Shown here piece after piece: positions 1 to 64,000 of a stretch of 64,000 nt of DNA (position 1 is its first letter; each line of letters opens with the position of its first letter). Under the pieces are notes generated by a model that was not told the origin of the DNA, did no database searches, and saw nothing but the letters and a program-made list of their open reading frames with translations. The DNA is from Scolanthus callimorphus (taxonomy: Eukaryota > Cnidaria > Anthozoa > Actiniaria > Edwardsiidae), in assembly GCA_033964015.1 (NCBI GenBank), contig CM066912.1:20881073-20945072 (forward strand), written 5' to 3'. The translations under genes and the position numbers were made by a program.

Positions 1-125
1 ACCCGAGAAATAGTTCTAGAGAAGAACAGGGCCGTCAATTCGATTGGACCTGAACGCATGAAAAATAATTCCTCGATCGACCCGAGGCATTCAGGAATGC
101 AAGCATGCCAGAGATTCTACATATA

Positions 126-165
126 CAGTGAAACCTCGATATAACGATATGGCAAAGGGGCAGCT
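126..165 (+). repeat. pogo/Tigger-like transposon end (fragment)
   Basis: The stretch starting CAGTGAAACCTCGATATAAC resembles the terminal inverted repeats of Tc1/mariner-Tigger/pogo type DNA transposons. A related sequence lies at about 62982-63075. No transposase and no partner terminus were found nearby, so this is called a relic. The family assignment comes from recall of typical ends and is tentative. Confidence 0.35.
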
Positions 166-233
166 AGCATGGCTAGTCTCCCTCGCAGCCCGTTCTTTGT
201 GTCGGTCACGCAGCCCTACGATGTAGACTGGGG

Positions 234-436
234 TGGTACCACATCGCTTTCAGCTTTGACCCTCAAGATCTGGTTGTATGTCCCGGGTGGTACCACCACC
301 CTTGATCCGCAAGACCTGGTGGTAGATACCGGGTGGTACCACCTCCCTTTGATCCGCAAGATCTGGTGGTAGGTCGCGGCGGTACCACCACCCTTGATCT
401 GCAAGACCTGGTGGTAGATACCGGGTACCACCTCCG
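234..436. repeat. ~47-bp minisatellite (GGTGGTACCACC-centred)
   Basis: About four imperfect copies of a unit of roughly 47 bp. Each contains the near-palindrome GGTGGTACCACC followed by a GATCYGCAAGAYCTGGTGGTAG segment. The first copy is the most diverged. Short open frames across it reflect the repeat period and are not treated as genes. Confidence 0.7.
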
Positions 437-659
437 CCCTCTACTCCTTCATTAGGTAGGTGGTTCCGGGTCATACCCTACCCCCTTAAATCGGGTCCCA
501 AGGAAGTACGAATGTTTTGACCGCGTCCCTTGAAAGTTTGTCCAAGTTTGGCTTCTATAGAAGCTACCCTTCGGGAGATATGATTTTTTGGTATGCAAAG
601 AAAAAATTATATCTCCTCAAGGGAACATGCCAAGACAATCATACTTGGTATATTTTGTC

Positions 660-1668
660 ACAAGGGGGGTGCTGTAACACGGTCACGTGATGTGACGTCA
701 TCGATGACGTCATCAATGATTGAAAAATCGATATCTCGTGAAGGGAAGACTCTAAAACAAACAAACTTTGGTAGTGAAGTCTAGGTCACCAGGTGAGTGA
801 AATGAAGTGGTCACGTGATATGACGTCATCGATGACATCATCTATGCTTGAAAAATCAATATCTCGTGAATCTATAACAACCAAACTTTGGTAGTGTAGT
901 CTAGGTCACCAGATGAGCGAAATGAAGTGGTCACGTGATGTGACGTCATCTATGACGTCATCTATGCTTGAAAAATCGATATCTCGTGAAGGGAAGACTC
1001 TAAAACAACCAAACTTGGGTAGTGTAGTCTAGGTCACCAGATGAGCGAAATGAGCTGGTCATGTGATATGACGTCATCGATGACGTCATCTATGCTTGAA
1101 AAATGAGTATCTCATGAAAGGAAGACTCTAAACCAACCAAACTTGGGTAACATATCAAGATAGTAGTGTCGCCTTTCTAGAGATTGACCGGGCTTCCTGT
1201 GGTATCTTGTCTACCTTGTTGCCAGGCTCTTGACCGTGAACAACACAGTGGAAAATGCACATAGCATGTTTCCTCGAGTATATTTGAGTTTTGGTCGAGT
1301 TTTAAGCTTTCTAAGTCAACAGAAATAGTGAAAAACTTACTGGGATTCCAAATATGGTATGCATATATTTCCTTATAAGGAAGTTGGAGAATGTCGACAC
1401 TTTTTCAAGGGAACTATCTTGATATGTGTAGTCCAGGTCACCAGATGAACGAAATGAAGTGGTCACGTGATGTGACGTCATCGATGACGTCATCTATGCT
1501 TGAAAATCATATCTCGTGAAGGGAAGACTCTATAACAACCAACTTTGGTAGTGTAGTCTAACCAGATGAGCGAAATGAAGTGGTCACGTGATGTGACATC
1601 ATTGATGACGTTATCTATGCTTGAAAAATTAATATCTCGTGAAGGGAAGACTCTAAAGCAACCATGTA
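660..1668. repeat. CRE-rich ~120-bp minisatellite, copy cluster 1
   Basis: Six units of about 118-131 bp (anchors near 679, 810, 928, 1057, 1462, 1582). Each contains a CACGTG E-box core followed by two TGACGT/CA boxes around ATCGAT; in the best units these form the perfect 20-bp palindrome TGACGTCATCGATGACGTCA. The rest of the unit includes a 'gaagggaagactctaaa' segment and 'aggtcaccag'. A 278-bp element at 1150-1427 interrupts the array. Related but diverged units occur in the opposite orientation at 23.86-23.96, 25.5-25.83, 29.53-30.0 and 59.2-60.4 kb. Confidence 0.85.
1150..1427. mobile_element. MITE with perfect 15-bp TIRs inside the minisatellite
   Basis: ACATATCAAGATAGT at 1150-1164 is exactly reverse-complementary to ACTATCTTGATATGT at 1413-1427. 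The intervening sequence is unrelated to the minisatellite, which resumes on both sides. GTA at 1147-1149 and 1428-1430 could be a 3-bp target-site duplication. No coding capacity. Superfamily not assigned: GTA does not match the TTA/TAA duplications of PIF/Harbinger elements. Confidence 0.75.
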
Positions 1669-1717
1669 AACCATGTACACATGGGAATTCCTTTCATTCA
1701 CACAGAAAATGTTATAA

Positions 1718-1758
1718 CCAGGAGCTCCGCTTTTAGCCAGTGGCTAAATCTATATATT
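1718..1758 (-). repeat. dispersed module 'gagctccgc...ggctaaatctatata'
   Basis: This is the reverse complement of the stretch that begins longer modules at about 29352-29390 and 59040-59080 ('tatatagatttagccactggctaaaagcggagctc'), with a partial copy at about 23586. Here it abuts the 47-bp minisatellite directly. It is part of a dispersed non-coding repeat of unknown origin. Confidence 0.6.
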
Positions 1759-2402
1759 AACTTTATTGCTCGAAATGCGGCGCTTATTCGAGGGCGGCGC
1801 TTATTAACTTTATGCTTGAAATGCGGCGCTTATTCGAGGGCGGCGCTTATTAACTTTATTGCTCGAAATGCGGCGCTTCTTCGAAGGCGGCGCTTATTAA
1901 CTTTATTGCTCGAAATCCGGCGCTTATTCGAGGGCGGCGCTTATTAACTTTATTGCTCGAAATGCGGCGCTTATTCGAGGGCAGCGCTTATTAACTTTAT
2001 TGCTCGAAATGCGGCGCTTATTCGAAGGCGGCGCTTATTGGAAGGCGGCGCTTATTAACTTTATTGCTCGAAATGCGGCGCTTATTCGAGGGCGGCGCTT
2101 ATTAACTTTATTGCTCGAAATGCGGCGCTTATTCGAGGGCGGCGCTTATTAACTTTATTGCTCGAAATGCGGCGCTTATTCGAGGGCGGCGCTTATTAAC
2201 TTTATTGCTCGAAATGCGGCGCTAATTCGAGGGCGGCGCTTATTAACTTTATTGCTCGAAATGCGGCGCTTATTCGAGGGCGGCGCTTATTAACTTTATT
2301 GCTCGAAATGCGGCGCTTATTCGAGGGCGGCGCTTATTAACTTTATTGCTCGAAATGCGGCGCTTATTCGAAGGCGGCGCTTATTCGAAGGCGGCGCTTA
2401 TT
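1759..2402. repeat. 47-bp GC-rich minisatellite
   Basis: About 13.7 copies of a 47-bp unit built from 'aactttattgctcgaaatg' plus two GCGGCGCTTATT-type boxes separated by CGAGG. Variation is low: a few cgaagg/cgaggg substitutions, one taattcg, one short unit near 1800-1850, and extra half units near 2035 and 2385. The box pair is a partial inverted repeat and could fold. Open frames across it are repeat artefacts. Confidence 0.95.
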
Positions 2403-3230
2403 TGACAAATACGGTAAATTCCTTCCTACTTCCTAACAAATTGTTAAGGTAATCCAAATGTAGTTTTTGGTTAAATGAAGTTGACGTTGCACAAAAAAGG
2501 GAAGACGCATTTCGTAAGCGTGATTCTCAGGCTTTGACGCGTATGCCACATTTTTGTGTGAATGTGAAAGCCCTATGCCAGAAATATACAACAGACAAAT
2601 TTACCGCAGCCATGAGGTTAGAAAGCTTAAATTGAAGGTATTGCGCATCCAAGAGTACGTGTTTTATAGGATTATTCCAAGCTTCAGGAGCGCCTTCTCA
2701 TTGGCATCAGGACTTAGTTCCGGATCGGAATCGTATTATTCAAGGGGAGACGATTAACACGATCTCGTTCCGCAACTAATCCTGCTGCCATTGAGAAGGC
2801 TCTAAAATAAATCATCCAATGAAACGAGGCCCCCGAAACTCCGCCTTTGTGACTGACGTTTTTGATTGATAGACTGACTGAAATTTCTAAAGTGTTTCCA
2901 GGGTGAAGCTTCAGAAAGAAACAGAGCAAGACAAGAATCACCGAGGCAAAACGAACTAACACTAAAATAACCAAATTACGACAGAATTTGGCTCGATGCA
3001 TTCTGATTGGCTGGTTTTTGAGGCTTATGTCAAATGATTCTGCAATACATAGCTCGCCAAAAAATTGTATAGATTTATTTATTCTGCATTTTATTTGATT
3101 CTTAAATAAATTACAGTTTTTTTACATTTACATTTTTGCAAAGTCCTCCGTACCCACCCCATCCCCTGCTCACACAGATCCAATAGCCTGCAATTTCATG
3201 CATCTCCTTCCCCCACAGCTTATCACTTTT
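2403..3230. other. intergenic, no gene recognised
   Basis: AT-rich single-copy-looking DNA. Short open frames on both strands show no recognisable domain or convincing splice structure. I looked here for N-terminal exons of the oxygenase gene that starts its visible part at 4024 and found none. Confidence 0.5.
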
Positions 3231-3423
3231 TTATTATTAAGCACATCGATGCACTGCCCAAATATGGTCATTGGAACGCCAATAGCTGTCTTCTGTACAT
3301 GACAGATGACAGATCCTTTGCGATATCCGTCGTCTGAGGGAAATATGATGTGTTGAGCTCGTAAATAATACACAAAAGTAATGTTTTTCAGGGGTTTTTG
3401 TGCCATCGTTGTGCTGAATAATA
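3231..3423. mobile_element. ~190-bp MITE with 20-bp TIRs, copy 1
   Basis: The ends are near-perfect inverted repeats: 'ttattattaagcacatcgat' at 3231 and 'atcgttgtgctgaataataa' ending at 3423. The same element, inverted, is at 24836-25021. In both places it lies directly against the same ~120-bp fold-back, so the two modules have moved or been copied together. Non-coding. Confidence 0.75.
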
Positions 3424-3543
3424 AAACCATTATCCTGCTCGATGTTTGCAGAATATCGTCTGATTTAGCCAACTCGAGACTGTGTCCCTCGTCTGCTAAG
3501 TATCGGACGATATTCTACGCAATCTCGCAGGATAATGGTTAAA
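3424..3543. repeat. fold-back repeat (aaccattatcctgc), copy 1
   Basis: A snap-back palindrome of ~120 bp with ends 'aaccattatcctgc' and 'gcaggataatggtt'. The arms also share an 'agaatatcgtctgat'-like stretch. The second copy is at 24716-24835. As DNA or RNA it would form a long imperfect hairpin. Confidence 0.75.
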
Positions 3544-3650
3544 TATATGCATACTTATCAAATGCACACCAAAACCAAATCAAAAGGTTTCTTACTTTTG
3601 TGTAACAAGACCACTTCTTGTTATTTGCTTCAAGTTGTAAGATAACGTGT

Positions 3651-3949
3651 CTTACAGCTAAAATCGTTGCATCGCGACCCGCGTTTTCAAAACATCGTTT
3701 TGTGTTTGGCTTTTCTGTTCCGCCCGTCAAATCTTATGAGCCAATCAGATTCTTGCAATGTTTCACATAGTGCAGTCGCCTGGCTTTCCGTCGCGACGTT
3801 GTCTGGTTTTGGTTCAGAGGGAAGCCAGTTGACTGCACTAGGCGAAACAGGGCAAGAGTTTGATTGGAGGAAAAGCAAAGTCAAAAATCCAAAAATAATT
3901 TAGTGTTTTTGAAAACGTGGATCGCGATGCAACGGTTTCAGCTGTAAGT
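3651..3949. mobile_element. ~300-bp MITE with ~46-bp TIRs
   Basis: The left arm 3651-3696 starts CTTACAGCTAAAATCGTTGC. The right arm 3904-3949 is its reverse complement with a handful of mismatches. It ends only about 75 bp before the first visible oxygenase exon. Inner sequence is non-coding and itself partly symmetric around 3808. Confidence 0.8.
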
Positions 3950-4023
3950 ACAGGTACTTCTCTCACCTGAAAAATAACTCTGTACGCTAAAACTGTTAAC
4001 AATATTAAATGATATTATTTCAG

Positions 4024-7000
4024 GATCATGACTGGTTGTCTGAATGCCACAATCGTATCGGACCTCCTCTAACTCCACTACCATGCGAATTTTGTACTAC
4101 CCTCCCCTCCCTGATGATTCGGTTATCAAGCCAGGTCAAGTACGATGTGGCGAGCACAGTGACTACGGTACAATAACACTGCTATTTCAAGATGAATTGG
4201 GTGGATTGCAGGTCAGATTTGTTGTTTTGTTTGTTTATTCCATTCTCTTTTCCTGTATTTACACCTTCGCTTGGTTCAAAAGTCATGTCATTTCTTATCA
4301 AGGGCTACACAGGGAATTTGTGAAGAAGAAAAATTGGGAAAAGCTGATTTTTTTTTTCCAGGGCCCGCATGGGAAATTCACACGGGTATCCATGGGAAGT
4401 CCAAACAACTCACATTCTTCTACCATGGGAAATTCAGCTTTTCCCATGGATGAGTTTCTGCAGTGATTCCCTGACGTAAAACCGACAAATTCGCCACTCC
4501 TTGTGGCTTTGTTAGCTCGTGTAGAATAACTTGATTATAGCTATAGCAAAAGCAACCTGATTTTGTTCTCTTGCACGTTTCCCATTTACCCATTTTCTCT
4601 TTCACGTGCGGTGAGTGGAAAATGCGAGATTTTCCGCGACAGTGAGGTCAATGTTTAAAAGTACGAGAGCGAGATGTCCAAAAGATTGTCCCGCATACAT
4701 GTTTTACCATAAAAACGAGAATGCGAGGCAGCTCTCTAAAAATCCGAAATTCGAGGACCACTTTAGAATTTCGCGGGATTCTGTATTTTCAGAACGACCA
4801 TCCGCCACCCCATCTTTCCAACGCCTCTTCTGTGTTGCCAATCGAAAGAAGATTCTGGCGGTGGACAATCAGGGGCAGTTCTGATTGGCTAATATGTTCG
4901 TCCGCCATTTTGAAATCTAAAGTAATGAATGAGCGTATATGGCCATAATATGGATATGGTTGTCGTAGAATCTAGTGCTTTGCGGTTCAGCCTGCTACCG
5001 ATTCTCATAGAGTAAGCATGTACGAGACGCTCTGGAGACAACAAAGCGTTAAAAATTTCTTTTTTCGTCCGTCCTTCCTCTTCAGGAGTTTGTTCCAAAC
5101 TCAAACGATGTAGTAGATGAAATGCAGGACTTTCTAGTACAGCCGGCAAACCCTGTTTAATCACGCTGTTTGTATATTTTCCACCTATGTTTTAAGTCGT
5201 CTTTTTTCCGTACACACTCCAACACTCGTTTGGGGAGAATTAAGTAAAATACGGACCTGGAAACTTTCGAATGTCCGACGTTGCAAAACTTCCTTTTTCG
5301 GAAATCCCCTTACCTTATTTGGAACGTCTGTAAGTGTTTTCCTCATGTCTTAAAGGGTCTGTCTCACGATTGTTTCAACAAAATTTTATAAAATAAGACC
5401 AGTGATCTACATAAACATCTCAGATTCCTACATTATACTATTATTTAGTGTTATAAAGACAAAGGAACTGAAACTTGCATTATATAGGCATTCAAGATTT
5501 TAAAATAGCTTTCGCTATGAAATTTCCAAGTTTGAAAACTGTTCAGCCTGAACAGAAATAACAAATGTAATTTCGTAATCCAATTCCATCCGCTCGATAA
5601 CACACGAAAGTACTCCATATTTGTGCTCATCTAGCAGTTGAAAGGTTATTTAACAAACCTAGACGATTATTTTGCTCATGTCGCTTGCATTTCATTACAT
5701 TTTAGCAACCTAAATGAACAGGACAATTCACCAAAACTTGCAGATACTCGAGAAACATCATTCTTATTGTCGCCATTTTGTTTATACTAAGCTAAAGGGC
5801 CTGGATCGAGATTTAAAAAATACCACGGGCAGCCCGCGGGGATTCGTAAAAAACAACAGGACTTTCATGATATAATATCTTTCCAATGCTACCGCTGATT
5901 TCGCGGATATCATCGTGTAAAAGGTACATGTATTGTACCGTACCGGGTCTAAGCATTTTGATTGGTTAATCCGTTATTTCTCGTGATGTGATTGGCTGAA
6001 TGTCCACGAAAAGGCGAGACTCTGTGCCGTGTTTGTGATCGTGTGCCGTATTCTGCGTCTTTTCACAGTTTAGTGATAGAGCAGATTTCGTATGACTGTG
6101 GAAAGTGCCGTCACTAAACCTGGCCTGCTGTAGATACGGGATGAAAGCACGCTCACGGTCGCGTCGCGGCACATCTTTGTCGCTGCACTTTTCAACGCCG
6201 TAGCTAGAAATTTTGTCTGGGGGGTGGGGGGTGGGGGGGGGGGGGGCAAGCCTTGGTCATTCTTTGTATTTGCTGGGGGGGCAAGCAGGTTTTTCCCCAC
6301 ATGTTGACACTAAACATTTTACTTCGCTGGGGGGGCAACTGCCCCCCCCCCCCCCCACCCCCCCATCGCTAGCTACGGCCCTGTTACAGGCATGTGAATC
6401 TATAAAATCTATTTTTTTGAGTACCGCTGATATCAACCATCCCTCAGGTTCTGCCAATAGGAAGTGACTATATCTCAGCTCCATCAATCCCCGGATGTGT
6501 GATTGTCAATATTGGTGATCTGATGCAACGATGGACTGCTGACCGACTTGTATCCACGGTAAGGGCTCACGTTTTTTTTATCATTATGATTGAACAATAA
6601 GATCGACCTGAGCTCTCTCATTAAGCTACGGCTAAACTAGGACACATGTAGCGCGCAACATTTGTGTCCTGCATGTTTCCGCGAGTGGCTAAACTACAAT
6701 GGAAACATCTCAAAATTTGTCGCGCAACTGTTTCTCGCGTGGCTAAACAGGGAAACATGAAGGAAACATGTGTCCGGCTTCAATGTTGCGCGCCACATGT
6801 GTCCTAGTTTAGCCAGGGCTTTACTCTGTTTGCTGATAAGTTCTGTCAAAGTTGAGTCTTTGTACAATTTGGATGAAGTCGATGTCACTCTGGTTTAAAA
6901 CTTTTGTCTGGGCGCGTGCGGCTTCAGACAACGTTTTTTGAAATAGCTGTATAATGGGCAGTCGCAAAAAAAAAATCCGCACCCCCCTGTTGAGGACCCG

Positions 7001-7594
7001 AGTCACAGCTACCCACCCTGGATTTTTTAAATTTGAACCACCCACCCTGGAATTCCAGTGATTTCCTCATGACCACCCTGGAAATTGCGCTTACCCACCC
7101 TGGAATTTCGTATTTTAAGGGTGCCCACCCTGGTATTCCAAGCTCTACTTTGACCACCCACCCTGGAATTCCGAGCTCCATTTTGACCACCCACCCCGGA
7201 AATCCAGAGGTCCTCAACAGGGGGGATGCGATTTTTTTTTGTGACTGCCCAATCCCGCTCACGATTAAACTGCAGTACGACTGGGATATTTGACATCTCA
7301 CAACCGTAAACCGGATGTCAATTTGCGGTAAACAAGTGCTAATATTTCATTCTTCGTTTTACATTCTATTTTTGCTGACCCTTGCACTGTCTGTAATCGC
7401 AGAAACATCGGGTTCTCGTGCCAGAAGAAGAGTTCAGACGGCGCAAAGCACGACGGTCCATTGCGTTTTTCGTCCACCCAGATGACGATGTTCTCGTTGA
7501 GTGTCTGGATGGCTCTAATAAGTACCCCCTGTCACAGGAGGGGACTACTTACAACAGAGGTTTGCTGCTACATATCAATACTAACGGTTTGTAA
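4024..7594 (+). CDS. 2-oxoglutarate/Fe(II)-dependent oxygenase, isopenicillin-N-synthase-like (3' exons; frameshifted)
   Basis: Three exons are visible: 4024-4211, 6448-6558 and 7403 to a stop. They are bounded by consensus AG and GT sites. The products carry the family hallmarks: an N-T-T-x-R-x-x-Y-Y-P-P stretch, the iron ligands in G-E-H-S-D-Y-G (HxD), the distal iron His in K-H-R-V, and the 2-oxoglutarate motif R-R-S. Exon 2 carries the usual N-I-G-D-L-x-Q-R-W. Two frame breaks are seen. The first is in exon 1 near 4068-4075, between I-G-P and S-N-S-T-T. The second is in the last exon near 7525, a C-run one base short. The broken frame stops at 7592-7594. The neighbouring frame gives the canonical [12 protein letters not shown] tail with stop at 7582-7584. 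Exons for the N-terminal half were not found. Family members hydroxylate or oxidise small molecules; the substrate cannot be inferred. It is either a decaying gene or an intact one with homopolymer errors. Confidence 0.85.
4212..6196. other. oxygenase intron 1, mostly featureless
   Basis: Long AT-rich intron between exons 1 and 2. It contains short self-similar stretches near 4360-4450 (repeated 'catgggaa') and no convincing exon or RNA gene. Open frames here, including the read-through of exon 1 to 4466, do not match the enzyme family. Confidence 0.6.
6197..6379. mobile_element. small TIR element with G- and C-runs, in intron 1
   Basis: Bounded by GCCGTAGCTA at 6197 and its inverse TAGCTACGGC ending at 6379. 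A long G-run lies near the left end, a C-run near the right end, and 'gctgggggggcaa' occurs twice inside. It is organised like the elements at 10012-10196, 11401-11653 and the fragments at 17180 and 63930, all of which end in gcgtagccagg/cctggctacgcc-type termini. Superfamily not assigned. Confidence 0.65.
6630..6814. mobile_element. 185-bp MITE with ~31-bp TIRs in intron 2
   Basis: The left arm starts GGCTAAACTAGGACACATGT. The right arm, ending at 6814, is its reverse complement with one mismatch over about 31 bp. The interior repeats 'ggctaaac' and 'gaaacat', giving further pairing. Inserted between oxygenase exons 2 and 3. Confidence 0.8.
6956..7250. mobile_element. 295-bp MITE with ~41-bp TIRs and internal tandem repeats, intron 2
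   Basis: The ends pair from GGGCAGTC to GACTGCCC through an A-run/T-run and a CCTGTTGAGGAC/GTCCTCAACAGG block. Flanking AAT on both sides may be the target duplication. The interior holds about seven units of a ~30-bp repeat based on 'acccaccctggaattcc'. This explains the long open frames on both strands here, which are not genes. Confidence 0.8.
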
Positions 7595-7806
7595 GTGTCT
7601 GGATGGCTCTAACAAGTACGCTCTGTCATAGGGGGGGGGGGGGGGGGACTACTTGCAACAGAGGTTTGCTGCTACATATCAATACTAACGGTTTGTAAGT
7701 GTCTGGATGGCTCTAACAAGTACGCTCTGTCTTAGGGGGGGGGGGGGGGGGGGGGCACTACTTGCAACAGAGGTTTGCTGCTACATATCAATACTAATAG
7801 TTTGTG
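7501..7806 (+). repeat. triplicated C-terminal tail of the oxygenase last exon
   Basis: The final ~94 bp of the last exon (7501-7594) is followed by two more tandem copies at 7595-7698 and 7699-7806, plus the first bases of a fourth. In copies 2 and 3 the segment GTCACAGGAGGGG has become a pure G-run of about 17 and 21 bases. Copies 2 and 3 also carry in-frame stops upstream of the run, so they are non-coding. Confidence 0.85.
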
Positions 7807-8202
7807 AGTGTCTGGTGTACTGAAACTCTACCTGTTTTGATAGTAACGCTCAGGAATAGGATGTCAGAAATGACAAAACAGAGGATTTTGCCAACGTTTC
7901 AAGCTTTTACTTTAGCTCTTCTTCAGGGCAGTTGCACAAAAACAGTTTCACTCACGCATGTAAACTCAGACCGTACCGCTCAATAACGCTCAATAATGCT
8001 CACGAGCAGCATGTTTTAACATCGCTTTATTTCTACAGTACCGTGTCCCCTTGTTTATTAAATGTCGCTTTCAAGTTGGAGAAAAAACGATTTCGCGCCC
8101 TCAGTTGCATCATGGGTAATCAGGGCAAGATGGTGCAAACAGTGGGCGAATCCAGTTATAACACAAGCGCGCGCTGCATGTCGGTAGATATGGGACATTT
8201 GT
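7807..8202. other. intergenic downstream of the oxygenase
   Basis: No gene recognised. This holds the presumptive 3' flank of the oxygenase; I see no convincing polyadenylation arrangement that would fix its transcript end. Confidence 0.4.
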
Positions 8203-8320
8203 CAAACAAACTGTTAAAAAGCGCGCACTGCATGCTGGTAGTTGTGGTATAAGGCTTTCGCATTTCTGAATAAAGAAGAGCGCGCGCGGTTACAGCTGGA
8301 ATCGTCTATGATACCTCGCA
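8203..8320. repeat. dispersed repeat 'acaaactgttaaaa-gcgcgc', copy 1
   Basis: Begins 'aacaaactgttaaaaagcgc', continues with 'ctggtagttgtg', 'gaataaagaag', a GCGCGCGC tract and 'gctggaatcgtc'. A second copy in the same orientation is at 9784-9893. Non-coding; origin unknown. Confidence 0.75.
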
Positions 8321-9783
8321 GGCGAAAGGCAAGCCTAAAATCCCCATTAAAAGTCGTAAATGCCTGTCGCTTTTCTTTCCAGTATTATCAGAAAGGTGTA
8401 ACTAGGTGACTCTATCAATTTCAAATCCATCCATCGCTGCTTATTGACATTTGTTTTCAAAGAAGACATTTTTCACACAATCCTTGTTAATTTGCTTGGT
8501 GCAAAAATATTGCAGATAAAATTCACCGTAACAGCTATAGACTTGAAACCGATTTGTAATGTTTCTTGACATTGTAAGCCATGTCTGGATTGGAAAAGAT
8601 TGGAGAAGATCTAAGATTAAGGCCCGTTAATACACACTTGCAATTTTTACTGCAATTTCTGTCGCGCGAGTCGTGGCGGAATTTTCTCTTATGTACGCGT
8701 CAACACAAAATCACTAATATAAACTAAGTGCAACTTGGCGCGACCGACTGCAATTTTTATCGCGTGATGTCACGAAGATTTCAAAGATGTCCGAACCTCT
8801 TTGCAACTTGATGCGATTTAATAATAAATTTATAAAAGATTTATAAAAGAATTATAAAATTTATAGATTTATAAAAGATTTATAAAGATTTTTATAATAG
8901 ATTTATAAAAGAAAAGAGAACGCAGAAATCGCACTGAATCTGCATCTCGTTTATTCTAGAGTGCTCGAATTGCAAAACGCGCGAGAAAAATCGTCACGAC
9001 AAATGCAACAATATTGCAAGTGAAGTGATGAGTTTTAGTGATGAGTTTGAGCTTCCATTCTGGATATCTGTCGTCTTGCCATGATAACCCATGATGCACC
9101 TGAACACGTGACGCCCTGCTTATGTTGTCATGTCACTAGAAGTGTGAATCACAGTGTTTAGTGGTACGAAAAATATTTGAAAATGTGTCTTTTTTTCTGC
9201 CTCGCGCGCATTTCTTTGTAACGCGAATAGTCTATAGAATGCGTGCAGAAACATATCCGTTATATGTTTCTGATGCGTGACAACTGTTGAATTTATAAAT
9301 CATTCGCCCTTGTCACGCGTGCGCCATCTTGATTTTCGTACTGGAATGTAATCGAGGCTAAGCAGGAAGCGTGATGTGACACGAGATAAGCAAGATAAAC
9401 ACGGATGCTGCCCGTTCCGAAAATTTCGAGCGTGACAGGACAAAAACCGATTGGCTCATTTGGCCTCGTCTCTATGCTCAAGATGGCCATGTGTGCCAAA
9501 GGCGAATGTATACGATTCATCAAACATTTAACAATATTTCGGTATATTTTTTTTTAATTCGTGAAACGAAATACGTGGAAAGTAGGTTATAAAGAAATAA
9601 TATAATGATCATAGAAAATAAAAGGCTCAGCTTTGTACATAAGTATGTACGTTTTCAATTGCATTGTGACTGCTGACTGGGAGCAAACCGTCATTCTGGA
9701 CATATCTATAACCTGATCAAGTCGAAACTCTCGCAAGCGTCTTCCTGGGGAAAGATAACTGGTCCTTATCGTAAATATACTGT
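8321..9783. other. intergenic; AT-rich stretch, no gene recognised
   Basis: Includes an AT-rich run of degenerate 'atttataaaag' repeats at about 8818-8912. It is flanked by sequences with scattered 'tgcaattttt' and 'gcgcga' motifs (about 8630-9010) that may be a decayed TIR element. The open frame on the minus strand at 9293-9523 has no recognisable domain. Confidence 0.45.
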
Positions 9784-9893
9784 GAACAAACTGTTAAAAG
9801 CGCGCGCTGCATTCTGGTAGTTGTGAGACACAGCTTGGTCATTTATGAATAAAGAAGGCGCGCGCGCTTAATGCTGGAATCGTCCATTACACC
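9784..9893. repeat. dispersed repeat 'acaaactgttaaaa-gcgcgc', copy 2
   Basis: Second copy of the repeat at 8203-8320, same orientation, with substitutions and small indels. It shares 'ctggtagttgtgag', 'gaataaagaagg', the GCGCGCGC tract and 'gctggaatcgtcc'. Confidence 0.75.
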
Positions 9894-10011
9894 TAAATGT
9901 TGTTGCAAAGCTGAAGTTACGTTTATAGTTCTTTTAAGAACTATTAAAATTTAGAGCGTTGCGGGAATTTAAACATGTGTCGTTGACCTGGTCGCATTAC
10001 GTGAGCTTTGA

Positions 10012-10023
10012 CAGGGGCGTAGG

Positions 10024-10056
<33 letters not shown>

Positions 10057-10196
10057 CTTTCTCGGGAGATTTTCACATACATTTACTGTATTTGCTGGAG
10101 GAAATTTGAACATTTTCGTCACATGTTTTCACTATCTCCCCCCCCCCCCCCCCCCCCTCCTTCAGAAATCAGAAATTCCTGGCTACGCCGCTGTTC
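10012..10196. mobile_element. small TIR element with long G- and C-runs
   Basis: A G-run of about 35 bases follows 'gggcgtagg'. About 85 bp further on a C-run of about 20 bases precedes 'cctggctacgccgc'. The outer 'gcgtagg/cctggctacgc' pair is an imperfect terminal inverted repeat. Its right half matches the fragment at about 17172-17263. The glycine-rich open frame across it is an artefact of the G-run. Confidence 0.65.
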
Positions 10197-10689
10197 CAGT
10201 TTGTAATCTCATTCATATGGCCATTATGCTGCTGATGATTAGGCATCGCAAAAAGGTTTCAAAGGTGTGGTAAACGTTTCTTTGTAAAGAGAGCAGATTT
10301 CGTATGACCAGAAACATATAAGTGAGTTGAAACGTGCAACGAACATACATTGCGTTAGTGCCAAGCTGCGGAATATTCGCAGAATAAACAATTGAACAGA
10401 TTTTGAAAATAATGTTGTTGCAAGACTTCAAGGTGTTAAATGTTAGCTTATTATCACTTACCACTGTTGCTCTACTTTATTTGAGCGAAAAATGAAATGT
10501 TATGAAGAGAAACCTTTTTGGGTTGGCAGTCGAGTTCATTATTGACCAAATACGGTCATAAACTCACCACGAATATTCCACAGCTTGGTCCGCCGTTACA
10601 TGTTTTAACTAAGATATATGTTTCTGGTATGACTGAAAAGTGCTGTAACGTCACGGAACCTGGCCTACTGTAGCTATGGAATAAAATCG

Positions 10690-10880
10690 TTTATTATATA
10701 AACACCAGTGAAATGCCGGGTGATCTCCCGCGTGAAAACTTGATATCTTCACACGTGAAAATATCATGTTATTTTCACACGTGAAAATATCACACTTGCC
10801 TTTGCTCAATGCTCGATTTTTAGGCTTAACTCAAATTTTTGAATTTGGTATTTCATTGATGTTAATATAATAACAGAACA
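10690..10880. repeat. dispersed repeat with 'cacgtgaaaatatca' duplications
   Basis: Contains 'cacacgtgaaaatatca' twice in tandem (about 10750-10792) within a stretch that leads into the fold-back at 10881. It looks like the outer part of the same repeat. No coding potential. Confidence 0.5.
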
Positions 10881-11013
10881 TTACATGACCGCTTGGAGAT
10901 ACGAATTTTATCTTCTCGTGTTAAAAATTTATCTCACTCGTTCGCTACGCTCACTCATGAGGTAAATTTTCAACACTCGAAGATAAAATTCGTATCTCCG
11001 CGCGGCCATGTAA
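10881..11013. repeat. fold-back repeat with ~38-bp arms
   Basis: The left arm 10881-10920 ('ttacatgaccgcttggagat...') pairs with the right arm 10974-11013 ('...atctccgcgcggccatgtaa'). About 53 bp of spacer includes 'ctcactcgttcgctacgctc'. Typical of an abundant MITE family. It would form a strong hairpin. Confidence 0.75.
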
Positions 11014-11400
11014 TATCCTCTATATAATCTGCTCTATAACCTTCTGTTGTACTTTTAGTTGATAAGCATGCTCTACAAGATTTGGCCCAGATTTATTTGT
11101 GCGCTTTGACTCTTATATAAAATCTTACAACGCTACAGTTATGTAAATAGCAACTTGAAAACTTCTCGAAATAACTAACAAAACAAAATCAGAAATAATA
11201 CAGCAACTCATCAATCACTAGCCAAAACATAATCATTTCGCATTATCTAACTATGATACAAAATTCCATATCTATGAGATCGAACTTAACTTTATATTGT
11301 TTTCATTTCATATCAGTACAGCACGAATTCCTTGTAGAAATCTGGAAATTTTAACCATCTACAAAGTACGCTTCATATTGATCGACACGTGGTCTCTACA
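11014..11400. other. intergenic, no gene recognised
   Basis: AT-rich, no repeats resolved by eye, no plausible exon. Confidence 0.4.
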
Positions 11401-11653
11401 GGCGCGTAGCCAGGGGGGTTCCGGGGGTGCGCAAGCACCCCCCATGCGACAGAAAGGCCCAACTTTAAGGGTTTGAAAACACTATGTTAATGACTAAATG
11501 GGTCAGACGGAAGACTGCAGTCACTTTGGCATACAGCCAGTTTCGTATATTTGCTTTTTCTAGTGAATGTTGAGTAGCGGTTAATAAATTCATACCACGT
11601 TGGTCCGCTTTTTCTAGATAAGCACAACCCCACAAAAATCCCTGGCTACGGGC
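11401..11653. mobile_element. ~250-bp TIR element (gcgtagccagg ends)
   Basis: Starts 'ggcgcgtagccagggggg', with a short GC hairpin 'gggggtgcgcaagcacccccc'. It ends 'aatccctggctacgggcc'. The outer 'cgtagccagg/cctggctacg' is the terminal inverted repeat shared with the elements at 6197 and 10012. The minus-strand open frame inside is not a gene. Confidence 0.65.
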
Positions 11654-11949
11654 CTGCTCTACATTGTTTAAGTCAGGTGATGGCATTTGTTTCTCTAACA
11701 TAACATTCGGCTAGGCTGACAAAATGGTGGCTCAAAGATACTCTTTCACACCGCCTCGAATTTTGCGTAGTTTTTGTCCCAGCGTAGCATACATTTGGCG
11801 TAGCATACATTTGAATGTTTTGAATGCTTCCATATATTCATTCTTTCGTGCCGAAGAAATTTAAAAAAGGGCTCAACGAATGGCATATGGGAAACCATTA
11901 CGCCCAAGCCGAAATTGCATGCTACATTTCGGATTGCTCGGGCGTGGAA

Positions 11950-14900
11950 TCACAAATCGAGTTGTACGTCATCTCCGATAAGAACAAATGGTGCCCAGTG
12001 CTTGGGGTCTCTATATCCGTCTAGTCTCATGAGTTCAAGCATCGCCTTTTGCAAGCTGGCAGAGGCGCTCAAACCCGCCTTCAGATGACCGTAAAATCTC
12101 TTCATAAAAGCCATGGTGGCCTCGTCGTCAATAGCCCACAGAGTGACAAGTGCAGATCGAGCCCCTGCGGCCAAAAACGCGCGTGCCATGCCAACCACTC
12201 CTTCTGCTTTGATCTCTCCCCGCCCGCTATAACAACAGCTCAGCACTACAAGCTGCGCGCGCACGCCAATCTGCTGCACCTCGTCCATAGTAAGAATGTA
12301 GTCTTTTTCCACAGGAATCCCACCCATTCGGGCCTCCTCTGCTGGAGCAAGAATGATATCGCCGTTTTTGTCGTCACCGTGTGCGGCAATATGGATGACA
12401 CCCACGTCTTGCTTGAGCTTGTCCATGATCATATCTTTACTCGCCTCCAGGCTGTTATTGGCTCTATACCCAGAATCTTACCGACAGCCTTTGCTTCGTC
12501 TTCCGCAAAAGGAAGCTCAGGGACCCTCTTCAAACGATCTCGATACCACACAACACCTACGTTAGGGTTGCCCACCACCAGTGCACCATGCTGACAGTGG
12601 TAGTCTTCAGCACATTCCTGTAGCAGCTCCAGGGCGGTGATGGAGGGTGCGACCCTTACACGTTTTCTCTCCACTAAGAATTGGCCTGTAGCGGGATCGC
12701 GCAAAGCCGCGAATGGCATTTTATGCAAATCTCCGTCAGGAATAAATACCACCTCTTCTTTCTTGAGCGCGTGTTCCACAGGCGCTAACAAGACCGTGTA
12801 GAGCAACTCAAATGACTTAAGATCTGTAACATTAGCTGGCATTTTATTTTTCTCACTTAAACGTGTTGAGATGGCCTGACAACTGGTGTCCTGGATTTCT
12901 TCTGCATCTCTGAAGTTGTCCACAGATCTGTCTTCGCATTGCACTCCCTGCCTCACTCCCATTGCATTAAACGCAGTGTTCACAACTTCCTCTATCGTAG
13001 TCTGCAATCCACTAATATCGATATCGTTAAATATGGCATTACCCTCGTTCAATACCCAACCAAAAGCGTGGTCTACTTTATCTTCGTGAAAGAAATAAAC
13101 AGGAAAGTTACAGAATGCCAATCCCATCTGAAATTCAGATATACTGATAGTGGCCGTGGTCGAAACAGTTGGCGTCCCGAGTTTGTACTTGCTGTGCAGT
13201 ACATCGGCAATGGCTCGTGCCCGACTACGCTCGCAGACGATTAAAGCTTCTTCAACTCTACCAGATATAACAAGAGCTCTAGCAAGTAATTTGTATGTGT
13301 TTTTAAAATTTTCAGCGATTGATATTTTGAACTTGTCATTGTTTACTAAATTGTCAAAGAGGACTTGCCAACAATCAAGCGCCTTGTAGAAAAATTCGAT
13401 GGCTCGCTTGTAATCTCCTAGTGATTGGAACGCATTTCCAAGGTTCCCATACGCTTTACCCTCACATCCCTTGTCACTTATTTCTATGGCTATATTTAGG
13501 CACTTTGTATGGTATTCGATGGCTTGCTTGTAATCTCCTAGTGATAGGAACGCATTTCCCAGGCTTCCATACGCATAGCCCTCACCACCCTTGTGGCTTA
13601 TTTCTATGGCTATATTCAGGTGCTTTGTATGGTACTCGATGGCTTGCTTGTAACCTCCTAGTGATTGGAACGCAATTCCGAGGCTTCCATACGCGTTGCC
13701 CTCACCACACTTGTCACTTATTTCTATGGCTATATTCAGGTGCTTTGTATGGTACTCGATGGCTTGCTTGTAATCTCCTAGTGATTGGAACGCATTTCCA
13801 AGGTTCCCATACGCCTTGCCCTCACCTCCCTTGTTACTTATTTCTATGGCTATATTCAGGTGCTTTGTATGGTACTCGATGGCTTGCTTGTAATCTCCTA
13901 AAGATTGGAACGCATTTCCGAGGCTTCCATACGCGTTGCCCTCACCTCTCTTGTCACTTATTCTATGGCTATATTCAGGTGCTTTGTATGGTACTCTATG
14001 GCTCGCTTGCAATCTCCTAAAGATTGGAACGCATTTCCAAGGTTCCCATACGCATTGCCCTCACCTCTCATGTCACTTATTTCTCTGGCTATATTCAGAT
14101 CCTTTGTATGGTACTCGATGGCTTGCTTGTAATCTCCTAGTGATTCGAACGCATTTCCAAGGTTCCCATACGCCTTGCCCTCACCTCCCTTGTTACTTAT
14201 TTCTATGGCTATATTCAGGTGCTTTGTATGGTACTCGATGGCTTGCTTGTAATCTCCTAGTGAATCGAACGCATTTCCAAGGTTCCCATACGTTTTACCC
14301 TCACCTCCCTTGTCACTTATTTCTATGGCTATATTCAGGCACTTTGTAAGGTACTCGATGGCTTGCTTGTAATCTCCTAGTGATTGGAACGCATTTCCAA
14401 GGTTCCCATACGCGTTGCCCTCACCTCCCTTGTCACTTATTTCTATGGCTATATTCAGGGACTTTGTATGGTACTCGATGGCTTGCTTGTAATCTCCTAG
14501 TGCTCGGAACGCATTTCCAAGGTTCCCATACGTTTTACCCTCACCTCCCTTGTCACTTATTTCTATGGCTATATTCAGGCACTTTGTAAGGTACTCGATG
14601 GCTTGCTTGTAATCTCCTAGTGATTGGAACGCATTTCCAAGGTTCCCATACGCTTTACCCTCACCTCCATTGTCACTTATTTCTACGGCTATATTCAGGG
14701 ACTTTGTATGGTACTCGATGGCTTGCTTGTAATCTCCTAGTAATTGGAACGCATTTCCAAGGTTCCCATACGCAGCCCCCTCACCTTCCTTGTCACTTAT
14801 TGCTATGGCTATATTCAGGCACTTTGTATGGTACTCGATGGCTTGCTTGTAATCTCCTAGTGATTGGAACGCAATTCCAAGATTCCCATACGCAACCCCC

Positions 14901-15951
14901 TCACCTCCCTTGTCACTTATTGCTATGGCTATATTCAGGCACTTTGTATGGTACTCGATGGCTTGCTTGTAATCTCCTAGTGAATCGAACGCATTTCCAA
15001 GGTTCCCATACGCATTGCCCTCACCTCTCATGTCACTTATTTCTCTGGCTATATTCAGATCCTTTGTATGGTACTCGATGGCTTGCTTGTAATCTCCTAG
15101 TGATCGGAACGCAATCCCAAGGTTCCCATACGCGTTGCCCTCACCTCCCTTGTCACTTATTTCTATGGCTATATTCAGGGACTTTGTATGGTACTCGATG
15201 GCTTGCTGTAATCTCCTAGTGCTTGGAACGCAATTCCAAGATTCCCATACGCACCCCCTCACCTCCCTTGTCACTTATTTCTATGGCTATATTCAGGTGC
15301 TTTGTATGGTATTCGATGGCTTGCTTGTAATCTCCTAGTGATTTGAACGCATTTCCAAGTTCCCATACGCAGCGCCCTCACCTTTCTTGTCACTTATTTC
15401 TATGGCTTTGTTCAGGTCCTTTGTATGGTACTCGATGGCTTGCTTGCATCTCTTGTTACCGATCTCTATTGCGATATCCAAGCTCTTTTCATGATGCACG
15501 ATGGCTTGTTTATAGTCTGCTAATGATTGATAAACATTTCCGAGGCCATTATAGGCTAAAGTCTCATCTTTCCTGTCACCATCCTCTAACGCAATATTCA
15601 AGTGCTTTGTGTAGTATTCAATAGCTGTTTGGTAGTCTCCTAGTACCTCGTGAACTTCCCAAGAGCTCTAAGTGCACGCCCCTCGTTTTTCGTGTCATCA
15701 ATCTCCATGGCAATTTTCAAGCACTTTGTATAGTACTCTATGGCTGTTTTATAGTCTCCAAGTGCCTGGTAAGCTCGTCCCAGGCCATCACACGCAGTAG
15801 CCTCACTTTGTTTGTCACCTTCTTTCGCAGCCCGGTTCAGTTGAAGAGTGAATCGAGAGACGTCTGTAGATGCTTTATTTTCCATAGAAGCGCTAAGGGG
15901 TAAAAGTCGAAGGATTATAAAAGTGACGAGTTTGAGTTTAAAATGAGTCAT
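11950..15951 (-). CDS. TPR-CHAT protein (tandem TPRs plus caspase-like CHAT domain), frameshifted
   Basis: One gene read through several frame breaks, with no introns seen. The chosen start at 15951 (M-T-H-F-K-L...) gives a hydrophobic N-terminus (F-I-I-L-R-L-L-P-L) like a signal or anchor; M-E-N-K at 15885 is an alternative. Then come two or three diverged TPRs, about 17 near-identical 40-residue TPRs of LGN/GPSM type (Y-G-N-L-G-N-A-F... A-I-E-Y-H-T-K), a linker, and a CHAT domain. The presumed catalytic His is in V-I-H-I-A-A-H-G-D and the Cys in V-V-L-S-C-C-Y-S-G. Stop at 11950. CHAT domains belong to the caspase/separase clan; TPR-CHAT proteins are peptidases or scaffolds in bacterial defence and are expanded in cnidarians. 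Single-base losses lie near 15656, 15359, 15253, 15206, 13961 and 12451. Most are obvious by comparison with sister repeats. About 20 residues of one TPR are also missing near 15450. Expected product about 1330 residues. Either a decaying gene or an assembly with homopolymer errors. Confidence 0.88.
13389..15435 (-). repeat. tandem 120-bp TPR-coding repeats (about 17 units)
   Basis: Exactly 120 bp (40 codons) per unit apart from single-base losses. Unit-to-unit DNA differences are few and concentrated at the codons before Y-G-N/S-L and after H-T-K, where residues alternate between H, C, S and D. Some non-adjacent units look like copies of each other: the pair with [10 protein letters not shown] near 14050-14105 and near 15010-15065, and the pair with K-T-Y near 14290 and 14530. 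That points to block duplication or conversion. Long antisense open frames on the plus strand are a by-product of the period. Confidence 0.9.
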
Positions 15952-16019
15952 TAGTATATTACTCAAGCGATCATAACAATTTCCCAGTGCTGATTAGTCG
16001 AGAGGTTTGTTTTCTCTTA

Positions 16020-17165
16020 CATTAGAGCGGTTTTCACATGACTGTCGTGAAAACAATTACAATTGAGCAATCACTAGCCAATCAGAATCTAGAGAAATCA
16101 CAACTTGCTCCTAAATGGCTTTTTTCTCAGCCAATTGCAAGCCGAACCAATTACTAAGTAATTACCCAATTGTATTTACGGCAGAATTTGATTGGCTGAG
16201 AAAAACGTGTAGCAAAGCAATCGCAATTACATAACAAGCCTCACATTAGTTACGAACCGAGTTAATGAGCTGATTAAGTGCGCTTCTGCGCACTACGTCC
16301 AAGCACCAATTTAATTGATTCAAGAGACAAATTAGTATTCAACTTTAGAAGACGGACTAAAACGGAGCATAGCAACAGGAGTGCGAGCATTTGGTTTTTC
16401 CTTTATATTTCCCTGCACCAGAAATAATGGCGCCCTATAATCAATCAGACATTAATGAAGAAAGAAGACAATATCCCATGCAGTTTACAGTTTAAAGATC
16501 GAGAATTCGTAGGATGAACAATTTTGCTCAAAGCGTTGCTATGCAAATCAGTGTTATCTGGAAAAACTTCAAAGCGCGTGCAAGCTTCTTCCGCAATTTA
16601 TTATTTACTCGGCATTTTCCCAACGAAATGAAACCTCACACAATTTTTATCAATGTTTCCTTGAGATATTGTGCTAAACTTAAATTTTAATCCGGTACGC
16701 TTTTAACATATTATTTCACAAGGTTTGATACCCACTTCATCTCAAAATTCCACATGAATACGCTCGTTGTCATATTGTTGCTCCATAATATTGCTTGATA
16801 AATTTGAAACATTAATTTGTTTGCCTCTTAAATTCATTTCACTAGCTGGAAATTTAATCAGAAAGTAACCTGGTTATTTGTGCTCGCGATTTGGGGTTTC
16901 TTTAGTAATGTATAGACTGCAAATGCCCTCCCGTTCAAGAATGCTACACACGATACACAGTGACGCGCGCCCGGATTCAATTGAACACCAAACGCAACAC
17001 TCAAAATTCGCGTTCTATTAATAAATAAATTCAACTCCATAATAATAAGTTATTTGTGCTTGCGATTTTGGGTTTCTTTTTTTTGTAATATATAGACTTC
17101 AAAGTCACTGTAGAGAGCCTTGATCCAATTGAACATATGAACAATTGAACTTCGCGCTCAAATAA
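16020..17165 (+). repeat. left inverted arm of the 5.1-kb element
   Basis: Pairs with 20160-21157 in reverse orientation at high identity, for example in the stretches around 'gtgcgcttctgcgcactacg', 'gacggactaaaacggagc' and 'ccaggttatttgtgctcgcg'. Differences are substitutions plus small indels, more than the homopolymer noise seen elsewhere, so the arms have had time to diverge. Short open frames inside are not conserved as coding. Confidence 0.85.
16047..16235. mobile_element. ~190-bp insertion in the left arm only
   Basis: Absent from the matching point of the right arm, where 'gactgtc' is followed directly by 'aagactcacattag'. The inserted piece is internally symmetric: 'ttttctcagccaatt' near 16124 faces 'gattggctgagaaaa' near 16190, and 'acaattacaattgagcaat' near its start faces 'gcaatcgcaattac' at its end. 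A MITE-like fold-back. Confidence 0.65.
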
Positions 17166-17171
17166 GTAACT

Positions 17172-17263
17172 ACAGAATATGAGCATTTTCGTCCCATGTT
17201 TTCACTCTCCGCCCCCCCCCCCCCCCCCCCCCTCTCCCTTCAGAAATTCCTGGCTACGCCGCT
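17172..17263. mobile_element. fragment of G/C-run TIR element
   Basis: 'atgagcattttcgtcccatgttttcact', then a C-run, then 'ttcagaaattcctggctacgccgc'. Same as the right half of the element at 10012-10196; the left half is missing. It directly abuts the 978-bp element at 17264. Confidence 0.7.
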
Positions 17264-18241
17264 GGGTTAGGACTCAAAAGTCAATAGAAACGTGCTCACC
17301 CGTCGAAATGTGTGCGTATCTGTGAGCTTTCATGGATATGCCACACAAGAAAGCCTACATCGAGAAAGAATATAGTTGGTAGATGGCGCTATCTTAGGAA
17401 TTTGCATTTAAAATACTGTTACCTAACGTAACAGAGCATTTAAAACACTGTACCTAACGTGCGCCACTCAGCAATCAGAAGTTACCTGGCATCAGATCAA
17501 CCCTGTATATTTTGCTCGAGCTATACACTTGATCTGACAAAGCTCCTACGCTGATGTGCAGCTCATCTGCAGGGACAGGAAAGTTCAGGGCGATTCAACT
17601 ATGTGCACTAATCCTCAGGCGCGTGAGTTTGAAGGTTCAATACGGAGTTTGTTTTTATGTCCCTTTTTTTGTAGTCATCCGACACTTCGCTTAGCCAATT
17701 TTGAAATTCGCGTGTTGTAGATTGATACGATGTGTCTAGGTCATGTTTATCCAAAGCTCACCGAGACCCAGCGTATAAATCATGTCTTTTATTTTCACTA
17801 GCCAGTCTGTTTTATTATTTAGTTCTAGGCAGTCGAGAAACACGTGATCGATATGTAAGCCACTTCTGGGCTCTTTGAGTTTGCCTTAGGAAATTAAACG
17901 CCATGTATTTGGCATCGACTGATAGAGGGTATCTTCCGAGCTCGGCCCTACATGCTTTATTTGTTGCTTTCTTGCTTACTCCAAGTGCTAGTTTACAGAA
18001 TTGTGTACCATTTTTGGGGAAAATTGGCCTTTTTTCGTCTTATACCCTAAAAGATACCTGGAACCCGAATTTTAATCCCCCGTATGATGCCAGGTAACTT
18101 GAATGCTGATTGGCACACGTTTAAGATTCTTTCTCTATGTAAAGCTTTCTCGTGTGGTATATCCATGAAAGCTCACAGATACGCACACATTTCGACGAGT
18201 GAGCACGTTTTTATTGACTTTGAGCCCTTTGAGCCCTAACC
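17264..18241. mobile_element. 978-bp TIR element carrying a LINE fragment
   Basis: The left TIR starts 'gggttaggactcaaaagtca' and runs to about 17351. The right TIR (about 18145-18241) is its reverse complement with roughly ten differences, including the shared 'gtgagctttcatggatat' block. The interior is unrelated and includes a minus-strand reverse-transcriptase relic at about 17820-18010. It is nested in the 5.1-kb element. Confidence 0.8.
17820..18010 (-). pseudogene. non-LTR (LINE) reverse transcriptase, C-terminal fragment
   Basis: The minus-strand reading F-C-K-L-A-L-G-V-S-K-K-A-T-N-x-A-C-R-A-E-L-G-R-Y-P-L matches the block just after the RT domain of jockey-type LINEs (k-x-x-L-G-V-x-k-x-t-x-N-x-A-v-x-x-E-L-G-R-x-P-L). 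Only this ~60-residue stretch is legible. No active-site YxDD was found, so it is a fossil captured inside the TIR element. Confidence 0.6.
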
Positions 18242-18622
18242 AGGACTCTTGAAATACACCGCTTCCAACCTTATCCGGCGGAACAGGCCAAACTAGCAAC
18301 GCAAGAGATGGGAGACTTTATTGAGTTGGTGAGCCAACTCAACTCCAAGGGGGCTCCGCCACTCAAGAGGAACGTCGGTGTTTTCCTAGATACGACAGTT
18401 TTGAATCCATATTTCTAATTTACAGAAATATCGGATTTCGGATATTTTCTTAACTGCAAACTTACTGAAAGGAAAACGTTTCTTCGAGTGATGAATTGTC
18501 GCCGCTAGCAGCTGTTCCCATATGATACCGTTGACTGCGTCAATGTTTAGTTTACCAGGCCAATTACTGTGGTAAACAAATGAAATAATGCTCTGATCTT
18601 AACAATTTGTCCATATGTAAGA
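18242..18622. other. centre of the 5.1-kb element, no gene recognised
   Basis: Contains a short inverted stretch near 18322-18345 ('gagttggtgagccaactcaactc'). Open frames here lack recognisable domains. Confidence 0.4.
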
Positions 18623-18688
18623 GTTAAATACCGAGGGCTGAGGCAATATGGCATATATGCCATATTGCCGAAGACCGAGGTATTTAAC
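18623..18688. repeat. 66-bp hairpin with perfect 28-bp core palindrome
   Basis: The core 18642-18669 is perfectly symmetric around 18655/18656 (GGCAATATGGCATA|TATGCCATATTGCC). Outside it, 'gttaaatacc' at 18623 pairs with 'ggtatttaac' ending at 18688, separated by weakly paired 'gagggctga'/'gaagaccga' segments. Confidence 0.85.
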
Positions 18689-18806
18689 TGACTTATTACA
18701 TGATTGACACCTTTTCTATTGTTATTCAAGACCCTTTATTTTACTTAAATCCCTATGAATTAATTACATTCTTAATGAACGGGGAGGGTTTGAAGTTTCA
18801 GCAGGG

Positions 18807-18950
18807 AAGATTGGGGCTATTATTGAATAATTAGTCATAAATGACCCGCATTATAAATGCGCGGGTCTTTATGGAACAATTGATTCTCATAATTGACCCG
18901 GCGCATTTATAATGAGGAGCAATTATGACTAATTAGACAAATAAAGCCCC
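18807..18950. repeat. fold-back repeat with 'gacccg...cgggtc' hairpins
   Basis: The stretch 'ttagtcataaatgacccgca' on the left is mirrored by 'aggagcaattatgactaa' on the right. Inside is a second hairpin 'gacccgcattataaatgcgc' plus 'gggtc'. Likely another small palindromic element in the core of the 5.1-kb element. Confidence 0.65.
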
Positions 18951-19132
18951 ACCCTTCCGATGCTGAAACACATTTACAGCTAAATGATAAATACTACAAA
19001 ATTGTTTGCTAGGTTAAATTGAAAATATATATATATTTGAACAAAGAAAATGTAATTACTAGCTTTAACTGAATAGTGTGTCTCTAAATTGCAAATTGGC
19101 GATTCTTTCTACTTATAAGGAATAAGTAGATG

Positions 19133-19378
19133 TTATAGGTAACCTTTGCTAGCCGGTTCCATTTCTGCTTCACGCTCATCAAACAAACTGTGAAAGAAAT
19201 AGAAATAAAAATAATTTAGAACATTGAGCGCATAACAATACATTTGCACAACACATTTTAAATTTCTTTCGTCAATACATTTTACCAGTTTGTCAAATTT
19301 AGGATGGACCTCGTACGTCGCAGCATCAACGGCACACAGGTCTAATACGTTCAAGTTAGTCATGCAATTTAAATTCAC
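19133..19378 (-). CDS. unrecognised 81-residue open frame, possible exon
   Basis: Begins M-N-L-N-C-M-T-N-L-N-V-L-D-L-C and ends E-P-A-S-K-G-Y-L. No domain recognised. Its second part sits after 'ttctatttctttcacag', a good acceptor on the minus strand, and 'gacatg/gtaagt' at about 19446 upstream is a good donor. A spliced transcript of the element's centre is therefore possible. Equally it may be chance. Confidence 0.2.
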   Translation of the reverse strand: MNLNCMTNLNVLDLCAVDAATYEVHPKFDKLVKCIDERNLKCVVQMYCYALNVLNYFYFYFFHSLFDEREAEMEPASKGYL

Positions 19379-19758
19379 CAGACCGGTCTATTTCAACTGT
19401 TATAATAAAACAATTTACTATAAATAAGAACTTTAGTTAAACTTACCATGTCGTTCTCAATCGCCAACTACAGGACACTTTGAAATGTATTATCTCTTGA
19501 ACAGCTTAAAACCACACAGTGAGTGCCGAGTTCTTCGCGCGCATAATGCACCCTTTTAGTCTTGAGACCTCAAGCGTTGTTTTTTCCTCCGAAACTCGTT
19601 CTCAGTCGCCAACCTAGAACTACTAGTTCAGCACTCAAACACTGACTCCTACAAAATGACGACCTAAAATCGCGAAAAAACAGGTGTTTTGATTTCTTTT
19701 GTTGTTTGGTACAAAAAGAAGTACTTCCATTGGTCGTTTAAAAATGAATGCATGAAAG

Positions 19759-20031
19759 CTAAAGGAACAATAGCCCCCACTTCTGTTTGTAGTCTCCCAA
19801 CCACTCTAGGGATATATTCTTATTTGATGAAACGGGGGCTTTAGAATGCAAATAATCTATTGTGAAAGGCACCTTCTCTGCAGTGAAATTGCCACGCAAA
19901 ATACACGTTGTTAATGAGAAGTTGAAAAGAAAAAAGACATTCAAGGCATCACAGATTTCCCAGCCAACACTGACGACAATAGCTTTCAAAACATTTTTCA
20001 TCCTTTTGTTCCGATACGACTTAAACCTCAA
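19759..20031 (-). CDS. unrecognised 90-residue open frame
   Basis: Begins M-R-F-K-S-Y-R-N-K-R-M-K-N-V-L-K and has one hydrophobic stretch (A-L-N-V-F-F-L-F-N-F-S-L). It lies in the single-copy centre of the 5.1-kb element next to its right arm. No family recognised and no splice context decided. Confidence 0.15.
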   Translation of the reverse strand: MRFKSYRNKRMKNVLKAIVVSVGWEICDALNVFFLFNFSLTTCILRGNFTAEKVPFTIDYLHSKAPVSSNKNISLEWLGDYKQKWGLLFL

Positions 20032-20159
20032 GGGATATACCTCTACTGGAAAAAAATAAAGATCCCTGGTTGATTTGTATGGTTAAAAATCGCTTATTTG
20101 ATGAAGTATTTTCGATTTTTTAATTGAAATGCGCTCGACCACCCGATAGTAAAATCACC

Positions 20160-21157
20160 TTAGATCATGTAATAATTGTAGTTATTTACTTGAGCGCGAA
20201 TTTTGAGGTTTAGGTTCAATTGTTTACATGTTCAATTGAATCAAGGCTCGCGTATAGGATTCTCTACAGTGACTTTGAAGTCTATATATTACAAAAAAGA
20301 AACCCAAATCGCAAGCACAAATAACTTATTCTTATGGAGTTGAATTTATTGATTTAGAACGCGAATTTTGAGTGTTGCGTTTGATTTTCAATTGAATCCG
20401 GCGCGAGTCACTGTGTATCGTGTGTAGCATTCTTGAACGAGAGGGCATTTGCAGTCTATACATTACTAAAGAAACCCCAAATCGCGAGCACAAATAACCA
20501 GGTTACTTTCTGATTAAATTTCCAGCTAGTGAAATGAATTTAAGAGGCAAACAAATTAATGTTTCAAATTTATCAAGCAATATTATGGAGCAACAATATG
20601 ACAACGAGCCTATTCATGTGGAACCTTGAGATGAAGTGGGTATCAAACCTTGTGAAATAATATGTTAAAACCGTACCGGATTAAAATTCCTTTTAGCACA
20701 ATATCTCAAGGAAACATTGATAAAAATTGTGTGAGGTTTCATTTCGTTGGGAAAATGCCGAGAGTAAGTAATAAATTGCGGAAGAAGTTTGCACGCGCTC
20801 TGAAGTTTTCAGATAACACTGATTGCATAGCAACGCTTTGAGCAAAATTATTCATCCTACGAATTCTCGATCTTTAAACTGTCCACTGCATGGGATATTG
20901 TCATCTTTCTTCATAATGTCTGATGATTATAAGGCGCCATTATTTCTGGTGCAGGGAAATATAAGGAAAAAAACAAATGCTCTCACTCCTGTTGCTATGC
21001 TCCGTTTTAGTCCGTCTTCTAAAGTTGAATACTAATTTGTCTCTTGAATCAATTAAATTGGTGCTTGGACGTAGTGCGCAGACGCGCACTTAATTAGCTC
21101 ATTAACTCGGTTCGTAACTAATGTGAGTCTTGACAGTCATGTGAAATCCGCTCTAAT
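20160..21157 (-). repeat. right inverted arm of the 5.1-kb element
   Basis: Reverse-oriented partner of 16020-17165, lacking the 190-bp insertion of the left arm. It ends at 'ccgctctaat', followed by 'ctgttaca'. Confidence 0.85.
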
Positions 21158-21221
21158 CTGTTACATTGAAAGGATGGATTGGGAGTGCGCGCACATAAGT
21201 TTTGTTGAGACCGTCAAAAAA

Positions 21222-21252
<31 letters not shown>

Positions 21253-21484
21253 CACAAGATTTTATGTCTAAACCCTTATGAATCACGAGAAAGTATACTA
21301 AAAACAAGTCGCCTAAGACTCCGTCATGATTCATCGGCAAATAGTCACCTCGACTTCGTCTCGGTCTCTCCTATCTTCTTAAACACCATTCCTTATATAT
21401 CTGTCCTGAACTTCCCATATTATGCATGCATCATGCGCTGCATGATTATATATCCTTCGAAATTATTGACTTTTGTACACCAAA
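21158..21484. other. intergenic with C-run
   Basis: A run of about 21 C followed by 9 A near 21223-21251. No gene recognised; the open frame across it is proline-rich only because of the run. Confidence 0.5.
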
Positions 21485-21637
21485 TACAGTAAAAACCCGC
21501 GTATAAGAACCTGGAATTTTAGCCTAAAACAGGTTCTTATTTAAATTGAAAATACAAGGAAACATGGGATTCACATGGATAATTCTAGCCTAACAGGTTC
21601 TTAAAATCCAGGTTCTTATATGCGGGTTTTTACTGTA
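21485..21637. mobile_element. 153-bp MITE with ~31-bp TIRs, TA-flanked
   Basis: The left end CAGTAAAAACCCGCGTATAA... and the right end ...TGCGGGTTTTTACTG are inverted repeats with one or two mismatches over ~31 bp. TA sits on both outer sides, as expected for Tc1/mariner-type insertion. 'aggttcttattt' is echoed inside. Confidence 0.85.
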
Positions 21638-22190
21638 ACATAAAAACAGTAAAATAAATTGGCGCGACACTAGAATTAGGATCGCGTTTCTATGAGGCCT
21701 AAGGTTACTTATTGTTTTGTATAATAGCTAAACAGCTGAAGTGTTTCCTTTTTTAACGGTTTTATTTAACAGAACTCACCCACAAATTGCCAGTGCTTTC
21801 ATAGCTATAATCAATCAGCGCGCGGAATTTCTTAAAATCACTTGAGTAAAAACTAACCTCGGATATTCCAAGTTACAGGAAATATTGTCATAAGTGAAAC
21901 GTTGATAGATATCTTTAGACTTGGAAGTTAATTGATGTATGTAACTTTTTGATATTTCTTACACTGGGCTCGCAGAGCAGGTGGGAAATTTGTCGCCGCT
22001 GACAAATGAATGCGGGCGCAGACAAGAGGGCAGGCTTGTGATTGGATTTGGGTCATTCGACCTTCGTTTTATTGTCATTCAAGTTTGAAGAAAATTGTAC
22101 GAGCGAAAATTGCAGTACAAGGTAGAACCAAAAAGATAATTTGGAATACATGTTCAATAATAGAACGAAGCAATGTGTATAAATGTATTA
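21638..22190. other. intergenic, no gene recognised
   Basis: No repeats or coding regions that I can support. Confidence 0.4.
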
Positions 22191-22303
22191 GGACATGAGA
22201 GCATCCTATGTGGACATGAGAGCATCCTATGTGGACATGAGAGCATCCTATGTGGACATGAGAGCATCCTATGTGGACATGAGAGCATCGTATTTGGACA
22301 TCC
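22191..22303. repeat. 21-bp tandem repeat, five copies
   Basis: Five head-to-tail copies of GGACATGAGAGCATCCTATGT starting at 22191, 22212, 22233, 22254 and 22275 (the last with two substitutions), then a partial copy. Because 21 is divisible by 3, both strands stay open and give heptapeptide repeats (G-H-E-S-I-L-C, or C-S-H-V-H-I-G on the other strand). There are no spacers, so it is not a CRISPR array. Confidence 0.9.
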
Positions 22304-22387
22304 TTATATGGTAGTCGTACGACAACCCCTACTCTCAGTCGCGCCGCACCAAGGAAACGTTGGTTCGACAATAGATCGACTGGTGGC

Positions 22388-23147
22388 GGCAAACGTCGAA
22401 CCTGAGTCGAACTTTTTTCCCTCCGGTTCTAATTAAATCACACGGACTGATCACGTGTTAAACGTGTTATGCGCCATTGCCTCAACCAGCTTCAATGATG
22501 CATTTTAATGAGACCGTTTCAGTCGGTATTTACTGAATAAAATGAGCTCTTCTGCGCGTAAAGCAATTTGAAACTTTAGCAAAATCCTAAAAAAGTTCGG
22601 ATTGTAGTCAGCTGTCTGCTTTTTATAAACCTTGCGAAGTGTCAAGTACAAATTATCTGATCTGCATTTACAGTCCATGAATTCAAGACGGTCTTTGATC
22701 TAATATTATGTATACCAGTTCCATTCGAAAATAATTTAACTCTCAAATAAAAAGGCACCTTTATGGAGTATAGTATAGGTTGAAATAATTTCCAGTTCAT
22801 GTGGCGCCACTATGTATTTGCGAGTACGCATGTTCTGTCGGGGGGACACCGACTTTTTCGATGAGGGGGGGGGGGGGGGGTCGATTTTCAGGTTTTGACA
22901 CAACAAAGTGCAATTTGCATTGATTATTTGCTTATTCACATAAATTACAAGTAGATTTGGTGCGACTCTAGAACGCCGTTTGCCGCCACGCCGTACCAGA
23001 GTCATGATTCCCGGAACGGCTCGTCGATCCAGAATTCTGGGTCGACTGAATCAATTAGGTGCGCGGCAAACGCCGTGCTACACATGCACTTCAGTCGAAC
23101 TTTCTTGGTTCGGCTCGTAAAGAGCGACTGAAGTTCGGCGTTTGCCG
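22388..23147. repeat. dispersed 'ggcaaacgccg' core repeat, four copies in both orientations
   Basis: Core GGCAAACGYCG occurs at 22388 (+), about 22974 (inverted), 23065 (+) and 23137 (inverted), often next to 'agtcgaac'. The last two form an inverted pair spanning about 80 bp. A G-run of about 18 lies near 22865. Origin unknown; coding not supported. Confidence 0.55.
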
Positions 23148-23585
23148 TAGACCTAAGACAATTATCATACATCGGAGAGTAGGCAAGAAAGGACAAGCCC
23201 ACGTGCGCTTCATTGGAATTCGATTTTGTGCCGAACCGGGAACTTCAATAGCAAATTAGAGCAGAAACTACGTAAAACTACAGAAATACATCCAATGTTT
23301 ATCGATCTCAGGTGTGTTAAGGTTACTGAGAACCTTCGCGCACCTCCTCGGAAAAAAAATTCATACAACTCCTTAGTTTAACCAAATCCTATATATCGTT
23401 GGAAAGCTTGTAGAATGGACTAGCGGGCTATGACAAAAAGAAAGAACTTTTTAATAAATTTTTTTTTTTGAAGGTTTTATTAAAAATGAGGGCGTGACAC
23501 TTTCAAGAGCTATCGCTGCCGAACTACTTTACCTTGACTCCCAAGTAACACATTGTTTTCAAAAACCGTGTCTGCGTTTTTTAAA

Positions 23586-23760
23586 GCGGAGCTCCCGGTT
23601 ACATATTTTTATAAAAGGGTGCGTTTACCTATCTTGTTGGGCCGTTGCTAGGGAAAACTCTAAGTCCTGCAAAAAATTAATAAGACGTGTCGCGACGTCA
23701 ATTGCTACAGAAAACATTCTTGTTCTCCATTGCAATACTCAAATTCAAATTTTTTTATGT
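23586..23760. repeat. dispersed module 'gcggagctcccggttac', copy
   Basis: Matches 29370-29525 and 59060-59217: 'aaagcggagctcccggttac', 'ataaaa(g)ggtgcgtttacc', 'tatcttgttgggccgttgct', 'gacgtgtcgcgac', ending 'tcttgttctcc'. It precedes CRE-minisatellite units in all three places. Confidence 0.8.
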
Positions 23761-24715
23761 TGCATTTCAAAAAGCTCCATACCCACATACTCCGAATGTT
23801 TTCTCGACTACTCAAGTTTGTTCGCCTAACGATGATGCCTCATCGAGATATAGACTTTTCTAGATTTAATAACGTCATCGATGACGTCATGTCATGAGAT
23901 CTTGGTAGTGCACCCCCCTTGCCTCTAAAATAAGTTTACCCAAGTTTGGTCACCTAGCGATATGCTAGTCCAAAGGTGACAAAAAAACAAGTTTCCTTTT
24001 TTATAACTAATTTGAACACTTTCACATCAAGTTCCTTTTGTCGACCAAAATTGATTGATTTTGTGTCAAGTTGCACAAATTTTTACAAATCAAGAAGGGC
24101 GAAAGTGTTTTTTACATCACAAATTTGACACGATGTTCTGTGGTATACTTTTATACAACAAGTGTACACATTTTTACAAATCAAGAAGGGAGAATTACGC
24201 TTTTCGTCACAATGCGATACGATGTTCTGTTCTATACTTTTATAGAACAAGTGTACACATTCTTACAAATCAAGAAGGGAGAATTGCTAATTCCATCAGG
24301 CAGCAACTTAAGCCTCGTTCCAGGGTCTTCTCGGTCATTTCCAAAATGGAGGCTGACTCTGCTGGACAGTCGACCGTCCATCTAGTTGACTGATTTCAGA
24401 GCCAAAGAGCTCTTTTGTATCTTCTTAGCAATGTACCAGCCGGCTGCTTATAGGCAGAAATTAGAAGAGGGACCTAGAGTGTATGAGTCTCAGGGTCCGT
24501 CAGGCCAAATCAAATTGTTTATTTCCCTTTAATAATACATTTCGGCATCGAAACTCACTTTACTGGACATTCGCAAACTTGGCCTCTGTCCGTTCTGTTT
24601 CCAATTGAAATTGAATGCTCGGAATCTGCTCAACTGCCATTCTTTGGATACAGAATCAAGCGAGAAAAGCTTGAGAGTATGATGTCCTCCGTAGCGACGT
24701 AAAGTTTTCAAAATA

Positions 24716-24835
24716 TTTAACCATTATCCTGCGAGATTGCGCAGAATATCGTCTGATACTTAGCCGACGAGGGACGAAGTCCCGAGTTGACTAAAATCAA
24801 ACGATATTCTGCAAAATCGAGCAGGATAATGGTTT
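24716..24835. repeat. fold-back repeat (aaccattatcctgc), copy 2
   Basis: Same palindrome as 3424-3543, inverted relative to it, with the additional short hairpin 'gacgagggacgaagtcccgag' in the loop. Confidence 0.75.
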
Positions 24836-25021
24836 TATTATTCAGCACATCGATAGCACAAAAACCCCCGAAAAAAAATGACTTTTGTGTATTATTTACG
24901 AGCTCAAAACATCATATTTTCCTCAGAGACGGATATCGCAGGATAGCTGTCATGTACAGTAGACAGCTATTGGCGTTCCAATGACCATATTTGGGCAGTG
25001 CATCGATGTGCTGAATAATAA
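24836..25021. mobile_element. ~190-bp MITE with 20-bp TIRs, copy 2
   Basis: 'ttattattcagcacatcgat' at 24836 and its exact inverse ending at 25021. Same element as 3231-3423 in reverse orientation, again adjoining the fold-back module. Confidence 0.8.
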
Positions 25022-25494
25022 GGTGACATATTCGGCGGCTGAAGTCGTCGAAGGCTGGACGGTCCAGAGTCAGCCTCCATTTTGGAAATGACCGATAGGA
25101 CCCTGGAACGAGGCTGAAGTTGCTGCCTGATTTAAAGCGCAATTCTCCCTTCTTGATTTGTAAAAATGTGTACACTTGTTCTATAAAAGTATAGAACAGA
25201 ACATCGTATCGCATTGTGACGAAGTGTAATTCTCCCTTCTTGATTTGTAAAAATGTGAGCACTTGTTGTATAAAAGTATACCACAGAACATCGTGTCACA
25301 TTTGTGATGAACAAAGCGCTTCTCCCTTCTTGATTTGTAAAATTGTGTGCAACTTGACACAAAATCAAGCAATTTTGGTCGACAAAAAGGGAAATTTGAT
25401 GTGAAAGTCTCAAAATTAGTTGTAAAAAAGTAAACTTGTTTTTTTGTCACCTTTGGACTAGCATATAGCGATGTTGCCTTCCTCTTTTCTAGTT

Positions 25495-25825
25495 TTGATG
25501 ACGTCATGTCACCTGACCTTGATTGTGCACCCCCCTTGCCTCCAAAATAACTTTACCCAATTTGGTCACCCAACGATGTTACCTTCTTGAGGCTAGTTTG
25601 ATGACGCCATTGATGACGTCATGTCACGTGACCTTGGAAGTGAACTCCCCTTGCCTCCAAAATAACTTTACCCAAGTTTGGTCACCTAGCGAGTGTTGCC
25701 TGCTTGAGAGATATTGACTTTTCTAGTTTTGATGACGTCATCGATGACGTCATGTCACGTGACCTTGGTGGTACATCCCCTTACCTCCAAAATAACTTTA
25801 CCCAAGTTTGGTCACCTACACGCAT
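25495..25825. repeat. CRE-rich minisatellite, copy cluster 2
   Basis: Three units of the later-type sequence: 'gatgacgtcatgtcacgtgacctt', 'cctccaaaataactttaccc', 'aagtttggtcacctagcga'. Orientation matches the clusters at 29.5 and 59.2 kb. A single unit lies at about 23865-23960 on the other side of the inverted repeat. Confidence 0.85.
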
Positions 25826-26540
25826 GCAAATTCACGTGAAGATGTACCATGGTGCAATTTGCAATTTTGCATGTAGACCCACGCCCTGACTCATGCACTT
25901 CCAGTTTTATCGAAGTGGAATTAATAAGTCTTTAAAGCGGTGTCAGGGTGAAATTCGGTATGTTAAGTCAGTTGCATGCATGTTTGCTATTCATGATCAA
26001 GAACCCCTCTCGTCATATACTTACAGTACCAGGCGGATGGAATAAATCCAGCATGATTGCAGCACAGAGATCTGACTTTGGACAAATCAGGGGGGGGGGG
26101 GGGAAGCGTTGTTCTCATGCCGGATACATTCGTCGAATCCCCTCCACGCACTTGACAAAAATTGAGCAAACAAAGCGCAGGCCTCTTTCAAAGTCTTCTT
26201 TCAAAGATTACCAGCTTATCATGTTTTTATACAAAAATATAATGTCTCTATATGTCACGATTTTTATTGTTGCTGTAACTGTGATTTATTCCATCCGCCT
26301 GGTACTGTAAGTATATGACGGGGGGGGGGGGGGAGTTGCTTATCATGAATAGCAAAACATGCAATAAATAATACACTCTTAACACACAGAATTCCACCCT
26401 GGTCTTCGAAAGCCTGACCGACCACTTTAAAGACTAATTTTAATTCCACTTGGATAAAACTAGAAGTGCATGGGTCGGGGTTAGGGTCTAAATGCGAATT
26501 TGCCCATGGTCCATTTTCACGTGCATTTCAATGCGTGTAT
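25826..26540. repeat. 715-bp inverted repeat (arms ~225 bp)
   Basis: The left arm 25826-26048 pairs with 26283-26540: 'cttacagtaccaggcggatg' against 'catccgcctggtactgtaag', and 'gtaccatggtgcaattt'/'ttgcccatggtcc' further out. Each side has a G- or C-run near the inner arm end (26090 and 26321). The centre is non-coding. Confidence 0.75.
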
Positions 26541-27075
26541 TTCGAAGGCACCACCCTTAGTTACTGATTTTATGTGATAATGAATTCCATCTTGGTTCAC
26601 TTGAAGTACATGATCAGGGGGTGTCAAGTCTTGTAGAATTGTAGGATATCAAATACTCTCACGATACAAAAATTCGTGTCTGAACTCAAAAGGCAACACG
26701 TCATTTCTTATAGTTTAAAGGATAATTATTTATTCCATTTCGATAAAACTGGAAGTGCATGAGTTAGGGCGTGGGTCTACATGCGAATTTGCCCATTGCA
26801 CCATGGTCCATTTTCACACGAATGTACATGCGTGTATCTTGAACGCAACGCCCTCTGTTACTGATTTTATGTGATAATGAATTCCATCTTGGAACTCTGG
26901 AAGTACATAATCAGGGTGGTGTCCCGTATAGTAGAATTGTAGGGTATTGAATACTCTGTCACGATACAAAATTTCGTGTCCGAACTCAAAAGACAACACG
27001 TCATTTTATCAGTTTAAAGGATAATTAATTCCACTGCTATACAACTGGAAGTATACGTTATCGAGGGTGGGTCTA
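26455..27075. repeat. ~292-bp tandem duplication, about 2.1 copies
   Basis: 'ggaagtgcatgagttagggc' type starts at about 26457, 26749 and 27042. Within units 'ttactgattttatgtgataatgaattcc' (split by indels) and 'gataattaattcc' recur. The right 3.3-kb copy at 56381 begins inside the first unit. Confidence 0.75.
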
Positions 27076-27227
27076 CATCCAGAATTGCTCAGCATGGGAC
27101 GCTCTATCATCCTGCCAAGTTTCATGCTTTTTCCATCAAAATGAACAATTTACTACTTTTTCTGCACGATATTCCTGCACTATTCTTGAGATATTGATTT
27201 CTTTTGCTTCGATGACGTCATTCCGGA

Positions 27228-27376
27228 CGAACGAACGAACGAACGCACAAACCGGAAGTCCATGACAGAATCGTTGGATGATGCATCATATACACTTTTT
27301 TTTTGTTCCTTTTCTCCTGCATGTAGCTATGGGGTTCCGCTCGTGGGCGCCTTCGGCGCCGCGGGAGCTCCGCTAC
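27228..27376. repeat. (GAAC)n microsatellite plus GC hairpin module, copy 1
   Basis: 'ccggacgaacgaacgaacg' then 'aaccggaagtccatgacaga', a T-run, 'ctcctgcatgtagctatggg', and a GC-rich hairpin around 'gggcgccttcggcgcc'. Copies at 56930-57080 and 60400-60557; the last has the longest perfect hairpin. Confidence 0.8.
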
Positions 27377-27775
27377 TAACTCCGATCTCCCCAACGTTTG
27401 TACTGACAGGGTAGGAGGAGCGGAGAAACAAGAGATGACGCATTGGCCAGATCCTCACGTATACTTCCACCTCTCAATGACAAGCAACTCTGATCCCAGC
27501 TCGCTCAACAGGCACTATAATAGCGCAGAGATTACCGAGTTTGCGAGGCACGGCGTCCCAAATCATCGTGATGAGGTGTTTGACCTGCACCCGCTATCCC
27601 TTTTTCTATCCCTTTTTTTCCTGAAAATCTCTTTCTTCCTTAAAATAAGTCCCCGGTACTTCCGCTTTCAGATAACAGAAACGGCACAAGAAATTCAAAT
27701 AAACAGGTGAAAATCGGAAATCGAAAGCGCAAAAAAGCCGAAAGCAGAATTGCCAGTTTTGATCACGGATTCAAT

Positions 27776-27862
27776 CCGGGATCCAGGAGTAAGGGTTCCG
27801 GGATCCAGAGTTATGGGATGCGGGATCCAGAGTGAGGGATCCGATCCAGAGCATGGGATCCC
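27776..27862. repeat. degenerate GGGATCC minisatellite
   Basis: Five to six imperfect repeats of 'gggatccagagt' of about 15-20 bp. Duplicated at about 57478-57565 with the second 3.3-kb copy. Confidence 0.75.
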
Positions 27863-28759
27863 TGGGACGGGATCAAAAACTTATGAGGATCCCATTGCAC
27901 GGACCGAAACCTTCAGTATAAAATTGTGGCAGTTCATAGAACGAGGATGCCCTAGCTTGTTTAATAGTAATTTAAAATTCCAAGATGTCGAGATGAGAAA
28001 TACGTATCGGGGATTTTCACGCCAAACACAAACTGCCTGCTGTTTACAGAGATGAGTAAGCGCAGCCACTCAAGAAAGGGGGAATCCCCTCACAAATTAT
28101 TCAGAAACTAAGGTATTCAATACTAATAGATTCAAAACCTCCGTTGGACCGAAAAGATATGCTCAGTGTTTTCCTCTCAGTGTTTTCGAAAACCCGTTTG
28201 TTTTCGTGTGTTGTAGTGTGTACGTCCTGCCCTCTAAACGAAAACTCCTAAAGTACTATAATATTCCACGAATGCCATTGATATATTTGTAGGTATAGGA
28301 ATTAACGAGCTTCTCTCAGACAGGAAGTCCTAGAATCCCCCGAATGGTCTCTGAAAAATCTACTGCTGCTCGCAGCTCGCGCAACGATGATTTTAGCGGT
28401 GCTCACTTTGCTCGCGGAGTATTATTCGGTGCTCGTTTGCTCGCCAATAATGAACAATGATGGTTGGTGTGCTCGCAAAAAGTGATCCAAAAGAGTTTTC
28501 TAAGTGCTCGGGGCTAGCAGTTTCTTCAAAATGAAAACGCTCGGTCTCCCGCAAAAAAAAAGAAGACAGTGCTCGACAAGTTTGTTCCTCGCCAAGGACC
28601 ATATTTGTGGGCCCTAATTAAGATATTGGGTGAAGCCGGTTATGCCTACCTTTCAGTTGCGATGAGACGATCTTTGTATAATATCTTTGTCTCTGGATCC
28701 TCTTCCAAAAAACGAGTATTATTTCAGAGCTTTGGTCATACCAAATATTGAGATTTACA

Positions 28760-28793
28760 CTGATGAAGGAAGGAAAAGTAGTTTCGAAACGTT
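28760..28793 (+). ncRNA. degenerate hammerhead-ribozyme-like core
   Basis: CTGATGA (28760-28766), an extra A, a stem II candidate GGAA...TTTC, then GAAAC (28786-28790) and GTT. The stem III element ACGT is self-complementary, as in minimal type I hammerheads. Stem I pairing is poor beyond one base pair, so activity is doubtful. The identical motif is at 58455-58488. Confidence 0.35.
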
Positions 28794-29529
28794 TAACTTC
28801 CAGTACCTTCGTACAGACTGTAGATTCTATTTAGACGGACGAAAATCAAGCCGCCGTCATGTGATGTTTTCAAGTTTCAAGGGAAATCCCCTGTAGATTC
28901 TGGTTGGATAGACGATATCACGCCACATTCATGTGATGTTTACAAAGTTTCGTTTTAATGAGGGGAATCCCGTAATAAGATATTCAGCCAAGGTTTGAGT
29001 TTTACTATAAACAAGACGCCTTAGATTGTTCGTGCGGAAACTCAAATAAGTCTCGGCCATATAATACACTCCATCAGGAACTGATATGTCTACAAGGAGC
29101 CCACGAGTTATATGGGAAAAATAGATGCCATTCCACGTCTGTATGCTAGTCCGAAGGAGACAAAAAAAAAGCTCTCTTTTTTAATATTAAATTTGAAGAC
29201 TTTCACATCAAGGACCCTTTTAGTCGACCAAAATTGATTGATTTGTGTCAAGTTGCACATTTTTACAAATCAAGAAGGGAGAATTACGCTTTCCATCACA
29301 ATGCGATACGATGATCTTTGGTATACTTTTAACACGTGTACACACATTTTTAATATATAGATTTAGCCACTGGCTAAAAGCGGAGCTCCCGGTTACCTAT
29401 TTTTATAAAAGGTGCGTTTACCTATCTTGTTGGGCCGTTGCTAGGGAAAATTATAAGTCTTGCAAAAGATTAATAATGTGACGTGTCGCGACATCACTTG
29501 CTACAGAAAACAATCTTGTTCTCCCAAGT

Positions 29530-30007
29530 TTACCCAAGTTTGGTCACCTAGCGATGTTGCCTTCCTGAGATATTCACTTTTCTAGTTTTGATGACGTCAT
29601 GTCACGTGACCTTGACTGTGCACCCCTTGCCTTCAAAATAACTTTACCCAAGTTCGGTCAACTAGCGATGTTACTTCTTGAGATATTGACATTTCTAGTT
29701 TTGGTGACGTCATCGATGACGTCATGTCACGTGACCTGGTAGTGCACCCCCTGCGTCCAAAATACCTAGCAATGTTGCGTTCTCGAGATATAGACTTTTC
29801 TAGTTTTGATGACGTCATCGATGACGTCATGTCACGTGACCTGGAAGTGAACTCCCCTTGCCTCCAAAATAACTTTATCCAAGTTTGGTCACCTAACGAT
29901 GTTGCCTTCTTGAGATATTGACTTTTTTGTTTTGATGACGTCATCGATGACGTCATGTCACGTGACCTTGGAGGTGCACTCCCCTTGCCTCCAAAATAAC
30001 TTTACCC
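29530..30007. repeat. CRE-rich minisatellite, copy cluster 3 (truncated by the array)
   Basis: About four units, several with the full TGACGTCATCGATGACGTCA palindrome and GTCACGTGAC. It stops in mid-unit after 'aactttaccca', where the first 1104-bp unit begins. Confidence 0.9.
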
Positions 30008-33000
30008 ATGTTATAAATATTGCCGACAGCCCACTAGCTACATTTGTAAATAGAACTGCTAAGAATTCTAAGTGGCATTGCTTTCAGATTGTTCGGAATA
30101 GGTTGTAAGCGCGAGAAAGTATGACGTCAGGAACAAACTCGAGAGGAATGACCTCTCAACCAAAACAAACACGGAGCCGCGGTCTCGGTGTCAGTCCAGG
30201 TTCAGGAAACATTTCCTTCAGTAAGTTCAAGGTGTCCATAGTCAAAGTCTTAAGGTGTTTCACTAAGTCAAAGGCCACGGTATAGACGTTAATAAAACGC
30301 TTTCGTTGTGGCCCTGTTGTGAGAAACACGATTGGACTTTAAGACCATTGAATCGGCGCTTACAAAAAGCGAACGTTTTGCATATTTTCAGCAGGCGCAG
30401 CATTTCCAGGCGAGTCTCTTTAGAAACCTTTACTATTAAGAATAGACAGGCTATATCCGATAAGATGACTCAGATGTTTGGGCTGCACGGCTTAGGTTGC
30501 TAGAAGTTCATATGCTCGCATTTTTTGGATTGGATCTTATGGACAAAACATATAAAATGTAGTGTGCGTGAAAGATCCATAGTAAGAGGCGAGTCCGTTG
30601 ACGGTTTTCCTGAAAACCGCTCTTAGATAGCTAAAGTATTTGGAAGACCGGTTTCGGTATCCTGAAAAGGGTACCTTCGTCAGTTCCGTATAGCTAAGTC
30701 TGAGATCGTCGGTGCGCTCGTATTCACAAGCAGTAGGGGACAATCTCGCTAGTCGGAGACAAACAACAGCATATATATGCAAGTCGAAAGCAACTCATTG
30801 CGCATGAGCGACTTGGAAGTTACTGGCAGCTGATTGGTTTATCCAATCAGAACACACAACAAAGAGCTATTGTTAGTTCCCGCGTCTTGTCATTTGTGAT
30901 GTTTCACAAAATGCAAATAGACGGAGAGATTTAGTTGCTCAAATGTGTGAAAATTTTGCCAGTAGACGTTGAATTCTGTTTAACAGTTCTATTATTGGCA
31001 AAAGGTGGACTGGTAAAAAAAGCCCGGTTGCCTGGCTCAAATGTAGGTTTACGAATAGCGTAAGGGTTACAGGGGCTAGTGGAGTTTAAGACCGAAGTCT
31101 AAGTCAAGTACATGTTATAAATATTGCCGACAGTCCACTAGCTACATTTGTAAATAGAACTGCTAAGAATTCTAAGTGGCATTGCTTTCAGATTGTTCGG
31201 AATAGGTTGTAAGCGCGAGAAAGTATGACGTCAGGAACAAACTCGAGAGGAATGACCTCTCAACCAAAACAAACACGGAGCCGCGGTGTCGGTGTCAGTC
31301 CAGGTTCAGGAAACATTTCCTTCAGTAAGTTCAAGGTGTCCATAGTCAAAGTCTTAAGGTGTTTCACTAAGTCAAAGGCCACGGTATAGACGTTAATAAA
31401 ACGCTTTCGTTGTGGCCCTGTTGTGAGAAACACGATTGGACTTTAAGACCATTGAATCGGCGCTTACAAAAAGCGAACGTTTTGCATATTTTCAGCAGGC
31501 GCAGCATTTCCAGGCGAGTCTCTTTAGAAACCTTTACTATTAAGAATAGACAGGCTATATCCGATAAGATGACTCAGATGTTTGGGCTGCACGGCTTAGG
31601 TTGCTAGAAGTTCATATGCTCGAATTTTTGGATTGGATCTTATGGACAAAACATATAAATGTAGTGTGCGTGAAAGATCCATAGTAAGAGGCGAGTCCGT
31701 TGACGGTTTTCCTGAAAACCGCTCTTAGATAGCTAAAGTATTTGGAAGACCGGTTTCGGTATCCTGAAAAGGGTACCTTCGTCAGTTCCGTATAGCTAAG
31801 TCTGAGATCGTCGGTGCGCTCGTATTCACAAGCAGTAGGGGACAATCTCGCTAGTCGGAGACAAACAACAGCATATATATGCAAGTCGAAAGCAACTCAT
31901 TGCGCATGAGCGACTTGGAAGTTACTGGCAGCTGATTGGTTTATCCAATCAGAACACACAACAAAGAGCTATTGTTAGTTCCCGCGTCTTGTCATTTGTG
32001 ATGTTTCACAAAATGCAAATAGACGGAGAGATTTAGTTGCTCAAATGTGTGAAAATTTTGCCAGTAGACGTTGAATTCTGTTTAACAGTTCTATTATTGG
32101 CAAAAGGTGGACTGGTAAAAAAAGCCCGGTTGCCTGGCTCAAATGTAGGTTTACGAATAGCGTAAGGGTTACAGGGGCTAGTGGAGTTTAAGACCGAAGT
32201 CTAAGTCAAGTACATGTTATAAATATTGCCGACAGTCCACTAGCTACATTTGTAAATAGAACTGCTAAGAATTCTAAGTGGCATTGCTTTCAGATTGTTC
32301 GGAATAGGTTGTAAGCGCGAGAAAGTATGACGTCAGGAACAAACTCGAGAGGAATGACCTCTCAACCAAAACAAACACGGAGCCGCGGTGTCGGTGTCAG
32401 TCCAGGTTCAGGAAACATTTCCTTCAGTAAGTTCAAGGTGTCCATAGTCAAAGTCTTAAGGTGTTTCACTAAGTCAAAGGCCACGGTATAGACGTTAATA
32501 AAACGCTTTCGTTGTGGCCCTGTTGTGAGAAACACGATTGGACTTTAAGACCATTGAATCGGCGCTTACAAAAAGCGAACGTTTTGCATATTTTCAGCAG
32601 GCGCAGCATTTCCAGGCGAGTCTCTTTAGAAACCTTTACTATTAAGAATAGACAGGCTATATCCGATAAGATGACTCAGATGTTTGGGCTGCACGGCTTA
32701 GGTTGCTAGAAGTTCATATGCTCGCATTTTTTGGATTGGATCTTATGGACAAAACATATAAAATGTAGTGTGCGTGAAAGATCCATAGTAAGAGGCGAGT
32801 CCGTTGACGGTTTTCCTGAAAACCGCTCTTAGATAGCTAAAGTATTTGGAAGACCGGTTTCGGTATCCTGAAAAGGGTACCTTCGTCAGTTCCGTATAGC
32901 TAAGTCTGAGATCGTCGGTGCGCTCGTATTCACAAGCAGTAGGGGACAATCTCGCTAGTCGGAGACAAACAACAGCATATATATGCAAGTCGAAAGCAAC

Positions 33001-36000
33001 TCATTGCGCATGAGCGACTTGGAAGTTACTGGCAGCTGATTGGTTTATCCAATCAGAACACACAACAAAGAGCTATTGTTAGTTCCCGCGTCTTGTCATT
33101 TGTGATGTTTCACAAAATGCAAATAGACGGAGAGATTTAGTTGCTCAAATGTGTGAAAATTTTGCCAGTAGACGTTGAATTCTGTTTAACAGTTCTATTA
33201 TTGGCAAAAGGTGGACTGGTAAAAAAAGCCCGGTTGCCTGGCTCAAATGTAGGTTTACGAATAGCGTAAGGGTTACAGGGGCTAGTGGAGTTTAAGACCG
33301 AAGTCTAAGTCAAGTACATGTTATAAATATTGCCGACAGCCCACTAGCTACATTTGTAAATAGAACTGCTAAGAATTCTAAGTGGCATTGCTTTCAGATT
33401 GTTCGGAATAGGTTGTAAGCGCGAGAAAGTATGACGTCAGGAACAAACTCGAGAGGAATGACCTCTCAACCAAAACAAACACGGAGCCGCGGTCTCGGTG
33501 TCAGTCCAGGTTCAGGAAACATTTCCTTCAGTAAGTTCAAGGTGTCCATAGTCAAAGTCTTAAGGTGTTTCACTAAGTCAAAGGCCACGGTATAGACGTT
33601 AATAAAACGCTTTCGTTGTGGCCCTGTTGTGAGAAACACGATTGGACTTTAAGACCATTGAATCGGCGCTTACAAAAAGCGAACGTTTTGCATATTTTCA
33701 GCAGGCGCAGCATTTCCAGGCGAGTCTCTTTAGAAACCTTTACTATTAAGAATAGACAGGCTATATCCGATAAGATGACTCAGATGTTTGGGCTGCACGG
33801 CTTAGGTTGCTAGAAGTTCATATGCTCGCATTTTTTGGATTGGATCTTATGGACAAAACATATAAAATGTAGTGTGCGTGAAAGATCCATAGTAAGAGGC
33901 GAGTCCGTTGACGGTTTTCCTGAAAACCGCTCTTAGATAGCTAAAGTATTTGGAAGACCGGTTTCGGTATCCTGAAAAGGGTACCTTCGTCAGTTCCGTA
34001 TAGCTAAGTCTGAGATCGTCGGTGCGCTCGTATTCACAAGCAGTAGGGGACAATCTCGCTAGTCGGAGACAAACAACAGCATATATATGCAAGTCGAAAG
34101 CAACTCATTGCGCATGAGCGACTTGGAAGTTACTGGCAGCTGATTGGTTTATCCAATCAGAACACACAACAAAGAGCTATTGTTAGTTCCCGCGTCTTGT
34201 CATTTGTGATGTTTCACAAAATGCAAATAGACGGAGAGATTTAGTTGCTCAAATGTGTGAAAATTTTGCCAGTAGACGTTGAATTCTGTTTAACAGTTCT
34301 ATTATTGGCAAAAGGTGGACTGGTAAAAAAAGCCCGGTTGCCTGGCTCAAATGTAGGTTTACGAATAGCGTAAGGGTTACAGGGGCTAGTGGAGTTTAAG
34401 ACCGAAGTCTAAGTCAAGTACATGTTATAAATATTGCCGACAGCCCACTAGCTACATTTGTAAATAGAACTGCTAAGAATTCTAAGTGGCATTGCTTTCA
34501 GATTGTTCGGAATAGGTTGTAAGCGCGAGAAAGTATGACGTCAGGAACAAACTCGAGAGGAATGACCTCTCAACCAAAACAAACACGGAGCCGCGGTGTC
34601 GGTGTCAGTCCAGGTTCAGGAAACATTTCCTTCAGTAAGTTCAAGGTGTCCATAGTCAAAGTCTTAAGGTGTTTCACTAAGTCAAAGGCCACGGTATAGA
34701 CGTTAATAAAACGCTTTCGTTGTGGCCCTGTTGTGAGAAACACGATTGGACTTTAAGACCATTGAATCGGCGCTTACAAAAAGCGAACGTTTTGCATATT
34801 TTCAGCAGGCGCAGCATTTCCAGGCGAGTCTCTTTAGAAACCTTTACTATTAAGAATAGACAGGCTATATCCGATAAGATGACTCAGATGTTTGGGCTGC
34901 ACGGCTTAGGTTGCTAGAAGTTCATATGCTCGCATTTTTTGGATTGGATCTTATGGACAAAACATATAAAATGTAGTGTGCGTGAAAGATCCATAGTAAG
35001 AGGCGAGTCCGTTGACGGTTTTCCTGAAAACCGCTCTTAGATAGCTAAAGTATTTGGAAGACCGGTTTCGGTATCCTGAAAAGGGTACCTTCGTCAGTTC
35101 CGTATAGCTAAGTCTGAGATCGTCGGTGCGCTCGTATTCACAAGCAGTAGGGGACAATCTCGCTAGTCGGAGACAAACAACAGCATATATATGCAAGTCG
35201 AAAGCAACTCATTGCGCATGAGCGACTTGGAAGTTACTGGCAGCTGATTGGTTTATCCAATCAGAACACACAACAAAGAGCTATTGTTAGTTCCCGCGTC
35301 TTGTCATTTGTGATGTTTCACAAAATGCAAATAGACGGAGAGATTTAGTTGCTCAAATGTGTGAAAATTTTGCCAGTAGACGTTGAATTCTGTTTAACAG
35401 TTCTATTATTGGCAAAAGGTGGACTGGTAAAAAAAGCCCGGTTGCCTGGCTCAAATGTAGGTTTACGAATAGCGTAAGGGTTACAGGGGCTAGTGGAGTT
35501 TAAGACCGAAGTCTAAGTCAAGTACATGTTATAAATATTGCCGACAGCCCACTAGCTACATTTGTAAATAGAACTGCTAAGAATTCTAAGTGGCATTGCT
35601 TTCAGATTGTTCGGAATAGGTTGTAAGCGCGAGAAAGTATGACGTCAGGAACAAAGTCGAGAGGAATGACCTCTCAACCAAAACAAACACGGAGCCGCGG
35701 TCTCGGTGTCAGTCCAGGTTCAGGAAACATTTCCTTCAGTAAGTTCAAGGTGTCCATAGTCAAAGTCTTAAGGTGTTTCACTAAGTCAAAGGCCACGGTA
35801 TAGACGTTAATAAAACGCTTTCGTTGTGGCCCTGTTGTGAGAAACACGATTGGACTTTAAGACCATTGAATCGGCGCTTACAAAAAGCGAACGTTTTGCA
35901 TATTTTCAGCAGGCGCAGCATTTCCAGGCGAGTCTCTTTAGAAACCTTTACTATTAAGAATAGACAGGCTATATCCGATAAGATGACTCAGATGTTTGGG

Positions 36001-39000
36001 CTGCACGGCTTAGGTTGCTAGAAGTTCATATGCTCGCATTTTTTGGATTGGATCTTATGGACAAAACATATAAAATGTAGTGTGCGTGAAAGATCCATAG
36101 TAAGAGGCGAGTCCGTTGACGGTTTTCCTGAAAACCGCTCTTAGATAGCTAAAGTATTTGGAAGACCGGTTTCGGTATCCTGAAAAGGGTACCTTCGTCA
36201 GTTCCGTATAGCTAAGTCTGAGATCGTCGGTGCGCTCGTATTCACAAGCAGTAGGGGACAATCTCGCTAGTCGGAGACAAACAACAGCATATATATGCAA
36301 GTCGAAAGCAACTCATTGCGCATGAGCGACTTGGAAGTTACTGGCAGCTGATTGGTTTATCCAATCAGAACACACAACAAAGAGCTATTGTTAGTTCCCG
36401 CGTCTTGTCATTTGTGATGTTTCACAAAATGCAAATAGACGGAGAGATTTAGTTGCTCAAATGTGTGAAAATTTTGCCAGTAGACGTTGAATTCTGTTTA
36501 ACAGTTCTATTATTGGCAAAAGGTGGACTGGTAAAAAAAGCCCGGTTGCCTGGCTCAAATGTAGGTTTACGAATAGCGTAAGGGTTACAGGGGCTAGTGG
36601 AGTTTAAGACCGAAGTCTAAGTCAAGTACATGTTATAAATATTGCCGACAGCCCACTAGCTACATTTGTAAATAGAACTGCTAAGAATTCTAAGTGGCAT
36701 TGCTTTCAGATTGTTCGGAATAGGTTGTAAGCGCGAGAAAGTATGACGTCAGGAACAAACTCGAGAGGAATGACCTCTCAACCAAAACAAACACGGAGCC
36801 GCGGTGTCGGTGTCAGTCCAGGTTCAGGAAACATTTCCTTCAGTAAGTTCAAGGTGTCCATAGTCAAAGTCTTAAGGTGTTTCACTAAGTCAAAGGCCAC
36901 GGTATAGACGTTAATAAAACGCTTTCGTTGTGGCCCTGTTGTGAGAAACACGATTGGACTTTAAGACCATTGAATCGGCGCTTACAAAAAGCGAACGTTT
37001 TGCATATTTTCAGCAGGCGCAGCATTTCCAGGCGAGTCTCTTTAGAAACCTTTACTATTAAGAATAGACAGGCTATATCCGATAAGATGACTCAGATGTT
37101 TGGGCTGCACGGCTTAGGTTGCTAGAAGTTCATATGCTCGCATTTTTTGGATTGGATCTTATGGACAAAACATATAAAATGTAGTGTGCGTGAAAGATCC
37201 ATAGTAAGAGGCGAGTCCGTTGACGGTTTTCCTGAAAACCGCTCTTAGATAGCTAAAGTATTTGGAAGACCGGTTTCGGTATCCTGAAAAGGGTACCTTC
37301 GTCAGTTCCGTATAGCTAAGTCTGAGATCGTCGGTGCGCTCGTATTCACAAGCAGTAGGGGACAATCTCGCTAGTCGGAGACAAACAACAGCATATATAT
37401 GCAAGTCGAAAGCAACTCATTGCGCATGAGCGACTTGGAAGTTACTGGCAGCTGATTGGTTTATCCAATCAGAACACACAACAAAGAGCTATTGTTAGTT
37501 CCCGCGTCTTGTCATTTGTGATGTTTCACAAAATGCAAATAGACGGAGAGATTTAGTTGCTCAAATGTGTGAAAATTTTGCCAGTAGACGTTGAATTCTG
37601 TTTAACAGTTCTATTATTGGCAAAAGGTGGACTGGTAAAAAAAGCCCGGTTGCCTGGCTCAAATGTAGGTTTACGAATAGCGTAAGGTTACAGGGGCTAG
37701 TGGAGTTTAAGACCGAAGTCTAAGTCAAGTACATGTTATAAATATTGCCGACAGCCCACTAGCTACATTTGTAAATAGAACTGCTAAGAATTCTAAGTGG
37801 CATTGCTTTCAGATTGTTCGGAATAGGTTGTAAGCGCGAGAAAGTATGACGTCAGGAACAAACTCGAGAGGAATGACCTCTCAACCAAAACAAACACGGA
37901 GCCGCGGTCTCGGTGTCAGTCCAGGTTCAGGAAACATTTCCTTCAGTAAGTTCAAGGTGTCCATAGTCAAAGTCTTAAGGTGTTTCACTAAGTCAAAGGC
38001 CACGGTATAGACGTTAATAAAACGCTTTCGTTGTGGCCCTGTTGTGAGAAACACGATTGGACTTTAAGACCATTGAATCGGCGCTTACAAAAAGCGAACG
38101 TTTTGCATATTTTCAGCAGGCGCAGCATTTCCAGGCGAGTCTCTTTAGAAACCTTTACTATTAAGAATAGACAGGCTATATCCGATAAGATGACTCAGAT
38201 GTTTGGGCTGCACGGCTTAGGTTGCTAGAAGTTCATATGCTCGCATTTTTTGGATTGGATCTTATGGACAAAACATATAAAATGTAGTGTGCGTGAAAGA
38301 TCCATAGTAAGAGGCGAGTCCGTTGACGGTTTTCCTGAAAACCGCTCTTAGATAGCTAAAGTATTTGGAAGACCGGTTTCGGTATCCTGAAAAGGGTACC
38401 TTCGTCAGTTCCGTATAGCTAAGTCTGAGATCGTCGGTGCGCTCGTATTCACAAGCAGTAGGGGACAATCTCGCTAGTCGGAGACAAACAACAGCATATA
38501 TATGCAAGTCGAAAGCAACTCATTGCGCATGAGCGACTTGGAAGTTACTGGCAGCTGATTGGTTTATCCAATCAGAACACACAACAAAGAGCTATTGTTA
38601 GTTCCCGCGTCTTGTCATTTGTGATGTTTCACAAAATGCAAATAGACGGAGAGATTTAGTTGCTCAAATGTGTGAAAATTTTGCCAGTAGACGTTGAATT
38701 CTGTTTAACAGTTCTATTATTGGCAAAAGGTGGACTGGTAAAAAAAGCCCGGTTGCCTGGCTCAAATGTAGGTTTACGAATAGCGTAAGGGTTACAGGGG
38801 CTAGTGGAGTTTAAGACCGAAGTCTAAGTCAAGTACATGTATAAATATTGCCGACAGCCCACTAGCTACATTTGTAAAGAACTGCTAAGAATTCTAAGTG
38901 GCATTGCTTTCAGATTGTTCGGAATAGGTTGTAAGCGCGAGAAAGTATGACGTCAGGAACAAACTCGAGAGGAATGACCTCTCAACCAAAACAAACACGG

Positions 39001-39391
39001 AGCCGCGGTGTCGGTGTCAGTCCAGGTTCAGGAAACATTTCCTTCAGTAAGTTCAAGGTGTCCATAGTCAAAGTCTTAAGGTGTTTCACTAAGTCAAAGG
39101 CCACGGTATAGACGTTAATAAAACGCTTTCGTTGTGGCCCTGTTGTGAGAAACACGATTGGACTTTAAGACCATTGAATCGGCGCTTACAAAAAGCGAAC
39201 GTTTTGCATATTTTCAGCAGGCGCAGCATTTCCAGGCGAGTCTCTTTAGAAACCTTTACTATTAAGAATAGACAGGCTATATCCGATAAGATGACTCAGA
39301 TGTTTGGGCTGCACGGCTTAGGTTGCTAGAAGTTCATATGCTCGCATTTTTTGGATTGGATCTTATGGACAAAACATATAAATGTAGTGTG
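30007..39391 (-). repeat. array segment 1: 8.5 units (ribozyme on minus strand)
   Basis: Hammerhead motifs on the minus strand at 30622-30698, 31724-31800, 32828-32904, 33932-34008, 35036-35112, 36140-36216, 37244-37320 and 38347-38423. The ninth unit is cut at 39391, about 60 bp before its ribozyme. A diagnostic site reads ggtCtcgg in units starting at 30007, 33317, 35525 and 37732, but ggtGtcgg in those at 31111, 32213, 34421, 36629 and 38836. From 33317 onward the two forms alternate strictly, suggesting a two-unit higher-order repeat. Confidence 0.93.
30622..30698 (-). ncRNA. type I hammerhead ribozyme (reference copy for minus-strand units)
   Basis: Reverse-complement copy of the motif at 44652-44728 with identical core, stem II, ACCGGT stem III and stem I. 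In this part of the array the cleaved RNA would be transcribed leftward, so the two array halves are convergent in sequence but would be transcribed away from the 39391 junction outward to the left and to the right. Confidence 0.7.
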
Positions 39392-42300
39392 CAACGAAAG
39401 CGTTTTATTAACGTCTATACCGTGGCTTTTGACTTAGTGAAACATCTTAAGGCTTTGACTATGGACACCTTGAACTTACTGAAGGAAATGTTTCCTGAAC
39501 CTGGACTGACACCGAGACCGCGGCTCCTTGTTTGTTTTGGTTGAGAGGTCATTCCTCTCTAGTTTGTTCCTGACGTCATAGTTTCTCGCGCTTACAACCT
39601 ATTCCGAACAATCTGAAAGCAATGCCACTTAGAATTCTTAGCAGTTCTATTTACAAATGTAGCTAGTGGGCTGTCGGCAATATTTATAACATGTACTTGA
39701 CTTAGACTTCGGTCTTAAACTCCACTAGCCCCTGTAACCCTTACGCTATTCGTAAACCTACATTTGAGCCAGGCAACCGGGCTTTTTTTACCAGTCCACC
39801 TTTTGCCAATAATAGAACTGTTAAACAGAATTCAACGTCTACTGGCAAAATTTTCACACATTTGAGCAACTAAATCTCTCCGTCTATTTGCATTTTGTGA
39901 AACATCACAAATGACAAGACGCGGGAACTAACAATAGCTCTTTGTTGTGTGTTCTGATGGGATAAACCAATCAGCTGCCAGTAACTTCTAAGTCGCTCAT
40001 GCGCAATGAATTGCTTTCGACTTGCATATATATGCTGTTGTTTGTTTCCGACTAGCGAGATTGTCCCCTACTGCTTGTGAATACGAGCGCACCGACGATC
40101 TCAGACTTAGCTATACGGAACTGACGAAGGTACCCTTTTCAGGATACCGAAACCGGTCTTCCAAATACTTTAGCTATCTAAGAGCGGTTTTCAGGAAAAC
40201 CGTCAACGGACTCGCCTCTTACTATGGATCTTTCACGCACACTACATTTTATATGTTTTTGTCCATAAGATCCAATCTAAAAATGCGAGCATATGAACTT
40301 CTAGCAACCAAAGCCGTGCAGCTCAAACATCTGAGTCATCTTATCGGATATAACCTGTCTATTTTTAATAGTAAAGGTTTCTAAAGAGACTCGCCTGGAA
40401 ATGCTGCGTCTGCTTAACATATGCAAAACGTTCGCGTTTTGTAAGCGCTGATTCAATGGTCTTAAAGTCCAATCGTGTTTCTCACAACAGGGCCGCAACG
40501 AAAGCGTTTTATTAACGTCTATACCGTGGCTTTTGACTTAGTGAAACATCTTAAGGCTTTGACTATGGACACCTTGAACTTACTGAAGGAAATGTTTCCT
40601 GAACCTGGACTGACACCGAGACCGCGGCTCCTTGTTTGTTTTGGTTGAGAGGTCATTCCTCTCTAGTTTGTTCCTGACGTCATAGTTTCTCGCGCTTACA
40701 ACCTATTCCGAACAATCTGAAAGCAATGCCACTTAGAATTCTTAGCAGTTCTATTTACAAATGTAGCTAGTGGGCTGTCGGCAATATTTATAACATGTAC
40801 TTGACTTAGACTTCGGTCTTAAACTCCACTAGCCCCTGTAACCCTTACGCTATTCGTAAACCTACATTTGAGCCAGGCAACCGGGCTTTTTTTACCAGTC
40901 CACCTTTTGCCAATATAGAACTGTTAAACAGAATTCAACGTCTACTGGCAAAATTTTCACACATTTGAGCAACTAAATCTCTCCGTCTATTTGCATTTTG
41001 TGAAACATCACAAATGACAAGACGCGGGAACTAACAATAGCTCTTTGTTGTGTGTTCTGATGGGATAAACCAATCAGCTGCCAGTAACTTCTAAGTCGCT
41101 CATGCGCAATGAATTGCTTTCGACTTGCATATATATGCTGTTGTTTGTTTCCGACTAGCGAGATTGTCCCCTACTGCTTGTGAATACGAGCGCACCGACG
41201 ATCTCAGACTTAGCTATACGGAACTGACGAAGGTACCCTTTTCAGGATACCGAAACCGGTCTTCCAAATACTTTAGCTATCTAAGAGCGGTTTTCAGGAA
41301 AACCGTCAACGGACTCGCCTCTTACTATGGATCTTTCACGCACACTACATTTTATATGTTTTGTCCATAAGATCCAATCTAAAAATGCGAGCATATGAAC
41401 TTCTAGCAACCAAAGCCGTGCAGCTCAAACATCTGAGTCATCTTATCGGATATAACCTGTCTATTTTTAATAGTAAAGGTTTCTAAAGAGACTCGCCTGG
41501 AAATGCTGCGTCTGCTTAACATATGCAAAACGTTCGCGTTTTGTAAGCGCTGATTCAATGGTCTTAAAGTCCAATCGTGTTTCTCACAACAGGGCCGCAA
41601 CGAAAGCGTTTTATTAACGTCTATACCGTGGCTTTTGACTTAGTGAAACATCTTAAGGCTTTGACTATGGACACCTTGAACTTACTGAAGGAAATGTTTC
41701 CTGAACCTGGACTGACACCGAGACCGCGGCTCCTTGTTTGTTTTGGTTGAGAGGTCATTCCTCTCTAGTTTGTTCCTGACGTCATAGTTTCTCGCGCTTA
41801 CAACCTATTCCGAACAATCTGAAAGCAATGCCACTTAGAATTCTTAGCAGTTCTATTTACAAATGTAGCTAGTGGGCTGTCGGCAATATTTATAACATAA
41901 ACAGAATTCAACGTCTACTGGCAAAATTTTCACACATTGAGCAACTAAATCTCTCCGTCTATTTGCATTTTGTGAAACATCACAAATGACAAGACGCGGG
42001 AACTAACAATAGCTCTTTGTTGTGTGTTCTGATGGGATAAACCAATCAGCTGCCAGTAACTTCTAAGTCGCTCATGCGCAATGAATTGCTTTCGACTTGC
42101 ATATATATGCTGTTGTTTGTTTCCGACTAGCGAGATTGTCCCCTACTGCTTGTGAATACGAGCGCACCGACGATCTCAGACTTAGCTATACGGAACTGAC
42201 GAAGGTACCCTTTTCAGGATACCGAAACCGGTCTTCCAAATACTTTAGCTATCTAAGAGCGGTTTTCAGGAAAACCGTCAACGGACTCGCCTCTTACTAT

Positions 42301-43957
42301 GGATCTTTCACGCACACTACATTTTATATGTTTTGTCCATAAGATCCAATCTAAAAATGCGAGCATATGAACTTCTAGCAACCAAAGCCGTGCAGCTCAA
42401 ACATCTGAGTCATCTTATCGGATATAACCTGTCTATTTTTAATAGTAAAGGTTTCTAAAGAGACTCGCCTGGAAATGCTGCGTCTGCTTAACATATGCAA
42501 AACGTTCGCGTTTTGTAAGCGCTGATTCAATGGTCTTAAAGTCCAATCGTGTTTCTCACAACAGGGCCGCAACGAAAGCGTTTTATTAACGTCTATACCG
42601 TGGCTTTTGACTTAGTGAAACATCTTAAGGCTTTGACTATGGACACCTTGAACTTACTGAAGGAAATGTTTCCTGAACCTGGACTGACACCGAGACCGCG
42701 GCTCCGTGTTTGTTTTGGTTGAGAGGTCATTCCTCTCTAGTTTGTTCCTGACGTCATAGTTTCTCGCGCTTACAACCTATTCCGAACAATCTGAAAGCAA
42801 TGCCACTTAGAATTCTTAGCAGTTCTATTTACAAATGTAGCTAGTGGGCTGTCGGCAATATTTATAACATGTACTTGACTTAGACTTCGGTCTTAAACTC
42901 CACTAGCCCCTGTAACCCTTACGCTATTCGTAAACCTACATTTGAGCCAGGCAACCGGGCTTTTTTTACCAGTCCACCTTTTGCCAATAATAGAACTGTT
43001 AAACAGAATTCAACGTCTACTGGCAAAATTTTCACACATTTGAGCAACTAAATCTCTCCGTCTATTTGCATTTTGTGAAACATCACAAATGACAAGACGC
43101 GGGAACTAACAATAGCTCTTTGTTGTGTGTTCTGATGGATAAACCAATCAGCTGCCAGTAACTTCTAAGTCGCTCATGCGCAATGAATTGCTTTCGACTT
43201 GCATATATATGCTGTTGTTTGTTTCCGACTAGCGAGATTGTCCCCTACTGCTTGTGAATACGAGCGCACCGACGATCTCAGACTTAGCTATACGGAACTG
43301 ACGAAGGTACCCTTTTCAGGATACCGAAACCGGTCTTCCAAATACTTTAGCTATCTAAGAGCGGTTTTCAGGAAAACCGTCAACGGACTCGCCTCTTACT
43401 ATGGATCTTTCACGCACACTACATTTTATATGTTTTGTCCATAAGATCCAATCTAAAAATGCGAGCATATGAACTTCTAGCAACCAAAGCCGTGCAGCTC
43501 AAACATCTGAGTCATCTTATCGGATATAACCTGTCTATTTTAATAGTAAAGGTTTCTAAAGAGACTCGCCTGGAAATGCTGCGTCTGCTTAACATATGCA
43601 AAACGTTCGCGTTTTTGTAAGCGCTGATTCAATGGTCTTAAAGTCCAATCGTGTTTCTCACAACAGGGCCGCAACGAAAGCGTTTTATTAACGTCTATAC
43701 CGTGGCTTTTGACTTAGTGAAACATCTTAAGGCTTTGACTATGGACACCTTGAACTTACTGAAGGAAATGTTTCCTGAACCTGGACTGACACCGAGACCG
43801 CGGCTCCTTGTTTGTTTTGGTTGAGAGGTCATTCCTCTCTAGTTTGTTCCTGACGTCATAGTTTCTCGCGCTTACAACCTATTCCGAACAATCTGAAAGC
43901 AATGAACTTAGTTCTATTTACAAATGTAGCTAGTGGGCTGTCGGCAATATTTATAAC
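39392..43957 (+). repeat. array segment 2: about 4 diverged (type B) inverted units
   Basis: Opposite orientation to segment 1. These units share private differences: 'tgatgggataaacc' instead of 'tgattggataaacc' (breaking the CCAAT hairpin), 'gtttgtttccgac', 'aaccaaagccgtgc', 'ctctagtttg'. The third unit has lost about 130 bp after 41898, and the last ends at 43957 in a truncated copy. Hammerhead motifs at 40106-40182, 41209-41285, 42181-42257 and 43283-43359, cores unchanged. Confidence 0.93.
41209..41285 (+). ncRNA. type I hammerhead ribozyme in a type B unit
   Basis: The ribozyme sequence is unchanged although the surrounding type B unit has diverged from type A at many positions, including its upstream CCAAT hairpin. 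This is consistent with constraint on the ribozyme, but the motif is short and the sample of differences small. Confidence 0.68.
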
Positions 43958-44116
43958 ACGTCTATACCGTGGCCTTTGACTTAGTGAAACACCTTAAGAC
44001 TTTGACTATGGACACCTTGAACTTACTGAAGGAATGTTTCCTGAACCTGGACTGACACCGACACCGCGGCTCCGTGTTTGTTTTGGTTGAGAGGTCATTC
44101 CTCTCGAGTTTGTTCC

Positions 44117-44124
44117 TGACGTCA
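44117..44124 (+). promoter_or_regulatory. TGACGTCA (CRE-type) site in the array unit
   Basis: A perfect TGACGTCA occurs once per unit in the 'ttcctgacgtcata' context, in both orientations across the array. The flanking minisatellites carry the same octamer many times. Confidence 0.5.
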
Positions 44125-44499
44125 TACTTTCTCGCGCTTACAACCTATTCCGAACAATCTGAAAGCAATGCCACTTAGAATTCTTAGCAGTTCTATTTAC
44201 AAATGTAGCTAGTGGGCTGTCGGCAATATTTATAACATGTACTTGACTTAGACTTCGGTCTTAAACTCCACTAGCCCCTGTAACCCTTACGCTATTCGTA
44301 AACCTACATTTGAGCCAGGCAACCGGGCTTTTTTTACCAGTCCACCTTTTGCCAATAATAGAACTGTTAAACAGAATTCAACGTCTACTGGCAAAATTTT
44401 CACACATTTGAGCAACTAAATCTCTCCGTCTATTTGCATTTTGTGAAACATCACAAATGACAAGACGCGGGAACTAACAATAGCTCTTTGTTGTGTGTT

Positions 44500-44581
44500 C
44501 TGATTGGATAAACCAATCAGCTGCCAGTAACTTCCAAGTCGCTCATGCGCAATGAGTTGCTTTCGACTTGCATATATATGC
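44500..44581 (+). promoter_or_regulatory. CCAAT hairpin plus TATA-like palindrome in the array unit
   Basis: CTGATTGG (44500-44507) and CCAATCAG (44513-44520) form an inverted pair of CCAAT boxes. GCATATATATGC (44570-44581) follows, with a TATA-like core. A start would be expected about 30 bp on, near 44605, placing the hammerhead about 50 nt into the RNA. The same layout repeats in every type A unit; type B units have TGATGGGATAA and lose one CCAAT box. Promoter activity is inferred from motif order only. Confidence 0.4.
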
Positions 44582-44651
44582 TGTTGTTTGTCTCCGACTA
44601 GCGAGATTGTCCCCTACTGCTTGTGAATACGAGCGCACCGACGATCTCAGA

Positions 44652-44728
44652 CTTAGCTATACGGAACTGACGAAGGTACCCTTTTCAGGATACCGAAACC
44701 GGTCTTCCAAATACTTTAGCTATCTAAG
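44652..44728 (+). ncRNA. type I hammerhead ribozyme (reference copy for plus-strand units)
   Basis: Core CTGACGA at 44667-44673; GAAA at 44695-44698; cleavage predicted after C44704 (GGTC, H17=C). Stem I: GGAA (44663-44666) pairs with TTCC (44705-44708) right against the core. After an asymmetric internal loop, TAGCTA (44654-44659) pairs with TAGCTA (44717-44722). Stem II: GGTA/TACC and CC/GG with one C-A mismatch and loop TTTTCA (44675-44694). Stem III is ACCGGT without a loop. It is self-complementary, so cleavage would favour pairing of two units, as known for minimal-stem-III hammerheads of Penelope-like elements and satellites. Departure from the consensus: an extra A (44674) between the core and stem II. 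Not shown to be active. Confidence 0.72.
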
Positions 44729-47700
44729 AGCGGTTTTCAGGAAAACCGTCAACGGACTCGCCTCTTACTATGGATCTTTCACGCACACTACATTTTATAT
44801 GTTTTGTCCATAAGATCCAATCCAAAAAATGCGAGCATATGAACTTCTAGCAACCTAAGCCGTGCAGCCCAAACATCTGAGTCATCTTATCGGATATAGC
44901 CTGTCTATTCTTAATAGTAAAGGTTTCTAAAGAGACTCGCCTGGAAATGCTGCGCCTGCTGAAAATATGCAAAACGTTCGCTTTTTGTAAGCGCCGATTC
45001 AATGGTCTTAAAGTCCAATCGTGTTTCTCACAACAGGGCCACAACGAAAGCGTTTTATTAACGTCTATACCGTGGCCTTTGACTTAGTGAAACACCTTAA
45101 GACTTTGACTATGGACACCTTGAACTTACTGAAGGAAATGTTTCCTGAACCTGGACTGACACCGACACCGCGGCTCCGTGTTTGTTTTGGTTGAGAGGTC
45201 ATTCCTCTCGAGTTTGTTCCTGACGTCATACTTTCTCGCGCTTACAACCTATTCCGAACAATCTGAAAGCAATGCCACTTAGAATTCTTAGCAGTTCTAT
45301 TTACAAATGTAGCTAGTGGGCTGTCGGCAATATTTATAACATGTACTTGACTTAGACTTCGGTCTTAAACTCCACTAGCCCCTGTAACCCTTACGCTATT
45401 CGTAAACCTACATTTGAGCCAGGCAACCGGGCTTTTTTTACCAGTCCACCTTTTGCCAATAATAGAACTGTTAAACAGAATTCAACGTCTACTGGCAAAA
45501 TTTTCACACATTTGAGCAACTAAATCTCTCCGTCTATTTGCATTTTGTGAAACATCACAAATGACAAGACGCGGGAACTAACAATAGCTCTTTGTTGTGT
45601 GTTCTGATTGGATAAACCAATCAGCTGCCAGTAACTTCCAAGTCGCTCATGCGCAATGAGTTGCTTTCGACTTGCATATATATGCTGTTGTTTGTCTCCG
45701 ACTAGCGAGATTGTCCCCTACTGCTTGTGAATACGAGCGCACCGACGATCTCAGACTTAGCTATACGGAACTGACGAAGGTACCCTTTTCAGGATACCGA
45801 AACCGGTCTTCCAAATACTTTAGCTATCTAAGAGCGGTTTTCAGGAAAACCGTCAACGGACTCGCCTCTTACTATGGATCTTTCACGCACACTACATTTT
45901 ATATGTTTTGTCCATAAGATCCAATCCAAAAAATGCGAGCATATGAACTTCTAGCAACCTAAGCCGTGCAGCCCAAACATCTGAGTCATCTTATCGGATA
46001 TAGCCTGTCTATTCTTAATAGTAAAGGTTTCTAAAGAGACTCGCCTGGAAATGCTGCGCCTGCTGAAAATATGCAAAACGTTCGCTTTTTGTAAGCGCCG
46101 ATTCAATGGTCTTAAAGTCCAATCGTGTTTCTCACAACAGGGCCACAACGAAAGCGTTTTATTAACGTCTATACCGTGGCCTTTGACTTAGTGAAACACC
46201 TTAAGACTTTGACTATGGACACCTTGAACTTACTGAAGGAAATGTTTCCTGAACCTGGACTGACACCGACACCGCGGCTCCGTGTTTGTTTTGGTTGAGA
46301 GGTCATTCCTCTCGAGTTTGTTCCTGACGTCATACTTTCTCGCGCTTACAACCTATTCCGAACAATCTGAAAGCAATGCCACTTAGAATTCTTAGCAGTT
46401 CTATTTACAAATGTAGCTAGTGGGCTGTCGGCAATATTTATAACATGTACTTGACTTAGACTTCGGTCTTAAACTCCACTAGCCCCTGTAACCCTTACGC
46501 TATTCGTAAACCTACATTTGAGCCAGGCAACCGGGCTTTTTTTACCAGTCCACCTTTTGCCAATAATAGAACTGTTAAACAGAATTCAACGTCTACTGGC
46601 AAAATTTTCACACATTTGAGCAACTAAATCTCTCCGTCTATTTGCATTTTGTGAAACATCACAAATGACAAGACGCGGGAACTAACAATAGCTCTTTGTT
46701 GTGTGTTCTGATTGGATAAACCAATCAGCTGCCAGTAACTTCCAAGTCGCTCATGCGCAATGAGTTGCTTTCGACTTGCATATATATGCTGTTGTTTGTC
46801 TCCGACTAGCGAGATTGTCCCCTACTGCTTGTGAATACGAGCGCACCGACGATCTCAGACTTAGCTATACGGAACTGACGAAGGTACCCTTTTCAGGATA
46901 CCGAAACCGGTCTTCCAAATACTTTAGCTATCTAAGAGCGGTTTTCAGGAAAACCGTCAACGGACTCGCCTCTTACTATGGATCTTTCACGCACACTACA
47001 TTTTATATGTTTTGTCCATAAGATCCAATCCAAAAAATGCGAGCATATGAACTTCTAGCAACCTAAGCCGTGCAGCCCAACATCTGAGTCATCTTATCGG
47101 ATATAGCCTGTCTATTCTTAATAGTAAAGGTTTCTAAAGAGACTCGCCTGGAAATGCTGCGCCTGCTGAAAATATGCAAAACGTTCGCTTTTTGTAAGCG
47201 CCGATTCAATGGTCTTAAAGTCCAATCGTGTTTCTCACAACAGGGCCACAACGAAAGCGTTTTATTAACGTCTATACCGTGGCCTTTGACTTAGTGAAAC
47301 ACCTTAAGACTTTGACTATGGACACCTTGAACTTACTGAAGGAAATGTTTCCTGAACCTGGACTGACACCGACACCGCGGCTCCGTGTTTGTTTTGGTTG
47401 AGAGGTCATTCCTCTCGAGTTTGTTCCTGACGTCATACTTTCTCGCGCTTACAACCTATTCCGAACAATCTGAAAGCAATGCCACTTAGAATTCTTAGCA
47501 GTTCTATTTACAAATGTAGCTAGTGGGCTGTCGGCAATATTTATAACATGTACTTGACTTAGACTTCGGTCTTAAACTCCACTAGCCCCTGTAACCCTTA
47601 CGCTATTCGTAAACCTACATTTGAGCCAGGCAACCGGGCTTTTTTTACCAGTCCACCTTTTGCCAATAATAGAACTGTTAAACAGAATTCAACGTCTACT

Positions 47701-50700
47701 GGCAAAATTTTCACACATTTGAGCAACTAAATCTCTCCGTCTATTTGCATTTTGTGAAACATCACAAATGACAAGACGCGGGAACTAACAATAGCTCTTT
47801 GTTGTGTGTTCTGATTGGATAAACCAATCAGCTGCCAGTAACTTCCAAGTCGCTCATGCGCAATGAGTTGCTTTCGACTTGCATATATATGCTGTTGTTT
47901 GTCTCCGACTAGCGAGATTGTCCCCTACTGCTTGTGAATACGAGCGCACCGACGATCTCAGACTTAGCTATACGGAACTGACGAAGGTACCCTTTTCAGG
48001 ATACCGAAACCGGTCTTCCAATACTTTAGCTATCTAAGAGCGGTTTTCAGGAAAACCGTCAACGGACTCGCCTCTTACTATGGATCTTTCACGCACACTA
48101 CATTTTATATGTTTTGTCCATAAGATCCAATCCAAAAAATGCGAGCATATGAACTTCTAGCAACCTAAGCCGTGCAGCCCAAACATCTGAGTCATCTTAT
48201 CGGATATAGCCTGTCTATTCTTAATAGTAAAGGTTTCTAAAGAGACTCGCCTGGAAATGCTGCGCCTGCTGAAAATATGCAAAACGTTCGCTTTTTGTAA
48301 GCGCCGATTCAATGGTCTTAAAGTCCAATCGTGTTTCTCACAACAGGGCCACAACGAAAGCGTTTTATTAACGTCTATACCGTGGCCTTTGACTTAGTGA
48401 AACACCTTAAGACTTTGACTATGGACACCTTGAACTTACTGAAGGAAATGTTTCCTGAACCTGGACTGACACCGACACCGCGGCTCCGTGTTTGTTTTGG
48501 TTGAGAGGTCATTCCTCTCGAGTTTGTTCCTGACGTCATACTTTCTCGCGCTTACAACCTATTCCGAACAATCTGAAAGCAATGCCACTTAGAATTCTTA
48601 GCAGTTCTATTTACAAATGTAGCTAGTGGGCTGTCGGCAATATTTATAACATGTACTTGACTTAGACTTCGGTCTTAAACTCCACTAGCCCCTGTAACCC
48701 TTACGCTATTCGTAAACCTACATTTGAGCCAGGCAACCGGGCTTTTTTTACCAGTCCACCTTTTGCCAATAATAGAACTGTTAAACAGAATTCAACGTCT
48801 ACTGGCAAAATTTTCACACATTTGAGCAACTAAATCTCTCCGTCTATTTGCATTTTGTGAAACATCACAAATGACAAGACGCGGGAACTAACAATAGCTC
48901 TTTGTTGTGTGTTCTGATTGGATAAACCAATCAGCTGCCAGTAACTTCCAAGTCGCTCATGCGCAATGAGTTGCTTTCGACTTGCATATATATGCTGTTG
49001 TTTGTCTCCGACTAGCGAGATTGTCCCCTACTGCTTGTGAATACGAGCGCACCGACGATCTCAGACTTAGCTATACGGAACTGACGAAGGTACCCTTTTC
49101 AGGATACCGAAACCGGTCTTCCAAATACTTTAGCTATCTAAGAGCGGTTTTCAGGAAAACCGTCAACGGACTCGCCTCTTACTATGGATCTTTCACGCAC
49201 ACTACATTTTATATGTTTTGTCCATAAGATCCAATCCAAAAAATGCGAGCATATGAACTTCTAGCAACCTAAGCCGTGCAGCCCAAACATCTGAGTCATC
49301 TTATCGGATATAGCCTGTCTATTCTTAATAGTAAAGGTTTCTAAAGAGACTCGCCTGGAAATGCTGCGCCTGCTGAAAATATGCAAAACGTTCGCTTTTT
49401 GTAAGCGCCGATTCAATGGTCTTAAAGTCCAATCGTGTTTCTCACAACAGGGCCACAACGAAAGCGTTTTATTAACGTCTATACCGTGGCCTTTGACTTA
49501 GTGAAACACCTTAAGACTTTGACTATGGACACCTTGAACTTACTGAAGGAAATGTTTCCTGAACCTGGACTGACACCGACACCGCGGCTCCGTGTTTGTT
49601 TTGGTTGAGAGGTCATTCCTCTCGAGTTTGTTCCTGACGTCATACTTTCTCGCGCTTACAACCTATTCCGAACAATCTGAAAGCAATGCCACTTAGAATT
49701 CTTAGCAGTTCTATTTACAAATGTAGCTAGTGGGCTGTCGGCAATATTTATAACATGTACTTGACTTAGACTTCGGTCTTAAACTCCACTAGCCCCTGTA
49801 ACCCTTACGCTATTCGTAAACCTACATTTGAGCCAGGCAACCGGGCTTTTTTTTACCAGTCCACCTTTTGCCAATAATAGAACTGTTAAACAGAATTCAA
49901 CGTCTACTGGCAAAATTTTCACACATTTGAGCAACTAAATCTCTCCGTCTATTTGCATTTTGTGAAACATCACAAATGACAAGACGCGGGAACTAACAAT
50001 AGCTCTTTGTTGTGTGTTCTGATTGGATAAACCAATCAGCTGCCAGTAACTTCCAAGTCGCTCATGCGCAATGAGTTGCTTTCGACTTGCATATATATGC
50101 TGTTGTTTGTCTCCGACTAGCGAGATTGTCCCCTACTGCTTGTGAATACGAGCGCACCGACGATCTCAGACTTAGCTATACGGAACTGACGAAGGTACCC
50201 TTTTCAGGATACCGAAACCGGTCTTCCAAATACTTTAGCTATCTAAGAGCGGTTTTCAGGAAAACCGTCAACGGACTCGCCTCTTACTATGGATCTTTCA
50301 CGCACACTACATTTTATATGTTTTGTCCATAAGATCCAATCCAAAAAATGCGAGCATATGAACTTCTAGCAACCTAAGCCGTGCAGCCCAAACATCTGAG
50401 TCATCTTATCGGATATAGCCTGTCTATTCTTAATAGTAAAGGTTTCTAAAGAGACTCGCCTGGAAATGCTGCGCCTGCTGAAAATATGCAAAACGTTCGC
50501 TTTTTGTAAGCGCCGATTCAATGGTCTTAAAGTCCAATCGTGTTTCTCACAACAGGGCCACAACGAAAGCGTTTTATTAACGTCTATACCGTGGCCTTTG
50601 ACTTAGTGAAACACCTTAAGACTTTGACTATGGACACCTTGAACTTACTGAAGGAAATGTTTCCTGAACCTGGACTGACACCGACACCGCGGCTCCGTGT

Positions 50701-53700
50701 TTGTTTTGGTTGAGAGGTCATTCCTCTCGAGTTTGTTCCTGACGTCATACTTTCTCGCGCTTACAACCTATTCCGAACAATCTGAAAGCAATGCCACTTA
50801 GAATTCTTAGCAGTTCTATTTACAAATGTAGCTAGTGGGCTGTCGGCAATATTTATAACATGTACTTGACTTAGACTTCGGTCTTAAACTCCACTAGCCC
50901 CTGTAACCCTTACGCTATTCGTAAACCTACATTTGAGCCAGGCAACCGGGCTTTTTTTACCAGTCCACCTTTTGCCAATAATAGAACTGTTAAACAGAAT
51001 TCAACGTCTACTGGCAAAATTTTCACACATTTGAGCAACTAAATCTCTCCGTCTATTTGCATTTTGTGAAACATCACAAATGACAAGACGCGGGAACTAA
51101 CAATAGCTCTTTGTTGTGTGTTCTGATTGGATAAACCAATCAGCTGCCAGTAACTTCCAAGTCGCTCATGCGCAATGAGTTGCTTTCGACTTGCATATAT
51201 ATGCTGTTGTTTGTCTCCGACTAGCGAGATTGTCCCCTACTGCTTGTGAATACGAGCGCACCGACGATCTCAGACTTAGCTATACGGAACTGACGAAGGT
51301 ACCCTTTTCAGGATACCGAAACCGGTCTTCCAAATACTTTAGCTATCTAAGAGCGGTTTTCAGGAAAACCGTCAACGGACTCGCCTCTTACTATGGATCT
51401 TTCACGCACACTACATTTTATATGTTTTGTCCATAAGATCCAATCCAAAAAATGCGAGCATATGAACTTCTAGCAACCTAAGCCGTGCAGCCCAAACATC
51501 TGAGTCATCTTATCGGATATAGCCTGTCTATTCTTAATAGTAAAGGTTTCTAAAGAGACTCGCCTGGAAATGCTGCGCCTGCTGAAAATATGCAAAACGT
51601 TCGCTTTTTGTAAGCGCCGATTCAATGGTCTTAAAGTCCAATCGTGTTTCTCACAACAGGGCCACAACGAAAGCGTTTTATTAACGTCTATACCGTGGCC
51701 TTTGACTTAGTGAAACACCTTAAGACTTTGACTATGGACACCTTGAACTTACTGAAGGAAATGTTTCCTGAACCTGGACTGACACCGACACCGCGGCTCC
51801 GTGTTTGTTTTGGTTGAGAGGTCATTCCTCTCGAGTTTGTTCCTGACGTCATACTTTCTCGCGCTTACAACCTATTCCGAACAATCTGAAAGCAATGCCA
51901 CTTAGAATTCTTAGCAGTTCTATTTACAAATGTAGCTAGTGGGCTGTCGGCAATATTTATAACATGTACTTGACTTAGACTTCGGTCTTAAACTCCACTA
52001 GCCCCTGTAACCCTTACGCTATTCGTAAACCTACATTTGAGCCAGGCAACCGGGCTTTTTTTACCAGTCCACCTTTTGCCAATAATAGAACTGTTAAACA
52101 GAATTCAACGTCTACTGGCAAAATTTTCACACATTTGAGCAACTAAATCTCTCCGTCTATTTGCATTTTGTGAAACATCACAAATGACAAGACGCGGGAA
52201 CTAACAATAGCTCTTTGTTGTGTGTTCTGATTGGATAAACCAATCAGCTGCCAGTAACTTCCAAGTCGCTCATGCGCAATGAGTTGCTTTCGACTTGCAT
52301 ATATATGCTGTTGTTTGTCTCCGACTAGCGAGATTGTCCCCTACTGCTTGTGAATACGAGCGCACCGACGATCTCAGACTTAGCTATACGGAACTGACGA
52401 AGGTACCCTTTTCAGGATACCGAAACCGGTCTTCCAAATACTTTAGCTATCTAAGAGCGGTTTTCAGGAAAACCGTCAACGGACTCGCCTCTTACTATGG
52501 ATCTTTCACGCACACTACATTTTATATGTTTTGTCCATAAGATCCAATCCAAAAAATGCGAGCATATGAACTTCTAGCAACCTAAGCCGTGCAGCCCAAA
52601 CATCTGAGTCATCTTATCGGATATAGCCTGTCTATTCTTAATAGTAAAGGTTTCTAAAGAGACTCGCCTGGAAATGCTGCGCCTGCTGAAAATATGCAAA
52701 ACGTTCGCTTTTTGTAAGCGCCGATTCAATGGTCTTAAAGTCCAATCGTGTTTCTCACAACAGGGCCACAACGAAAGCGTTTTATTAACGTCTATACCGT
52801 GGCCTTTGACTTAGTGAAACACCTTAAGACTTTGACTATGGACACCTTGAACTTACTGAAGGAAATGTTTCCTGAACCTGGACTGACACCGACACCGCGG
52901 CTCCGTGTTTGTTTTGGTTGAGAGGTCATTCCTCTCGAGTTTGTTCCTGACGTCATACTTTCTCGCGCTTACAACCTATTCCGAACAATCTGAAAGCAAT
53001 GCCACTTAGAATTCTTAGCAGTTCTATTTACAAATGTAGCTAGTGGGCTGTCGGCAATATTTATAACATGTACTTGACTTAGACTTCGGTCTTAAACTCC
53101 ACTAGCCCCTGTAACCCTTACGCTATTCGTAAACCTACATTTGAGCCAGGCAACCGGGCTTTTTTTACCAGTCCACCTTTTGCCAATAATAGAACTGTTA
53201 AACAGAATTCAACGTCTACTGGCAAAATTTTCACACATTTGAGCAACTAAATCTCTCCGTCTATTTGCATTTTGTGAAACATCACAAATGACAAGACGCG
53301 GGAACTAACAATAGCTCTTTGTTGTGTGTTCTGATTGGATAAACCAATCAGCTGCCAGTAACTTCCAAGTCGCTCATGCGCAATGAGTTGCTTTCGACTT
53401 GCATATATATGCTGTTGTTTGTCTCCGACTAGCGAGATTGTCCCCTACTGCTTGTGAATACGAGCGCACCGACGATCTCAGACTTAGCTATACGGAACTG
53501 ACGAAGGTACCCTTTTCAGGATACCGAAACCGGTCTTCCAAATACTTTAGCTATCTAAGAGCGGTTTTCAGGAAAACCGTCAACGGACTCGCCTCTTACT
53601 ATGGATCTTTCACGCACACTACATTTTATATGTTTTGTCCATAAGATCCAATCCAAAAAATGCGAGCATATGAACTTCTAGCAACCTAAGCCGTGCAGCC

Positions 53701-56380
53701 CAAACATCTGAGTCATCTTATCGGATATAGCCTGTCTATTCTTAATAGTAAAGGTTTCTAAAGAGACTCGCCTGGAAATGCTGCGCCTGCTGAAAATATG
53801 CAAAACGTTCGCTTTTTGTAAGCGCCGATTCAATGGTCTTAAAGTCCAATCGTGTTTCTCACAACAGGGCCACAACGAAAGCGTTTTATTAACGTCTATA
53901 CCGTGGCCTTTGACTTAGTGAAACACCTTAAGACTTTGACTATGGACACCTTGAACTTACTGAAGGAAATGTTTCCTGAACCTGGACTGACACCGACACC
54001 GCGGCTCCGTGTTTGTTTTGGTTGAGAGGTCATTCCTCTCGAGTTTGTTCCTGACGTCATACTTTCTCGCGCTTACAACCTATTCCGAACAATCTGAAAG
54101 CAATGCCACTTAGAATTCTTAGCAGTTCTATTTACAAATGTAGCTAGTGGGCTGTCGGCAATATTTATAACATGTACTTGACTTAGACTTCGGTCTTAAA
54201 CTCCACTAGCCCCTGTAACCCTTACGCTATTCGTAAACCTACATTTGAGCCAGGCAACCGGGCTTTTTTTACCAGTCCACCTTTTGCCAATAATAGAACT
54301 GTTAAACAGAATTCAACGTCTACTGGCAAAATTTTCACACATTTGAGCAACTAAATCTCTCCGTCTATTTGCATTTTGTGAAACATCACAAATGACAAGA
54401 CGCGGGAACTAACAATAGCTCTTTGTTGTGTGTTCTGATTGGATAAACCAATCAGCTGCCAGTAACTTCCAAGTCGCTCATGCGCAATGAGTTGCTTTCG
54501 ACTTGCATATATATGCTGTTGTTTGTCTCCGACTAGCGAGATTGTCCCCTACTGCTTGTGAATACGAGCGCACCGACGATCTCAGACTTAGCTATACGGA
54601 ACTGACGAAGGTACCCTTTTCAGGATACCGAAACCGGTCTTCCAAATACTTTAGCTATCTAAGAGCGGTTTTCAGGAAAACCGTCAACGGACTCGCCTCT
54701 TACTATGGATCTTTCACGCACACTACATTTTATATGTTTTGTCCATAAGATCCAATCCAAAAAATGCGAGCATATGAACTTCTAGCAACCTAAGCCGTGC
54801 AGCCCAAACATCTGAGTCATCTTATCGGATATAGCCTGTCTATTCTTAATAGTAAAGGTTTCTAAAGAGACTCGCCTGGAAATGCTGCGCCTGCTGAAAA
54901 TATGCAAAACGTTCGCTTTTTGTAAGCGCCGATTCAATGGTCTTAAAGTCCAATCGTGTTTCTCACAACAGGGCCACAACGAAAGCGTTTTATTAACGTC
55001 TATACCGTGGCCTTTGACTTAGTGAAACACCTTAAGACTTTGACTATGGACACCTTGAACTTACTGAAGGAAATGTTTCCTGAACCTGGACTGACACCGA
55101 CACCGCGGCTCCGTGTTTGTTTTGGTTGAGAGGTCATTCCTCTCGAGTTTGTTCCTGACGTCATACTTTCTCGCGCTTACAACCTATTCCGAACAATCTG
55201 AAAGCAATGCCACTTAGAATTCTTAGCAGTTCTATTTACAAATGTAGCTAGTGGGCTGTCGGCAATATTTATAACATGTACTTGACTTAGACTTCGGTCT
55301 TAAACTCCACTAGCCCCTGTAACCCTTACGCTATTCGTAAACCTACATTTGAGCCAGGCAACCGGGCTTTTTTTACCAGTCCACCTTTTGCCAATAATAG
55401 AACTGTTAAACAGAATTCAACGTCTACTGGCAAAATTTTCACACATTTGAGCAACTAAATCTCTCCGTCTATTTGCATTTTGTGAAACATCACAAATGAC
55501 AAGACGCGGGAACTAACAATAGCTCTTTGTTGTGTGTTCTGATTGGATAAACCAATCAGCTGCCAGTAACTTCCAAGTCGCTCATGCGCAATGAGTTGCT
55601 TTCGACTTGCATATATATGCTGTTGTTTGTCTCCGACTAGCGAGATTGTCCCCTACTGCTTGTGAATACGAGCGCACCGACGATCTCAGACTTAGCTATA
55701 CGGAACTGACGAAGGTACCCTTTTCAGGATACCGAAACCGGTCTTCCAAATACTTTAGCTATCTAAGAGCGGTTTTCAGGAAAACCGTCAACGGACTCGC
55801 CTCTTACTATGGATCTTTCACGCACACTACATTTTATATGTTTTGTCCATAAGATCCAATCCAAAAATGCGAGCATATGAACTTCTAGCAACCTAAGCCG
55901 TGCAGCCCAAACATCTGAGTCATCTTATCGGATATAGCCTGTCTATTCTTAATAGTAAAGGTTTCTAAAGAGACTCGCCTGGAAATGCTGCGCCTGCTGA
56001 AAATATGCAAAACGTTCGCTTTTTGTAAGCGCCGATTCAATGGTCTTAAAGTCCAATCGTGTTTCTCACAACAGGGCCACAACGAAAGCGTTTTATTAAC
56101 GTCTATACCGTGGCCTTTGACTTAGTGAAACACCTTAAGACTTTGACTATGGACACCTTGAACTTACTGAAGGAAATGTTTCCTGAACCTGGACTGACAC
56201 CGACACCGCGGCTCCGTGTTTGTTTTGGTTGAGAGGTCATTCCTCTCGAGTTTGTTCCTGACGTCATACTTTCTCGCGCTTACAACCTATTCCGAACAAT
56301 CTGAAAGCAATGCCACTTAGAATTCTTAGCAGTTCTATTTACAAATGTAGCTAGTGGGCTGTCGGCAATATTTATAACAT

Positions 56381-59300
56381 GTGTCTGAACTCAAAAGGCA
56401 ACACGTCTTTTCTTATAGTTTAAAGGATAATTATTTATTCCATTTCGATAAAACTGGAAGTGCATGAGTTAGGGCGTGGGTCTACATGCGAATTTGCCCA
56501 TTGCACCATGGTCCATTTTCACACGAATGTACATGCGTGTATCTTGAACGCAACGCCCTCTGTTACTGATTTTATGTGATAATGAATTCCATCTTGGAAC
56601 TCTGGAAGTACATATCAGGGTGGTGTCCCGTATAGTAGAATTGTAGGGTATTGAATACTCTGTCACGATACAAAATTTCGTGTCCGAACTCAAAGACAAC
56701 ACGTCATTTTATCAGTTTAAAGGATAATTATTCCACTGCTATACAACTGGAAGTATACGTTATCGAGGGTGGGTCTACATCCAGAATTGCTCAGCATGGA
56801 CGCTCTATCATCCTGCCAAGTTTCATGCTTTTTCCATCAAAATGAACAATTTACTACTTTTCTGCACGATATTCCTGCACTATTCTTGAGATATTGATTT
56901 CTTTTGCTTCGATGACGTCATTCCGGACGAACGAACGAACGAACGCACAAACCGGAAGTCCATGACAGAATCGTTGGATGATGCATCATATACACTTTTT
57001 TTTTTGTTCCTTTTTTCTCCTGCATGTAGCTATGGGTTCGCTCGTGGGCGCCTTCGGCGCCCGCGGGAGCTCCGCTACTAACTCCGATCTCCCCAACGTT
57101 TGTACTGACAGGGTAGGAGGAGCGGAGAAACAAGAGATGACGCATTGGCCAGATCCTCACGTATACTTCCACCTCTCAATGACAAGCAACTCTGATCCCA
57201 GCTCGCTCAACAGGCACTATAATAGCGCAGAGATTACCGAGTTTGCGAGGCACGGCGTCCCAAATCATCGTGATGAGGTGTTTGACCTGCACCCGCTATC
57301 CCTTTTTCTATCCCTTTTTTTTCCTGAAAATCTCTTTCTTCCTTAAAATAAGTCCCCGTACTTCCGCTTTCAGATAACAGAAACGGCACAAGAAATTCAA
57401 TAAACAGGTGAAAATCGGAAATCGAAAGCGCAAAAAAGCCGAAAGCAGAATTGCCAGTTTTGATCACGGATTCAATCCGGGATCCAGGAGTAAGGGTTCC
57501 GGGATCCAGAGTTATGGGATGCGGGATCCAGAGTGAGGGATCCGATCCAGAGCATGGGATCCTGGACGGGATCAAAACTTATGAGGATCCCATTGCACGG
57601 ACCGAAACCTTCAGTATAAAATTGTGGCAGTTCATAGAACGAGGATGCCCTAGCTTGTTTAATAGTAATTTAAAATTCCAGATGTCGAGATGAGAAATAC
57701 GTATCGGGGATTTTCACGCCAAACACAAACTGCCTGCTGTTTACAGAGATGAGTAAGCGCAGCCACTCAAGAAAGGGGGAATCCCCTCACAAATTATTCA
57801 GAAACTAAGGTATTCAATACTAATAGATTCAAAACCTCCGTTGGACCGAAAGATATGCTCAGTGTTTTCCTCTCAGTGTTTTCGAAAACCCGTTTGTTTT
57901 CGTGTTGTAGTGTGTACGTCCTGCCCTCTAAACGAAAACTCCTAAAGTACTATAATATTCCACGAATGCCATTGATATATTTGTAGGTATAGGAATTAAC
58001 GAGCTTCTCTCAGACAGGAAGTCCTAGAATCCCCCGAATGGTCTCTGAAAAATCTACTGCTGCTCGCAGCTCGCGCAACGATGATTTTAGCGGTGCTCAC
58101 TTTGCTCGCGGAGTATTATTCGGTGCTCGTTTGCTCGCCAATAATGAACAATGATGGTTGGTGTGCTCGCAAAAAGTGATCCAAAAGAGTTTTCTAAGTG
58201 CTCGGGGCTAGCAGTTTCTTCAAAATGAAAACGCTCGGTCTCCCGCAAAAAAAAAGAAGACAGTGCTCGACAAGTTTGTTCCTCGCCAAGGACCATATTT
58301 GTGGGCCCTTAATTAAGATATTGGGTGAAGCCGGTTATGCCTACCTTTCAGTTGCGATGAGACGATCTTTGTATAATATCTTTGTCTCTGGATCCTCTTC
58401 CAAAAAACGAGTATTATTTCAGAGCTTTGGTCATACCAAATATTGAGATTTACACTGATGAAGGAAGGAAAAGTAGTTTCGAAACGTTTAACTTCCAGTA
58501 CCTTCGTACAGACTGTAGATTCTATTTAGACGGACGAAAATCAAGCCGCCGTCATGTGATGTTTTCAAGTTTCAAGGGAAATCCCCTGTAGATTCTGGTT
58601 GGATAGACGATATCACGCCACATTCATGTGATGTTTACAAAGTTTCGTTTTAATGAGGGAATCCCGTAATAAGATATTCAGCCAAGGTTTGAGTTTTACT
58701 ATAAACAAGACGCCTTAGATTGTTCGTGCGGAAACTCAAATAAGTCTCGGCCATATAATACACTCCATCAGGAACTGATATGTCTACAAGGAGCCCACGA
58801 GTTATATGGGAAAATAGATGCCATTCCACGTCTGTATGCTAGTCCGAAGGAGACAAAAAAAAAGCTCTCTTTTTTAATATTAAATTTGAAGACTTTCACA
58901 TCAAGGACCCTTTTAGTCGACCAAAATTGATTGATTTTGTGTCAAGTTGCACATTTTTACAAATCAAGAAGGGAGAATTACGCTTTCCATCACAATGCGA
59001 TACGATGATCTTTGGTATACTTTTAACACGTGTACACACATTTTAATATATAGATTTAGCCACTGGCTAAAAGCGGAGCTCCCGGTTACCTATTTTTATA
59101 AAAGGTGCGTTTACCTATCTTGTTGGGCCGTTGCTAGGGAAAATTATAAGTCTTGCAAAAGATTAATAATGTGACGTGTCGCGACATCACTTGCTACAGA
59201 AAACAATCTTGTTCTCCCAAGTTTACCCAAGTTTGGTCACCTAGCGATGTTGCCTTCCTGAGATATTCACTTTTCTAGTTTTGATGACGTCATGTCACGT

Positions 59301-59705
59301 GACCTTGACTGTGCACCCCCTTGCCTTCAAAATAACTTTACCCAAGTTCGGTCAACTAGCGATGTTACCTTCTTGAGATATTGACATTTCTAGTTTTGGT
59401 GACGTCATCGATGACGTCATGTCACGTGACCTTGGTAGTGCACCCCCTTGCGTCCAAAATACCTAGCAATGTTGCGTTCTCGAGATATAGACTTTTCTAG
59501 TTTTGATGACGTCATCGATGACGTCATGTCACGTGACCTTGGAAGTGAACTCCCCTTGCCTCCAAATAACTTTATCCAGTTTGGTCACCTAACGATGTTG
59601 CCTTCTTGAGATATTGACTTTTTTTGTTTTGATGACGTCATCGATGACGTCATGTCACGTGACCTTGGAGGTGCACTCCCCTTGCCTCCAAAATAACTTT
59701 ACCCA
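56381..59705 (+). repeat. 3.3-kb direct repeat flanking the array, right copy
   Basis: Right copy of 26676-30007. It begins at 'gtgtctgaactc', abutting the last array unit, and continues past the point where the left copy is cut into intact CRE-minisatellite. Includes copies of the (GAAC)n/GC-hairpin (about 56930-57080), the GGGATCC minisatellite (about 57478-57565), the 'tacaaatcaagaaggg' module (58845-59035) and the 'gcggagctcccgg' module (59060-59217). Confidence 0.92.
58455..58488 (+). ncRNA. degenerate hammerhead-ribozyme-like core, right copy
   Basis: Same sequence as 28760-28793: CTGATGA, extra A, GAAAC at 58481-58485. Duplicated with the surrounding 3.3 kb, so it is not independent evidence. 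Confidence 0.35.
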
Positions 59706-60410
59706 AGTTTGGTCACCTAGCGATGTTGCCTTCTTGAGATATTGACTTTTCTAGTTTTGATGACGTCATCGATGACGTCATGTCACGTGACCTTGGAAGT
59801 GAACTCCCCTTGCCTCCAAATAACTTTGCCCAAGTTTGGTCACCTAGTGCCTTCTTGAGATATTGACTTTTCTAGTTTCGATGACGTCATCGATGACGTC
59901 ATGTCACGTGACCTTGGTGGTGCACCCTCTTACCTCCAAAATAACTTTACCCAAGTTTGGTCACCTAGCGATGTTGCCTTCTTGAGATATTATTTTTTCT
60001 AGTTTTCATGACGTCATCGATGACGTCATGTCACGTGACCTTGGTAGTGCACCCCCCTTGCCTCCAGAATAACTTTACCCAAGTTTGGTCACCTATCGAT
60101 GTTGCCTTCTTGAGATATTGACTTTTCTAGTTTCGATGACGTCATCGATGACGTCATGTCACGTGACCTTGGTGGTGCACCCCCTTACCTCCAGAATAAC
60201 TTTACCCAAGTTTGGCCACCTAGCGATGTTGTCTTCTTGAGATATTATTTTTCTAGTTTTGATGACGTCATCGATGACGTCATGTCACGTGATCTTGGTA
60301 GTTCACCCCCCTTGCCTCCAGAATAACTTTACCCAAGTTTGGTCACGTATCGATGTTGCCTTCTTGAGATATTGACTTTTCTAGATTTGATGACGTCATT
60401 CCGGACGAAC
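59220..60410. repeat. CRE-rich minisatellite, copy cluster 4 (largest)
   Basis: About ten units of ~125 bp. Most contain TGACGTCATCGATGACGTCA followed by TGTCACGTGACC, then 'cctccaaaataactttaccc' and 'aagtttggtcacctagcga'. The first and last units have a single TGACGTCA. It ends where 'gatgacgtcattccggacg' leads into the (GAAC)n module. Confidence 0.95.
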
Positions 60411-60557
60411 GAACGAACGAACGAACGAACGAACGCACAAACCGGAAGTCCATGACAGAATCGTTGGATGCATATACACTTTTTTTGTTCCTTTTCTCCT
60501 GCATGTAGCTATGGGGCTCCGCTCGCGGGCGCCTTCGGCGCCCGCGGGAGCTCCGCT
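60400..60557. repeat. (GAAC)n microsatellite plus GC hairpin module, copy 3
   Basis: Seven GAAC units, a short T-run, then a hairpin with stem GCGGGCGCC (60525-60533), 3-nt loop TTC and GGCGCCCGC (60537-60545). A looser outer stem is made from 'ggggctcc' and 'ggagctcc'. The most complete of the three copies. Confidence 0.85.
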
Positions 60558-61395
60558 AAAAATCAAGAAGGGAGAAGTGCGCTTTCCATCAGGCAGCGAC
60601 GTCAGCCTCGTTCCAGGGTCTTCTCGGTCATTTGTATGACCGAGTATGTGACCATTTTGAGAAATTTACATCGCTATGGAGGACATCATACTCTCAAGCT
60701 TTCTCGCTTGATTCTGGATCCAATTTGAAATTGCCAAGTTTGCGGATGTCCCTGCAAAGTGAGTTTCGATAGGCCTGACGGACCCTGAGATTCATACACT
60801 GGACTTGTTCGGGAACTATTCGAAAGTGTACAACTTGACACAAAGTCAAGCAATTTCGGTCGACAAAAAGGGACCTTGATGTTGAAGTTTACATTAATAA
60901 GTTATAAAAAGTAAAAACACGTATTGATTTAATTCCGGAGCTAATGTTTAAATCCGGACTGTCAAAATATCCACACCGAAACGTTTTTTAGGAGAAATCT
61001 ACAGCTAGATGGAGATGCAGGCCATTTCTCCAAAAATTTGGAGAACACAACAGCAGCATGTCAGAATTTCCATAAAATATGAGAAATGCTTTTTAAATCA
61101 ATATGTTTGAAGAAGGTGACAAAAATTCCATATAAACTGGACCGAGTGCGGTGTCGGATATACGATATACACGCGAAGAAAATTATCAAGGCTGGAGAGT
61201 ACAAAATTGGTACAAAAGAAAATATCATCACCGATTCTCTCTGCCAGTTATAGGTAGACGACTGCTGTAATTCCTTTTGCGACACAGAGACACAATTAGC
61301 AATGATTAACTATCTACATCTTCGGGCAAGCAAGCCCCTATAACTCTAGCAATAATTCCGTAGATTGCTTTCGTAAACTAGACTGTATAGCTAGG
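60558..61395. other. mosaic of modules from 24.3-24.7 kb; no gene
   Basis: 60558-60900 resembles parts of the 23958-25470 inverted repeat and its centre ('aaatcaagaagggagaa', 'cctcgttccagggtcttctcgg', 'ggaggacatcatactctcaa', 'ggcctgacggaccctgag') in rearranged order. 60900-61395 has no recognised gene or repeat. Confidence 0.55.
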
Positions 61396-61566
61396 AGATA
61401 AACTAACAGTCAAGTTAGGATTCGAGATAGGATTCGAGTTAGGATTCGAGTTAGGAATCGAGTTAGGATTCGAGTTAGGATTCGAGTTAAGATTCGAGTT
61501 AGGATTTGAGTTAGGATTTGAGTTAGGATTCCAGCTGTTGGATTGCAGTTACAGTCGCGTTTTTCA

Positions 61567-61626
61567 TAGCCTGTGTACATCCGCTACAAATCCTCTTGTA
61601 GGTTAGTAGCGGATGTACACAGGCTA
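61567..61626. repeat. perfect 21-bp hairpin
   Basis: 61567-61587 (TAGCCTGTGTACATCC...) and 61606-61626 are exact reverse complements with an 18-nt loop. Possibly a MITE remnant or a terminator-like RNA hairpin; no adjacent gene. Confidence 0.8.
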
Positions 61627-61937
61627 CGTTTTTCAAAGACGGAATAACCTAATTTCATTTCATTACCTCAGTTTGCTTAGTCCCAAGGGTGACATCTTAA
61701 TAAATGGGGAAAATTATCGGAAACTGTCGGCTGAAATGACCTTTATATATGATCTTAAACCATAAAAGGGCTCGCCGGAAAAAGCACAATCGAACCAAGT
61801 TTAACCACACCAATTTACCTAATAACAGTTTCCAAGAGAGGGGAAACGGAAAATGAGGCCATAATAATCGCATTGCCGAACACCGCGCGAGAGCAACCTT
61901 TGAAATAGTTGTATTCGCAAATATATACATATATACA

Positions 61938-62010
61938 GTGGCGGATCCAGGATTTTTCAAGAAGGGGGGGGTCCGTTTTTTCACTTTTCCCAAGATGCAA
62001 CAGTATGATT
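61938..62010 (+). mobile_element. DNA transposon end 'cagtggcggatccagg'
   Basis: CAGTGGCGGATCCAGGATTT followed by a G-run is typical of one end of a widespread non-autonomous DNA element. I did not find the partner end. Confidence 0.45.
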
Positions 62011-62744
62011 ACGTAGATACCCGCGCACCGTCTGGGTACTGGCATGTTTATTTGAGATAAACTAACAGTCAAGTTAGGATTCGAGTTAGGTTTGGCTGTG
62101 GTAGGCATATCTTGAGCCCTCCTAAAAAAAAACGGAAAACAAAAAACAGGCGAGCGGCTACTCAGACTCGAATCCCAGTGGAATCTTAACTTGAATCCCA
62201 ACTCGAATCCTAACTCGAATCCTAACTCGAATCCTAACTCGAATCCCAACTCGAAAGATAGGTATCCTCATTAGCTAGCTGCTGTGTTCATTTGATGTTG
62301 CAATTGACATGGCGATTCAGAATCTCCGTACATTATGGAGAAAACACGTATTTGACAGCATTGCTTGAAAAGATTGTTCAAAAGCCTATATAGTTAAACT
62401 CGAAAAATCAGATAGGATATACAAAGCAAGCTATTTTGTATGTGACCTTAACAGCAGCAGAAGTAGACAGATTGAAACCGTGAAAAATTTCGACCGATGC
62501 CCATGTTAGTACAGTGGAGATCTTTCTGATATTCGTAACAGACACAAACCTTGTGTAGTGTTTCTAAGAATTACCAAATTGATCAATTAACCAATGTGTT
62601 TTATTCAGCCAAATCTAGCGTTTTATAAAAAAAAATCTCGCAAAACGTTGATGAGAAGTCCGCGCAAATTGCAGGAGTGCTTCAGTCCTTCTCGTGGCTG
62701 GCACTGAGAAACAGGATTAAAACCAAACAAATCGACTGTGCAAA

Positions 62745-62920
62745 ATGCCCTCCGTGAAAATGGCTTACTCTGACGATGAAAGGGCTCGGATAAAAATAAA
62801 CCTCTTTTCGCTCTATGTACAGGGTGATCGCGGTATTATTTATAACAGAATCCAGACCGACAAGGTCAACCACGAGCTGCCGAGGGGAAATTATTATGGA
62901 TCCCGCACCCGTAGGTGTCC
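62745..62920 (+). CDS. unrecognised open frame, possible exon
   Basis: Starts M-P-S-V-K-M-A-Y-S-D-D-E-R-A-R-I-K and remains open to 63113. Its second half runs into the transposon-like repeat at 62982-63075, so only the first ~60 residues could be genuine coding. No domain recognised. Confidence 0.18.
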
Positions 62921-62981
62921 TACAGAAAACGCCGTGCCGACCTCGCGCTTTTCCATTCTAAAACAATCGAAAGTTTCTATT

Positions 62982-63075
62982 ATAGTGAAACCCCGATTTT
63001 ATGATACCCCAAGGGGGCAACGAAATTACGTCGTAAATCGGGGTAGCTGTAAACGAACTCTCGATATAAGGATTT
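62982..63075 (+). repeat. pogo/Tigger-like transposon end, second locus
   Basis: 'tagtgaaaccccgattttat' followed by 'gataccccaagggggcaacg' and 'aatcggggtagctgtaaacg', then 'ctcgatataaggat'. It resembles the stretch at 126-165. Confidence 0.35.
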
Positions 63076-63929
63076 TAAAGGCGAGGTGCTGTTGCCGGGA
63101 CCCAGAAAAGTAAAGTTAAATCGAAGGATCGAAAACTCGAAAACATCACCGCTCGAGGGTAACCAGCATCCCGCGTGGTGACTGGAAAGGCGCTCAAAAA
63201 GCTTTTGCGACTTTTCTCTGTGTTTACACAGAGAATGTCAGATATAAGATTGTATAAGGTTTCTTAAGCAAATTTATGCATTTATGGATTCGTCTATTTT
63301 GCGGCACTGAAGGGCATCGAATCGCTGGACGATAAAAGTAGAAGGGCCTGCAAGCAATCTAAATATTCTAAAATACTGGATGTTAGTGTGTAAAATACCT
63401 TAAGCATCTTCCTTATCGGTTTGGGGGGCAATGCCTTCCAGTGCAAATCCAAAACCATCGATAAATCCCCTAGAGAGTTCCCGCATGGAGGATATTGTCC
63501 AGTCTTCCATACATATCTAATATTGTTGTAGGAATCCCCTCTCTATGCTTGCATGTGCTGCATGCTAAACTGAAAAGCATGTTATGATTTGACGGGGATT
63601 TGACCTCTCTGAAACTCACGTTAAACACGTAGGCTCATACAACTGACGAATGGCTGACAGATTGACAGTTTTTTTTTCCGGTTTTCCGGTTTTCGGTGAT
63701 TCGATGGGGAAAATATATATGTTCACAGTTCAAAATTATTTTGTTTTGCGGGAACTTTTCAGTTTGTCCGAAGCCTTTGGTCTGTGTCGTAGCCAGAGGG
63801 TCAAGGAAGCCCCTTCCTACTCTTCTATGCTAGTGATTTTATCCCAGCATAACTCTTCATTTTGGTCTCTGTATTTTTTATTTTTTTTGCCTTCCGAAAC
63901 CTTAGTTTCCAATGTGGAAGGCCCGTTCT
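63076..63929. other. intergenic, no gene recognised
   Basis: A small perfect hairpin-like 'ctctgtgtttacacagag' lies near 63217. The plus-strand open frame at 63650-63934 has no recognisable domain and ends in the transposon end below. Confidence 0.4.
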
Positions 63930-63952
63930 TATAAATTCCTGGCTACGCCGCG
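63930..63952. mobile_element. transposon end 'cctggctacgccgc'
   Basis: 'ataaattcctggctacgccg' is the same terminus as at 10175-10192 and 17245-17263. The rest of the element is not evident to the left. Confidence 0.45.
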
Positions 63953-64000
63953 CCCTTTTCTTACAATATATTTGAGTACTTAGTGATAAAAGTAAGAGAT

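Follow-up and report, generated by a model that had tools for sequence, protein, structure and literature searches.

The tandem array described here, which occupies ~26 kb of the 64-kb window (i.e., the whole stretch of DNA that was analysed), is, as far as its sequence can tell, most likely a recent reverse-transcribed insertion, and the motif repeated in each of its full units is most likely a genuine minimal hammerhead of the type found in Penelope-like elements (PLEs). Whether the repeat is itself a non-coding, non-autonomous retroelement, related to PLEs in its ribozyme and in its style of insertion, appears evenly balanced. The evidence base is one locus.

The tandem repeat runs from 30009 to 56379 of the window with a modal unit length of 1104 bp, and comprises 23 full or near-full units (972-1105 bp) together with three partial pieces (279, 298, and 557 bp) that are without the hammerhead-like motif. 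A search for CTGANGA followed by ACCGGT gave 23 matches. Eight are in minus orientation, their cores starting between 30683 and 38408, and the other 15, with cores starting between 40121 and 55706, are in plus orientation. A stretch of 46 nt, GGAA-CTGACGA...GAAACCGGTC-TTCC, was identical in 23/23 full or near-full units. The preliminary description, which had placed a 1104-bp satellite of 23 copies at 30007..56381 with a hammerhead motif in every full unit, was therefore borne out in copy number, motif content and, to within a few bases, coordinates; the switch of strand at ~39394, which leaves eight copies in minus and 15 in plus orientation, went unmentioned there. Counting unit positions from the unit start just after TTTATAACA, a TATATA box lies at ~336, upstream of the predicted ribozyme, and the GC content of the unit is 0.42-0.43. 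Two subfamilies of the unit were distinguished, A and, at 39395-43958, B. They are ~2% apart, with 22 substitutions, of which a few are not fixed, and one fixed 1-base indel between them; the hammerhead-like motif is identical in both. Pieces of TPR-CHAT genes and minisatellites, reminiscent of cnidarian genomes, also occur within the window, which is rich in inverted repeats.

The array is made up of four blocks, flanked on each side by one copy of a 3.3-kb direct repeat:

26676-30012, plus strand: left copy of the 3.3-kb direct repeat, read as a target duplication; its alignment extends ~3 bases into the start of the array
30009-39394, minus strand: block 1, subfamily A, eight full units and a 557-bp 5'-truncated unit; 3' end TTTATAACA against the left flank
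39385-39404, no strand assigned: head-to-head junction, unit position ~546 joined to ~806 at ~39394, with, in our judgement, ~2 nt of overlap
39395-41897, plus strand: block 2, subfamily B, a 298-bp partial and two full units; 5' end ~806, 3' end TTTATAACA(T)
41898-43958, plus strand: block 3, subfamily B, units of 972 and 1089 bp; 5' end ~132, 3' end TTTATAACA
43959-56379, plus strand: block 4, subfamily A, a 279-bp partial (5' end ~825) and 11 full units; 3' end TTTATAACA(T) against the right flank
56381-59709, plus strand: right copy of the 3.3-kb direct repeat, compared with the left copy

All four 3' ends on the ribozyme strand (30009, 41897, 43958, and 56379) fall at TTTATAACA to within 1-2 nt, and the 5' ends of blocks 1-4 are scattered over unit positions ~546, 806, 132, and 825. 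By our estimate, which takes the ends to be random, three further 3' ends would coincide with the first by chance with a probability of the order of 1e-7. A fixed 3' end, variable 5' ends, and head-to-head inverted copies are thus found together, as in PLE-style insertion, at this one locus. The two 3.3-kb copies, compared over 3350 columns, differ by seven substitutions, one of which is at the array boundary, and by 29 short indels, nearly all of them changes in the length of short runs. Since the outer ends of the 3.3-kb repeat continue in their own flanking repeats, the array appears to lie between two copies of a single target stretch; for the same reason we rejected a duplicated LTR-like element as an explanation of the repeat. 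The flank copies are direct, not inverted, so the inversion does not represent a duplicated array end. No substitutions separate the 11 full units of block 4, and considering that the flank copies differ by only seven in 3.3 kb, both the duplication and block 4 are recent. The option of a non-autonomous, RNA-based element, one of two offered in the preliminary description, gains independent support from the common 3' ends, the variable 5' ends, the head-to-head halves, and the flanking duplication.

From these features we infer ribozyme activity, transcription, a PLE enzyme, both-strand priming, and template jumping, in the following sequence of events. In transcripts of an array, a minimal type I hammerhead would recur every 1104 nt, and neighbouring motifs would pair into an active dimer. 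Reverse transcriptase acting in trans, most likely that of a PLE, would begin at the fixed RNA site TTTATAACA, primed from both target strands after these were nicked ~3.3 kb apart. Each side would copy many units and then jump to a fresh template at the same start site, the two cDNAs would be joined head-to-head via microhomology, and fill-in of both nicked ends would give the 3.3-kb direct duplication, for which tandem duplication during repair might be an alternative to two nicks so far apart. Priming from both strands at a fixed RNA site would leave the same outward-facing terminal bases at the two outer ends and the halves head-to-head, and renewed starts there on fresh templates would account for the inner junctions. 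As we read the junctions, both predicted primers end in bases able to pair with ~2 nt of RNA beyond the start. The predicted cleavage site lies ~637 nt upstream of that start. In its complete form, i.e., a ribozyme element that borrows a PLE enzyme and inserts as an inverted array by both-strand priming kilobases apart, runs of more than ten units from a circle or multimer, and template jumps at one site, this account is tentative and, taken whole, somewhat unlikely. A strict PLE reading is opposed by the absence of a long ORF from the unit, the long distance between ribozyme and start, and the 3.3-kb duplication.

The sequence of block 1 bears on the template. Read outward from the head-to-head junction, position 929 is C,G,C,G,C,G,C,C,G in successive units, an alternation that excludes one monomeric circle as the template, unless the units changed later. 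The same alternation, together with the homogeneity of the units, looks like the turnover of tandem DNA, and could be explained if the array were an ordinary satellite shaped by unequal crossing-over, break-induced replication, and fold-back inversion, with breakage concentrated in a fragile, AT-rich stem-loop where two units meet and the hammerhead an inert relic of a founding PLE fragment. A potential 7-bp helix (CTAGTGG/CCACTAG, positions 1076 and 31) spans the unit boundary and has the shared breakpoint in its loop, and by our reading the junctions have only ~1-2 nt of microhomology. However, breakage would expose both sides of the site equally, whereas the two outer ends, in opposite orientation, and the two inner junctions all use one side of one site; moreover, the recent 3.3-kb direct duplication links the array to a single insertion event. 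We consider an ordinary satellite possible, if rather doubtful.

Type I hammerheads have a core of CUGANGA and GAA(A), an H17 cleavage site, and a stem I that is open to the flanks, and all of these are found in 23/23 full units, as in the following two copies:

55702-55747, plus strand: representative motif, core CTGACGA at 55706-55712, predicted cleavage after the C at 55743
30642-30687, minus strand: copy of the motif in the left half, core start 30683

Stem I is GGAA/TTCC, and the core CTGACGA, which starts at unit position 430, is followed by an extra A. Stem II is GGTA(C)CC-TTTTCA-GG(A)TACC with one C.A mismatch; after it come GAA, the palindrome ACCGGT as a stem III without a loop, C467, and the TTCC that closes stem I. 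TAGCTA/TAGCTA is a possible outer helix. Since the loopless ACCGGU is self-complementary, a monomer cannot close stem III and two copies can, and the active form would be a double hammerhead. A loopless palindromic stem III in tandem units that permit dimers is what characterizes the minimal hammerheads of PLEs, and the unit's motif appears to resemble these more than it does the canonical hammerheads of retrozymes; Penelope hammerheads presumably read like it. A non-coding unit bearing a type I hammerhead whose stem III is minimal, as the earlier proposal had it, is supported, as is the likeness to PLE hammerheads; the loopless ACCGGT is present in 23/23. The clean 7-bp stem II of that proposal is contradicted by the C.A mismatch inside the helix and by the extra A before GGTA, which keeps stem II from sitting directly on the core as a 10.1-11.1 pair. 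An extra A (A10) is tolerated in a viroid plus hammerhead, for which a moderate loss of trans-cleavage is reported (PMC3705267).

The preliminary description had staked the ribozyme on a covariance-model match, and here the outcome went against it: Rfam gave no hammerhead over 64 kb, 3.6 kb, or 91 bp. At gathering thresholds there were no matches in the whole 64 kb, and at E<=10 there were none in 29900-33500 (3.6 kb) and only an unrelated bacterial sRNA family (7.3 bits) in the 91 bp around one motif. An array of known RNA genes (5S, U-snRNA and the like) was rejected on the same grounds. A strict hammerhead descriptor, in which stems I and II each need 4 or more pairs and stem III needs 3 or more, an extra base being optional, was matched in 2/20000 dinucleotide shuffles of the unit, both strands considered, and nowhere in 37.6 kb of flanks. 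When the descriptor was relaxed (stem III of at least 2 pairs, stem I of at least 3), the flanks yielded one motif, 7926(-):

7889-7930, minus strand: independent minimal hammerhead-like motif, TGCC-CTGAAGA-A-GAGCT-AAAGTAAA-AGCTT-GAA-ACGT-T-GGCA

Like the unit, this motif has an extra A and a stem I of 4 bp, and its stem III (ACGT) is a palindrome with no loop. Rfam returned no hammerhead for it, only two weak snoRNA matches on the opposite strand; if the 7926 motif is genuine, Rfam misses it too, and the silence of Rfam on the unit is therefore weak evidence. A descriptor of loopless stem III, drawn up with both motifs already in view and leaving the extra A optional, was matched in 11/16034 shuffles of the flanks plus one unit (38.7 kb), never twice in one shuffle; the real sequence gave two matches, the unit and 7926(-), both with the extra A. 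Given the unit's motif, the probability of a second is ~0.0007. The motif of the unit exceeds chance expectation.

It is nevertheless conceivable, though unlikely, that the hammerhead likeness is a coincidence in a hairpin-rich repeat and that the segment is instead an imperfect rod with ACTG paired with CGGT, a reading that is compatible with a reverse-transcribed insertion and overlaps with it in probability. The rod is the local minimum-energy fold, Rfam lends the motif no support, the richness of the window in inverted repeats means that shuffles may understate the chance rate, and the loopless-stem-III descriptor was framed in hindsight. Against coincidence stand the rarity of strict matches among the shuffles and the motif in the flank, which is independent and built alike. 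Fold energy lent no support. For the circular fold of the unit, z was -6.9 for the ribozyme strand and -4.6 for its complement, but 4/12 flanking segments of equal length scored below the unit, and the argument for a structured RNA was dropped. At -31.5 kcal/mol, the dimer hammerhead is surpassed in stability both by the best two-strand fold (-39.0) and by a pair of self-folded monomers (2 x -16.4). In the circular fold of the whole unit stem II forms, and GAAACCG pairs with a downstream CGGTTTT, so that the ribozyme would be masked.

Substitutions between subfamilies A and B were also compared with the predicted structure and with the block ends. Thirteen fall at paired sites, where eight keep and five break the predicted pairs, and nine more are unpaired. 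The longest stretch free of A/B substitutions (378 bp, P 0.001, post hoc) crosses the common block end, and the second longest (231 bp, P 0.037, post hoc) surrounds the motif. Gene conversion could produce both. As support for the proposed element they are weak, and so is the case for selection on the ribozyme, the stretch around the motif not being the longest.

No coding capacity was found in the unit, in agreement with the preliminary description, which had reported neither a reverse transcriptase nor any other protein there. The longest stop-to-stop frame among the listed unit frames is 85 aa, and a Pfam scan of six unit frames gave nothing above the cut-off, three weak matches below it being given no weight; with short frames only, a protein-coding unit was rejected. 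Reverse transcriptase and GIY-YIG domains were likewise absent from those six frames and from 20 scanned ORFs of the flanks (of 76 listed, at least 80 aa).

A non-coding unit that is repeated in tandem, carries a type I hammerhead and has a GC content of 0.42-0.43 is also what would be expected of a metazoan retrozyme in the strict sense, in which the array transcript would cleave itself, the monomers would circularise, and the resulting 1104-nt circles would be copied by rolling reverse transcription. This is a special case of our preferred explanation, with which its probability overlaps, and the 11 substitution-free units of block 4 look as if one circle had been copied repeatedly. However, two variants alternate in block 1, the block ends lie away from the predicted cleavage site, and published animal retrozyme RNAs are ~170-400 nt in length, most of them with canonical hammerheads (PMC7229834); at 1104 bp and with a minimal hammerhead the unit falls outside that definition. 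Membership among the retrozymes is thus doubtful, and we regard the strict form as quite unlikely. Least probable of all, and very unlikely, is an assembly error in which a false join of haplotypes or array ends created the 3.3-kb duplication and the inverted array: the 29 indels between the flank copies, nearly all in short-run lengths, do point to unpolished long-read sequence, but a head-to-head junction of unrelated unit positions with ~2 nt of overlap is an improbable choice for an assembler, and those at 26676 and 59709 seem to be ancestral, since they continue in their own repeats.

Searches of other collections were made with the unit and with hammerhead patterns. The unit had no match among plasmids and phages, and a 20-mer gave one match, taken as chance, in bacterial and archaeal genomes (Erwinia). 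For viral contigs, several searches with hammerhead patterns returned nothing and another gave at least 120 stretches, which were chance matches; among 121 viral loci examined there were three weak motifs of one identical sequence, in which stem III is 2 nt. Since these collections are taken to contain few or no animal genomes, absence from them means little. In the titles and abstract openings of the open-licence papers listed we found no 1.1-kb minimal-hammerhead satellite and no inverted insertion of this kind, which does not establish that none exists.

On balance, the observation made in the preliminary description is partly confirmed and its interpretation partly supported. The locus addresses the question of how animal hammerhead satellites and retrozymes enter new sites, since the junctions of a single recent event seem to be preserved in it in full: the two primed ends, the points of template jumping, and the place where the two cDNAs met. 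PLE enzymes have been named as strong candidates for bringing them there, in sections of a report that describe no insertion event (PMC7229834), and the end positions of other copies of the array repeat would make that hypothesis testable. The array also suggests that minimal, dimer-dependent hammerheads extend beyond coding PLEs and short repeats. If the inverted-array reading is true, ribozyme satellites could be seeded ready-made, 26 kb in one event, and would not have to grow by slow unequal exchange.

Among known systems, several satellites resemble the array in architecture. The newt and axolotl satellites and the Schistosoma W-elements (W25.2, W26.2, W27.2, and W36.2/SMalpha) likewise carry a hammerhead whose stem III is very short. 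Those of newt and axolotl work as dimers, but in units of 330-350 bp compared with 1104 bp here; in Schistosoma, the hammerhead-bearing W-elements measure 333-428 bp per unit (PMC8490949). Dimeric hammerheads require a palindromic stem III and motifs in tandem (PMC6466107). The pDo500 family of the cave cricket Dolichopoda is also a satellite DNA with a hammerhead, for which a single or a double form has been proposed; however, stem III of its double form pairs within one copy (PMC2837043), whereas here it could pair only between copies.

The metazoan non-LTR retrozymes of coral, mussel, and axolotl share with the array a non-coding tandem unit with a type I hammerhead, a GC content below 50%, a tandem arrangement (up to 62-mers in coral), and presumed mobilisation by PLEs. 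Those of coral occur as tandem repeats alongside thousands of minimal, PLE-type hammerheads, and the canonical hammerheads of most animal retrozymes have tertiary contacts (PMC7229834); in the minimal hammerhead of the array no loop-loop contacts were identified.

The closest parallels are with PLEs. Their minimal type I hammerheads are without helix III and may cleave as dimers (PMC7761336, PMC6155905), and Penelope, Poseidon, and Terminons, like the array, combine a minimal type I hammerhead without a proper helix III with tandem or partly tandem copies. Upstream of the ribozyme, where the unit has its TATATA box, a rotifer pseudo-LTR has TATATATA. There are clear differences: PLEs carry an ORF for a telomerase-like reverse transcriptase, with or without GIY-YIG, which the unit does not, and the array has 23 full units in one insertion. 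Target duplications of rotifer Penelope elements are reported as 8-10 bp, compared with 3.3 kb here, so that the short duplication typical of those elements is absent. In these rotifers head-to-head is described as the commonest inverted arrangement, and template jumps are discussed (PMC3846280). The purified PLE protein of the anole studied by Frangieh et al. cleaves and extends both strands, and reverse transcription begins inside the RNA at two adjacent sites, ~85-92 nt downstream of ribozyme cleavage as against ~637 nt here; cleavage by its hammerhead requires the protein, and the hammerhead is dispensable for insertion in vitro (PMC11167929). PLEs and the array thus have in common 5' truncation, head-to-head copies, and what appears to be a fixed internal start of reverse transcription.

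In block 1 of the satellite array (30009-39394), unit position 929 alternates between C and G, reading C,G,C,G,C,G,C,C,G outward from the head-to-head junction at 39394, as if a dimeric template had been copied or amplification had occurred as a dimer. When the unit subfamilies A (blocks 1 and 4) and B (blocks 2 and 3) were compared, the longest substitution-free stretch was 378 bp (unit positions 995-1104 plus 1-267) and crossed the common block end, i.e., the unit position at which the 3' ends of all four blocks fall. By random placement, P was 0.001 for that position, and the common block end within the stretch is presumed to be the start of reverse transcription. A to B substitutions on the ribozyme strand were mainly C to T (9, vs. 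2 G to A), a weak strand asymmetry. Upstream of the ribozyme, unit positions 195-345 contain, in order, the octamer ATTTGCAT, a hairpin carrying CCAAT in both orientations, and GCATATATATGC, a putative promoter-like set of elements.

Outside the array, the window holds the following features:

600-1150, 25497-25818, 29526-30012, 59219-60399: ~127-bp minisatellite, palindromic core GATGACGTCATCGATGACGTCAT
3231-3546 and 24713-25021: inverted repeat copies, ~91% identical
7540-7815: 104-bp tandem repeat adjoining the next feature
7889-7930 (-): second minimal hammerhead-like motif, loopless ACGT stem III, extra A
10025-10056: homopolymer of 32 G
11950-15446 (-): TPR-CHAT protein gene, ~17 similar 120-bp TPR repeats
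16235-17174 and 20177-21132: inverted repeat pair, ~968 bp at 92% identity, enclosing ~3 kb
23957-24361 and 25065-25469: inverted repeat copies, ~91% identical

The minisatellite forms several dispersed arrays, some in opposite orientation. The TPR-CHAT reading is split over several frames, indicating either a pseudogene or sequence error. With its ~968-bp inverted arms, the ~3-kb structure resembles a fold-back or long-TIR element, and both ~91% identical pairs are MITE-like. The extra A, located between the CTGANGA core and stem II, is common to the second hammerhead-like motif and that of the array units; the two motifs are unrelated. The second motif is possibly a solo Penelope pseudo-LTR.
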